From positions 25,252,356 through 25,316,355 of the forward strand of contig NC_089273.1 in assembly GCF_963678975.1 (NCBI RefSeq): 64,000 bases of DNA, written 5' to 3'. The position numbers were made by a program, and so were the translations under genes. The notes below the pieces were generated by a model that saw only the letters and a program-made list of their open reading frames with translations, ran no database searches and was not told where the DNA came from. Positions 1 to 64,000 of the stretch are shown here, piece after piece. This stretch comes from Dysidea avara (Eukaryota > Porifera > Demospongiae > Dictyoceratida > Dysideidae). How positions within the stretch are numbered: the first letter of the stretch is position 1; every line of letters starts with the position of its first letter.

Positions 1-172
1 ATCACTGCAATCACTCAGATCACTCCGATCACTCAGATCACTCCAATCACTCAGATCACTCCTATCACTCAGATCACTCAGATCACTCCAATCACTCAGA
101 TCACTCCGATCACCCAATCACTGCAATCACTCCAATCACTCAGATCACTCCAATCACTCAGATCAGTCCAAT
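1..172. repeat. 9-bp tandem satellite (ATCACTCAG / ATCACTCCR)
   Basis: About 19 head-to-tail copies of a 9-base unit, alternating between ATCACTCAG and ATCACTCCA/G/T, run from the first base of the window and stop near 172. The array continues beyond the window edge. No coding potential is seen. Confidence 0.9.
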
Positions 173-249
173 GAGTTAACCGCCTAACTGTGTAATGCTA
201 CTGAAAATGTGCATAATTTAGAGTACAGTAGTACATAGTAATATCCTAA

Positions 250-702
250 CTCCGTGTTATGGAAACTTGATGTGACCCGGATTAATTAAAGCCGAGACGT
301 GTTTCGGCTAGTCTCTAGCGAGCGAACGAGTCTACATTTTGAGCGTTCGATTCGTGTTGAGCAAATATTGCAACTTCAGCCTAGCTGTAGGTTGAAGACC
401 AAAAAAAAAAAAAAAGGTCTTCACCTACTGACAATAGCTACTCCTCACCATAGATACCTTCAATTTCGTGCTACATACTACACTTTCTAACAAATGAGCG
501 TGGCTGAGCGTATGTTGGTAATGCGATAAGTGGGCGTGGCTCACGAAAGAATTACGCGATAGCGTTTATAAGTTTCCACGTCGTCAAACGAACAATTTCG
601 TTTCTCACGTGATCCAATCCGGGTCAGACCCGGATAAATTTGTATACCGGGTCAGACCCGGGGAAAATGTGACCCGGATGACCCGACCCGGTTTCAACGC
701 TG
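250..702. mobile_element. hAT-like MITE, CAGCRTTGAAACCGGG family, degraded left end
   Basis: The right end (GACCCGGTTTCAACGCTG at 685-702) and most of the interior match the complete element at 23577-24205: the GACCCGGATTAATTAAAGCC stretch near 275, the GTGGGCGTGGCTCACG stretch near 530, and the repeated GGGTCAGACCCGG blocks at 620-660. The left terminal repeat is degenerate, so 250 is approximate. Unlike the second copy it carries a poly-A foldback module at 386-428 (TTGAAGACC, A-tract, GGTCTTCACC). The reading frames through it are accidental. Confidence 0.7.
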
Positions 703-820
703 ATAGAGTGTACTTTACATGGAGGGTCTTTAAGAGAGTTCTACTGCATGCACATGTACAAACTTACAGTATTTTTACCAGCCATCACTTAGACTTGCCA
801 ATTGCAAACTGATGCATATG

Positions 821-1600
821 CAGTGTTGGGAAAGTTACTTTGTAAAAGTATCTAGTTACATATTACACATTACTTGCAACTGAACTGTTTAGTTACAGTT
901 ACATATTACTCATAAAAATAAAGTAACTATAATAATATTACATATTATATTACTTTGTGTCCACAGCCTTAAGCTGTCACGTGTGAAACTACCACTTTAT
1001 CACGTGACATGATTGCGTTGTTGGACAGTGTGCAAATCTTGGTTATCAGTAAGAAGCTGGCGAATAAGCTTCATTCAGTAGGCTCCGTTACTTCGTTGTG
1101 ACTAGGCGTTACTCAAAGGATAAATAAACGAGATTAGTAACTTCGTTACTTGTAGTAATAATATTACGTAATATTATACTCGGAACAGTAACTATATTAC
1201 TTAGGTAACGCGTTACATTTGTAAGCGAAGTAACTTGAGTTATATTACCTTTTTTTATAGCGTATTCCGTTATATTACTTACACTGTTAAAAATAAAGAG
1301 TAACCACCACTCTGAGAGTTCCCAGTGTAAGGAGGATTTAACACCCCATGGAGAGTAGCCAACACTCTGAAGAGAATAACCATTACTCTGAAGAGTAAGC
1401 GACACCACCTTCAGAGCATGTGTTACTCCCCAGTTACTCCTTTAGAGTAATGGTTACTCCTTTAGAGTAATGGTTACTCTCCAGGGGTGTTAAATCCTCC
1501 CTACACTGGGAACTCCTTGAGAGTTGTGGTTACTCTTCATTTTAACAGTGTAGTTACCACAAAAGTAATAATATTACGTAACGCGTTACTCCCAACACTG
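821..1600. mobile_element. hAT-type MITE with CAGTGTTGGGA termini
   Basis: Starts with CAGTGTTGGGAAAGTTACTT and ends with GTAACGCGTTACTCCCAACACTG, an inverted pair typical of the widespread CAGTGTTGGG hAT-type non-autonomous elements. The interior is rich in GTTAC/GTAAC, as usual for the family. GCATATG is found directly left of the element and again just right of it (1604-1610), which fits a slightly eroded target duplication. A second element is nested at 1280-1552. Confidence 0.75.
1280..1552. mobile_element. Nested foldback MITE (TACACTGTTAAAA termini)
   Basis: The two arms (about 1280-1400 and 1440-1552) are long inverted repeats. Both carry TACACTGTTAAAA, AAGAGTAACCAC, GTTCCCAGTGTA and GGAGGATTTAACACCCC in opposite orientation. 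TA is present at both outer edges, compatible with a TA target duplication. It sits inside the 821-1600 element, so it inserted later. Confidence 0.75.
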
Positions 1601-2185
1601 TCAGCATATGCAAAACCATAGTACTGTAGCACATTTCTACTCCAATATAAACTCAACAAAAAAGCTGCAGCTGGCGATTACTATTCTATTAGACACCAGC
1701 TGTCAACTGTTTGCTACAGAAATTGCATGCAAACATTTAAACAACAGTAAAAATTTTCCCCAAGATGGATTTTTTGAGATTTTGGATATGTTATTCTCCA
1801 TTAAGTTTCACACAGAATGACACCAAAACTGCTTTATACCATTTTTTTGCATCTGACTACCAGACTACAAGTGCTGAAGGTCTGTAGAACACCTGGTCCT
1901 ACAGCCTGTTTAAAGATGTATGTTTGGAAAAATGCAGAAAGGACAAAAAATCCATGACCAGATCTGGGCAGCCTTGAACCTGCAGCTATCTGATTTACAC
2001 TTGAATGCCAATGGGACATAACGGGAGTCTACCAGGTGGTCAGAATATTTTCTCCTTGTTGATTTCATGTATTTACATCCATAGGAACTCCAGAGAGTGA
2101 CTTATTATCTCAAAGTACTACCCATGCGGAACCAAATGGACATTAGTGTCTGCCACAATACTCACTATTTTTGTATAGTGACGTT
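1601..2185. other. Unique intergenic stretch, no gene recognised
   Basis: AT-rich sequence left of the large duplicated block. The short open frames at 1608-1820 (+) and 1834-2019 (-) have no recognisable domain, no splice context and no paralogue in the window. Confidence 0.5.
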
Positions 2186-3540
2186 CACAATTTTAATCAC
2201 AAAACTGATTATGATATGCCTCTAGAAGACATTACAGTATCTACGCATTCATAGCTACAACATGGTGTGACTGTTTATTATAGCTATACTGTACATAATA
2301 TATAGCTAGCCAACAGCAAGTGGGTATTTTTGAAATAGCCGTATTGTGTAAGACATCAACACATCATGGATTCTGTTTAGAGTGATCAAGTTTCTATGCA
2401 TGCTTAATGTCCACTGTGTTGTACATGATGTAAAAGTCTTATGTATACACATACATGGCTATAGGGTGCATGGTGTAGTATACATGTTCATACTGAAGCA
2501 TTATGCACAATGATGAATCCACATACATGCAAATACAATATGTTTAGCTACTGTATGTATATCTGCTATGTACTATGCTATGCATACGACAAATATTAAT
2601 GCTATTCTTTTGATTGATTCATTATTAACCAATGCACAGTAGGCACCTAGATATATATTTGTTCATGTGGAATCTATAATAATCATGTAGTTACTTACAT
2701 TAACGTTGTATATTTAATTAAGTAGTACCGTAATAATTAAGTTTGATAGTCAAGCAATTATGCAATGTAAAAAACAATTTGTTACAATGTCAATATTTAA
2801 AAACTTTTCCCATAATATTTATAAGGCCACAGACAAGTAACTTTATATACATGTAGTTAGTTTAATGTGTATATACATGAAACTTACTCTTACATTCTAG
2901 TTTCAACATTTACCATATTATGGTAACAGGTACTTATTACCTTACAAGTAAAGAATGTACCATCACTGGCTGCCTTAATTAAACACCCAACGTATTGCTC
3001 CACTTACAATGTGGCATAATAAAGGCTTGAATAAAAGCAGATTGACGCCATTATTATTATTAGTTATTATAGCATGCCACATGGACAATCATTCACTAGT
3101 ATTTATTTAACAGAGTAACTGAATTTTTATAATGTACACAGTCCTTTTGGAAATACTTTGGGAATGCCACAAAGATTACATTTCCTTACTAAAAAGCTGG
3201 ACACACTAATAATAAGTAGTTTAAAAAGTGTTAATTCATTACAAGGTGGCTACACTGTATAATAAACATTCAATCACATTAAGAATGCATGTCTGTCTTG
3301 TAACAACTTCCATAGTATTTGTAGCAGCCTCATTATCTGGAAACTATCTAGTTATTTGACTCAGTTTCACAACTACATGAATTCTACTCAGACTCAGATG
3401 GCATCAACAATGTTTACTACTTACATGATTTTTGTTTTATTAAATATACACATCTATTGTATTATAGGCTGAGATGATTGCATTATGTGTACATATGAAG
3501 TAATATACATCCATTTTGCTTTTATCCAATCTCTCTCAGT

Positions 3541-3600
3541 GTGTGTGTTTGTGTGTCTGTGTGTGTCTGTGTGTGTGTCTGTGTGCCTGTGCCTGTGTGT
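3541..3600. repeat. (TG)n-rich microsatellite
   Basis: Interrupted GT/TG repeat with TCTGTG variants; present at the matching site in copy 2 (35507-35600) with a different length. Confidence 0.85.
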
Positions 3601-3637
3601 ATACCTCCATAATGGTGACATGTACAGTTAATTAAAA

Positions 3638-3894
3638 CGTGACCGGATTTGCGAAAAGGTACCTTTTTCACACACAAAATTTGACCCATTTTTTGAACTT
3701 TAAAGCTTCATAACTTTTTGATCATGGCATATAATTGCTTGAAATTTTAAGTTTCAATGAATGTAGCTACAGCAACTGGCTACATTTTGATACTAAGAGC
3801 AAGTTAATCAGTATAAGGAGTCAAGTGTTACATCATTTTGTTTGCTGGTATGTCAAATGTGTGGAAAAGGTACCTTTTCGCAAATCCTGTCACA
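3638..3894. mobile_element. MITE of the GTGACCGGATTTGC family, copy 1 only
   Basis: Begins GTGACCGGATTTGCGAAAAG and ends CTTTTCGCAAATCCTGTCAC, an inverted pair with GGTACC near each inner edge. Copy 2 lacks it: around 35625-35645 AGTTAATTAAAA is followed directly by TAATAAATTCTGAA. The short open frame across the right end is not a gene. Confidence 0.8.
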
Positions 3895-4499
3895 AATAAT
3901 AAATTCTGAATTTTATTTTGCTGACATACAAAAAAAAGTTTGTCTGCTAGCAAGCTATCAATGTCATGTAGGTGTACACACTTTAGTGCACACATGTACA
4001 AATAAGCATGCCGTTCTAACTAATCAAATAGTCTAGGTTAACACAGTGTAAGGGAAATGTGTATAATTATTACACATGCAGTGTAGGTTATGTAATATCA
4101 GATAACAAGAATTTACACTAACTAATTGTGCAGCACCAAGTCAGCAATAAACAGTTATAAATACATCACTTGCTACTGGAGCAGGACTATGTATAGTGGA
4201 GCTTATTAGTAGTAGAGCTTCATGAATTTCTACTAGTGTGCTTTGTTGTCATTGTCTCAATTACACGTACTGTAGTGACTGCACTGAATTTGTATGTAAT
4301 CTGCATACCAGATGTACACACTGCCATCATATAGCTGGTTACTTTCTCAGTGAAATAGAGTCTAAAGCCCAGTTAATCACAGCTTAAGTCCCAGTTACTG
4401 GAGTGCAATCCATCAACCTAAAGTACAGATAGCCTTGGTGGTGCACTGCATGGTATTCATGAAACACTTATGTACTCTTTATGTAGTTAATGAACCAAT

Positions 4500-4501
<2 letters not shown>

Positions 4502-4556
<55 letters not shown>
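4502..4556. repeat. (CA)n microsatellite
   Basis: About 27 CA units, matched at 36246-36336 in copy 2 with a longer, interrupted array. Confidence 0.95.
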
Positions 4557-4561
<5 letters not shown>

Positions 4562-5594
4562 TATCCATATACATACATTGTACAACAGTATGTAGGAATC
4601 ATTTTGATAAAACTCTTATAACACATGAAAAAGGAATTCACACTGCAGCAAAAACATGAATGTTCATGAGCTTCATAAAGTTTGTTATGCTCACGTCACT
4701 CTGTGCAATCCAGTGTGAAGCACTGGTATTAAATTACATGTGTTACTGGCAATTTTACTATCTATGTGTATAGCTACTGTACAGTACATGGCTGCAGTGG
4801 TCAAATGGCTTCATTATATGCTTGACATTAACTGCAGATTTTTGGCCACTACGATCAATAACTCAGATCATAAATTATAACAGTCAGGTATGGGTGCTGA
4901 CATATTATCAGCTAAAACAGACCAGTTACATGTTATTCAAAGTACATATATATACACCTTGGATACTGTATATGCCAGTGTGCATTATTCAAAGATGCAT
5001 ATGACTGACTCTACATAAATACCAGTCTTATAATAACCTTTTCGATGGTGTTAAAACTTGAAAACCCATTTCTGGACTTGTGGACCTAGCTAATTGCTTT
5101 CAGAAATTGACCAACTTTAGTAAGGGTAGGATATTACTTTGAGAAGAATGCTGGGTTATCTTATGGGCAATGAAAAATTCAATGAACTTTAAAATTAAAG
5201 AGTCATTCTCTCGATATACCAGTAATTGACATCAATATACCAGTGTACTCATAGTCAGTTTTAAAGACATCCTATACGTATGTTATAACCAAAACATTGC
5301 TATAGTGGCATCTCAGGATGCATTGTTTTCTAATTTTGGTAAATTGTGTTACGGAATTTATGTAACGATGCCCACTCAAATGGCAATTGCATGTAGTCAC
5401 GTAAAGAGAAACATATTTCCATACATGATACATACTGAGTGTCTACATGTTAATACACACTGCTATATGCTCTTTAGAATTTTATCACCACAGTGTTACA
5501 ATGGCAGGTGATTAGAGTCACGGTTATAAAATTGTCAAAATTATAGCAGGGGTGAATGTATAAAATTATACATGTGGCTGCTTATGTTTTGTGT

Positions 5595-6003
5595 GCTAAA
5601 TTTCCAAGATCATACTTACCCGACCATCCCATGGTGGAAAACAAGATGACAAAATTTGGTGTCCCAGTAACTTCATCTGAGAAAGTGGACAAAGGTCATC
5701 ACTACCACAATAACTTTAACTTAATCCATGCCTTATCCAGGTTGTGAATTTTTCAAAGAATACCGAGAGAACGAGCATCTAGTACAAGGCCTTTGATACA
5801 ATTGGTCACAGCTGATGGTTGATGTAGATTTTAACATACACCTTGCTCTGTGCTACTGTGATCTCAGCATCACATGGGAGAACTACCAGAGTTGGGATTT
5901 GGTAAAGCTAACACAGAACTACATGAAATTTCTAGTACAAAGTGTTGCAATAGGAGAGGGTGGTATGTTGATTCACTGTGCGTCTGGCTGGGATCGTACA
6001 TAA
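5595..6003 (+). pseudogene. MTMR14 (myotubularin-related 14)-like phosphatase relic, copy 1
   Basis: The translated stretch matches the middle of MTMR14-type phosphoinositide 3-phosphatases, which act on PI3P and PI(3,5)P2. Visible blocks in order are MVENK..KFG.PVTSSEKVDK (about 5631-5690), PYPGCEFFKEYRE (about 5733-5770), NYQSWDLVKLTQNYMKFL (about 5880-5935) and the Cx5R active-site loop HCASGWDRT ending at 6000. The frame changes near 5728, an in-frame TGA follows GL at about 5790, and TAA comes directly after GWDRT, where real family members continue PLF. The blocks lie together without introns. No N- or C-terminal remainder was recognised nearby. It is a broken fragment, not a working enzyme. 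The link to MTMR14 rests on motif memory, but several separate blocks agree. Confidence 0.8.
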
Positions 6004-8110
6004 TGTATTATGTACTTTAAAACTTAAGTCTGAAAATTTATTGAAATTTAGGCACCTATAAGATGATGATGATTACTTCAAATAAAGTGCTAACATTAGA
6101 GTATATATGTAGCTAATATTACAGTTATTTTAATGTCAGGTGCTCTCCTGTTTTATATTCTGCTGTACCTGAAGTAAAAAAGAATGGCACAGGGACCAAT
6201 ATCCTGATAAAGCAAGCGTGCTACCAATTCCTATGGCTTCACATGCAAAATGCCATTGCTATTCTGTCAGTTTTTTTTTAAAATTTAGATGTGCTTGTGG
6301 TACTTGAAAAATCACCACGCTCTAGTAGAGTGTAGCATAACATTCTGCTTAGTGTTTTAACTAAAAGTACAGTATAGAACTAATCTATATACACAATTAT
6401 ACAAATTTTGGATCTGGTCTCTTATTTTCCATCTGTGGCTTTTAACTTTGCAAATTTTACCTAGCTGAATTTTCTAGGTATATACTTGTTGAAATGAGCT
6501 TTATGGTTCACTAAATCACCTACACGTACATGTAAGAAAATTACTATTTGATTTTGGTTCAGATTTCTGAAGCTGTAACAGAAAGACAATGAACTTTTAT
6601 AGTGTAAAAAAATTGCTCCCATACAATGCTTTTTAACGATAGCAATATCACAAGCCACTGCAGTAATTTTTAGTGAGCCATAAGTGGTACCATAGAAGAA
6701 TTAATTTGAGGGTAAAAAGACAGCATGCTTTGTACTGTCATCGCTTACACATGCATTGGAGATTTTCGCTGAAATTTGCACCAAACAGAAGTTCAGTCTC
6801 TTAACTACATTGATCAGTTTAAGAGTAGTGTCCTTGTAAGCTTTACAGCTTGGTTAAAAAGTGTATAATATTTAGTGCTACTCAAACAAATGCTGAAAAG
6901 AAACCACTCTCTGGTTCATGTGGTTTTAATGATTAAGTACCAAATCTAATCTTACTTGTTACACAGATTATGCTGCTTATAGGCATTCTATTATTAAATT
7001 CATCATCTCGTCTTATTAAAAAGATGTTAACATAATACTAGTGACAAGTATCCCTACACATGGTTGTTGGGGATATCATTTGAACTTGTGTACAGCTGTA
7101 CGTGCTTAAACTGGTCCAAGAGATGCACCATACTTGGTCACTTCCTACAGGTAAAACTAGCTATTAGATATCCATGAGCCAACAAAATGCAATCAAATTA
7201 GTAGCAATGATCCTGCTGTTGCAGACTATAGCATAAATCAAAATACAAGTGCACAGTTCATCCCACACATGCATCCTTGTGATGTAACAAACCCAGTCGA
7301 TTGTATAGCAAGATAGGTATCAAATAAGCCAATTCAAGTTTTTTGATGTACAAGCTACGTATATAAGTATGTGTTTATTGACTTATTGTTGCATTACATA
7401 CATTGATTTAATTTTACTTAGTTCCTCAAAATAACTTGTATCCAGTACTCCATTAATTGTGTCTTGTTTGCAAAACAGTGTTCTTTTGTTTACTTGTCTA
7501 GCTACAAACTGTATAAATACTCTTACATAGTATTGTTAATATTAAACCACTATAGCTATTTTTTTTAATACGCATACATAAAATTATTTAGGTCTGAATG
7601 TTGTGAGCTGGAGTAACACATGTTCTACAAAATATCCCCAGCTCATGGTCACACCACATACTGAAAATGTAGGTGCATCACTATCAAAATAAAACTACCT
7701 ATATTAGATGGTGTAACATTGGAGTATACATGTGCATACTTTCCTGTAACTTCGTGCATTGCTGACACTTTCAGAGTTACATTCACCAAAGGTAGACTAT
7801 TTATAATCACACACACACACACACACACAGAGCATAATTATACTATATATTTTCAGAAATACTCTGCACTCACCACTACTATAGTGTGTTTTGAGCTTAA
7901 CTATGGGTATTCATAATCTAGGTATTTGAAATGTTAATATGTGTTTAAAACAATAATACCTAACATAGCTAATTAAGTTTGTAGTTATGCTGTGTAAGTG
8001 AGGAACACATTTTCCAAATCTTAAGGCAGCTCTTGTAGATGTGTGGGTGTTGTAATTGCTCCAAATGTTCTCAGATTCATCCTTATATAGTCTTACAGCT
8101 TCAGGTTCTG
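6004..8110. other. Intergenic, no gene recognised
   Basis: AT-rich, nearly identical to 37781-40245 in copy 2. It contains a short (CA)n at 7809-7828 and the empty target site ACCATAGA at 6689-6696 that carries a MITE in copy 2. Remaining MTMR14 exons were looked for and not found. Confidence 0.5.
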
Positions 8111-8114
8111 TGTG

Positions 8115-8122
8115 TATAAAAG
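8115..8122 (+). promoter_or_regulatory. TATA box of gene A
   Basis: TATAAAAG lies 93 bases upstream of the start codon in TGTGTATAAAAGCAAATG. The same TGTATAAAAG core precedes genes A', B, B', D and the relics C and C'. A purely sequence-based call. Confidence 0.7.
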
Positions 8123-8214
8123 CAAATGGTGTAGCAGCTCTTTTACAATACTAGAGTGCTCTGTGTGTGTTGCATAGCTGTGTATAGCATTAGACAGCCA
8201 ACAATCTACTGAAG

Positions 8215-10855
8215 ATGACCATGTTTAAACTGATAATCATCATTGCAGTTTTGCTCCAGCAGAAGCTAACTTTTGCTGATGGTAAGCACATTTACATTGT
8301 ATTGTGAGTGTCATTACTGTTAGTGTAGTATTCATAGTGACTGAAAATATTTAAGTGTGGAATTGTAAATACAGATCTCATGTTACTGTTACTACTGTAA
8401 AATAAAGTAAACATCCACTTTTCTTTTGCAGATGCTTGTCATGTGGGATCACCAGCCTGTGAAAATGTGGCACCAGATTTCAACAAGACATTTGGAGAAT
8501 GCTGTAACAATTATGATCCACTGCAGAGACAAGATTCATTTGGTAGTGGCCCAGGAGTTGAAACCTGCATCCGTTGTGCCACACTAGGTAAGTCCAAAAT
8601 CAACAAATCATCACTTGCTACTATGCTTTGTATTAATAGGATGCCATGTTGATAAGAATTGTGCCAGTGAGACTGGTGACCAAGTATTCATTGTGGAAGA
8701 GTGTTGTTCTACAAGGAATAGGCGTTCCTTTAGGGACCCTAGCACTGGAACCTGTCATTTGTGTGCTTGTAAGGGGTACATACAGCAATATTATTGTGCA
8801 CATGAATACATATACTACGTACATACACACATACATATGTACATTAGTGCTGAAATGAATAGCATTTTTTACTATTCGAATAGTTGCAAACAAAATGACC
8901 GAATACTCGATTATTCTTTAAGCTTATACTTCTGTTGACAAGTACTGAAACCTTTTGTTAGGGAACAAGGTAGCTAAAGCGTAAGAACTACTTCTACAGT
9001 ATCTTTTCTAAAATAGAGTTTTTACAGTATAGATACATCACTTCAATTACAATCTTAAGTTTCAAGGCTGGGTTTTCCAACTGAATACAATGTACAAAGT
9101 GCTAACGATTATTCGAATAGTGTGTGTTAACAAATCGAATAGTGTCATACCTACCGAATAGTCAAATAACCGAATAATAGTTTCAGCACTAATCCACACA
9201 AACACACACGCACACACGCACGCATACACACACATACACGCACATACACATACATACGTACATATTAGCACACACTAGTGTGTATATTTCGTTTATGGAA
9301 TAAATTTAAATTTATGTGTGTCTACAAGTGAATTGCATGCACAACTTTTATTCTTAAGTATTGTCTCCCACTTTTTATAACCATTTGTATTTTTTGCAGT
9401 TTGTTTTGATGGAGATGACTGTGATGGTCCTGGAATATATGCTGATGATATCAGAGAGTGCGGAGCAATGCGTGGAAAGTTTTTCAAAGACCCTATGACA
9501 CATGAATGCAAACCCTGTGATCGTAAGTTTATTGTTAATATGTGCAACAGTCACATGGTCATAATTGTACACATTTCTATTGACATAATAGCTACTAAAT
9601 ATGTACAAGTATTCAACATCAATATTTCATGCAGTTTGCTTCCTTGGGGACACTTGTGATGGTGAAGGCACATTTGCTGCTAATTTCAGTGAATGCTGTT
9701 CCCTACCTGGAGCAGGATCCTACAAAGACCCTGATACCAAAACTTGCAAACGTTGCGAAGGTACATTTTATTATACATAATGGTGTATGTGAGTGTACTT
9801 AGTTACTGTATTTGTGTACATTAGGTGTGGTATAATGGTGTAGCTACTGTACATGTATACATGTGTATAAAATCAGTATTGTAATTACATATACTGTTTT
9901 AAGTTAGCAAAAACTATGATTACATGCAATTACTGCAAATAGTAGATAGCTTCTCCATTAGCACACATAACCTCACCTTGTGCTATGTTACCATCACAAC
10001 TATATGCATTTTAGCACAGTATTTTTGAATAGTATTTAACACTTCAACAATGAGCATCCATTACATGTTAAAATTTTGTTTTAACAGTTGAAGTGTGGGG
10101 AGATCCTCACTTCATTGTTCCACTACTATCAAAGGAATTATTGTGCTACTCCATCCAAGGATATCCTGGCTTGGCTTTCAACCTGATTTACAATAAGAAC
10201 TTTATCATTAATGCTCAGTTTGTGGATAGTGTTGGAGATACAAGTGAAGCTACCTGGATTGGCAAACTGGCTGTAATCCCTCACAACTCCAATGAATCTG
10301 AAGCTATCATATTTGATTCTGCTGAACAGACAGTTACTGTGGTTGGTCGTGGAAGTTTTAAGGCTTCGATAATCAAGAAAATAATAATCAGCGATAATGA
10401 TAAAGTCAAATTTATTCAGGGAATAGAAAAACAAACAGGAAATCCCACTGTACATGTATCATACACTGACCCACGAGCTGACTTTGATGTCAGCTTCCAT
10501 AGCAACCATCTCAATGTAGACTGGAATCTAAAATATGATGAGTTTGCTGACTTACATGGACTAATGGGTAAGAGTACTTGTTTTACATTACTGATATAAT
10601 TATATATATATATACTTCTCCTCTGTAGGTCAATTCATGATGAAGGGGGTTAACATTGACATACAGAGAGAGATGTTGATATACTCTGATGGACGAGATC
10701 CAGTACCAGTTACCAGAGACTCCACAATGACTGGTGATGCTGATAGACAATGTTGGAAAGTTATGAATTATGGCCACCAAGGAGAAGGACTTATCAAGGG
10801 AAGGATTCTTGATTATGTGGTGCCACATATTCTATCAGCTGATTTTAACCTGTAA
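8215..10855 (+). CDS. Gene A: secreted cysteine-rich / ITIH C-terminal domain protein
   Basis: Seven exons: 8215-8281, 8432-8587, 8640-8768, 9400-9522, 9635-9760, 10088-10567, 10629-10855. All introns are GT-AG and phase 1; the product is 435 aa. Residues 1-21 are a signal peptide (MTMFKLIIIIAV..., likely cut after TFA). Four cysteine modules follow, one per exon, of pattern CxxxxxC...ECC...RDPxTxTCxxC; the third has ECG instead of ECC. The last two exons encode an ITIH_C domain: GDPHFIVPL, LLCYSIQGYPG, WIGKLAV, HGLMGQF, VTRDS, QCWKV.N and GEGLIKG..DYVVPH. In vertebrate ITI heavy chains this region is C-terminal and the protein is extracellular; VIT and VWA domains are absent here. The ATG at 8221 could also serve as start, as in A'. 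The modules match no family I can name. Function is unknown; an extracellular structural or binding role is an inference. Confidence 0.9.
8843..9193. mobile_element. MITE in intron 3 of gene A
   Basis: Flanked by ATTAGTGCTGAAA and TTTCAGCACTAAT as inverted ends, with internal TATTCGAATAG/CGAATAGT motifs also inverted. The same element is at 40979-41329 in A', so it predates the duplication. A CA/CGCA microsatellite follows (9196-9262). Open frames here are accidental. Confidence 0.75.
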
Positions 10856-11632
10856 CTTCAACTCTAAAGTTGGACTTTTTCATGCTTTGCACACCATTAT
10901 CTAAAATGTACTAAATCGCAGCACAGATACACTATATAGCTACATAGATTCTTATAAATTAATTGCATATTAACATATTGATTTATTTTCATAATAAAGA
11001 TTAACCAGATTTATCAAAATCCACTGAAAACTTTTACAGAGTACCAGTCTGACAAATTAAAAGCTAGAGGTACAATACAAGCTGTTGATTTAACTATAAG
11101 AAGAGATAAAAAAATTAACTCTTGATATAATATCAAGCACTGTACCTAAATATTTGCTTTCATTCAGTACTACATTGATATTTTTTGTTTAGCTTGAAAC
11201 CTCCATCAATGAGACTACCTACTTCTACACTTGATAGTTATTTTAGTGATTCAGAAATAGCATTATAGTGAATAAAAATAAAGATGACACAATTGGTTTG
11301 GAGCCAATTAGTTGTTTAATTAATGCTGAAAATTGCATGGCAATACCAAAATGCTTTTGAAAGTTATGAGTCATGTAGGAAAGTTTTGTTTTCCCACATG
11401 TTCTTTTTTTTGCAGGCCCCAGTCACATAATAGTTTATATATTTACATGACTGGATTTGCAAAATGGGGTCTTCCACGCACAGTCGCACACAAGCATACA
11501 ATCTTCTGATCACTAATTCATAACTTCAGAATGGGAAAAGCTATTGACCTGAAATTTGATCAGTATAGTGAGCACCAATATAACTTAGAAAATGGTATAC
11601 ATAAAACCCTTTGATCTTTGTGTCTTTAAAAT

Positions 11633-11705
11633 CCACGAGGATCTTCGTGGCTTTAAAAACCCTTGTCTTCACCTTGGGTTTTTAAAATCACGAAGATCCT
11701 CGTGG
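11633..11705. repeat. Long hairpin (CCACGAGGATCTTCGTG arms)
   Basis: CCACGAGGATCTTCGTG and, after a short loop, CACGAAGATCCTCGTGG form arms of roughly 30 bases extended by TTTAAAAACCC / GGGTTTTTAAAA. It lies in the middle of the MITE-like stretch 11447-11840 and is retained in copy 2 at 43796-43868. Confidence 0.85.
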
Positions 11706-13680
11706 TAGGTCTCTAACTATTACTTAATGGTTGCAGAAATTTTCAGGCTTTCTGTATGTGTTTTTGAACATTAAGTTAGACTTTTTTTCAAGTTCATAGA
11801 ATCGGGTGTGTATGAAAAGTCCCATTTTCGCAAATCTGGCCTAATTTTTTTAACTTAAGTTTTTATTCTTTTACAGTTGAAGGCTTTTTTACGGTTTGCA
11901 AACATCCTTTTGTTTTGTTAAGATTCACAAACTACATCAACAATGTTAGCCTAACATTCCATGCACAATTGTGGTGCACTGTAGCAAACTTTAAAAATTA
12001 ATAATGCCAAAATAAGTTCAGTGATGTTGTGAGCTACAGTATGTTGCTTAAAGTTGCTTAAAGGCTACAATATTATTATTCCATGTGTTTTGCATTTAGT
12101 TACCATAAGCTAGTTATTCATAAGAAAACATATCGCAATCAAATCATAAACTGCACTAAAGTGTTTTGTAGTTGCAATTGTCTAAAGTGTTTTTTTTATG
12201 AAAATTCTCTCGACAAAGTAGTCTGGTTATCATTTTGAATGTGTGCCAGAAAGAATATGCTTCCTTTTAACTTGAGAGATATATATGTAAGAGTTATACC
12301 ACAGGCATGGGTGCTTTGCCTGGTATATATTATACACCACTTTTATTAGTGTGGGCATTCAAAGGCACTGTTTGGCGTTTAACTAGCATATTTCCTGGCA
12401 ATATCATAGGAATGCATAGATTCCCATGGCTTTGATGTCCAACTAGTTCAAAGATACAATACACTTTGAGTCATTATATTGAGCAATATGGAGCATTACA
12501 TTGTGGGATTCAATATTAGTTTCTTATCCAGGCGCTGAGTGTACTTGCAAAATAATAACTTATTATCCATGATAAATGATCACTGAATAGAGTAATTGTT
12601 AGGGTAATGCTTGAATGCATATCACAGCATAATTCATACACAAATTAATACTGACTGTACTTATTCCATCTATGTTTAGGTATTGGAACTAATAGTTCAA
12701 AAATTCTACCTTGGTTCAAATAAAAACAGACCACAGCCCTCAATAGTGAATAACCTTAGAGTCATTTATAGATTTGAGGTTCATTCTGTCTTATTATAGG
12801 GAATCTTTAAAATAGTTGTTCCAATACTGAATAAAGACGGGGTTAGAATAGGTAGTATTGGAACACTATTTTTGCTGTGTATATACTTCTATAGTTCTAT
12901 GCATCACGTATTAGCCATTTGAGCAGACCATGGAACAAGATCACTTTTAAATAGATTAGTCCTAAGTACAGTGTACTTTACTTATAATAATAGTAACATA
13001 CTTACTGTCCCAAAAGTGAAGTTACTGCAGTAGTCTTAATGCACGTAGTGCAAAGCAGTAAAGATAAAAACTCAAAACTTACAATTGTACGTAATTATAA
13101 GTTCTAACATTGCATATTGAAGCATAATAACACATGAGTAACATTTTGAGGGCTATTAGCCCATGTTTTTAAAACCACATTCAGTCATCAGATAAATGCA
13201 CTGTATGAAACCAACTGGGTGAGTGTTCTGTAGTTCTTTCACCAATTACGTAGGTGAGTGCATTATCACTTATACCATTGCTGCTTAGGGTTTGCTGATA
13301 CACCATCACCCACCACACTTGTGCATGCAGCCCTTGGGTCTGACTGTATATTTAAATCAGCAAAATCCCTTTCAGCCATGGTATAACTACATACATACAT
13401 GCATGTATACATATATTATACACACACATATATATATATAAATACACTCGTGAAGCATGCCAGCAGTTTCTTACATGTGTAGGTTATTAACCAATGTGGC
13501 ACATATTAGTTATACCATGGGCACTTGTGCTTTGCGTGATATACACACACTCGCACTCGGGCTAATTCCCTTGTGCTCGTGCGTATATATCAGGCAAAAC
13601 ACTCATGCCCATGGTTTAATAATTACATAATATAATATATATATTATATGTAAGAGTTAATACACTGCTGTGAGTGTGCT

Positions 13681-13800
13681 ATACATCAAAATAATATAGC
13701 ATGGAAAAGAGTGAGAGAGAGACAAAATAGCATAAGGCAAAGCTAGGTGCTATGTATATTTGGTCTCGAGACCATTATTTGAATGCTATATTTGATGTAT
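13681..13800. repeat. Inverted repeat (ATACATCAAA / TTTGATGTAT ends)
   Basis: Terminal arms ATACATCAAAATAATATAGCAT and ATGCTATATTTGATGTAT are inverted, with a perfect internal palindrome TGGTCTCGAGACCA. Probably a small MITE. The same sequence is at 45847-45966. Confidence 0.7.
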
Positions 13801-14529
13801 AACATGACCCGGCCGGGCAGTAATATTAATTGTTACAGAGAACCACCAACTTAAGGTACAAGCAAGAATCATTAAACAATTACTGGAAACTCATGGAGTA
13901 CTTCTGAAATTGATTATCCTTAGTAGAATAGGTATTTTTCCCGTGTTGCACCTTTGGATGAATCTAGCTAAGTCCAGTTTTGTAATGGCTAAAAGTTTTT
14001 GATTGCGGTACTTCATAAGCATATTATTGTGATATTCCTAGGACTCGTCCATTTATGTCAGCAAAACACGCGCCAATTCAAGTGTTCTATACCTATACAA
14101 CTGCCTTATATAGAACAGTTGTGCTCTGTATGGCTAGTATAGAATCATTATTGGTCCTCCTTTTATATATACTGTAAACCAATAGGTATGAGGTGCATTG
14201 CATTTATTATACATCCTGACTCTGAAGTCCGAGGAAATTTACTGTTGTTCACAGAGGGATTTATCAACAGTAATATGGAAATTGTTTATTCTGTGGACAC
14301 ATTCACTTTGAGGTGGAAATGACTCAAGGGGGAAACAAGGATTTATGAGGGGGGGAGGGCAATGGTGTGAAGACCCACGTGCTTACAATGTGTGTATATG
14401 CACATGACATCTAATAGTATGGAGGTACACTCCCCAATATTTATATATTTTTTGTATTTTAGACTCTCTCAGATTGCTTCTGACACATTCTTAGTATTAC
14501 CAGAAGTAATCTCAGGTTATTACAGTTCC

Positions 14530-14867
14530 CAGGGCCGCCCAGAGAAATTAAGGGGCCCAGGGCAAAGAGTTAAAGTGGGGCCCTTGACCCAAGTTGTAAG
14601 GTGAAGACCAAAAAAAAAAAAAGGTCACAACCTGTTGACAATGACAATAACTACTCATTACCCATCACCAACCATATCTCCTTATCTATAAGCTTGCTAC
14701 ACTGCTCCTCTGAAGAATACTGTGACTGCTCTATTAGAGTATATCGATCTTTTAAACAGGTATTCAGGGGGCCCTTCATGGGGCCTCCTGGGGCCCCTTT
14801 CAGGCTGGGACCCGGGGCAAAATGCCCCAGTTGCCCCCCCCCCCCCCCCCCCCTGTGGGCGGCCCTG
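14530..14867. mobile_element. hAT-like MITE, CAGGGCCGCCC family, with 8-bp target duplication
   Basis: Inverted ends CAGGGCCGCCC and GGGCGGCCCTG, flanked on both sides by ACAGTTCC (14522-14529 and 14868-14875), the 8-base duplication expected for hAT transposition. The interior has a GGTGAAGACC/poly-A/GGTCACAACC module and the CTCTATTAGAGTATATCGATC motif. The frames at 14601-15023 (+) and 14651-14929 (-) run through it and are not genes. Shared with copy 2 (46700-47011). Confidence 0.9.
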
Positions 14868-14875
14868 ACAGTTCC

Positions 14876-17800
14876 TGATGTATTCTCAGGTATACAATTC
14901 TCAGCTACTCTACATGCCAAAATACACATGTCATGTCAATATTACAGTTGTTCGAGATATAGACCATTCATTATTGGAACAATTTACCCCAGCAAATCAT
15001 TGAATCAGACTCAATTAATATAGTTTGTAACAGATTGCTGTACATCATCTTCTGAATCAATTGTCATGGCTGGACCAATAAAAATAATTGAAAATGAATT
15101 TATAGTGAGAGATCCAAATCAAGCAGCAACTCTTCCGTTCATAGACTTACTAATGATTAATTGCTGTGAACAATTATAGGGTGGTGTTGAGGGTCAGATA
15201 GCTACACGTGCCATCTGATTGATTTAGTACTGGCCAGACAGACAGACAGAGATAGACAGCTTTAGCTGATATTGTCCCAGGAAGAGTTGAAGCATCACAG
15301 CTTCAGTATACAATGTATACATACACCAAACTTAATGTAATGTAGACTTGATACATTATTTGGTGTTGTATAGTAATAATAAATAAGTAAATAAATAAAT
15401 ATAGGTACGTGCTGTAGGTAGATTTGTGTGATCGTGGTCATAGTGGTCTGACTAGCTCGATTTTTGCTGTGAGAGCCCAGCATGTGACATGTGACTTTAG
15501 TGATGACTATTAATTTTGATTATTATTAACTTGATCCCAAGACAATATGCTGCATCTAATGATTAAAACCATTTGTAGTAATTAGTGTAGCTTTGATGGA
15601 AGGTCACTGGTATGCCCTCAGAATTACAACTCCCTAAACCAATTAAATTTAATTGTTAATTTTATACATTTCAACTGTAGGTTTTCATCCCTATCCATGT
15701 ACTTGGTGATCCAAAACTTAGAACCCAGTCTAGGAAAGCTCTAGTATGAAGTTCTAGTATGAAGTATGCTGTGACTAGTATGAAGCTCTTAGTTACCTGA
15801 CTATTGACAGTAGAGTCTCCTGGATTTCTGAACAATGTCACAGAGTTCCGTCTACCATCTTCTCTCTCACCATCTACCATTTAACACAAATCATAATAAT
15901 TATCACTAGTTACTAACAACACTAATAATAGTAAACTTTAAATTAAATTTTTCTCCACCCCATAAGTAGCATTAATGATGATATGGATAGCAGTCTCCTG
16001 GATGTTTCTGCTGATATGATCAGTGAGACCCCAAAAAAGAAGCTAACATCTCCACATTCAATTTACTAAGGTTGTTGTAAAATGCTTTGCTATTGTAACA
16101 CCTTCTTCAGGTAGAGTCGATGCCACCGAACCATTAAGTTCTACAGTGGGAGGGATTGGAGAGACATCTGGACTGCTAACTAGAACAGAATGTCGTAGCT
16201 CTACAATCAATAGATCAACTGACCATTAAACAGCCAGAACATGTCACAATATAAATCAACTATGCATACTGGTGTCAATATTAAACCATAAAATCTATAT
16301 ACATTTAATAGTTAGCTAGCTAGCTATACCAAATACTTTGTTAACAGAACTTTATTACATGTCATGTGAGCAATAGTATGCATACTCATATTAGTGATGT
16401 CATAAGCAAACATACTATTCCAATTAATATTTCAAGTGCATAGCAACCTACGTACATAGTTTGAATTTTTTTTAAGTTTCTTTTTATGGAATGAAGAATG
16501 TTATTGTAGCTAACAATGTGTCTCACCACACAGTGCTTCTGTTCACCAACAACACTCCATTTTTCTTGCACACATCAACAAAACAATGCCAATGAGTTTT
16601 CTTTTAATTCAATTCATTGTTGGACACTTCATAAAAATTTTATGTAAAATAGCTAGATCATTTTTGCTTCAGTTTGTATGCAATAGCAAAAGCAAGGTGT
16701 CTTTTAGTTGTTACTCTATGTTATTAATCAATAGAGAATGCATAGCTTCTGTTGAACTGTGATGGAATCTGTTTCAGATTGAATACATGTGTTGTAATAT
16801 ACAATAGAATCTGCTGCTACCCAGCACACATTATACTACATACACATGTATGCACGTACATTGCTTAGATGGCCTCCCCGGTGCTTGACTTGCTGTTATG
16901 AATAACACAAAGTTTGTAAATTGAATGTGTGTGTGTAGAAGACACCATTTTACAAATCTGGTTACATTGTGACTGGATTTGTGAAAAAGGGGGTCTTCCA
17001 CAGAATCCACAAAATTCTATGAACTTCGAGGACCATAACTCAAGAAACATATTTATGTGAAAAAATTTCCATCCACTAAGCTATGTTGGTGCTCACTTAT
17101 GACCAAATGTGACCGGATTTGCAAAAAGGTACCTTTTCCACACATTTGACATACCAGCAAACAAAATGATGTAACACTTGCTTCCTTATACTGATTAACT
17201 TTCTCTTAGTATCAAAATGTAGCCAGATACTGTAGCTACTTTCAATGAAAATGTCAAGCAATTATACACCATGATAAAAAAGTTATGAAGCTTTAAAGTT
17301 CATAAAATGCGTCAAATTTTGTGTGTGAAAAAGGTACCTTTTTGCAACCTTGAAGTTATGAGTCGTCGAAGTTAGTAAATTAGATATGTGTGAATGACCC
17401 CTTTTTGCAAATCCAGTCACATATAATTTTGGAATGTGATGATTCAATGTACAGGGATTGTTTTCTGGTTCCAAGTGGGAAAATGAAATGCCACTTCAGT
17501 AAAAGTGCTATTTTTTAATGCTTCATGAATATCAGATAACAGCTCAATATGTGAACAGGTGTTGCAGAAACCATTTAAAAGGTAATTACAAGGTATCTGT
17601 GTAATTAAAGGCAATCAAATGCAAACTATACAGCTGGGTAATGTATTTGCTGAGAGATACCTAATGTTGATAAGACAGAACCCATTTTCATCCAAGTTTG
17701 TGAATTGTTTTCACTGTAATATAAAATATTTTATAACAAAGTTGGTATTACTGGTCTATAGTTATACAACATATCAAGCACATTTAAAACTTGTTTGATA

Positions 17801-18440
17801 AGAGATTACATTGAGGGTATGTGGATAATTAAAATTTGCTGGGCTGAATGGTTTTCATCAGTTATGGTTGTAGTACAGTTCAAATCATACTTGTGATGCA
17901 TACATACAGATATAGGATGTAGTTACCTGTTAATTCCTTAGCCATTCAACCATTTCCCAAGAACATTATAACTGTTACAGTATAATAATGATGGTTTGTT
18001 AATGTAATGAAATAATTATGCATAATTACACTGAATACATTGGGTAAGTAATGATTATATAAAATGTTTTATGCAAGCGTAAAGCATCCCCTCTAAGTTT
18101 AAGTATTATCAACCTATTTTTTTTTATTCAGTTACAGTGTTTCGTATGAATGAGTCATTTCAGTAGCACAACAGTGTCATGTAGGTGTTGCTAAGCTACA
18201 TTACTTCTCATTCCTTATAAGAAGTCCCTACCTACACAGTTGAATTCTTATAGATATTTAAACTTCATGTTCAAATTACAGTAATTGTTAATTTGAAATG
18301 AAATATAGTGCATGTACAAAGTAGCTGAAATATATGCACAATGCAGCCACATGGTTTAGAATCATGGCTGGAGTGTTGGAGTATTTGTACGTGACTGGTT
18401 GCTGTCAAGCCACAGCCATTAAGTGCACATATGGCTTTAA
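14876..18440. other. Intergenic region upstream of gene B
   Basis: AT-rich, near-identical to 47020-51040. It contains a (GACA)n tract near 15236-15260, a short AAAT repeat near 15383-15400, the MITE pair listed at 16972-17422 and the empty site GTCGTAGC (16192-16199). No open frame shows a recognisable domain. Confidence 0.5.
16972..17422. mobile_element. Composite of GTGACCGG-type MITEs
   Basis: GTGACTGGATTTGTGAAAAAG at 16972, GTGACCGGATTTGCAAAAAG at 17109 and the inverted TTTTTGCAAATCCAGTCAC near 17401-17420 suggest one element inserted in another. GGTACC occurs next to the inner copies, as in 3638-3894. Present in both block copies. Confidence 0.65.
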
Positions 18441-18448
18441 TGATTTTG

Positions 18449-18456
18449 TATAAAAG
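18449..18456 (+). promoter_or_regulatory. TATA box of gene B
   Basis: TATAAAAG in TTGTATAAAAGAAGCTG, about 113 bases upstream of the start codon. Same core as the other paralogues. Confidence 0.7.
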
Positions 18457-18568
18457 AAGCTGTTTCACCATTCACAATAGACAGCTGTGCAATATACTGT
18501 ATTTATTGGTTGCAGTTTGCAATATTCATCTACAAAATAGGTAGTTGTTAGTGATTGCATTGGAGACG

Positions 18569-20363
18569 ATGATGCTTAAGTTGCTAGCAGTCATTGCAGT
18601 TTTGAGACTGACCTTTGCAAATGGTGAGAAATTTGTATTGCAAGTACTACATCACATGTGTGACACACTTAACAGCTTGGCTAAATGCATTATGTTGTCA
18701 TTGTGTATGCAATGTAGTCAGAACAGTTTGAAATCTCAAATGTATATATCTGATAGCAAAATATATGGCTGTTAGAATCACTACTTTACTAGTGTTATCA
18801 AATTGTTTTTTCTTTGCAGATGGCTGCTTTATAGGGTCACCAGCATGTGAAAATGTGACGCCAGATTTCAATGCAACATTTGGAGAATGTTGTAACAGTT
18901 TTGATCCACTGCAGAGACAAGATTCATTTGGCAGTGGTCCAGGAATGCAAACATGCATTCGTTGTGCCACACTAGGTGAGACCATTTAATTTTACTATTA
19001 TTATAATATCATTGTATTACTGATGGTAATATCTACATAATAGGATGTCACGTGGATAAGAACTGTGCCAGTGAAACTGGTGATGAAGTTGCTACTATTG
19101 AAGAATGTTGTGCAATAAGAAACAGACGTTCCTTTAGAAACCCTGATACAGGAACTTGTCATTTATGTGCAAGTATGCAACTTTAATTTCACTTTGTGCA
19201 TCTTTAGAGTATTTGTAGTGTTGATAGTTTAGCATGACTTCACTGTGTGGTTTGAATATGAGATTCATTTATTAAAGTGTTTGAACTCTTTTACAGATTG
19301 CTTCTTTAGTGGTAGTTGTAATGGTGTTGGAACATTTGCTGACGACATGACAGACTGCTGTGCAATGCCAGGAGCTAGACGTTATAGAGATCCAATGACT
19401 ATGATGTGTGAGCGTTGCCCAGGTATGTATGCGATTTGTGTAATTTAGAAACATGTTAAGCTACAGCAAGAGATCCTCCTACCCAATTAAAATTGACTAT
19501 TGTTAATTGTTTGATGTTTAGTACTACAAACATACGCAATTATGTTGTTCATTCATTTTTATAATAATTGTTATTTACTACTAATACATTAGATATGGAG
19601 ATGTATGGTGATCCTCACTTCATTGTTCCACTACTATCAAAGGAATTATTGTGCTACTCCATCCAAGGATATCCTGGCTTGGCTTTCAACCTGATTTACA
19701 ATAAGAACTTCATCATTAATGCTCAGTTTGTGGATAGTGTTGGAGATACAAGTGAAGCTACCTGGATTGGCAAGTTGGCTGTAATCCCTCACAATTCTAA
19801 TAGCTCTGAAGCTATCATATTTGATTCTGCTGAACAGACAGTTACTGTGGTCGGTCGTGGAAGTTTCAAGGCTTCAATTATCAAGAAAATGATCATCAGC
19901 AATAATGATAAAGTCAAATTCATTCAGGGAATAGAAAAACAAACAGGAAATCCCACTGTACATGTATCATACACTGACCCACGAGCTGACTTTGATGTCA
20001 GCTTCCATAGCAACCATCTCAATGTAGACTGGAATCTAAAATATGATGAGTTTGCTGACTTACATGGACTAATGGGTAAGAGTACTTGGGTTTTCTTTAC
20101 ATTACTGATATAGTCATACATGCTTCTCCTCTGTAGGTCAATTCATGAGGAAAGGGGTTGACATTGACATACAGAGAGAGATGTTGATATACTCTGATGG
20201 ACGAGATCCAGTACCAGTCACCAGAGACTCCACAATGACTGGTGACGCTAATAGACAATGTTGGAAAGTGATGAATTATGGCCACCAAGGAGAAGGACTG
20301 ATAAAAGGAAAGATTCTCGATTATGTGGTGCCACATATTTTATCAACTGACTTTAACCTGTAA
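18569..20363 (+). CDS. Gene B: secreted cysteine-rich / ITIH C-terminal domain protein
   Basis: Six exons: 18569-18623, 18820-18975, 19044-19172, 19297-19422, 19593-20075, 20137-20363; GT-AG, all phase 1, 391 aa. The signal peptide is MMLKLLAVIAVLRLTFA. Three six-cysteine modules follow (first cysteines at CFIGSPAC, CHVDKNC, CFFSGSC), then the ITIH_C domain starting at MYGDPHFIVPL and ending ILSTDFNL. Compared with gene A one module exon is missing, which the phase 1-1 exons allow without a frame change. The frame extends upstream from a TTG at 18545, but the two ATGs at 18569/18572 directly precede the hydrophobic stretch and are preferred. From GATCCTCACTTC onward the DNA is almost identical to gene A, while introns and modules before it differ strongly. 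Confidence 0.9.
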
Positions 20364-20976
20364 CTTTCTACAAGTCACTTTACATTAATTTTGTGTTCTA
20401 TCCTTGTGCGTGCAAAGATGTGCACTTATTATTATTGTACATGTATTTAATATCAGACCTATAAGCTTATAAACAGTGTGCAACTTTATGTGTGTTACCA
20501 ATATTATTGTATTTAACATTCTGTAACTTATCATATTAACACTTTATTCACTTTGAAAGAAACAATTGTATATCAATCATCAAGCCAATACATACCACCA
20601 ATGAGTCACATGCGCTTGATGACTATACTATTGGAGGTAAAAAAACACATGCTGTAGCTAATTCACTTTATGCTGACAATTTTCTGTACATACATTGTAC
20701 TAGCAATATCACACGCACTATACCATAATTCACTCTTTATTGTTGTCAAATAATCTTCTAACATTTGTGACCGGATTTGCAAAAGGGTACCTTTTTTACA
20801 CACAAAATTTAACCCTTTATTTGAACTTAGAAGCTTCATAACTTGTTTATCATTGCATATAATTTCCTGAATGTTTCCATGAATGCAGTTAATGTATCTG
20901 ACTGCATTTGAAACTAAGAGCAAGTTAATTACATATGTCTTATGTGGATACAGGCTTCTGAAATAGTGATGATTTG
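20364..20976. other. 3' flank of gene B and upstream flank of pseudogene C
   Basis: AT-rich. A GTGACCGGATTTGCAAAAGG motif at 20767 marks the edge of another MITE of that family, close upstream of the relic TATA box. No gene seen. Confidence 0.5.
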
Positions 20977-21198
20977 TATAAAAGCAGCTGCATTGCGGTA
21001 ATCGGCAACAACAGAATCTGTGAAACTTTGCAAGTTAAGCACTGTCGATAACCATAAAGTCAAGAGCCACAGAAGGTATCAATGCAACTGGTGCAAAGTA
21101 GTACATTAATGAGCATAGTATGTACATGTTGTGAGAAAACAGGTTTAAAAAGTGGACTTTTCTCCTACTCAAGAGAGCATTGCAGCCAAACAGATGAT

Positions 21199-21838
21199 TA
21201 CCGTATAGTAAAAAACTTTGGCGGTAAAAAACTTTGACGAATTTGGCGAATAGCGTTCAATTCGCCAAAGTTTTTTTCGCCAATTATTTTAGATTATCAC
21301 ATGAGCACATTGAGTAACTAGAACTTGAGATGGTCAGCTCGTACCACCACGCCATAAAGATTGAGCTGACTTTGGAGATCTTCCTAGGAATTTGTCCTAC
21401 TGCAAGCACTCCTTCGGATAGAAAATCCGACCGGCTTCCCGGCACGTCAGCTAGTTCATCGTCTCGCGATGGATTTGACCAAATACTTTGATATACGTGA
21501 TAACCTCTGCTACTGGAGGTCACTGCGAGAAAAGTAAATAAGGTTGCTCCCTGCATCGCAAGAGATAGCGAAGCGCGCCTTTGCCGGCTACCGCGTTGTT
21601 AGATCGGTAGCTACAAAAGCCGGTACTACTGCAACCTACAACAACAACGCTAGCTACGTACCTATACACTTACTACACTACTTAACTGATGAGTTGACAC
21701 CTTGTCATTATCCTGACGTACCATATAGTAAAAACTTTGGCGAATATTATTTCAATCGCCAAAGTTTTTTTCTGCCAAATTTTTCAACAGAGGGTTTCGT
21801 CACACTTTTTTACCGCCAAAATTTTTCACTATACGGTA
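21199..21838. mobile_element. MITE with TACCGTATAG termini and TA target site
   Basis: Starts TACCGTATAGTAAAAA and ends TTTTTCACTATACGGTA. Copy 2 has the empty site GATGATTAGTAGTG (TA at 53802), so insertion at a TA is readable. Inner repeats of CGCCAAAGTTTTTT at about 21263 and 21757, and a second ACCATATAGTAAAAAC at 21719, suggest a composite with a captured or older centre. The GC-richer centre has open frames at 21284-21556 (-) and 21544-21870 (+) with no recognised domain. Confidence 0.8.
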
Positions 21839-23576
21839 TTAGTGATAGTAAAGGTGTCCAGCAAAGATAAGTGCAGTTTAGCTCCCAGCCATTACAAGTT
21901 ATAGTGTTAGTGGATAGCTACGTAGGCCATAGCATACTACACACTTTTATTAGCTATGTCCACATAGGAAAATGTATGTCGAAAAATTTTATTAGCTAAT
22001 CATTAATCATAAATTAAGTGTCAAAAATTTAAATTTGAAACATTTTTAGTGAGTCAAGCAGTAGTATAAATGAGCCAAATTTTGAAAGCTTGTGTTTAGC
22101 TCAATGTGTAGCTACTAGTTATAGCTGTATGTTGCCATAGATAATCAATTATCTATATAGAAGTACTATTTCCTTTTGTAGTGGCATGACACATTAGTTC
22201 ACCATCGTGTAACATTATACGTTTAAACATTGCAGCATTATTCCTGCATTATGCAACACTTTTACTACTTGGCAAATTCATTTAGAAGTACTGATACATT
22301 CATTCATGGTGCTACGCTTAATGAGATATCATGTTATTTTGAACAAATTGTCTATGATGCTTAGTAAGATGTCAAAAAATAACTGTGCAAGTACAGTAAG
22401 GATGGTGATGAAATAGACAGTTTCTGAATTAATGCTGTACAATGAGGAATAAGTGATCTTTTGGAAATTCCAATGATGGAACATATCAACTTTGCAGTAG
22501 TATGTTAATTGCATGGACATGTAAATTCTTATCAAATATTAATAAATTTACTTATGTATGTGCGGATTGCTACAAAAGCAAGAATTGTGAAGTAAATAAC
22601 AAGCATATGCAGACACACTGGATAAACATTGTTCACTACCTAGACAAGGTTCCTACCTGACACAGAGACCTGCCAAACCTGGCTGCCCGGGTGTGCAAAG
22701 TAGCGTAAGTACTAGCCTACTAATTTTTGGGTTTAGTGCAATAGCAGATTTTATAAAGAATTTATTATTATTGTAATTTAGTTATGTATAATATGCATGA
22801 ACATGTTATTAGTTACATTCCATACAGTGACCATTTACACCTTCAGCAAATCCAACAGACATATTAGGGAAATCCTCATTTCATTGTCCCACTACTATCA
22901 AAGGAATTATTGTGTTACTCCATCCAAGGATATCCTGGCTTGGCTTTAAACCTGATTTACAATAAGAACTTCATCATTAATGCTCAGTTTGTGGATAGTG
23001 TTGGAGATACAAGTGAAGCTACCTGGATTGGCAAGTTGGCTGTAATCCCTCACCACTCCAATAGCTCTGAAGCTATCATATTTGATTCTGCTGAACAGAC
23101 GGTGACTGTGGTAGGTTGTGGAAGTTTCCAAGGTTCAATTATCAAGAAAATAATAATCAGCGAGGACAGTAAAGTCAAATTCATTCAGGGAATAGAAAAA
23201 CAAACAGGAAATCCCACTGTACATGTATCATACACTGACCCACGAGTTGACTTTGATGTCAGTTTCCATAGCAACCATCTCAATGTGAGCTGGAATTTAA
23301 AATGATGAATTTGCTGGTTTGCATGGACTAATGGGTAAGAAGTTTAATATTAGCATTATACGCTAAAAACTATACATGTCTTTCTCTACAGGCCAATTTA
23401 TGAGGAAAGGTGTTGACATTGACACACAGAAACAGATGTTGATTTACTCTGATGGACGAGATCCAGTACCAGTAACCAGGGACTCCACGATGACTGGTGA
23501 TAGTGGTAAACAATGTTGGAAAGTGATGAATTTTGGTCATCAAGGAGAGGGACTGATAGAGGGAAAGATCCTAGAT

Positions 23577-24205
23577 CAGCATTGAAACCGGGTCACTACT
23601 GCTGACACTGACCCGGATTAATTAAAGCCGAGGCGATCGATAAGAGCTATGTTTCGGGTAGTCTCGAGCAAGCGAGACTACAAGTGTACGTTTTCAGCGT
23701 TCGATTCGTGTTGAGTAAACGAATAGTTATGTGATAACTAAGCCTAAAAAGTTTATAATTTAAAATCAGTCAGTAGGTTTGGTTCCACGTAGCTACTGTA
23801 AGTTTACAGGCAGCAATTGGGTGTGGCTTCGTGCATACCTAGTATTACAATTTCCCGATATATTAAAATGGGTGTGGCACACAAAAGTACTTATCCTGCT
23901 GCAAGACTAGACTATATACAACTCGTACAATGATCGATTAGTGGGCGTGGCTCCACGTAAGCTTGCAGACAGCAACGGACAGTTTCGTGCTACAGACAGC
24001 ACTTACTAATAAATGGGCGTGGTTGAGCGTATGTTTGTAACGCGATAAGTGGGCGTGGCTCACGAAAGAGCTACGCGAGTAGCGTTTATAAGTTTCCACG
24101 ATGTCAAACGAACAATTGCGTTTCTCACGTGATCCAATCCCGGTCAGACCCGGATAATTTGTAAACCGGGTCGGACCCGGATGACCCGACCCGGTTTCAA
24201 CGCTG
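23577..24205. mobile_element. hAT-like MITE inside the last exon of pseudogene C
   Basis: Inverted ends CAGCATTGAAACCGGGTC and GACCCGGTTTCAACGCTG flanked by an exact 8-base duplication TCCTAGAT (23569-23576 and 24206-24213). Removing one duplication restores the reading GKILDYVVPH known from gene D. The element is 629 bp with no transposase frame. A related copy is at about 250-702. Confidence 0.95.
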
Positions 24206-24255
24206 TCCTAGATTATGTGGTGCCGCACATCCTTTCTGCTGACTTTAACCTCTAA

Positions 24256-25396
24256 CTTCATTAATATGTTCATATACATGCATGCATGTAATTGATTTGT
24301 GGGTGTTGCATTTTTGTATAATCTAGTAACAATGGTAACTGTGTGCAGTTTAACCATCTCTGTAAAGCCATATAATTATGTAATCTGATCAGGCTATGTA
24401 AGCACACACATGCATATGTCATAATTACATCCAATTCAGTGTCATCAAACATGCTGACACGTTAGTAATACATATACAATATGCAGTGTATATAATACAA
24501 GCAAGATTATGAACATACATGTATAATACCCACAAAACATCAACTTGTGTTTTTGCACCTAAAATATATTGATCACTACAATGTACCTACATACAGGGAA
24601 GAGCATTGTTTAGATTGATATAAGATTATGTTATTTTAATCATAAAAATTTACTAATCTCACTTTGATAAGGTTATCCTTATAGTATTAGATTAATTACC
24701 AAGTGAACCAACTGTAAATTGGTGTTTGTATACCACACACTTGTTCGCCAATAAATTAAGCTAACTAAGGCGATTATAGCACACAACAATGAATATCAGA
24801 TGCTTTGGCTACACCCGTCTAAATGATGAGGAAGCAGTACAATGGTCAGGAGTGATTAGCGTCAATGATGACATCTCGCGCTAGTGCATAACGCGCTATC
24901 AATGAATAAACTAGCCAACAATGAATTAACTAACCATCTAGACAGTACTTGGTGGGTAAAAAATCGTTCCTTGTACACTATACACAGCACTCAGTGGTAG
25001 CCAATATTAGCCTTACGTTCTTGTTCCTTCCGTGTTACTTCAGTGCTGGTCACTGTAAAGTGCTAACAATAACAAATGGGCACCTTTGATCTGCGCATGA
25101 CCCATACCACAAATCAGTTAGAGCACACCCATGAAGTTTGTATCTGATTTGTAAGCATGACACCCGATGGCCGCAGACCTGAGGGTGGAGTTGTTTACAA
25201 ATCAGATACAAACCTCATGGGTGTGTTACAACTATTACTTGTATAATAATTATTTCATAGTTTCATCATGTATTCTTTGCTTATTTTAGTTGCATTTTGG
25301 AGGCAAAGTATATACGTATATACATATATGGCTATTCTATTATAGATTATCTGTGCTGAGTGCAATGCCAGCATAATTCTAGCATATTATTAATTA
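24256..25396. other. 3' flank of pseudogene C and unique spacer
   Basis: 24256-24690 is homologous to the 3' flank of gene D (60794-61250), including TTGATTTGTGGGTGTTGCAT. Beyond that the sequence is unique in the window, without a recognised gene, and holds the hairpin listed at 25125. Confidence 0.6.
25125..25225. repeat. Foldback repeat
   Basis: ACACCCATGAAGTTTGTATC..ATTTGTAA and TTACAAAT..GATACAAACCTCATGGGTGT form arms of about 32 bases around a GC-richer loop. Confidence 0.8.
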
Positions 25397-26290
25397 GGTG
25401 GATATTCCAAATTATGGAGGTTATAGTGCACCAAGGCATGCAGTTCCAAAATTTTGTTTTGATGATAATTTCAGATCAATAACAGATATCTTATTTCTGT
25501 TTTTTGCACATCATTATGTTCAAATATTGCAACTTATTTGTATAGCTGTTATTATGGTAACAACCACAAAAATGCCGCAATTTACATATCAGTGATTTTA
25601 GCTTTTTTGAAACTAGTCCTCCATACTTCTGAGTTTTGCTAAACAATTGCAGTTCATGAAAGCTCTCATTGAGCCAAAGAATTCCTGTTGAATAGATTTG
25701 GAAAATTTGCTTTTACAGGGACATTATACCCATTTTCCAATTTTCATAGGTTTTTGAAAAAAATGAAACTTGTTTCACATGCTTATAAATTTTTATGAAT
25801 ACTCATTGTTTTCTTGAAGAAGATTGGCTAGACTAAAACTTGTGTAGAACAAATTCTAAATTTTCTATTTAGTTTTTGTTTATAACTGTGTAAAGTCAAT
25901 TTATGGCTTTGGCAATGAAATTTATCAAATACCACTGTTTATAAACATGCATGCTGCAGCAATTCAGACAAGAATAAACAATATAAAGTAGTATGACATA
26001 GTATACTAATGAGTATGACATAGTATACTAATGAGTATGACATAGTATACCAATAAGTATGACATAGTATACTAATGAGTATGACATAGTATACTAATGA
26101 GTATGACATAGTATACCAATAAGTATGACATAGTATACTAATGAGTATGACATAACATAAAAGTATAAAAACACTGGTAGAACATACCTAACTAATTTTA
26201 TAAAAAATGAGTGGGCGAGCAGGTTGAATATTTTTGGAACTTCATGCCTTGGTGCACTACATATGGGGTTGGATATTGGAAAAAACAATC
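25397..26290. mobile_element. Inverted-repeat element with internal tandem array
   Basis: GTGCACCAAGGCATGCAGTT near 25428 reappears inverted as AACTTCATGCCTTGGTGCAC near 26240, with further matching flank (GGATATTCCAA and TTGGATATTGGAA). Between the arms lie AT-rich sequence and a 23-base tandem repeat. No protein domain was recognised. Confidence 0.55.
25990..26152. repeat. Tandem repeat, 22-23 bp unit
   Basis: About seven copies of AGTATGACATAGTATACTAATG (some with CCAATA). The unit contains the palindrome AGTATACT. Confidence 0.9.
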
Positions 26291-27096
26291 CAAATTACAC
26301 ATTGGAAGTTTCGAAATAAACGGTTTTAAAGAATTCAAGTCAGGATAACTTACCAAGAATGCATTTAAAATTTACAAAAAAGATGCATCAGTCTATTGCC
26401 TTTCAGACCACTTTCAGTACTTGTAGCTGCTTGTAGAGTTTCCAGCCAAATAAGATAGAAAATCTGAGCAATTGGATGAGCGAAGTAGTATCACAAGTGC
26501 TCACAAAGGGATGGAGGGAGGGAGGGTGGGCAAGAGACAGACATCAAAATGGAGGCAGACCATGATTGGAGTCCAGACACAAGATTACAGGGCTGTTCTT
26601 AGTGGCTGATATGTAGCAAAATCAACAGAAAAATGTCTGGTCAACATTATCAGGCCATCCACCAGTAAACCCACTGATTCTTGCCAAGCCAGACGCTTCA
26701 AAAGACCAGAAACCACCAATCAAGCTCTCCACACCTTCCAGAAAAGACGTCTGTTAAAACCAACCTCAAGTAGTTTGAGTAGTACTGAGGGTCAAAACTA
26801 GTAATATGATAGTGTAGCTATCCACTGGTGGTGTCAGTTTGATTTTGTCTAATGTGCGATTTGGATCGGTTTAGTAAAATCTGGTCACATATAAATCCTA
26901 ACAAAGCAGTCAGTGGAGGAAACTGCAATAGAGCACTCAAATGCATTGTACATAGCTCTTTAGATCAATACTCTATAATAGAAAAGTCACTTTGTAGTGA
27001 AATACTCTTGGAGCATTCACTGATTAAAATAATGCAAGCATAATGGGAGCACTGAGGACACAATTGGCGTGAAGCATTCTGGGAAATTTTAGCATA
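26291..27096. other. Spacer, no gene recognised
   Basis: AT-rich with a G-rich stretch at about 26510-26535. No domain or splice pattern seen. Confidence 0.4.
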
Positions 27097-27315
27097 CAGT
27101 TGTTCCTCCATTATCCAAACTCATTGGGCCCTAGGTGTGTTTGGATAATGGAAAAGCTTGGATAAATGAAGCCCATACAGTTATGTACAGAGCTCAGTTA
27201 AAATACTCTAATAGAACATACACTTTGGGCAAAATACTCTAATGGAACAGTCACTTTCACAGTTCTGACAACAGAACATTCAGATAATTAGGGATCGGAT
27301 ATGGAGGAACCACTG
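27097..27315. mobile_element. pogo/Tigger-like MITE
   Basis: Ends CAGTTGTTCCTCCATTATCC and GGATATGGAGGAACCACTG are inverted, and TA precedes the left end. CAGT(G/T)GTTCC termini with a TA site recall pogo-type elements. Inside are two ACTCTAATAGAACA-like motifs related to the CTCTATTAGAG motif of other MITEs here. Confidence 0.6.
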
Positions 27316-27337
27316 TCTAGCAATATTTATTATATAG

Positions 27338-27452
27338 TTATACAACGGGCATGGCTGCTCTGCCTGATATAAACGCACGAGCCTGAGGGCCTTTATTAGG
27401 CCCAAAGGCAAGTGCATTTATACAGGCAGAGCACTAATGCACGTTGTATAAC
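27338..27452. repeat. Foldback element (GTTATACAACGGGCATG)
   Basis: GTTATACAACGGGCAT..CTCTGCCTG and CAGGCAGAGCACTAATGC..GTTGTATAAC fold back on each other. Related foldbacks with TTATACCA/GGGCA arms lie at about 12297-12350, 13510-13610 and 34746-34884. Confidence 0.7.
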
Positions 27453-27620
27453 TGTTATATACAACTCCGGCACTCACCTAGTAGATGGGGAGAGTCTCAC
27501 TAGACAGCTGCACCTCTTATAAAGGCCAGGTTTCTAACATCGATTGTGGGTGACAAAGCCGAATGGCGTAGTGAATTCCCTCCACACTGGCTAAACTCGA
27601 ATCTGGCGGCATGACAAAAA

Positions 27621-30112
27621 ATGGTTGCCACAACCGAACGAAATGGTGAGTATTATTTAGACTATAGTAGTTTATTGAGTCATTGTCGAAGTGGACTACG
27701 GTTTAATCTGGGTTCAGGTGGCACCAGGCTAGTAAGGTGTGCACATGTAGACTAGAGTTGTGGCTACTGTCTTGGCTTTTTCAATTGCCATTGGCTGCTT
27801 GGTAAACATTATACGCATGGTGACCGGTTATGGCCCACAATCAACTTTTATATGTCAGGCTATAAAAGAATTCGAGTGATCTGTGAGGTGCCTTTCCTCG
27901 TAGCGGTCTCGGCTACCAGCACTTGTGCAATGCTGCACAAAACTGCAGCCAGTGCATGTATCTGTATATTGCGGTGTAGACTACTATAACTTATAATACA
28001 CTCAGTTTTGGCCTGCAAAATCGCAACCATTGCATCATAAGGTACATTCACTGCAGTCTCAACAGTGCCATATGCAAATTATGGCACTGGCGGTACCTTT
28101 GAACTGCCCACGCAGAGTGGTACGTACATTATTCAATAAATATACAGATGTATATAGTAATTGTTATGTATACTTTTGTACACCTGTGCATGTTTAATGT
28201 GGAATCATTATGAAGCCAATTTAATGCATAACTTATGTTATATACATACACAGCTTATTTTATATTACAGGAATAAGATGCCCACCACCTCCACCATTGC
28301 CTACAAACTATGTCCCTCGTCATAAAATACTAAGTGAAATGGTCACTAAATTATGTCAGTCCACCAATGACCCTAATAGTTATGGGACAAATTTAATGGT
28401 TACTGGAGTATAGGTGGATTTGGCAAGACTTCTGTTGTCACTGCTTTATGTCATCACCCTGTGATAAAGGAACAATTCAAAGATGATGTTGTTTTATAGA
28501 GCTTGGACCACAAGCTACTGATCCAAGCATGAAACTAAGCTAATTATATCACTTGCTAACTAGTTAATACTTGAAACAAGGTGACATCAATCAAACTGAA
28601 CAAGAAATAAATCAATTTACAAGTCTTTTTATTGTCGTAATCTTCTTGTCATTATTGATGATGTGTGGCATGTTGAAGATGTAGAGCCAATAGTGAAGGC
28701 ATTTAGCAACTGTAAAATAGTCCTCACTACCAGGATGAATGATATTGATCAATACATACCTACCAAACAGGTAGATAGTGTAGGTCCAGTGGAGCAAAGT
28801 GAAGCTATCTCTCTACTGACCTGTGGAGTGATTGAAATCAGTCAACTGTCACAAGAGGATAGGAACTTACTTGATGAACTAGCTCAAGATGTCCACCTGT
28901 GGCCACTGCTTCTGTCACTCATCAGAGGACAATTGTCTCATTACATAAAACATCATTTGCCTCAAAATAAAACCATCCAAAATGTGCAAGCAAAATTACA
29001 TGATACTGGTTTAACAGCTTTTGACAAGAATAATATTGGCAGAAGTCGCAAATATGCTGTTAGAGTTTGCATAAATGTGACATTGGAATTATTGTCAAAA
29101 GTATTATCAGACAAATTAATATCATTAAGTTTGTGGACTAAAATAGGAACTTCACTACAAACAGCAGTACTACACAGTCTGTGGAGCACTACTGAACACA
29201 GAGCAAGAGAAATTGCTGATGAGTTATGGTCCTATGGTGTAGTTCAATTTACTGACATTACAATACCTCCAGTTAATACCATCCAAAATTGTGTAGAAGT
29301 TCGTTCTACCATCAGTCAATTTATTCTTGAGAACATGGATAGTACCGAACTGTATAGGCTAGCACCACAACCAGGTGAAGCTGAAGCAGTGCATGAAGCA
29401 CTATGCCATTGTTTTAATACAGTAGGTGGAGCACAGGCAATTATGACTCCTAAACAACAACTACAACACATAATGACAGATTTGGAATGTTATAAACTAC
29501 CAATTTGTTTGTGGAATATAAGTATGATCACATTACAGGATCCTCATCATATTATATGTTTCTTGGAATGTTTTCGTACTTTGGTTACGAGAACATGTCT
29601 TACAAAATTTTTGCCAACACTAGAAGCACAAATTAACTCATTGATTGATAACTGTCAGAAAGTGTTAAAGGGTGTTCACAAATTGAGCAGAACATTGACT
29701 CAAAATGTGCAACGATCTCCTAAGTGAAGGGAAATACCAGTGCATATTGCAAACCATTCAACAGTATGTTAAAACATATCCTACTTATTCCATAGCATCA
29801 CAAGCAGTTACCATGATAGAGTCCATATTGTGAAGGAGACCTACTGTACTAGGTTATGTTATGTCAGCATGTGAACAAATACAGAGAGTGTTGCCTGACT
29901 GTCATTGCTTCACCAAAACAGTATTACCAATGGCTACGTTACTCACAAATGAGCTATATCGTATTAATAGTTCGCTACTGGCAGGATTATGTGATATTGA
30001 AATAACTTGCAACCATTACATGTCTGACAAGGTTTTTGAAGACTATTCTTTAATTAACGCTAAAGGATGACATTTTGAAACTGCAAGTAATATTAATTTT
30101 GATCAGTTCAAG
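27621..30112 (+). pseudogene. NB-ARC (NLR/APAF1-like) ATPase gene, broken
   Basis: A likely gene model has a short first exon 27621-27645 (MVATTERN), a 63-base exon 28057-28119 (...GGTFELPTQS) and a long exon from 28271 starting GIRCPPPPPLPTNYVPR, all joined in phase 1. The long exon carries an NB-ARC ATPase: P-loop GGFGKTS at about 28420, ELGPQATDP near 28500, Walker B LLVIIDDVW at about 28640, sensor KIVLTTRM at about 28712, and LWPLL near 28900. Damage includes a 2-base excess before the P-loop (about 28411), a lost base near 28494, stops at about 28540 and 28564, a shift near 28627 and another near 29725. The longest intact stretch, 28663-29727, starts inside the domain, so its first ATG is not a real start. 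The tail to 30112 has helical, TPR-like character. Family members are cytosolic oligomerising switches in immunity or cell death. Confidence 0.8.
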
Positions 30113-31440
30113 TAAATAATCTTCTAGCACTAGCTACGTACCTTAGCACTGACAACATCATCAAACACTCTGTGTATGTATGTATTTTCTGATCATGCAT
30201 ATATGGGTTGTATCATTTTTCCTGTTAGTAATAACATTTAAAGGTATAGTATTGCTGAATATTTGATAATTTTTGAAATGTGTTTAAAGTGAACCAAATT
30301 AAAGATCCCTAAATATTCACCATCTTCAACAGTTAAATCTTATACCCAAATGTTTTACAATTCTTATTGTACTGTGAAAACTGGTACATGAGTACAGTAG
30401 GTACATGTACATACCTCTCTAGAGCAATAAAGTTTAACAAACAGCTAAATTCTCTAACAAAGTGATTGTCAAGACATTAAACTCCTTTACAAATTTTTAC
30501 TTGCTAATGATAGAAACATTTGGGGTATGTGATTTATTGAATAACTTGTTAAGCAGCTTAGTAAATTCCCAGGCAATATGAAATCTTGCATTATTTTGCT
30601 ACTTAAGTTTTTTTTCTGTTTTGCTGTCTGTATATGGCTGTCACAACATGGCAGTTATATTAGTTGTCTGTATTGGTAACTATATGGACAGTTGAATTTT
30701 TAATTGAAAACAATAACCATGGGTTATAGAGATAACTGAATAAAACACAACTCATCACTGTGTGAACATTAAATAAAATTTTCAGTGATTGAAGACTGTT
30801 GATTTACCTTTCAAGTGAGCCATAAATTATGGGATATCCACTTAATTTAGCTTTAAAATGGTTCCATCAATTCTTAATATTTCAAAGAAGTGCTGCTTTT
30901 AATTTCTTGGTAAATAATAATAGGGTCATGGTCTATTGTTGATAAAATTTTGTGGTGGGGCCACAATGGGTTCAAGAGATATAATTAAATGTGTTATGTT
31001 ATGTAGTGGAATTCTGTGTCTATTATTGTTGTATGTCAGTGTAAACCCCTAATAACCACTCCTAATAAGGCCATGTTAACTTTCCAACCTGTATTAGTAA
31101 CCACCTGTATTTAAAGACCACTTTTGTTTTCCTGTTTATTTATGTTTTTAATCTGATTTACTGTGGTAAGGGTGATGAGCACAGTACTAGGTACTCCAAA
31201 CACACCAAGTTTCATCAAAATCCGAGAGGTACCCTTGGTGATTTGACATGGAATGACCCTTATGGCTTTAAGTGCTACAAAGTGTTATTGGTATAGCTAG
31301 ACCTTACCTAACCTAAAAATCACGTGAATTACATGTCCGTCACTTTTGTAGGGCAAAAACGTAAAGATTGACATGAGTGAATCACCTGAACTTACATGGG
31401 AAGACTTAAATCCAACACTTTAGAAGTCTCCAGGGGACCA
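30113..31440. other. Spacer, no gene recognised
   Basis: AT-rich. The part from about 31190 may be 5' remnant of the retrotransposon that follows, but no reverse transcriptase motif could be read. Confidence 0.4.
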
Positions 31441-31469
31441 GGGCAGCAATGATTTCTTTGTAGGGTCAT

Positions 31470-32225
31470 GTGATCTTACGTGACACGACTGATCCAGCTT
31501 CGTTTATGTGCAGTAGATTGCAAGTGAGTTATCAGTTACATGCAGTAGATTGTGCTGTTAACCTGCGTCGCTGGCACATACAGTGTGGTGCCAAGTGTAC
31601 CCTTTGTGACTCTAACCGGCCAACTACCGCTCATATTTTAGGTGGTTGCCCAGTAGCACTATCCCAACAAAGGTACACCTATAGACATAATCAAGTACTG
31701 TTCACTTTAATTTCTCAGTTAATTACTCTCTTTTCTGATTGCCAAATGGTCAGTGTCTATGCGGACCTGCAGGGACATCGTTTTAATGACTCTCCTCCTG
31801 AAACCATCCCCTCCAATGTCTTAGTCACTCCTTACAGACCCGATGTTGTCATCTATAACAGACACTCTGCATCGATGGGCATTATAGAGCTTACATGTCC
31901 ATTGGACTCAATACATCATTTGGAGTCTGCACACAACCGCAAAGTTTATAAACCTGAGTATGTACAGCTTTTGGCTGAATTGGATCGTTTGAAGATTCCT
32001 CACTGCTACACAACTGTGGAAGTCAGTGTTTTGGGCCATTTTCAACCTAGTTCTATTGCTGTAATTAAGGATGTGATAAATTTTGCCCGGCAAGTATCCC
32101 TATTTTCCAAAGGAAGTGCTAGAAATCTTTTGTTCAAGATGGCCAGTGCCTCAATTTCTGCTTCACAGAGAATATTTTATGGTAGGAACTCTAAAGAATG
32201 GACAATCAACCCGGACTGTTTTTAA
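31470..32225 (+). pseudogene. 3' end of an R2-like non-LTR retrotransposon (zinc finger and restriction-like endonuclease)
   Basis: An open frame of 251 codons. Near its start is a CCHC knuckle (CTLCDSNRPTTAHILGGC), followed by RHNQVLF, as in the region after the reverse transcriptase of R2-clade elements. Next comes a PD-(D/E)xK nuclease core: RPDVVIYN, IIELTCPLD and KVYKPEY about 20 residues on. In such elements this endonuclease nicks the target for reverse transcription. The reverse transcriptase domain is missing upstream, so the copy is 5' truncated, as usual for LINE insertions. The first codons may not be native. The C-terminus ends in a natural stop, and an A/T-rich tail (T-run at 32270) follows. 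Confidence 0.75.
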
Positions 32226-32839
32226 TCTGTATATAATTTAAGCAGTAACTTTAGTTTTGTACCTAAATTTTTTTTTTTTTTCCTTGCCATGCCCACTGCT
32301 GTCCACTGTTGGTCAGACATGTGGTCGCATGTTGTCCGAGGACACATAATTATATATAATTTATTTGTAATCATGCATGTTTTCTCATCAATTATTAATG
32401 ATGGTTCTCTCTAAGTCAGTTGTTACTACTATATACTCTACCCCATTACCACTTTGCTGGGTGTGCTTTCTGTGGCCGTAGTCGTGGATCCACCGGTGGT
32501 AACTAGCTAGCAAGGTGGACGTTCGTTGAGATTCCATTTTCAGATATTCAAGCTTCCTAACCAAGATTTCCAGATTATACGTGATCATTATTAAATTTTG
32601 TCTTGGATTCCAGTTCAGTGGTGTCAGGCCACTCGCGGCCACCAACAGTCTGGCCATCTTTGCCAGGCCGCCAGCTCTTGTAGACTCTACCAGGCAGCAT
32701 TAGATAGTTTGGGGACGATAACAGGTGCTCTCAGTGGATAAACAGCCTCCTTTGGCCTCAAACTGAGCCTGGCAGCTTCACGTGACCATTTCTTGCTCCC
32801 ACTGCGTTAACTTAATATGTGTGGATGGTATTATTGTAT
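32226..32839. other. Spacer after the retrotransposon
   Basis: Probably retrotransposon 3' untranslated sequence up to about 32400, then unique sequence. The minus frame 32388-32657 shows no known domain. Confidence 0.4.
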
Positions 32840-33168
32840 CAGCGGCGGAGGAAGTAGTTGATATGAGGGGGGGCTGGGCTGACCCAAACTTATTTCTATA
32901 GTTTGGTAAGGTGAGACCAAAAAAAAAAAGGTCACAACCAACTGACAAGAGCTTTCCACCTCACCAGCTACTATTTCTAGCTGATAAACTACATAAAAAT
33001 CCTTACATAGCTCGCTACACACTTACTACTTTATTAGAGTGACTGCTCTATTAGAGTATCTCGATCTTTATCACGGTTTTCAGCCCCATTCCAAGAAAGA
33101 TAATTTCGGTGTGATATCATTCTGAGGGGGGGCTTCAGCCCCCTAGCCCCCCCTTTCCGCCGCCTATG
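32840..33168. mobile_element. hAT-like MITE, GCGGCGGA family
   Basis: Ends CAGCGGCGGAGGAAG and TTTCCGCCGCCTATG are imperfect inverted repeats, flanked by TATTGTAT and CATTGTAT, an 8-base duplication with one change. Inside are the poly-A foldback (GGTGAGACC, A11, GGTCACAACC) and GACTGCTCTATTAGAGTATC, the same modules as in the CAGGGCCGCCC family. Confidence 0.75.
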
Positions 33169-34738
33169 CATTGTATAGCTAGCTACTCTGCTTATACTGA
33201 ATACAATTATGCCTAGCTATATGAATAGCTAGATCCAGTCGTGGCAAAAGTTTGGTAACTATAGGATCTACCTTTAGCCATAGCGTTATTTATTTCTTTA
33301 TTGTAAATTAATATTTTACTTTTTATTTACTTACTGGACAGACATACGGTGTCTGATGTGTCCAGAGTACCAACCCAAAAGAATACAATCAATGTATCAT
33401 CAACAGAGTTATTAAGTACACGTATTAATAAAGCCACTTTATGATTTTCCATGTTGTGGTCATGTGTGCCCGAGGACACACCACAATTAAACAATTTTAG
33501 TTTCTGTATGTTTTAATCATCAATAATGGTTCTGTGTGTGTGTGTGAAAAAAGTACCTTTACAAAATTGGGGCCTCAATTCTAATTACAAAACTGATTAT
33601 GGTTATGCCTCTAGAAGACATTAATTTTGCTACAACCGCACATTTATAGCTACAACATGGTGTGACTGTTAACATAGGACTTAATAAGTATATAGCTACT
33701 GTACATATGTTAAATGAGAAGATTGTAAAGCCATAGCTAGCCAACAACAAGTGGGTATTTTTGAAATAGCCTTATTGTGTAAGACATCTACACATCATGG
33801 ATTCTGTTTAGAGTGATCAAGTTTCTATGCATGCCTAATGTACACTGTGTTGTACCATGATGTAAAAGTCTTATGTATACACATACATGGCTATAGGGTT
33901 CATGGTGTAGTATACATGTTCATACTGAAGCATTATGTACAATGATGAATCCACATACATGCAAATACAGTCAGTATGTTTAGCTACTGTATATAGTAGT
34001 ACAGTGATTTACTGTACTGTGTATGTATATCTGCTATGTACTATGCTATGCATATAACAAATATTAATATTATTCTTTCGATTGATTCATAATAAACTTG
34101 TATTAACCAATGCACAGTAGGCACCTAGGTATATATTTGTTCATGTGGAATCTATAATAATCATGTAGTTACGTACGTTAACATTGCATATTTAATTAAG
34201 TAGTACCGTAATAATTAAGTTTGATAGTCAAGGAATCGTGCAATGTAGAAAACAATTTGTTACAATGTCAATATTTCTAATCTAAAGGTTTAAGACCACA
34301 GACAAGTAACTTTATATAGTTAGTTTAATGTATCATCTGTGTATATACATGAACTTACTCTTACATTTCCAGTTTCAACATTTACCATATTATGGTAATA
34401 GGTGCTTATTACCTTACAAGTAAAGAATGTACCATCACTGGCTGCCTTAATTAAACACCCAACGTATTGCTCCACTTACAATGTGGCATAATAAAGGCTT
34501 GAATAAAAGCAGATTGATGCCATTATTATTAGTTATTATAGCATGCCACATGGACAATTATTCACTAGTATTTATTTAACAGAGTAACTGAATTTTTATG
34601 ATGTACACAGTCCTTTTGAAAATACTTTGGGAATGCCACAAAGATTACATTTCCTTACTAAAAGCTGGACATACTAATAATAAAAGTGTTAATTCATTAC
34701 AAGGTCGCTACACTGTATAATAAACATTCAATCACATT

Positions 34739-35188
34739 AAATAATAGTTATACGGGCACAATGTGGAGTCTATGAAATTTATAAACCCGAAGGCCCGGGC
34801 TGTAGCGCACGAGCGAAGCGAGGGCGCTACTAAGGGCCTGAGGGTTTATAAATTTCATAGACTCCACATTGTGCCCGTATAACTGCTTTAGACTCTATTT
34901 CACATTACACTCAGATTACTTACCTCATCCACGGCTGTTTCTGCTGTAGGCTTGGCATAAGCGGCTGGTTTTCTTACGATAATACTAGCGCCATGGCAAC
35001 TATACGTCCTCACGTGACAAAATAATTGCGCTCGTTAAATCACTACACGTGAACAACGCATAGCGATTGGACAAACCGAATTTTGAGCATATGTTATATT
35101 GTGCGTGAAGGCGTGGAGTATATTAGAAAACAAGGTGGAGTATATGAGATTTATTAACCACCCAAAACAGCGTAAATAGAGTCTAAGA
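34739..35188. mobile_element. Insertion with 50-bp perfect-looking foldback, copy 2 only
   Basis: Copy 1 reads CACATTAAGAATG at 3276-3288; here about 450 extra bases separate CACATTAA from GAATG. Arms 34746-34800 and 34834-34884 (GTTATACGGGCACAATGTGG and inverse) form a long hairpin whose loop holds GTAGCGC..GCGCTAC. A second inverted pair, TTAGACTCTATTT (about 34888) and AAATAGAGTCTAA (about 35175), bounds the rest. Confidence 0.8.
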
Positions 35189-35194
35189 ATGTAT

Positions 35195-35268
35195 GTCTGT
35201 CTTGTAACACAAGTGTAAATGTCTTGTAACACAAGTGTAAATGTCTTGTAACACAAGTGTAAATCAAC
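35195..35268. repeat. 22-bp triplication, copy 2 only
   Basis: TGTCTTGTAACACAAGTGTAAA occurs three times in a row; copy 1 has a single TGTCTTGTAACAACTTCC at the same place (about 3294). Confidence 0.9.
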
Positions 35269-35506
35269 AACTTCCATAGTATTTGTAGCAGCCACATTAT
35301 CTGGAAACTATCTAGTTATTTGACTCAGTTTCACAACTACATGAATTCTACTCAGACTCAGATGGCATCAACAATGTTTGCTACTTACATGATTTTCGTT
35401 TTATTAAATATACACATCTATTGTATTATAGGCTGAGATGATTGCATTATGTGTACATAATTATGAGGTAATATACATCCATTTTGCTTTTATTCAATCT
35501 CTCTCA

Positions 35507-35600
35507 GTGTGCGTCTGTGTGTTTGTGTGTGTGTCTGTGTGTGTGTGTGTGTCTGTGTCTGTGTCTGTGTGTGTGTCTGTGTGCCTGTGCCTGTGTGTGT
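35507..35600. repeat. (TG)n/(TCTG)n microsatellite
   Basis: Counterpart of 3541-3600, with a different number of TG and TCTGTG units. It gives a low-complexity open frame that is not a gene. Confidence 0.9.
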
Positions 35601-36243
35601 ACCTCCATAATGGTGACATGTACAGTTAATTAAAATAATAAATTCTGAATTTTATTTTGCTGACATACAAATAAAAGTTTGTCTGTTAGCAAGCTATCAA
35701 TGTCATGTAGGTGTACACACTTTAGTGCACACATGTACAAATAAGCATGCCGTTGTAACTAATCAAATAGTCTAGGTTAACACAGTGTAAGGGAAATGTG
35801 TATAATTATTACACATGCAGTGTGGGTTATGTAATATCAGATAACAAGAATTTACACTAACTAATTGTGCAGCACCAAGTCAGCAATAAACAGTTATAAA
35901 ATACATCACTTGCTACTGGAGCAGGACTATGTATAGTGGAGCTTATTAGTAGTAGAGCTTCATGAATTTCTACTAGTGTGTTTTGTTGTCATTGTCTCAA
36001 TTACACGCTCTGTAGTGACTGCACTGAATTTGTATGTAATCTGCATACCAGATATACACACTGCCATCATATAGCTGGTTACTTTCTCAGTGAAATAGAG
36101 TCTAAAGCCCAGTCAATCGCAGCTTAAGTCCCAGTTACTGGAGCACAATCCATCAACCTAAAGTACAGATAGCCTTGGTGATACACTGCATGCATGGTAT
36201 TCATGAAACACTTATGTACTCTTTATGTAGTTAATGAACCAAT

Positions 36244-36245
<2 letters not shown>

Positions 36246-36328
<83 letters not shown>

Positions 36329-36336
36329 CACACACT
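36246..36336. repeat. (CA)n microsatellite
   Basis: Counterpart of 4502-4556, longer and with CATA and CGCA interruptions. The minus-strand frame of valine-cysteine repeats is spurious. Confidence 0.95.
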
Positions 36337-37371
36337 AAATATCCATATACATACATTGTACAACAGTATGTAGGAATCATTTTGATAAAACTCTTATAAC
36401 ACATGAAAAAGGAATTCACACTGCAGCAAAAACATGAATGTTCATGAGCTTCATAAAGTTTGTTATGCTCACGTCACTCTGTGCAATCCAGTGTGAAGCA
36501 CTGGTATTGAATTACATGTGTTACTGGCAATTTTACTATCTATGTGTATAGCTACTGTACAGTACATGGCTGCAGTGGTCAAATGGCTTCATTATATGCT
36601 TGACATTAACTGAAGATTTTTGGCCACTACGATCAATAACTCAGATCATAAATTATAACAGTCAGGTATGGGTGCTGAAATATTATCAGCTAAAACAGAC
36701 CAGTTACATGTTATTCAAAGTACATGTATATACACCTCGGATACTGTATATGCCAGTGTGCATTATTCAAAGATGCATATGACTGACTCTACATAAATAC
36801 CAGTCTTATAATAACCTTTTCAATGGTGTTAAAACTTGAAAACCCATTTCTGGACTTGTGGACCTAGCTAATTGCTTTCAGAAACTGACCAACTTTAGTA
36901 AGGGTGGGATATTACTTTGAGAAGAATGCTGGGTTATCTTGTGGGCAATGAAAAATTCAATGAACTTTAAAATTAAAGAGTCATTCTCTCGATATACCAG
37001 TAATTGACATCAATATACCAGTGTACTCATAGTCAGTTTTAAAGACATCCTATACGTATGTTATAACCAAAACATTGCTATAGTGGCATCTCAGGATACA
37101 TTGTTTTCTAATTTTGGTAAATTGTGTTATGGCATTTATGTAACAATGCCCACTCAAATGGCAATTGCATGTAGTCACGTAAAGAGAAACATATTTCCAT
37201 ACATGATACATACTGAGTGTCTACATGTTAATACACACTGCTATATGCTCTTTAGAATTTTATCACTACAGTGTTACAATGGCAGGTGATTAGAGTCACG
37301 GTTATAAAATTGTCAAAATTATAGCAGGGGTGAATGTATAAAATCATACATGTGGCTGCTTATGTTTTGTG

Positions 37372-37780
37372 TGCTAAATTTCCAAGATCATACTTACCCA
37401 ACCATCCCATGGTGGAAACAAGATGATAAAATTTGGTGTCCCAGTAACTTCATCTGAGAAAGTGGACAAAGGTCATCACTACCACAATAACTTTAACTTA
37501 ATCCATGCCTTATCCAGGTTGTGAATTTTTCAAAGAATACCGAGAGAACAAGCATCTAGTACAAGGCCTTTGATACAATTGGTCACGGCTGATGGTTGAT
37601 GTAGATTTTAACATACCCCTTGTTCTGTGCTACTGTGATCTCAACATCACATGGGAGAACTACCAGAGTTGGGATTTGGTAAAGCTAACACAGAACTACA
37701 TGAAATTTCTAGTACAAAGTGTTGCATTAGGAGAGGGTGGTATGTTGATTCACTGTGCGTCTGGCTGGGATCATACATAA
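37372..37780 (+). pseudogene. MTMR14-like phosphatase relic, copy 2
   Basis: Same fragment as 5595-6003. It has an extra 1-base loss in the MVENK block (GTGGAAACAAG against GTGGAAAACAAG in copy 1). The active-site loop reads HCASGWDHT, so the phosphate-binding arginine of the Cx5R motif is changed to histidine by a CGT to CAT transition. The in-frame TGA and the stop right after the loop are retained. It is non-functional and decays independently of copy 1. Confidence 0.8.
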
Positions 37781-38473
37781 TGTATTATGTACTTTAAAAC
37801 TTAAGTCTGAAAATTTATTGAAATTTAGGCACCTATAAGATGATGATGATTACTTCAAATAAAGTGCTAACATTAGAGTATATACGGAGCTAATATTACA
37901 GTTATTTTAATGCCAGGTGCTCTGAGCTGCTCTCCTGTTTTATATTCTGCTGTACCTGAAGTAAAAAAGAATGGCACAGGGACCAATATCCTGATAAAGC
38001 AAGCGTGCTACCAATTCCTATGGCTTCACGTGCAATATGCTATTGCTAGTTTTTTTTAAATTTAGATGTGTTTGTGGTACTTGAAAAATCACCACGCTCT
38101 AGTAGAGTGTAGCATAACATTCTGCTTAGTGTTTTAACTAAAAGTACAGTATAGAACTAATCTATATACACAATTATACAAATTTTGGATCTGGTCTCTT
38201 ATTTTCCATCTGTGGCTTTTAACTTTGCAAATTTTACCTAGCTGAATTTTCTAGGTATATACTTGTTGAAATGAGCTTTATGGTTCACTAAATCACCTAC
38301 ACGTACATGTAAGAAAATTACTATTTGATTTTGGTTCAGATTTCTGAAGCTGTAACAGAAAGACAATGAACTTTTATAGTGTAAAAAATTTGCTCCCATA
38401 CAATGCTTTTTAACGATAGCAATATCACAAGCCACTGCAGTAATTTTTAGTGAGCCATAAGTGGTACCATAGA

Positions 38474-38823
38474 CAGGGCCGCCCAGAGAAATTAAGGGGC
38501 CCAGGGCAAAGAGTTAAAGTGGGGCCCTTCACCCAAGTTGTAAGGTGAAGACCAAAAAAAAAAAAAAAAAAAAAAAAAAAGGTCACAACCTGCTGGCAAT
38601 GACAATAACTACCCATCACCAACCATATCTCCTTATCTATAAGCTTGCTACACTGCTCCTCTGAAGAATACTGTGACTACTCTATTAGAGTATTTAGATC
38701 TGACTGCTCTATTAGAGTATATCGATCTTTTAAACAGGTATTCAGGGGGCCCTTCATGGGGCCTCTTTCAGGCTGGGGCCCTGGGCAAAATGCCCCAGTT
38801 TCCCCCCCCTGTGGGCGGCCCTG
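38474..38823. mobile_element. hAT-like MITE, CAGGGCCGCCC family, copy 2 only
   Basis: Same termini as 14530-14867 and flanked by an exact 8-base duplication ACCATAGA (38466-38473, 38824-38831). Copy 1 has the unoccupied site once, at 6689-6696. The A-tract module is about 30 A long, and the CTCTATTAGAGTAT motif is duplicated. Confidence 0.95.
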
Positions 38824-38831
38824 ACCATAGA

Positions 38832-40250
38832 AGAATTAATTTGAGGGTAAAAATACAGCATGTTTTGTACTGTCATCGCTTACACATGCATTGGAGATTT
38901 TCGCTGAAATTTGCACCAAACAGAAGTTCAGTCTCTTAACTACATTGACCAGTTTAAGAGTAGTGTCCTTGTAAGCTTTACAGCTTGGTTAAAAAGCGTA
39001 TAATATTTAGTACTACTCAAACAAATGCTGAAAAGAAACCACTCTCTGGTTCATGTGGTTTTAATGATTAAGTACCAAATCTAATCTTACTTGTAACACA
39101 GATTATGCTGCTTATAGGCATTCTATTATTAAATTCATCATCTTGTCTTATTAAAAAGATGTTATCATATTACTTCTTATTTTTAGTGATAAGTATCCCT
39201 ACACATGGTTGTTGGGGATATCATTTGAACTTGTGTACAGCTGTACGTGCTTAAACTGGTCCAAGAGATGCACCATACTTGGTCACTTCCTACAGGTAAA
39301 ACTAGATATTAGATGTCCATGAGCCAACAAAATGCAATCAAATTAGTAGCAATGATCCTGCTGTTGCAGACTATAGCATATCAAAATACAAGTGCACAGT
39401 TCATCCCACACATGCATCCCTGTGATGTAACAAACCCAGTTGATTTTATAGCAAGATAGGTATCAAATAAGCCAATTCAAATTTTTTGATGTACAAGCTA
39501 TGTATATATGTGTTTATTGACTTATTGTTGCATTACATGCATTGATTTAATTTTACTTAGTTCCTCAACATAACCTGTATCCAGTACTCCATTAATTGTG
39601 TCTTGTTTGCAAAACAGTGTTCTTTTGTTTACTCGTCTAGCTACAAACTGTATAAATACTCTTACATAGTATCGTTAATATTAAACCACTATAGCTATTT
39701 TTTTAATACGCATACATAAAATTATTTAGGTCTGAATGTTGTGAGCTGGAGTAACACATGTTCTACAAAATATCCCCAGCTCATGGTCACACCACATACT
39801 GAAAATGTAGGTGCATCACTATCAAAATAAAACTACCTATATTAGATGGTGTAACATTGGAGTATACATGTGCATACTTTCCTGTAACTTCGTGCATTGC
39901 TGACACTTTCAGAGTTACATTCACCAAAGGTAGACTATTTATAATCACACACACAGAGAGCATAATTATACTCTTTATTTTCAGAAATACTCTGCACTCA
40001 CCACTATTATAGTGTGTTTTGAGCTTAACTATAGGTATTCATAATCTAGGTATTTGAAACGTTAATATGTGTTTGAAACAATATTTACCTAACATAGCTA
40101 ATTAAGTTTGTAGTTATGCTGTATAAGTGAGGAACACATTTTCCAAATCTTAAGGCTGCTCTTGCAGATGTGTGGGTGTTCGGTGTTGTAATTGCTCCAA
40201 ATGTTCTCAGATTCATCCTTATATAGTCTTACTACTTCAGGTTCTGTGTG
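38832..40250. other. Intergenic, upstream flank of gene A'
   Basis: Near-identical to 6697-8114. No gene recognised. Confidence 0.5.
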
Positions 40251-40258
40251 TATAAAAG
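40251..40258 (+). promoter_or_regulatory. TATA box of gene A'
   Basis: TATAAAAG, 99 bases before the first codon chosen for A'; identical context to gene A. Confidence 0.7.
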
Positions 40259-40356
40259 CAAATGGTGTAGCAGCTCTTTTACAATACTAGAGTGCTCTGT
40301 GTATGTTGCATAGCTGTGTATAGCATTAGACAGCCAACAATCTACTGAAGATAACC

Positions 40357-41350
40357 ATGTTTAAACTGATAATCATCATTGCAGTTTTGCTCCAGCAAAA
40401 CCTAACTTTTGCTGATGGTAAGCACATTTACATTGTATTGTGAGTGTCATTACTGTTAGTGTAGTATTCATAGTGACTGAAAATATTTAAGTGTGTAATT
40501 GTAAATACAGATCTCATGTTACTGTTACTACTGTACAATGAAGTAAACATCCACTTTTCTTTTGCAGATGCTTGTCATGTGGGATCACCAGCCTGTGAAA
40601 ATGTGGCACCAGATTTCAACAAGACATTTGGAGAATGCTGTAACAATTATGATCCACTGCAGAGACAAGATTCATTTGGTAGTGGCCCAGGAGTTGAAAC
40701 ATGCATCCGTTGTGCCACACTAGGTAAGTCCAAAATCAACAAATCATCACTTGCTACTATGCTTTGTATTAATAGGATGCCATGTTGATAAGAATTGTGC
40801 CAGTGAGACTGGTGACCAAGTATTCACTGTGGAAGAGTGTTGTTCTACAAGGAATAGGCGTTCCTTTAGGGACCCTAGCACTGGAACCTGTCATTTGTGT
40901 GCTTGTAAGGGGTACATACAGCAATATTATTGTGCACATGAATACATATACTACGTACATACACACATACATATGTACATTAGTGCTGAAATGAATAGCA
41001 TTTTTTACTATTCGAATAGTTGCAAACAAAATGACCGAATACTCGATTATTCTTTAAGCTTATACTTCTGTTGACAAGTACTGAAACCTTTTGTTAGGGA
41101 ACAAGGTAGCTAAAGTGTAAGAGCTACTTCTACAGTATCTTTTCTAAAATAGAGTTTTTACAGTATAGATACATCACTTCAATTACAATCTTAAGTTTCA
41201 AGGCTGGTTTTTCCAACTGAATAAAATGTACAAAGTGCTAACGATTATTCAAATAGTGTGTGTTAACAAATCTAATAGTGTCATAACTACCGAATAGTCA
41301 AATAACCGAATAATAGTTTCAGCACTAATGTACATGCATCCACACACACA

Positions 41351-41402
<52 letters not shown>

Positions 41403-43015
41403 CATACACATACATATGTACATATTAGCACACACTAGTTTGTATATTTCATTTATGGCATAAATTTAAATTTATGTGTGTCTACAAGTGAATTGCATAC
41501 ACAACTTTTATTCTTAAGTATTGTCTCCCACTTTTTATAACCATTTGGTTTTTTTGCAGTTTGTTTTGATGGAAATGACTGTGATGGTCCTGGAATATAT
41601 GCTGATGATATCAGAGAGTGCGGAGCAATGCGTGGAAAGTTTTTCAAAGACCCTATGACACATGAATGCAAACCCTGTGATCGTAAGTTTATTGTTAATA
41701 TGTGCAACAGTCACATGGTCATAATTGTACACATTTCTATTGACATAATAGCTACTAAATATGTACAAGTATTCAACATCAATATTTCATGCAGTTTGCT
41801 TCCTTGGGGACACTTGTGATGGTGAAGGCACATTTGCTGCTAATTTCAGTGAATGCTGTTCCCTACCTGGAGCAGGATCCTACAAAGACCCTGATACCAA
41901 AACTTGCAAACGTTGCGAAGGTACTGTTTATTATACATAATGGTGTATGTGAGCATACTTAGTTACTGTATTTGTGTACATTAGGTGTGGTATAATGGTG
42001 TAGCTACTGTACATGTATACATGTGTATAAAATCAGTATTGTAAATACGTATACTGTTTTAAGCTAGCAAAAACTATGATTGCATGCAATTACTGCAAAT
42101 AGTAGATAGCTACTCCATTAGCACACATAACCTCACCTTGTGCTATGTTACTATCACAACTACGTATTTTAGCACAGTATTTTTGAATAGTATTTAACAC
42201 TTCAACAATGAGCATCCATTACATGTTAAAATTTTGTTTTAACAGTTGAAGTGTGGGGAGATCCTCACTTCATTGTTCCACTACTATCAAAGGAATTATT
42301 GTGCTACTCCATCCAAGGATATCCTGGCTTGGCTTTCAACCTGATTTACAATAAGAACTTCATCATTAATGCTCAGTTTGTGGATAGTGTTGGAGATACA
42401 AGTGAAGCTACCTGGATTGGCAAACTGGCTGTAATCCCTCACAACTCCAATGAATCTGAAGCTATCATATTTGATTCTGCTGAACAGACAGTTACTGTGG
42501 TTGGTCGTGGAAGTTTTAAGGCTTCAATAATCAAGAAAATAATCATCAGCGATAATGATAAAGTCAAATTCATTCAGGGAATAGAAAAACAAACAGGAAA
42601 TCCCACTGTACATGTATCATACACTGACCCACGAGCTGACTTTGATGTCAGCTTCCATAGCAACCATCTCAATGTAGACTGGAATCTAGAATATGATGAG
42701 TTTGCTGACTTACATGGACTAATGGGTAAGAGTACTTGGTTTTTATTTACATTAATGATATAATTATATATATACTTCTCCTCTGTAGGTCAATTCATGA
42801 TGAAGGGGGTTAACATTGACATACAGAGAGAGATGTTGATATACTCAGATGGACGAGATCCAGTACCAGTTACCAGAGACTCCACAATGACTGGTGATGC
42901 TGATAGACAATGTTGGAAAGTGATGAATTATGGCCACCAAGGAGAAGGACTGATCAAGGGAAGGATTCTTGATTATGTGGTGCCACATATTCTATCAGCT
43001 GATTTTAACCTGTAA
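40357..43015 (+). CDS. Gene A': secreted cysteine-rich / ITIH C-terminal domain protein
   Basis: Seven exons: 40357-40417, 40568-40723, 40776-40904, 41560-41682, 41795-41920, 42246-42725, 42789-43015; same phase 1 GT-AG structure as gene A, 433 aa. The first ATG of gene A is ATA here, so the start is the next ATG, two codons on, giving MFKLIIIIAVLLQQNLTFA as signal peptide. Four cysteine modules and an intact ITIH_C domain follow. Differences from gene A are few: QN for QK in the signal peptide, FT for FI in module 2, GN for GD in module 3, LEYDEF for LKYDEF in ITIH_C. The open frame is intact, so either both copies are functional or these are two alleles. Confidence 0.9.
40979..41329. mobile_element. 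MITE in intron 3 of gene A'
   Basis: Same element and position as 8843-9193, with ATTAGTGCTGAAA and TTTCAGCACTAAT ends; GTAC borders it on both sides. Confidence 0.75.
41341..41405. repeat. (CGCA)n microsatellite
   Basis: A run of about 13 CGCA units in intron 3 of A'; in gene A the same place is mostly CA with scattered CG (9196-9262). Confidence 0.9.
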
Positions 43016-46000
43016 CTTCAACTCTAAAGTTGGACTTTTTCATGCTTTGCACACCATTATCTAAAAATGTACTAAATCGCAGCACAGATACACTATATAG
43101 CTACATAGATTCTTATAAATTAATTGCATATTAACATATTGATTTATGTTCATAATTAAGATTAACCAGATTTATCAAAATCCACTGAAAACTTTTACAG
43201 AGTACCAGTCTGACAAATTAAAAGCTAGAGGTACAATACAAGCTGTTGATTTAACTATAAGAAGAGATAAAAAAATTAACTCTTGATATAATATCAAGCA
43301 CTGTACCTAAATATTTGCTTTCATTCAGTACTACATTGATATTTTTTGTTTAGCTTGAAACCTCCATCAATGAGACTACCTACTTCTACACTTGATAGTT
43401 ATTTTAGTGATTCAGAAATAGCATTATAGTGAATAAAAATAAAGATTACACAATTGGTTTGGAGCCAATTAGTTGTTTAATTAATGCTGAAAATTGCATG
43501 GCAATACCAAAATGCTTTTGAAAGTTATGAGTCATGTAGGAAAGTTTTGTTTTCCCACATGTTCTTTTTTTTGCAGGCCCCAGTCACATAATAGTTTATA
43601 TATTTACATGACTGGATTTGCAAAATGGGGTCTTCCACGCACAGTCGCACACAAGCATACAATCTTCTGATCACTATAATTCATAACTTCAGAATGGGAA
43701 AAGCTATTGACCTGAAATTTGATCAGTATAGTGAGCACCAATATAACTTAGAAAATCGTATACATAAAACCCTTTGATCTTTGTGTCTTTAAAATCCACG
43801 AGGATCTTCGTGGCTTTAAAAACCCTTGGCTTCACCTTGGGTTTTTAAAATCACGAAGATCCTCGTGGTAGGTCTCTAACTATTACTTAATGGTTGCAGA
43901 AATTTTCAGGCTTTCTGTATGTGTTTTTGAACATTAAGTTAGACTTTTTTCAAGTTCATAGAATCGGGTGTGTATGAAAAGTCCCATTTTCGCAAATCTG
44001 GCCTAATTTTTTTAACTTAATTTTTTATTCTTTTACAGTTGAAGGCTTTTTTACGGTTTGCAAACATCCTTTTGTTTTGTTAAGATTCACAAACTACATC
44101 AACAATGTTAGCCTAACATTCCATGCACAATTGTGGTGCACTGTAGCAAACTTTAAAAATTAATAATGCCAAAATAAGTTCAGTGATGTTGTGAGCTACA
44201 GTATGTTGCTTAAAATTGCTTAAAGGCTACAATATTATTATTCCATGTGTTTTGCATTTAGTTACCATAAGCTAGTTATTCATAAGAAAACATATCGCAA
44301 TCAAATCATAAACTGCACTAAAGTGTTTTGTAGTTGCAATTGTCTAAAGTGTTTTTTTTATGAAAATTCTCTCGACAAAGTAGTCTGGTTATCATTTTGA
44401 ATGTGTGCCAGAAAGAATATGCTTCCTTTTAACTTGAGAGATATATATGTAAGAGTTATACCACAGGCATGGGTGCTTTGCCTGGTATATATTATACACC
44501 ACTTTTATTAGTGTGGGAATTCAAAGGCACTGTTTGGCGTTTAACTAGCATATTTCCTGGCAATATCATAGGAATGCATAGATTCCCATGGCTTTGATGT
44601 CCAACTAGTTCAAAGATACAATACACTTTGAGTCATTATATTGAGCAATATGGAGCATTACATTGTGGGATTCAATATTAGTTTCTTATCCAGGCGCTGA
44701 GTGTACTTGCAAAATAATAACTTATTATCCATGATAAATGATCACTGAATAGAGTAATTGTTAGGGTGATGCTTGAATGCATATCACAGCATAATTCATA
44801 CACAAATTAATACTGACTGTATTTATTCCGTCTATGTTTAGGTATTGGAACTAATAGTTCAAAAATTCTACCTTGGTTCAAATAAAAACAGACCACAGCC
44901 CTCAATAGTGAATAACCTTAGAGTCATTTATAGATTTGAGGTTCATTCTGTCTTATTATAGGGAATCTTTAAAATAGTTGTTCCAATACTGAATAAAGAC
45001 GGGGTTAGAATAGGTAGTATTGGAACACTATTTTTGCTGTGTATATACTTCTATAGTTCTATGCATCACGTATTAGCCATTTGAGCAGACCATGGAACAA
45101 GATCACTTTTAAATAGATTAGTCCTAAGTACAGTGTACTTTACTTATAATAATAGTAACATACTTACTGTCCCAAAAGTGAAGTTACTGCAGTAGTCTTA
45201 ATGCACGTAGTGCAAAGCAGTAAAGATAAAAACTCAAAACTTACAATTGTACGTAATTATAAGTTCTAACATTGCATATTGAAGCATAATAACACATGAG
45301 TAACATTTTGAGGGCTATTAGCCCATGTTTTTAAAACCACATTCAGTCATCAGATAAATGCACTGTATGAAACCAACTGGGTGAGTGTTCTGTAGTTCTT
45401 TCACCAATTACGTAGGTGAGTGCATTATCACTTATACCATTGCTGCTTAGGGTTTGCTGATACACCATCACCCACCACACTTGTGCATGCAGCCCTTGGG
45501 TCTGACTGTATATTTAAATCAGCAAAATCCCTTTCAGCCATGGTATAACTACATACATACATGCATGTATACATATATTATACACACACATATATATATA
45601 TATAAATACACTCGTGAAGCATGCCAGCAGTTTCTTACATGTGTAGGTTATTAACCAATGTGGCACATATTAGTTATACCATGGGCACTTGTGCTTTGCG
45701 TGATATACACACACTCGCACTCGGGCTAATTCCCTTGTGCTCGTGCGTATATATCAGGCAAAACAGTCATGCCCATGGTTTAATAATTACATAATATAAT
45801 ATATATATATTATATGTAAGAGTTAATACACTGTTGTGAGTGTGCTATACATCAAAATAATATAGCATGGAAAAGAGTGAGAGAGAGACAAAATAGCATA
45901 AGGCAAAGCTAGGTGCTATGTATATTTGGTCTCGAGACCATTATTTGAATGCTATATTTGATGTATAACATGACCCGGCCGGGCAGTAATATTAATTGTT

Positions 46001-46699
46001 ACAGAGAACCACCAACTTAAGGTACAAGCAAGAATCATTAAACAATTACTGGAAACTCATGGAGTACTTCTGAAATTGATTATCCTTAGTAGAATAGGTA
46101 TTTTTCCCGTGTTGCACCTTTGGATGAATCTAGCTAAGTCCAGTTTTGTAATGGCTAAAAGTTTTTGATTGTGGTACTTCATAAGCATATTATTGTGATA
46201 TTCCTAGGACTCGTCCATTTATGTCACTCAGCAAAACACGCGCCAATTCAAGTGTTCTATACCTATACAACTGCCTTATATAGAACAGTTGTGCTCTGTA
46301 TGGCTAGTATAGAATCATTATTGGTCCTCCTTTTATATATACTGTAAACCAATAGGTATGAGGTGCATTGCATTTATTATACATCCTGACTCTGAAGTCC
46401 GAGGAAATTTACTGTTGTTCACAGAGGGATTTATCAACAGTAATATGGAAATTGTTTATTCTGTGGACACATTCACTTTGAGGTGGAAATGACTCAAGGG
46501 GGAAATAAGGATTTATGAGGGGGGGAGGGCAATGGTGTGAAGACCCACGTGCTTACAATGTGTGTATATGCACATGACATCTAATAGTATGGAGGTACAC
46601 TCCCCAATATTTATATATTTTTTGTATTTTAGACTCTCTCAGATTGCTTCTGACACATTCTTAGTATTACCAGAAGTAATCTCAGGTTATTACAGTTCC
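43016..46699. other. Intergenic region downstream of gene A'
   Basis: Near-identical to 10856-14529, including the hairpin at 43796-43868 and inverted repeat at 45847-45966. No gene recognised. Confidence 0.5.
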
Positions 46700-47011
46700 C
46701 AGGGCCGCCCAGAGAAATTAAGGGGCCCAGGGCAAAGAGTTAAAGTGGGGCCCTTGACCCAAGAAAAAAAAAAAAAAGGTCACAACCTGCTGACAATGAC
46801 AATAACTACTCATTACCCATCACCAACCATATCTCCTTATCTATAAGCTTGCTACACTGCTCCTTTGAAGAATACTGTGACTGCTCTATTAGAGTATATC
46901 GATCTTTTAAACAGGTATTCAGGGGGCCCTTCATGGGGCCTCCTGGGGCCCCTTTCAGGCTGGGGCCCGGGGCAAAATGCCCCAGTTGCCCCCCCCCTGT
47001 GGGCGGCCCTG
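46700..47011. mobile_element. hAT-like MITE, CAGGGCCGCCC family (shared insertion)
   Basis: Orthologous to 14530-14867: the same ACAGTTCC duplications at 46692-46699 and 47012-47019. The C-run and part of the poly-A foldback are shorter than in copy 1. Confidence 0.9.
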
Positions 47012-47019
47012 ACAGTTCC

Positions 47020-48340
47020 TGATGTATTCTCAGGTATACAATTCTCAGCTACTCTACCTGCCAAAATACACATGTCATGTCAATATTACAGTTGTTCGAG
47101 ATATAGACCATTCATTATTGGAACAATTTACCCCAGCAAATCATTGAATCAGACTCAATTAATATAGTTTGTAACAGATTGCTGTACATCATCTTCTGAA
47201 TCAATTGTCATGGCTGGACCAATAAAAATAATTGAAAATGAATTTATAGTGAGAGATCCAAATCAAGCAGCAACTCTTCCGTTCATAGACTTACTAATGA
47301 TTAATTGCTGTATAGGGTGGTGTTGAGGGTCAGATGGCTACATGTGCCATCTGATTGATTTAGTACTGGCCAGACAGACAGACAGAGATAGACAGCTTTA
47401 GCTGATATTGTCCCAGGAAGAGTTGAAGCATCACAGCTTCAGTATACAATGTATACATACACCAAACTTAATGTAATGTAGACTTGATACATTGTTTGGT
47501 GTTGTATAGTAATAATAAATAAATAAATAAATATAGGTACATGCTGTAGGTAGATTTGTGTGATCGTGGTCATAGTGGTCTGACTAGCTCGATTTTTGCT
47601 GTGAGAGCCCAGCATGTGACATGTGACTTTAGTGATGACTATTAATTTTGATTATTATTAACTTGATCCCAAGACAATATGCTGCATCTAATGATTAAAA
47701 CCATTTGTAGTAATTAGTGTAGCTTTGATGGAAGGTCACTGGTATGCCCTCAGAATTACAACTCCCTAAACCAATTAAATTTAATTGTTAATTTTATACA
47801 TTTCAATTGTAGGTTTTCATCCCTATCCATGTACTTGGTGATCCAAAACTTAGAACCCAGTCTAGGAAAGCTCTAGTATGAAGTTCTAGTATGAAGTATG
47901 CTGTGACTAGTATGAAGCTCTTAGTTACCTGACTATTGACAATAGAGTCTCCTGGATTTCTGAACAATGTCACAGAGTTCCGTCTACCATCTTCTCTCTC
48001 ACCATCTACCATTTAACACAAATCATAATAATTATCACTAGTTACTAACAACACTAATAATAGTATTTAAATTAAACTTTAAATTAAATTTTTCTCCACC
48101 CCATAAGTAGCATTAATGATGATATGGATAGCAGTCTCCTGGATGTTTCTGCTGATATGATCGGTGAGACCCCAAAAAAGAAGCTAACATCTCCACATTC
48201 AGTTTACTAAGGTTGTTGTAAAATGCTTTGCTATTGTAACACCTTCTTCAGGTAGAGTCGATGCCACCGAACCATTAAGTTCTACAGTGGGAGGGATTGG
48301 AGAGGCATCTGGACTGCTAACTAGAACAGAATGTCGTAGC
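47020..48340. other. Intergenic, no gene recognised
   Basis: Matches 14876-16199. No recognisable coding exon. Confidence 0.5.
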
Positions 48341-48796
48341 TAGGCATGAGGCTATTATGCTCCAAAAATTGAGCATTATGCTTTTGAGCAGTGCTCAAAA
48401 AATCACCTATTATGCTTTTGAGAATTGCCCATTATTCCCAAAATTATGCCACCATAATTGGCTAATAATGCCAGTTTATTGCTGTATCAGACCATTTTCA
48501 TTGATGTTTAGGCTTCAAATAGTCTTGAATTCTTTAGCTGGTTACTGTATTAGAGAATTTCATTTCAATATGACTGCTTTATTAGAGTAAATAATATTCA
48601 ATGACTGTCCTATTAGAGTTTCTGACTGCTCTATTAGAGTACAGTATCTCGATCTTTTTTAACGGAATTGTGCAATCTGCAGATTTTCCTACTGTTAAAG
48701 CTTTATAATCACCTCAAAATGCTAGCATAATTCCTGATTTCCACACATACCTATAATTATGCCCGAAATTATGCCAGCATAATTGCCGCATCCCTA
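48341..48796. mobile_element. hAT-like element with TAGG(C/G)ATG ends, copy 2 only
   Basis: Starts TAGGCATGAGGCTATTATGC and ends GCCGCATCCCTA, imperfect inverted repeats, flanked by an exact 8-base duplication GTCGTAGC (48333-48340, 48797-48804). Copy 1 has this once at 16192-16199. The interior repeats ATTATGC(T/C) motifs and holds four variants of CTGCTCTATTAGAGTA. No transposase. Confidence 0.9.
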
Positions 48797-48804
48797 GTCG
48801 TAGC

Positions 48805-51049
48805 TCTACAATCAATAGATCAACTGACCATTAAACAGCCAGAACATGTCACAATATAAATCAACTATGCATACTGGTGTCAATATTAAACCATAAAATC
48901 TATATACATTTAATAGTTAGCTAGCTAGCTATACCAAATACTTTGTTAACAGAACTTTATTACATGTCATGTGAGCAATAGTATGCATACTCATATTAGT
49001 GATGTCATAAGCAAACATACTATTCCAATTAATATTTCAAGTGCATAGCAACCTACGTACATAGTTTGAATTTTTTTAAGTTTCTTTTTATGGAATGAAG
49101 AATGTTATTGTAGCTAACAATGTGTCTCACCACACAGTGCTTCTGTTCACCAACAACACTCCATTTTTCTTGCACACATCAACAAAACAATGCCAATGAG
49201 TTTTCTTTTAATTCAATTCATTGTTGGACACTTCATAAAAATTTAATGTAAAATAGCTAGATCATTTTTGCTTCAGTTTGTATGCAATAGCAAAAGCAAG
49301 GTGTCTTTTAGTTGTTACTCTATGTTATTAATCAATAGAGAATGCATAGCTTCTGTTGAACTGTGATGGAATCTGTTTCAGATTGAATACATGTGTTGTA
49401 ATATACAATAGAATCTGCTGCTACCCAGCACACATTATACTACATACACATGTATGCACGTACATTGCTTAGATGGCCTCCCCAGTGCTTGACTTGCTGT
49501 TATGAATAACACAAAGTTTGTAAATTGAATGTGTGTGTAGAAGACACCATTTTACAAATCTGGTTACATTGTGACTGGATTTGTGAAAAAGGGGGTCTTC
49601 CACAGAATCCACAAAATTCTATGAACTTCGAGGACCATAACTCAAGAAACATATTTATGTGAAAAAATTTCCATCAACTAAGCTATGTTGGTGCTCACTT
49701 ATGACCAAATGTGACCGGATTTGCAAAAAGGTACCTTTTCCACACATTTGACATACCAGCAAACAAAATGATGTAACACTTGCTTCCTTATACTGATTAA
49801 CTTTTTCTTAGTATCAAAATGTAGCCAGATACTGTAGCTACTTTCAATGAAAATTTCAAGCAATTATACACCATGATCAAAAAGTTATGAAGCTTTAAAG
49901 TTCATAAAATGCGTCAAATTTTGTGTGTGAAAAAGGTACCTTTTTGCAACCTTGAAGTTATGAGTCGTCGAAGTTAGTAAATTAGATATGTGTGAATGAC
50001 CCCTTTTTGCAAATCCAGTCACATATAATTTTGGAATGTGATGATTCAATGTACAGGGATTGTTTTCTGGTTCCAAGTGGGAAAATGAAATGCCACTTCA
50101 GTAAAAGTGCTATTTTTTAATGCTTCATGAATATCAGATAACAGCTCAATATGTGAACAGGTGTTGCAGAAACCATTTAAAAGGTAATTACAAGGTATCT
50201 GTGTAATTAAAGGCAATCAAATGCAAACTATACAGCTGGGTAATGTATTTGCTGAGAGATACCTAATGTTGATAAGACAGAACCCATTTTCATCCAAGTT
50301 TGTGAATTGTTTTCACTGTAATATAAAATATTTTATAACAAAGTTGGTATTACTGGTCTATAGTTATACAACATATCAAGCACATTTAAAACTTGTTTGA
50401 TAAGAGATTACATTGAGGGTATGTGGATAATTAAAATTTGCTGGGCTGAATGGTTTTCATCAGTTATGGTTGTAGTACAGCTCAAATCATACTTGTGATG
50501 CATACATACAGATATAGGATGTAGTTACCTGTTAATTCCTTAGCTATTCAACCATTTCCCATGAACATTATAACTGTTACAGTATAATAATGATGGTTTG
50601 TTAATGTAATGAAATAATTATGCATAACTACACTGAATACATTGGGTAAGTAATGATTATATAAAGTGTTTTATGCAAGCGTAAAGCATCCCCTCTAAGT
50701 TTAAGTATTATCAACCTATTTTTTTTATTCAGTTACAGTGTTTCGTATGAATAAGTCATTTCAGTAGCACAACAGTGTCATGTAGGTGTTGCTAAGCTAC
50801 ATTACTTCTCATTCCTTATAAGAAGTTCCTACCTACACAGTTGAATTCTTACAGATATTTAAACTTCATGTTCAAATTACAGTAATTGTTAATTTGAAAT
50901 GAAATATAGTGCGTGTACAAAGTAGCTGAAATATATGCACAATGCAGCCACATGGTTTAGAATCGTGGCTGGAGTGTTGGAGTATTTGTACGTGACTGGT
51001 TGCTGTCAAGCCACAGCCATTAAGTGCACATATGGCTTTAATGATTTTG
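48805..51049. other. Intergenic region upstream of gene B'
   Basis: Matches 16200-18448, including the GTGACCGG-type MITE pair (about 49573-50022). No gene recognised. Confidence 0.5.
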
Positions 51050-51057
51050 TATAAAAG
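51050..51057 (+). promoter_or_regulatory. TATA box of gene B'
   Basis: TATAAAAG in TTGTATAAAAGAAGCTG, the same context as gene B. Confidence 0.7.
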
Positions 51058-51166
51058 AAGCTGTTTCACCATTCACAATAGACAGCTGTGCAATATACTG
51101 TATTTAGTGGTTGCAGTTTGCAATATTCATCTACAAAATAGGTAGTTGTTAGTGATTGCATTGGAG

Positions 51167-52954
51167 ATGATGATGCTTAAGTTGCTAGCAGTCATTGCAG
51201 TTTTGAGACCGACCTTTGCAAATGGTGAGAAATTTGTATTGCAAGTACTACATCACATGTGTGACACACTTAACAGCTTGACTAAATGCATTATGTTGTC
51301 ATTGTGCATGCAATGTAATCAGAACAGTTTGAAATCTCAAATGTATATATCTGATAGCAAAATATATGGTTGTTAGAATCACTACTTTACTAGTGTTATC
51401 AAATAATATTGTTTTTTCTTTGCAGATGGCTGCTTTATAGGGTCACCAGCATGTGAAAATGTGACGCCAGATTTCAATGCAACATTTGGAGAATGTTGTA
51501 ACAGTTTTGATCCACTGCAGAGACAAGATTCATTTGGCAGTGGTCCAGGAATGCAAACATGCATTCGTTGTGCCACACTAGGTGAGACCATTTAATTTTA
51601 CTATTATTATAATATCATTGTATTACTGATGGTAATATCTACATAATAGGATGTCACGTGGATAAGAACTGTGCCAGTGAAACTGGTGATGAAGTTGCTA
51701 CTATTGAAGAATGTTGTGCAATAAGAAACAGACGTTCCTTTAGAAACCCTGATACAGGAACCTGTCATTTATGTGCAAGTATGCAACTTTAATTTCACTT
51801 TGTGCATCTTTAGAGTATTTGTAGTATTGATAGTTTGGCATGACTTCACTGTGTGGTTTGAATATGAGATTCATTTATTAAAGTGTTTGAACTCTTTTAC
51901 AGATTGCTTCTTTAGTGGTAGTTGTAATGGTGTTGGAACATTTGCTGACAACATGACAGACTGCTGTGCAATTCCAGGAGCTAGACGTTATAGAGATCCA
52001 ATGAGTATGACTTGTGAGCGTTGTCCAGGTGTGTATGTAATTCTGTGTAATTTAAAAACATGTTTAGAGATCCTCCTACACAATTACAATTGATTATTAT
52101 TAATTGTTTGATGTGTAGTGCTACAAACATATGCAATTATGTTGCTCATTCATTTTATAATAATTGTGATTTACTATTGATAGATATGGAGATTAATGGA
52201 GATCCTCATTTCATTGTCCCACTACTATCAAAGGAGTTATTGTGTTACTCCATCCAAGGATATCCTGGCTTGGCTTTCAATCTGATTTACAATAAGAACT
52301 TCATCATTAATGCTCAGTTTGTGGATAGTGATGGAGATACAAGTGAAGCTACCTGGATTGGCAAACTGGCTGTAATCCCTCACAATTCCAATAGCTCTGA
52401 AGCTATCATATTTGATTCTGCTGAACAGACAGTTACTGTGGTTGGTCGTGGAAGTTTCAAGGCTTCAATTATCAAGAAAGTGATCATCAGCAATAATGAT
52501 AAAGTCAAATTTATTCAGGGAATAGAAAAACAAACAGGAAATCCCACTGTACATGTATCATACACTGACCCAAGAGCTGACTTTGATGTCAGCTTCCATA
52601 GCAACCATCTCAATGTAGACTGGAATCTAAAATATGATGAGTTTGCTGACTTACATGGACTAATGGGTAAGAGTACTTGGTTTTTCTTTACATTACTGAT
52701 ATAGTCATACATGCTTCTCCTCTGTAGGTCAATTCATGAGGAAAGGGGTTGACATTGACATACAGAGAGAGATGTTGATATACTCTGATGGACGAGATCC
52801 AGTACCAGTCACCAGAGACTCCACAATGACTGGTGACGCTAATAGACAATGTTGGAAAGTGATGAATTATGGCCACCAAGGAGAAGGACTGATAAAGGGA
52901 AAGATTCTCGATTATGTGGTGCCACATATTTTATCAACTGACTTTAACCTGTAA
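51167..52954 (+). CDS. Gene B': secreted cysteine-rich / ITIH C-terminal domain protein
   Basis: Six exons: 51167-51224, 51426-51581, 51650-51778, 51903-52028, 52184-52666, 52728-52954; GT-AG, phase 1, 392 aa. Three ATGs in a row open the frame (an ACG in gene B is ATG here), followed by the LKLLAVIAVLRPTFA signal peptide. Three six-cysteine modules and an intact ITIH_C domain follow. Differences from B include DNM for DDM and SMTC for TMMC in module 3, and SDGD for SVGD and KKV for KKM in ITIH_C. The ITIH_C exon begins MEINGDPHF, and its first 60 bases share several silent bases with pseudogenes C/C' and gene D rather than with gene B, hinting at patchwork conversion. Confidence 0.9.
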
Positions 52955-53577
52955 CTTTCTACAAGCCACTTTACATTTGTGTTCTATCCTTGTGCGTGCA
53001 AAGATGTGCACTTATTATTATTGTACATGTATTTAATATCAGACCTATAAACTTATAAACAGTGTGCAACTTTATGTGTGTTACCAATATTATTGTATTT
53101 AACATTCTGTAACTTATCATATTAACACTTTATTCACTTTGAAAGAAACAATTGTATATCAATCATCAAGCCAATACATACCACCAATGAGTCACATGCG
53201 CTTGATGACTATACTATTGGAGGTAAAAAAAACACATGCTGTAGCTAATTCACTTTATGCTGACAATTTTCTGTACATACATTGTACTAGCAATATCACA
53301 CGCACTATACCATAATTCACTCTTTATTGTTGTCAAATAATCTTCTAACATTTGTGACCGAATTTGCAAAAGGGTACATTTTTCACACACAAAATTTAAC
53401 CCTTTATTTGAACTTAGAAGCTTGATATCTTTTTTATCATCGCATATAATTGCCTCAACATTTCCATGAATGCAGTTAATGTATCTGACTGCATTTGAAA
53501 CTAAGAGCAAGTTAATTACATAATTTATGTCTTATGTGGATACAGGCTTCTGAAATAGTGATGATATGATTGATTTA
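52955..53577. other. 3' flank of gene B'
   Basis: Homologous to 20364-20976, but noticeably more diverged from copy 1 than the gene B/B' region is. A GTGACCG-type MITE edge is at 53354. No gene recognised. Confidence 0.5.
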
Positions 53578-53935
53578 TATAAAAGCAGTTGCATTGTGGC
53601 AATTGGCAACAACAGAATCTGTGAAAGTTTGCAAGTTAAGCATAATTTGTACACTGTCAATAACCATAAAGTCAAGAGCCACATAAGGTATCAAATCAAC
53701 TGGTGCATAGTAGTATATTGAAGAATTGAAAAGCATAGTTGTGAGAAAATGGGTTTAAAAAGTGCTTCTGCTCAAGAGAGCATTTCGGCCAAACAGATGA
53801 TTAGTAGTGATAGTAAAGGTGTCCAGCAAAGGTAAGTGCAGTTTAGCTCCCGGCCATTACAAGTTATGGTGTTAGTGGATAGCTATGTAGGTCATAGCAT
53901 ACCACACACTTTTATTATGTCCACATAGGAAATCA

Positions 53936-54483
<548 letters not shown>

Positions 54484-54557
54484 AATGTATGTTGAAAACT
54501 TTCATTAATCATTAATCATAAATTAAGTGTCAAAAATTCCATTATACATGTAAATCT

Positions 54558-55036
54558 GCTAACATTGAAGATGGAGCTAGGCTTGACGTAAGTACAGAAA
54601 GTTTTTGGGGCAGGAGAAGAAGATGGCCTTTTTTGATATAAAAGTTTTTAGCCCTTTGGCTGCTTCCTATTCCTCCTCCCCTCTGGCTCAATGTTATCAT
54701 CAGGCTGAACTGGACAAGAAGAGAATGTGTGATGAGCGAATATGTGAGGTAGAAAGGGGCACTTTCTCTCCTTTGGTGTTTTCATGCACTGGAGGGATGG
54801 GCCCAATTGCAACTGTTGTCTACAAAAGACTTGTAACTCTTATTTCTGAGAAATGGGGTGATCTATATAGTCAAACTCTATTTTGGATAAGATGTAAACT
54901 CTCTTACTCTTTACTCCACTCAACAGTGATGTGTTTAAGGGGTTCAAGATCAACACACTACAGATGTAATATACAATTGCAAGATCTGGCTATTCACTTG
55001 GCCTGTTCCAACAGTATGGAACTTCTGAATCAATAA
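54558..55036 (+). pseudogene. C-terminal fragment of a retroelement polyprotein, copy 2 only
   Basis: Frames reading EDGARLDV..FWG, then (after a shift near 54610) MAFFDIKVFSPLA, QCYHQAELDKKRMCDERI, SPLVFSCTGGMGP, VVYKRLVTLIS, LSYSLLHSTVMCLRGSRS match the conserved tail seen after the reverse transcriptase in a common invertebrate retroelement lineage. This tail looks like a restriction-like nuclease (D..F.D.(R/K)VF). The frame ends at a TAA at 55034. The element is 5' truncated and carries the shift, so it is dead. Copy 1 lacks it (about 22030-22065). Which clade it belongs to is uncertain. Confidence 0.65.
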
Positions 55037-56340
55037 TCTATAGTGTATGTATACAAATGTTTGATATGTGCTTTATAACAGTTTTAAAAATAAATAATTA
55101 AGAAGTATAAATGAGCCAAATTTTGAAAGCTTGTGTTTGAGAGCTCAGCTCAATGTGTACTAGCTATAGCTGTATGTTGTCATAGATAATTGATTATCTA
55201 TATAAAAGTACTATTTCCTTTTGTAGTGGCATGACACATTAGTTCACCATCGTGTAACATTATAAGTCAAACATTGCAGCATTATTCCTGAATTATGCAA
55301 CACTTTTACTCCTTTGGGAAAAGGCAAAATTCATCTAGAAGTACTGATGCATTCATTCATGTGCAACACTTAATGAGATATCATATTCTTGTGAACAAAT
55401 TGTCTATGATGCTTAGTAAGATGTCAAAAAATAACTGTGCAAGTAAGAATGGTGATGAAGTAGACAGTTTCTGATGCTGTACAATGAGGAACAAGTGATC
55501 TTTTGGAAATTCCAATGATGGAACATATCAACTTTGTAGTAGTATGTTAATTGCAAATTTTTATCAAATACTTACTTATGTATGTACAGATGGCTACAAA
55601 AGTAAGAATTGCAAAGTAAACAACAAGCATATGCAAACACACTGGATGAACATTGTTCACTACCTAGACAAGGTTCCTACCTGACACAGAGACCTGCCAA
55701 ACCTAGCTTCCCAGGTTTGCAAAATAGCGTAAGTACTAGCCTACTAATTTTTGGGTTTAGTGCAATAGCAGATTTATAAAGAATTTAATATTATTGTAAT
55801 TTAGTTATGTATATATGCATGAACATGTTATTAGTTACATTCCATACAGTGACCATTTACACTTTCAGCAAATCCAACAGACATATTAGGGAAATCCTCA
55901 TTTCATTGTCCCACTACTATCAAAGGAATTATTGTGTTATTTCATCCAAGGATATCCTGGCTTGGTTTTTAACCTGATTTACAATAAGAACTTCATCATT
56001 AATGCTCAGTTTGTGGATAGTGTTGGAGATACGAGTGAAGCTACCTGGATTGGCAAGTTGGCTGTAATCCCTCACAACTCCAATGAATCTAAAGCTATCA
56101 TATTTGATTCTGCTGAACAGACAGTTACTGCAGTAGGTCATGGAAGTTGCACGGCTTCACTTATAAAGAAAATAATAATCAACAATGATGACAAAGTCAA
56201 ATTTATTTCAGGGTATAGAAAAACAAACAGGAAATCCCACTGTACATGTATCATACTGACCCACAAGCTGACATTGATGTCAATTTCCATAGCAACCACC
56301 TCAATGTAGAGAATATGATAACTTACATAGACTAATGGGT

Positions 56341-58932
56341 AAGAACTAACTTCATCTATTACTACAAATGTGCAAAAATTACATATGAAGTGTATGGCCA
56401 GAGCCCAGAGATTTGGAGTGGTCGGTGCATGGATTACTCCTAATAGTAGTTATACACTTTCATTGATCTGATATTTAAATCAGAGGCTATTTGTTTTCAT
56501 GCGATAAACAACTGCATCACAAAGGACATACATGTACAGTATGTGTAAGCATGCAAAGCTACAGGTCTAGGCAATGCTTCCCCACCAGGGAATGTTTTGA
56601 AAATTGAGATGCTCTGAATTGGCTGCATCAGGAGACTATTACATGCAAAGTCACTTTCTTCATTTGTTGGCATCAAGGTTGCATACTGGTAATTTTGTGC
56701 TACAGTACCAATTTTCAATTTCATTGGTGTAATTATGTATTAGTGGCACAGATTGCTCTATTAGAGTATCAAACTAATGACTGTTCTAGTATAGTATTAT
56801 TGCAATAACTGCTTTATTAGTTTTTTTTTGTTTTTTTTTGCAAAACCATCTAAGTAGCTGTTATGCCAGACTGGCCAGATTGTGGGCTGAAGTTAAGTGC
56901 ACATGCATGAGAACTGCAACAGTTGTAGGGCAGAAAAATAGATTTTTTTTCTGCACTGCGTATGCATATACACCGTAGGTGACTTTGACCTGTAACTCAA
57001 CAGTGAAGTTTGAAGGCTAGCGCATATTCATGCAACAGTACTACTGCTACTTTGTAGCTATATACTGTAAATGACATACTGTACTTGTAATTTTATAAAT
57101 TTTATCAAATGGATAATAGAATAAAACTCTGGTTGAAACAACACTTTACCAAATTGCTTACTGATTGTGTTTCTGCACTGTACCACAACTACTCTTAGAG
57201 TGCTACAATCATTACACAATGAAATGATGACATTATCATGTTTATGCCACTTAAAATCACCATTAGACCATCACTCTCTTATGTAGCTCCATACCTAATT
57301 CTGGTTTTTAAAAAGTAAAATTACAAAATCATTTTGATTCTATATAATTATATTATCAAGAGCCCACAATAAGAGAGGGACTCTTGATATTATGTATACA
57401 TATTATACTCTTGTTACATAAAACGTTAAAGGCGTTTCTCAGACTTGTAGCATTATCATGTTAGAACCAGCTAACCTGGTAATTCACTCAATAGAAATGT
57501 ACAGCTGACCTACAGTACACAATATCCATACATGCACAACAAAAATGTATACTTACAATGATTCAGGTGGTAGATTTCCTGCATTTCATGTGTTCTATAT
57601 AGTTTGAACAGCACGTATCCACACATTGGAGGTGTCATGAGTAGTCACTCTATAGCAGTGTATATTTCAGATGCATAGCAACCTACATTTCAATGTCCTT
57701 TTTGAAAAAAAAATTGTAAGCTTTCTAGCTGATGAATACAGCTGTATACACCTTATATTACTTCTCTACAACAACACTGTAATTGTGATAGAATGTTTTG
57801 TGTAATATCTAATGCATCAAACTAGCTAATTTCACTCTATATATATATATATATATACAGACGCTATAATCATACATACGCATGAAACAAAATTAATGTT
57901 TATAAAGAGAAGAAAGGTAGGCATAGTTTGTACACACTAAACACAGATTATCTATCATACTGACATGGTTATATTGTAGGCACTTTTATATGATTGGTAG
58001 CTGATGCTCTCAGTGCTCGTATATTTATAAAGAAATTAATAGCTATCTGTTTATATAAGTGGTATGTATCTGACATGACTTAGAGTGTATTTGAGCAATC
58101 TGAATAAGTCAGTGTATCTGATCTTTTGCAGGTGGACGGATGGGTAGCATTACATCAACCACACAAGTGTTGATGTTTTATTGTTTCATACATATCACAT
58201 AACACACCAGATGTGACAGGTGTGCAGAAACCAAATGAATTATACAGTTGACTTTACAAACCTGCTACTTAGTAACACCAAATAATACTGTACACAGAAA
58301 CCATATTATAGCTGTAGTTAGAAATACCTTTACTCCTACTGATGTGGATATTACATTACTGAAGAGGACAACATAACACAACAAGTTTTTCAAACTCTGT
58401 CAACTGTTCAGAAAAGTGCACAAATTAATATTTATATACCTTTTATTTTTTTCATCTAGCCACAATGCATGCAAATTTGTAGGCTACGAACTGCACAGCT
58501 ACTCATTATAAAGTTAAGTTTAACCTAATCAGTTCCTCCTAAGCATCGTTTAAATGATATAAAATTCTTATCCATATTCAATATAGTTATACATTCTTCA
58601 TACTATATTGTATGAGCTCAGCGAAAGGACTGGTACTTTATGTATGTATACCAAATCTGTATTATATGATGTACTGAATTTGTATTGAGAGAATGATGTG
58701 GAACTTGGCATAAATGCTACTACATAGTCAAAATCATTATAGTTCAGACAGTAAGCTACATCAGTATCATATTTGTATACTGCAATACAACCTGTTGAAT
58801 TCAGGTACATCTAAGCCATGTATGTTCTTTTTCAATATTTTCAATTTCAGAGTGTACATATCTTATCTTATTGCAGTAAACATGTCATGGAATGTACCAG
58901 CTTCTGAAACATTGATGAAGTAATCGATTGTG
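56341..58932. other. Spacer between pseudogene C' and gene D, no gene recognised
   Basis: AT-rich, outside the duplicated block. It includes CTCTATTAGAGTA-type motifs near 56757-56820, T-runs at 56821-56840 and an (AT)n at 57838-57857. No exon-like match to known families. Confidence 0.45.
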
Positions 58933-58940
58933 TATAAAAG
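58933..58940 (+). promoter_or_regulatory. TATA box of gene D with adjoining CAGCTG
   Basis: TGTATAAAAGCAGCTG, 70 bases before the start codon; relics C (20977) and C' (53578) keep the same TATAAAAGCAG core. Confidence 0.7.
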
Positions 58941-59002
58941 CAGCTGTAAATGCAGCTGCAGACACTTCTGCTATAATTTGCTACATCGTTCATTTAGTGT
59001 AA

Positions 59003-60793
59003 ATGATGGAAGCAGTGAATGTATGCAAGTTGATTATAACTGGTATACTTTTCATGAGCATAAAGCCAGCAGCTGCACAACGTAAGTGTACTACAGTGGA
59101 ATTTTGTGCTTTGTTAATTATAGCAGTTTGTTGCAGCTAATAAATGACTGTCAAAACATATTTTTCCTTATACAGTTGGATGTCACATTGGTTCACCATC
59201 ATGTAACAGTCAGAATCCAAACACTGCAGCATTGTTCCCTGCTTGCTGTAAAACTTTTACACCTCGGCAAAGACAAGATTCATTTAGAAGTGGTGATGCG
59301 TGCATTCGCTGTGCTACACTTGGTGAGATGACATGATGCACTTGTTCACATATAAAAGTAGATGACTGTTTGTGATGTTTAGGTTGTCATGTAGACAAAA
59401 ACTGTGCAAGTGAGACTGGTGATGAAGTAGCCAGCTATGAAGATTGCTGTGCAATGAGGAATAGAAGGTCTTTTAGGAATCCCAATGATGGAACATGTCA
59501 ACTATGCAACAGTATGTTAATTCTTTCTTGTTAAATGTTCTACTCAATTCTTGTGATGTAGATTGCTACAAAAACAAGAACTGCAGAGGAAATAATGCTG
59601 TCTATGCTGACACTTGGAAAGAATGCTGTGCACAATTTGAACAAGGTTCCTACAATGATCCTGACACTGAGAATGCCACACTTGCACAGGTTTGTTAATA
59701 AGTTCTTATACAGTAGCTTGACTGATATTTTTGGGTTTACAGTTGGTAGTAGTAACCTTATAAAAGCATAATTTTAGAAAAATTATGTATCAACTGAATG
59801 ATTATAAATATGCCACCTATGATGAATCCACCACACATATATGTGACTGGGCCTGTGAAAACAGGGCATGTGGGCACACAAAATTTTGCTAAAGAATGCA
59901 AATAGAGTATAGCAGTACTAAGATATAATCTTTTAGGTGATGGAATGTAGTTTGTACCCAAATTCCCTGTTTTCGCAGGCCCGGTCACATATGGTGACCC
60001 TCACTTCCCTCAATTCTGTTTTAACAGGTGGAGTATGGGGAGATCCTCACTTCATTGTCCCACTTCTATCAAAGGAATTATTGTGTTATTCCATCCAAGG
60101 ATATCCTGGCTTGGCTTTCAACCTGATTTACAATAAGAACTTCATTATTAATGCTCAGTTTGTGGATAGTGTTGGAGATACAAGTGAAGCTACCTGGATT
60201 GGCAAGTTAGCTGTAATCCCTCACCACTCCAATAGCTCTGAAGCTATCATATTTGATTCTGCGGAACAGACGATTACTGTGGTTGGTCGTGGAAGTTTCG
60301 AAGCTTCAATTATCAAAAAAATAATCATCAGCAATAACGATAAAGTCACATTTATTCAGGGAATAGAAAAACAAACAGGAAATCCCACTGTACATGTATC
60401 ATACACTGACCCACGAGCTGACTTTGATGTCAGCTTCCATAGCAACCATCTCAATGTAGACTGGAATCTAAAGTATGATGAGTTTGCTGACTTGCATGGA
60501 CTAATGGGTAAGAATTTTAATTTTAGCATTATATACTAAAAAAATTATACATGTCTTCCTCCACAGGCCAATTTATGAGGAAAGGTGTTGACATTAACAC
60601 ACAGAAACAGATGTTGATTTACTCTGACGGACGAGATCCAGTACCAGTAACCAGGGACTCCACAATTACTGGTGATAGTGGTAAACAATGTTGGAAAGTG
60701 ATGAATTATGGTCATCAAGGAGAGGGACTGATACAGGGAAAGATCCTAGATTATGTGGTGCCTCACATCCTTTCTGCTGACTTTAACCTCTAA
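59003..60793 (+). CDS. Gene D: cysteine-rich / ITIH C-terminal domain protein with a 1-base frameshift
   Basis: Six exons: 59003-59081, 59176-59322, 59383-59511, 59562-59689, 60028-60507, 60567-60793. The signal peptide is MMEAVNVCKLIITGILFMSIKPAAA. Three cysteine modules start CHIGSPSC, CHVDKNC and CYKNKNC; an intact ITIH_C domain ends ILSADFNL. All introns are GT-AG and phase 1, but exon 4 is 128 bases instead of a multiple of three. After DPDTE the expected TCxxC reading is found one base out of frame (TGC CAC ACT TGC), so one base is missing at about 59672 and the direct frame meets a stop in the intron. Either the gene is newly broken or the base is a sequencing error. This is the founder type of relics C and C', with modules well diverged from A and B. 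Confidence 0.75.
59839..59992. mobile_element. Small MITE in intron 4 of gene D
   Basis: ATGTGACTGGGCCTGTGAAAACAGGG and its inverse CCCTGTTTTCGCAGGCCCGGTCACAT bound about 155 bases. Related in plan to the GTGACCGGATTTGC family. Confidence 0.8.
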
Positions 60794-61461
60794 CTTCATT
60801 AATATGTTCATATACATGCATGCATGTAATTGATTTGTGGGTGTTGCATTTTTGTATAATCTAGTAACAATGGTAACTGTGTGCAGTTTACATCATCTCT
60901 GTAAAGTCATAATTATATACGTATTTTGATCAGGCTATGTAAGCACACACATGCATATGTCTTAATTACATCCAATTCAGTGCCATCAAACATGCTGACA
61001 CATTAGTTTTACATATGCAATATATATATATATATATATATAAACAAACAAGACTATGCATGTACATACATGTACACATATAATACCCACCTTGTGTTTT
61101 TGTACCTAAAATAAATGGATAATTACAATGTAGCTACATACAGGGAAGAGTATTGCTTAGATTGTTATAAAATTATGTCATTTTAATTATAAAAATTTAC
61201 TCATCTCACGTTGATATGGTTATCTTTATAGTACTAGATTAATTACCAAGTGAAAGCAAAGCAACATAATGCAAAACTATTATACCGTAGCAAAGTGATC
61301 GGCATGAGTTTCAGTTCTCTTGATAACATCTAGCTATTGAGTTGTTACACACTGAATGAAATAGTGTGGACACTGTAAATTGTGTTAATATGCGTTGATT
61401 AACAATCTACGTAACTGTAAACCTGTAATAGGGTTCCATTATGATGATTTCTATAATACTA
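60794..61461. other. 3' flank of gene D
   Basis: Up to about 61250 homologous to 24256-24690 after pseudogene C; contains an (AT)n at 61020-61042. No gene recognised. Confidence 0.6.
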
Positions 61462-61745
61462 AAAAGTAAGGATAACTACAGTAAGGATAGCTGCAGTAAG
61501 GATAGCTACAGTAAGGATAGCTACAGTAAGGATGGTAAGGATACAGTAAGGATGGTAAGGATGCAGTAAGGACGGTAAGGATACAGTAAGGACGGTAAGG
61601 ATACAGTAAGGACGATAAGGATACAGTAAGGACGGTAAGGATACAGTAAGGACGATAAGGATACAGTAAGGACGGTAAGGATACAGTAAGGACGGTAAGG
61701 ATACAGTAAGGATGGTAAGGATACAGTAAGGATGGTGAGGGATAG
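61462..61745. repeat. Minisatellite, about 20-bp unit (GATACAGTAAGGACGGTAAG)
   Basis: About 13 units of AGGATACAGTAAGGAYGRTA, starting with shorter AGGATAGCTACAGTA variants. The minus-strand frame of 107 aa across it is repetitive (CILTVLTVSLPSLLYPY) and considered spurious. Confidence 0.9.
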
Positions 61746-62107
61746 CTACGTACTTGAATTTAGGCAAGTATATAGCTGGCAATCATGCAAAATTATGAAT
61801 ACATGAAAAGTTATTTGTTTACTGCAAATTGAGGCTCCATGGAAATAAGTCCACAAAGTTGAACCAACCACCCTGTGAAAATTATTTTATTACATCATTA
61901 AATATGAATATTTCTTCAAATCTGGCATACTTATAGCTATATGTTCATTAGAGACTGCATTTAACTGTTACCTAATGTGTGTTATAGCTACATAATAATT
62001 TTGACTATAAAATTAAATTAAATGGGGTTTCTGTATGCGTGCACACAACCACTTTTTCAAAATATATTATATACATTTATTTATAAATTTGAAGAAGTCA
62101 TAAATAG
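61746..62107. other. Spacer, no gene recognised
   Basis: AT-rich, nothing recognisable. Confidence 0.4.
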
Positions 62108-62315
62108 TACCATATAGCCAGAAGTTTGGCGGGAGGAACCTTTGGCGAATTTGCCACAATAAGATTTTGACAAAAAAAGTTTAGCAAATTTGTTAGTAGC
62201 TAACACAGATTTGAAAATTGGACCAACAATTTGGCAGATTATAGTTTGGCAAAACACTGCTCACTTGCCAAATTTGCCAAACTTTCCTCCGACCGAACTT
62301 TTCTGATATATGGTA
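62108..62315. mobile_element. Diverged MITE with TACCATATAG / ATATGGTA ends
   Basis: TACCATATAGCCAGAAGTTTGGCGG and ACTTTTCTGATATATGGTA are inverted ends. TTTGGCGAATTTG and CAAATTTGCCAAAC lie inside in opposite orientation. An older relative of the TACCGTATAG element at 21199-21838. Confidence 0.65.
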
Positions 62316-62380
62316 TAAATTTGTTGCAAATTTAACCAAATCACACAGAAATGATTCAAGTGTATGTTACCCACATGCAC

Positions 62381-62543
62381 ATTAAAATTGGCCTGGCCAT
62401 ACAAGACAGAATCTGGAACTCCCTCCCTATCGAAGGTGTTGCTGTTGAAAATGTTGATGACTTTCAGACTAAATTACACACATGCACATTTACACACTCA
62501 TGATTGAGTTTTTATGCATTAAATCAAATAAATAAATAAATAA
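62381..62543 (+). pseudogene. 3' end of a LINE (reverse transcriptase C-terminus)
   Basis: A short frame ending TGA at 62503 reads DRIWNSLPIEGVAVENVDDF, then QTKL, matching the WNSLP...V.NFK..L ending of many LINE polyproteins. A (AAAT)n tail at 62523-62543 is typical of LINE 3' ends. Everything upstream is missing, as in a 5'-truncated insertion. Confidence 0.6.
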
Positions 62544-64000
62544 GACAAACATATCTGTACGGCCATGCATAAAATGAACAACATGACTTGGTTATCTTGA
62601 GGAATGTACACAGCATGGTTTCAACAATACTTATTTAGTATGAAGGAAGAAGTCCAATTTGTTAACACCTATCTGTCAGAAAATTACAAACAGATGTGCT
62701 TACCAGATGGCTTTTAAACATCTGAGAACTATGTTTGTTGCAAACAAAACTTGTACTAATGTTCATAACAATAACAATGATGCAGTTATATAGCATTATC
62801 ATGTGTTCTGTAGCAAGTTGCTATATATTAAGTGTACAACCTTGGATATACGGTATGCCGCTAAGTTTGCTCTACAGCTTTGTTGTATTGAGTAGTTATG
62901 AGCAGCCAGTATATACAGTGTTGTTGTATACTGTGTTGGTGTGTACAAGCACTTATCCTTGCTATTAGCAACAGCCTGTATATTAGGGAAAGTGATTTTA
63001 AAAAGCTATTACGTTGCAACATTTGAAGTGATATGTGAACACAATTATGTGTGGCTTGTGAAGCTATAATGTGTATAATTACTTGTTGCTCGTATATTAT
63101 ATTACTGATCTCATGTACATGTTGTACTGGTTGTGCATACAAGATATTGCTTCGAAATACCTACACATGCCTATAGAAAGATTAGAATTGATAGCAAATT
63201 AGAATTGCACAGCAATCCTATCACTACTTATCAATGAAAGTTGATACTGTAATGAAGCCTTAACCCACAGTCAAAATACGTAGTTACAAATACCTTATGG
63301 TGACGTGGATAATCCCCCTACTGCATGGGCAACAATCCTTTGCTATTAGCTCAAAACTTTTCCTTATAGCTAATACCTTTCCAACTGTATATATTGATAT
63401 GTACAGATTGGTGCATTATCATGTATCAGCTATCAAGCTTGAAAATATGTATCAAGATAATTCTAAGAATTAAACCTAGATGAATAGAAATCAGTATAGG
63501 ATGGACATGATAATTATATAGTAAGGAGTCTCATGTATGTATGCTGCTATGAAATACATCTAGTTGATACAAATTTGTGTAACTAAGCCATGTTCACTTT
63601 CACTATCTTTACAGTTTATCCATGCATCTTTCTTGCAGTAAGAATGATGTCATATGGGAGGATGATGTGACTAAATTGGTGTAGCTACCTGACTTTAACT
63701 CTAATCTGTGGCATACAACTGCTGGCAAAGATGGAAGTAGTGAGCAAATGTAATTAGTATTACTTGTTTGCTGTCACGCATTTGTAACATGATTTTGAAA
63801 ACCTTACCTTTTGTGCATAGGTGATTTTAAGGATGGGGCACTGGCCGCCCTGTTGAAAATAAAGTTTTGCAAAATCTTGGAGAAGAGTTACAATATGGAA
63901 TTAGTTTTAGCATTTTTCATGTTTTAGCATCACTTTTAAGCCATTTTAAAGCCTTAATTGCTAACTTCCTACAGCTTCTGGGAGTTGCATCCACAGACAC
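62544..64000. other. Right edge, no gene recognised
   Basis: AT-rich sequence without repeats shared with the rest of the window. Open frames at 62735-62968 (+) and 62861-63142 (-) overlap each other and show no known motif. Confidence 0.4.

Follow-up and report, generated by a model that had tools for sequence, protein, structure and literature searches.

The heavy chains of ITI (ITIH) lose a C-terminal pro-domain, and their C-terminal Asp is ester-linked to chondroitin sulphate. In vertebrates, the ester that joins these chains to chondroitin and hyaluronan is a special case involving a single architecture, in which VIT and VWA domains precede the pro-domain (Pfam ITI_HC_C). A second group of proteins relevant to the locus described here carries VWD domains with a GDPH site, including FCGBP, MUC2/MUC5AC, RGMB and SUSD2; the GDPH of such domains is cut autocatalytically. 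The family encoded in the window (the whole 64,000-nucleotide stretch of Dysidea avara DNA that was analysed) shares features with both groups, but its members differ from ITIH in having neither VIT nor VWA ahead of the pro-domain, the cargo being Cys modules, and in a Pfam score below cut-off. They differ from the second group in the absence of any sequence match to VWD and of attached C8 or TIL.

Organization of the gene cluster

Seven loci lie on the + strand between positions 8215 and 60793 of the window, and an eighth gene of the cluster, E, is found just beyond it. The preliminary description attributed a common architecture to all seven; this holds for the intact gene models (A, A', B and B', four of the seven), whereas D contains a frame break and C and C' are decayed pseudogenes. 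The intact genes consist of a signal-peptide-like first exon (assigned by eye rather than with a predictor), three or four exons of one module each and, at the C terminus, two exons that encode a domain of 235 aa, in agreement with the earlier picture of secreted-looking, multi-module proteins.

In gene A the signal-peptide-like exon (8215..8281) ends in phase 1 and is followed by Cys module exons at 8432..8587 (with AG-GT borders and a length divisible by 3), 8640..8768, 9400..9522 (in which Gly replaces one Cys of the CC pair) and 9635..9760. The two exons of the ITIH-type pro-domain, assigned on profile evidence, occupy 10088..10567 and 10629..10855, and the sequence of the former contains the GDPHF motif (10099..10113), the predicted Asp-Pro cut site. 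Gene B (18569..20363) has six exons, encoding a signal-like start, three Cys modules and the two-exon pro-domain. Gene A' (40357..43015; seven exons) is a tandem copy of A that starts at the second Met of A, and B' (51170..52954; six exons) is a tandem copy of B. Gene D (59003..60793) retains a signal-like exon, two modules and open pro-domain exons, but its fourth exon (59562-59689) disrupts the frame when spliced as in the paralogues. Pseudogene C (20977..24257) comprises a TATA region, three module exons that survive as relics detected by blastn (22186-22681) and, from 22868, a pro-domain that reads GNPHF, with a broken frame and an insertion in the last exon (approximately 23583-24205); its exon 1 relic was recognised by eye, blastn matching the TATA region only. 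Pseudogene C' (53578..56336) likewise has a TATA region, an exon 1 relic (53615-53674) and three module relics (55231-55702), all three modules and exon 1 being found by blastn, and a frame-broken GNPHF pro-domain from 55890.

In A, A', B, B' and D the TATA box TATAAAAG is located 70-120 bases 5' of the first ATG (in A at 8115..8122 on the + strand, 100 bases before the ATG), and it also heads C and C', so that the seven loci account for seven of the 12 copies that the + strand of the window contains. Judged from the sequence, the presence of this element and of a signal-like start at the 5' end argues against missing upstream VIT or VWA exons. A Pfam search of A and B detected neither domain, as expected from the earlier account of an ITIH C-terminal domain that lacks both, and contig C2 holds none of the 27 VIT places of the genome. 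The window genes do not have the VIT and VWA domains before ITI_HC_C that characterize a whole ITIH protein.

Comparison of the window with itself (blastn) revealed a tandem duplication, its two copies being A-B and A'-B', with a core (3894..21212 and 35633-53817) that is ∼97% identical. Sponges can reach this degree of heterozygosity, and the identity could mean that A', B' and C' are not real genes but belong to the other haplotype, retained in the assembly. This is improbable since the copies share one contig with unlike sequence between them, identity falls to 89-90% in the flanking pieces of the duplication (at 2302 and to 23289, including C and C'), and dS differs between the pairs (0.034 for A/A' and 0.066 for B/B').

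The Cys modules

Each module exon encodes a single C-x5-6-C...CC...C-x2-C pattern, for which a structure is predicted with a pLDDT of 91. The best Pfam hit (E 0.0027) belongs to an unrelated family and is not credible, and the PDB provided no match by sequence or by fold, which upholds the statement that the module fits no nameable family. Like the six-Cys small secreted modules TIL, VWC and knottins, the modules are disulphide-rich and occupy one phase-1 exon each, but they differ from these in having no credible Pfam match and no PDB match. The family is also a source of a small disulphide module whose structure is predicted with confidence and for which these searches returned no match. Modules 1-2 of A and B give no sign of positive selection (dN 0.109, dS 0.934), and synonymous divergence in the tail exons is far below that of modules 1-2 (p 6e-8, 2e-9 and 9e-9).

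The C-terminal pro-domain cassette

A lack of any match to ITI_HC_C had been named beforehand as grounds for rejecting the ITIH relationship and, taken literally, that is the outcome in Pfam, where A, B and all 22 domain relatives fall short of the curated cut-off. Non-homology was nevertheless rejected as a conclusion, being overruled by profile and intermediate-sequence evidence. A profile built from the 22 relatives (A1) matched the pro-domain of a canonical, Pfam-positive VIT-VWA-ITI_HC_C gene of the same genome, which also carries such genes, at 43.8 bits, compared with 7.8 bits for the best of 1000 shuffles. The window domain is almost certainly homologous to the ITI heavy-chain C-terminal pro-domain. 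It is the entire pro-domain, beginning at its cut site, (G)DPHF; the exact coincidence of the domain start with this processing site was overlooked in the preliminary description. The canonical gene has SDPHF at its processing site and shares the last-exon motif and junction with the window cassette. Both kinds of domain start with DPHF and may share a VWD-like fold, the ITIH pro-domain being 239-244 residues long and the window cassette 229, counted from the residue after GD.

At least 83 places in the genome start the cassette, seven at the window loci and 76 outside the window; this is a hand count, among the matches listed, of those starting at domain residues 1-7, disrupted copies included. 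Because these places begin so uniformly, the occurrence of the domain is not due to chance. Some copies elsewhere adjoin Reeler, Calx-beta, VWD-C8-TIL or VWA, and a related cassette on C7 adjoins Calx-beta, a domain that Pfam did not find in A or B. The domain is a shuffled cassette spread across the genome, a point on which the earlier account was incomplete.

DPHF is retained in 57 of the 58 copies (exons) counted and persists in some disrupted cassettes. The GNPHF of C and C' contains an Asn found only in these dead copies; the same Asp to Asn change abolishes cleavage in FCGBP. In A2-type cassettes Q or K precedes DPHF, and three further places have A, N or E. The closest solved folds to the cassette model are VWD domains, including those with a self-cutting GDPH, and the predicted position of GDPH appears common to both; the VIA alignment begins at model Pro3 (FCGBP D10 residue 4081), where the model has low confidence. 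Pfam gave no VWD hit for A or B, nor for any of the 22 members of A1.

Proposed processing and alternative explanations

The best explanation of these observations, which we hold tentatively and by analogy with ITIH, is a portable self-cleaving cassette that would free its cargo, perhaps for ester linkage to a glycosaminoglycan. The protein would enter the secretory pathway, where the folded cassette, as in its relatives, would strain the Asp-Pro bond of GDPHF and cut itself; that the cassette cuts at this bond is probable. The cargo, three or four six-Cys modules ending in Asp, would then no longer be held by the cassette since the stretch from the last module to GDPH is free of Cys, and the gene A cassette has two Cys only (this layout is read from the sequence, the pairing being presumed). 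In the least secure step, the new C-terminal Asp might be esterified to a chondroitin-sulphate-like chain, displaying the modules on a matrix glycan. We regard such an ester as a possibility somewhat short of even.

A less likely explanation is that the halves stay together after the cut, as in FCGBP and RGMB, the cut merely settling the fold and no glycan being joined. The similarity to VWD folds is consistent with this, as is the stabilisation of FCGBP D10 by cutting (PMC10880436). In FCGBP, however, a disulfide ties the first strand to its domain, whereas the window genes have no Cys for this purpose in the stretch that joins the last module to the motif, and the A1 profile matches the ITIH pro-domain and misses a VWD of the same genome (the one tried). 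It is more doubtful that the cassette no longer cuts and serves in folding or binding, DPHF being kept for structure. The Q or K before DPHF in A2 types, the A, N or E at three places and the persistence of DPHF in disrupted copies could be so explained, but Asp, Pro and His are kept throughout the 57 copies, and Asn occurs only in the dead C and C'.

The window genes are also unlikely to belong to the sponge aggregation-factor system, with the cassette as 'Wreath' or akin to it, acting in cell-cell recognition with diversifying modules and homogenised tails. Calx-beta, VWD and Wreath are domains of these factors, and some cassette genes elsewhere stand by Calx-beta or VWD-C8-TIL; the clusters are tandem and diversifying in both systems, and the low synonymous divergence of the tails is as expected under gene conversion. 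However, the window genes lack Calx-beta and VWD, and modules 1-2 bear no mark of positive selection. A literature search returned no paper combining wreath domain, sponge and aggregation factor.

The self-cleaving cassette might, more speculatively, be one instance of a general use of the ITIH pro-domain as a conjugation tag, by which dozens of secreted proteins whose cargos are unrelated would be ester-linked to matrix glycan through a C-terminal Asp; protein-glycan assembly and chain cutting in aggregation factors may have the same basis. If so, the tag would be a tag-and-anchor system for building extracellular matrix, and the occurrence of the same processing domain on dozens of such proteins in an early animal lineage would suggest that the linkage may be older and far more general. 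In that case the cassette family would also allow the joining of sponge matrix proteins to glycans to be tested directly. The cargos concerned are Cys-module strings, VWA with Asp/Lys tracts, Calx-beta, VWD-C8-TIL and Reeler.

Anatomy of the gene cluster

The genome searched comprises 550.8 Mb in 108 contigs, and the window lies on contig C2. The encoded domains mark the genes as those of an animal. Seven copies of a single gene type are located on the + strand of the window between positions 8215 and 60793, as the preliminary description had proposed for loci of one architecture, although the frame is broken in D, and C and C' are disrupted pseudogenes. Gene A is built of seven exons, joined in phase 1 and bordered by AG/GT: a signal-like exon 1, four exons of one module each, and a C-terminal pair, together encoding 435 aa. 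Gene B, with three modules, encodes 391 aa. The copies A' (40357-43015) and B' (51170-52954) are both intact; A' differs from A at 4 residues out of 433, and B' from B at 9 out of 391. The frame break in D falls in exon 4, if splicing is as in the other copies. Both pseudogenes retain relics of three modules and a disrupted tail, the relic of exon 1 being clear in C' and not clear in C. The sequence TATAAAAG is found 70-120 bases upstream of the first ATG in A, A', B, B', and D and also at the head of both pseudogenes, such that the cluster accounts for 7 of its 12 occurrences on the + strand of the window. An eighth gene of this type, gene E, lies past the window (about C2:25329.3-25338.9 kb). 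In the sequence covered, which is all but 3 kb in the middle of the gene, it exhibits a TATA box, a start recognized by eye as signal-like, a tail, and no fewer than three modules.

The cysteine module

Alignment of 20 modules, 10 from the window and 10 from six other loci, defines the pattern C-x5-6-C, then CC, then C-x2-C, in which five of the six cysteines are invariant and the sixth is present in at least 90%. In gene A, module 3 (9400-9522, + strand) is without one Cys of the CC pair, as is that of A' (41560-41682, + strand); the odd Cys number left would perhaps provide a free thiol for an inter-chain link. The earlier statement that the module matches no family its author could name is upheld, since Pfam searches with the 20 modules gave nothing credible (weak matches only, in 2/20 and 1/20, to unrelated families) and a PDB search with the module sequences gave no match. 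The structure prediction proposed for one module yielded a confident AlphaFold2 model (pLDDT 91.3), which likewise had no match in the PDB.

Kinship of the tail with ITI_HC_C

The two-exon tail had been read as an ITIH C-terminal domain lacking preceding VIT and VWA domains. Their absence is supported for genes A and B, in which Pfam detects no domain above cut-off. Assignment of the tail itself is borne out by profile and search evidence but not by a Pfam match; ITI_HC_C is detected in 0/22 tail relatives, and the 15 places above cut-off genome-wide include none inside the window. A direct search with the A tail nevertheless recovers 10 of these 15 (E 4e-14 to 3e-11), and profile-profile comparison gives a probability of 99.4 and a pairwise E of 3e-21 over 155 columns. 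The canonical gene of this genome (L046, contig C7) encodes VIT (E 7.7e-5), VWA (E 1.3e-18), and ITI_HC_C (E 1.4e-7), and its pro-domain scores 43.8 bits against the profile of the 22 tail relatives; the highest score among 1000 shuffles is 7.8. Kinship of the last exon to the canonical gene is weaker (12.8 bits versus 8.7 for the best shuffle), with scores of 25.5-29.8 bits against three Pfam-positive relatives. An exon junction after HG(L/I/M)(M/L/I)G is common to the tails and the canonical gene.

The predicted cut site and a proposed mode of action

Nearly every tail starts with DPHF; in A, 229 residues follow the Asp. Among 38 loci (L001-L038), GDPHF occurs in 29, QDPHF in four, KDPHF in four, and GNPHF in one, pseudogene C. 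DPHF is also found in 20/20 further places hand-picked from 45 beyond these loci (17/20 GDPHF). The resulting 58 places include disrupted copies: L035 and L068 have stops within the exon and keep DPHF, and stops are marked inside other matched stretches of the A-tail search. Outside this count, L047, L048, and L051 have GDPHF and C' has GNPHF. The Asn of C and C' probably reflects a single event, because the two are duplicates of each other. D to N replacement at the corresponding Asp of FCGBP abolishes self-cutting, and ITIH3, 5, and 6 are described as having GDPH within a VWD-like sandwich and may self-cut (PMC10880436).

The anatomy, the kinship, the conservation of the DPHF site and the loss of its Asp in two dead copies are established here. 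In the mechanism that we propose from them, the window proteins would be secreted, the tail would be cut at the DPHF site, the cargo would be released from it, and an ester link may be formed. A chondroitin-like polymer is plausible in this animal, judging from the presence of CHGN-family synthases (15 places above cut-off in the genome, exon pieces counted). The tail domain and its chemistry are of already known kinds; our literature search found no description of a tail freed from VIT/VWA and spread over several cargos, nor of the Cys module.

Distribution of the cassette

At least 83 places listed from the A-tail search (a hand count, disrupted copies included) start within tail residues 1-7; they occupy 13 contigs, all among C1-C15, and seven are in the window. 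Upstream domains were surveyed in fetched stretches at nine chosen places, linkage to the cassette being judged by nearness and strand. The cassette is preceded by Reeler on C3 (E 7e-6), VIT-VWA in the canonical gene and Calx-beta (E 1.8e-8) on C7, C8-TIL-VWD-C8-TIL on C5 (VWD E 3.2e-34), Cys modules in gene E, and, on C8, VWA (E 3.6e-36) followed by an extended Asp/Lys repeat whose reading frame continues into the cassette. No named domain was found in the stretches fetched upstream of two C13 places, and nothing in 4.4 kb upstream of one on C2. Cys modules also precede cassettes on C1, C3, and C6.

The C8 repeat (L048:279-2120, - strand; VWA upstream) spans some 440 residues, mostly of DKDD type, in frame into the cassette, and this strongly charged tract might bind mineral or glycan. 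At C7:14796473-14948275 (L046, L047, L049), three VIT places lie 4-5 kb before ITI_HC_C, accompanied by a fourth ITI_HC_C; two window-type cassettes, one adjoining Calx-beta, lie no more than about 150 kb from this group. From this arrangement, the region is a possible birthplace of the shuffled cassette.

Duplication and locus history

Self-alignment of the window shows 3894-21212 and 35633-53817 to be about 97% identical, with flanks (2302-3282; 22060-23289, including C) only 89-90% identical to their partner pieces. Synonymous divergence is 0.034 for A/A' and 0.066 for B/B'. The second copy may alternatively be a leftover second haplotype rather than a tandem duplicate.

Between paralogs, synonymous differences per site in modules 1-2 are 0.54 (A/B), 0.76 (A/D), and 0.71 (B/D), whereas in the tail exons the corresponding values are 0.16, 0.29, and 0.26 (Fisher p 6e-8, 2e-9, and 9e-9, respectively). 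Gene conversion of the tail exons is the simplest explanation of their low divergence. The intron between the tail exons is 62-69% alike and the remaining introns 46-60%, so that conversion tracts would be short.

Between the two cluster copies, a 375-aa open frame (28600-29727) contains an NB-ARC domain (E 4e-9) and may belong to a gene of NLR-like or APAF-like type. The open frame at 31464-32225, with a weak zf-RVT match under cut-off (E 2e-4), is likely a retroelement remnant. An insertion within the last exon of pseudogene C (23583-24205) has a possible 7-base duplication (CCTAGAT) on either side; it is probably a mobile element, given that a similar stretch seems present at 522-812 when translations are compared by eye.
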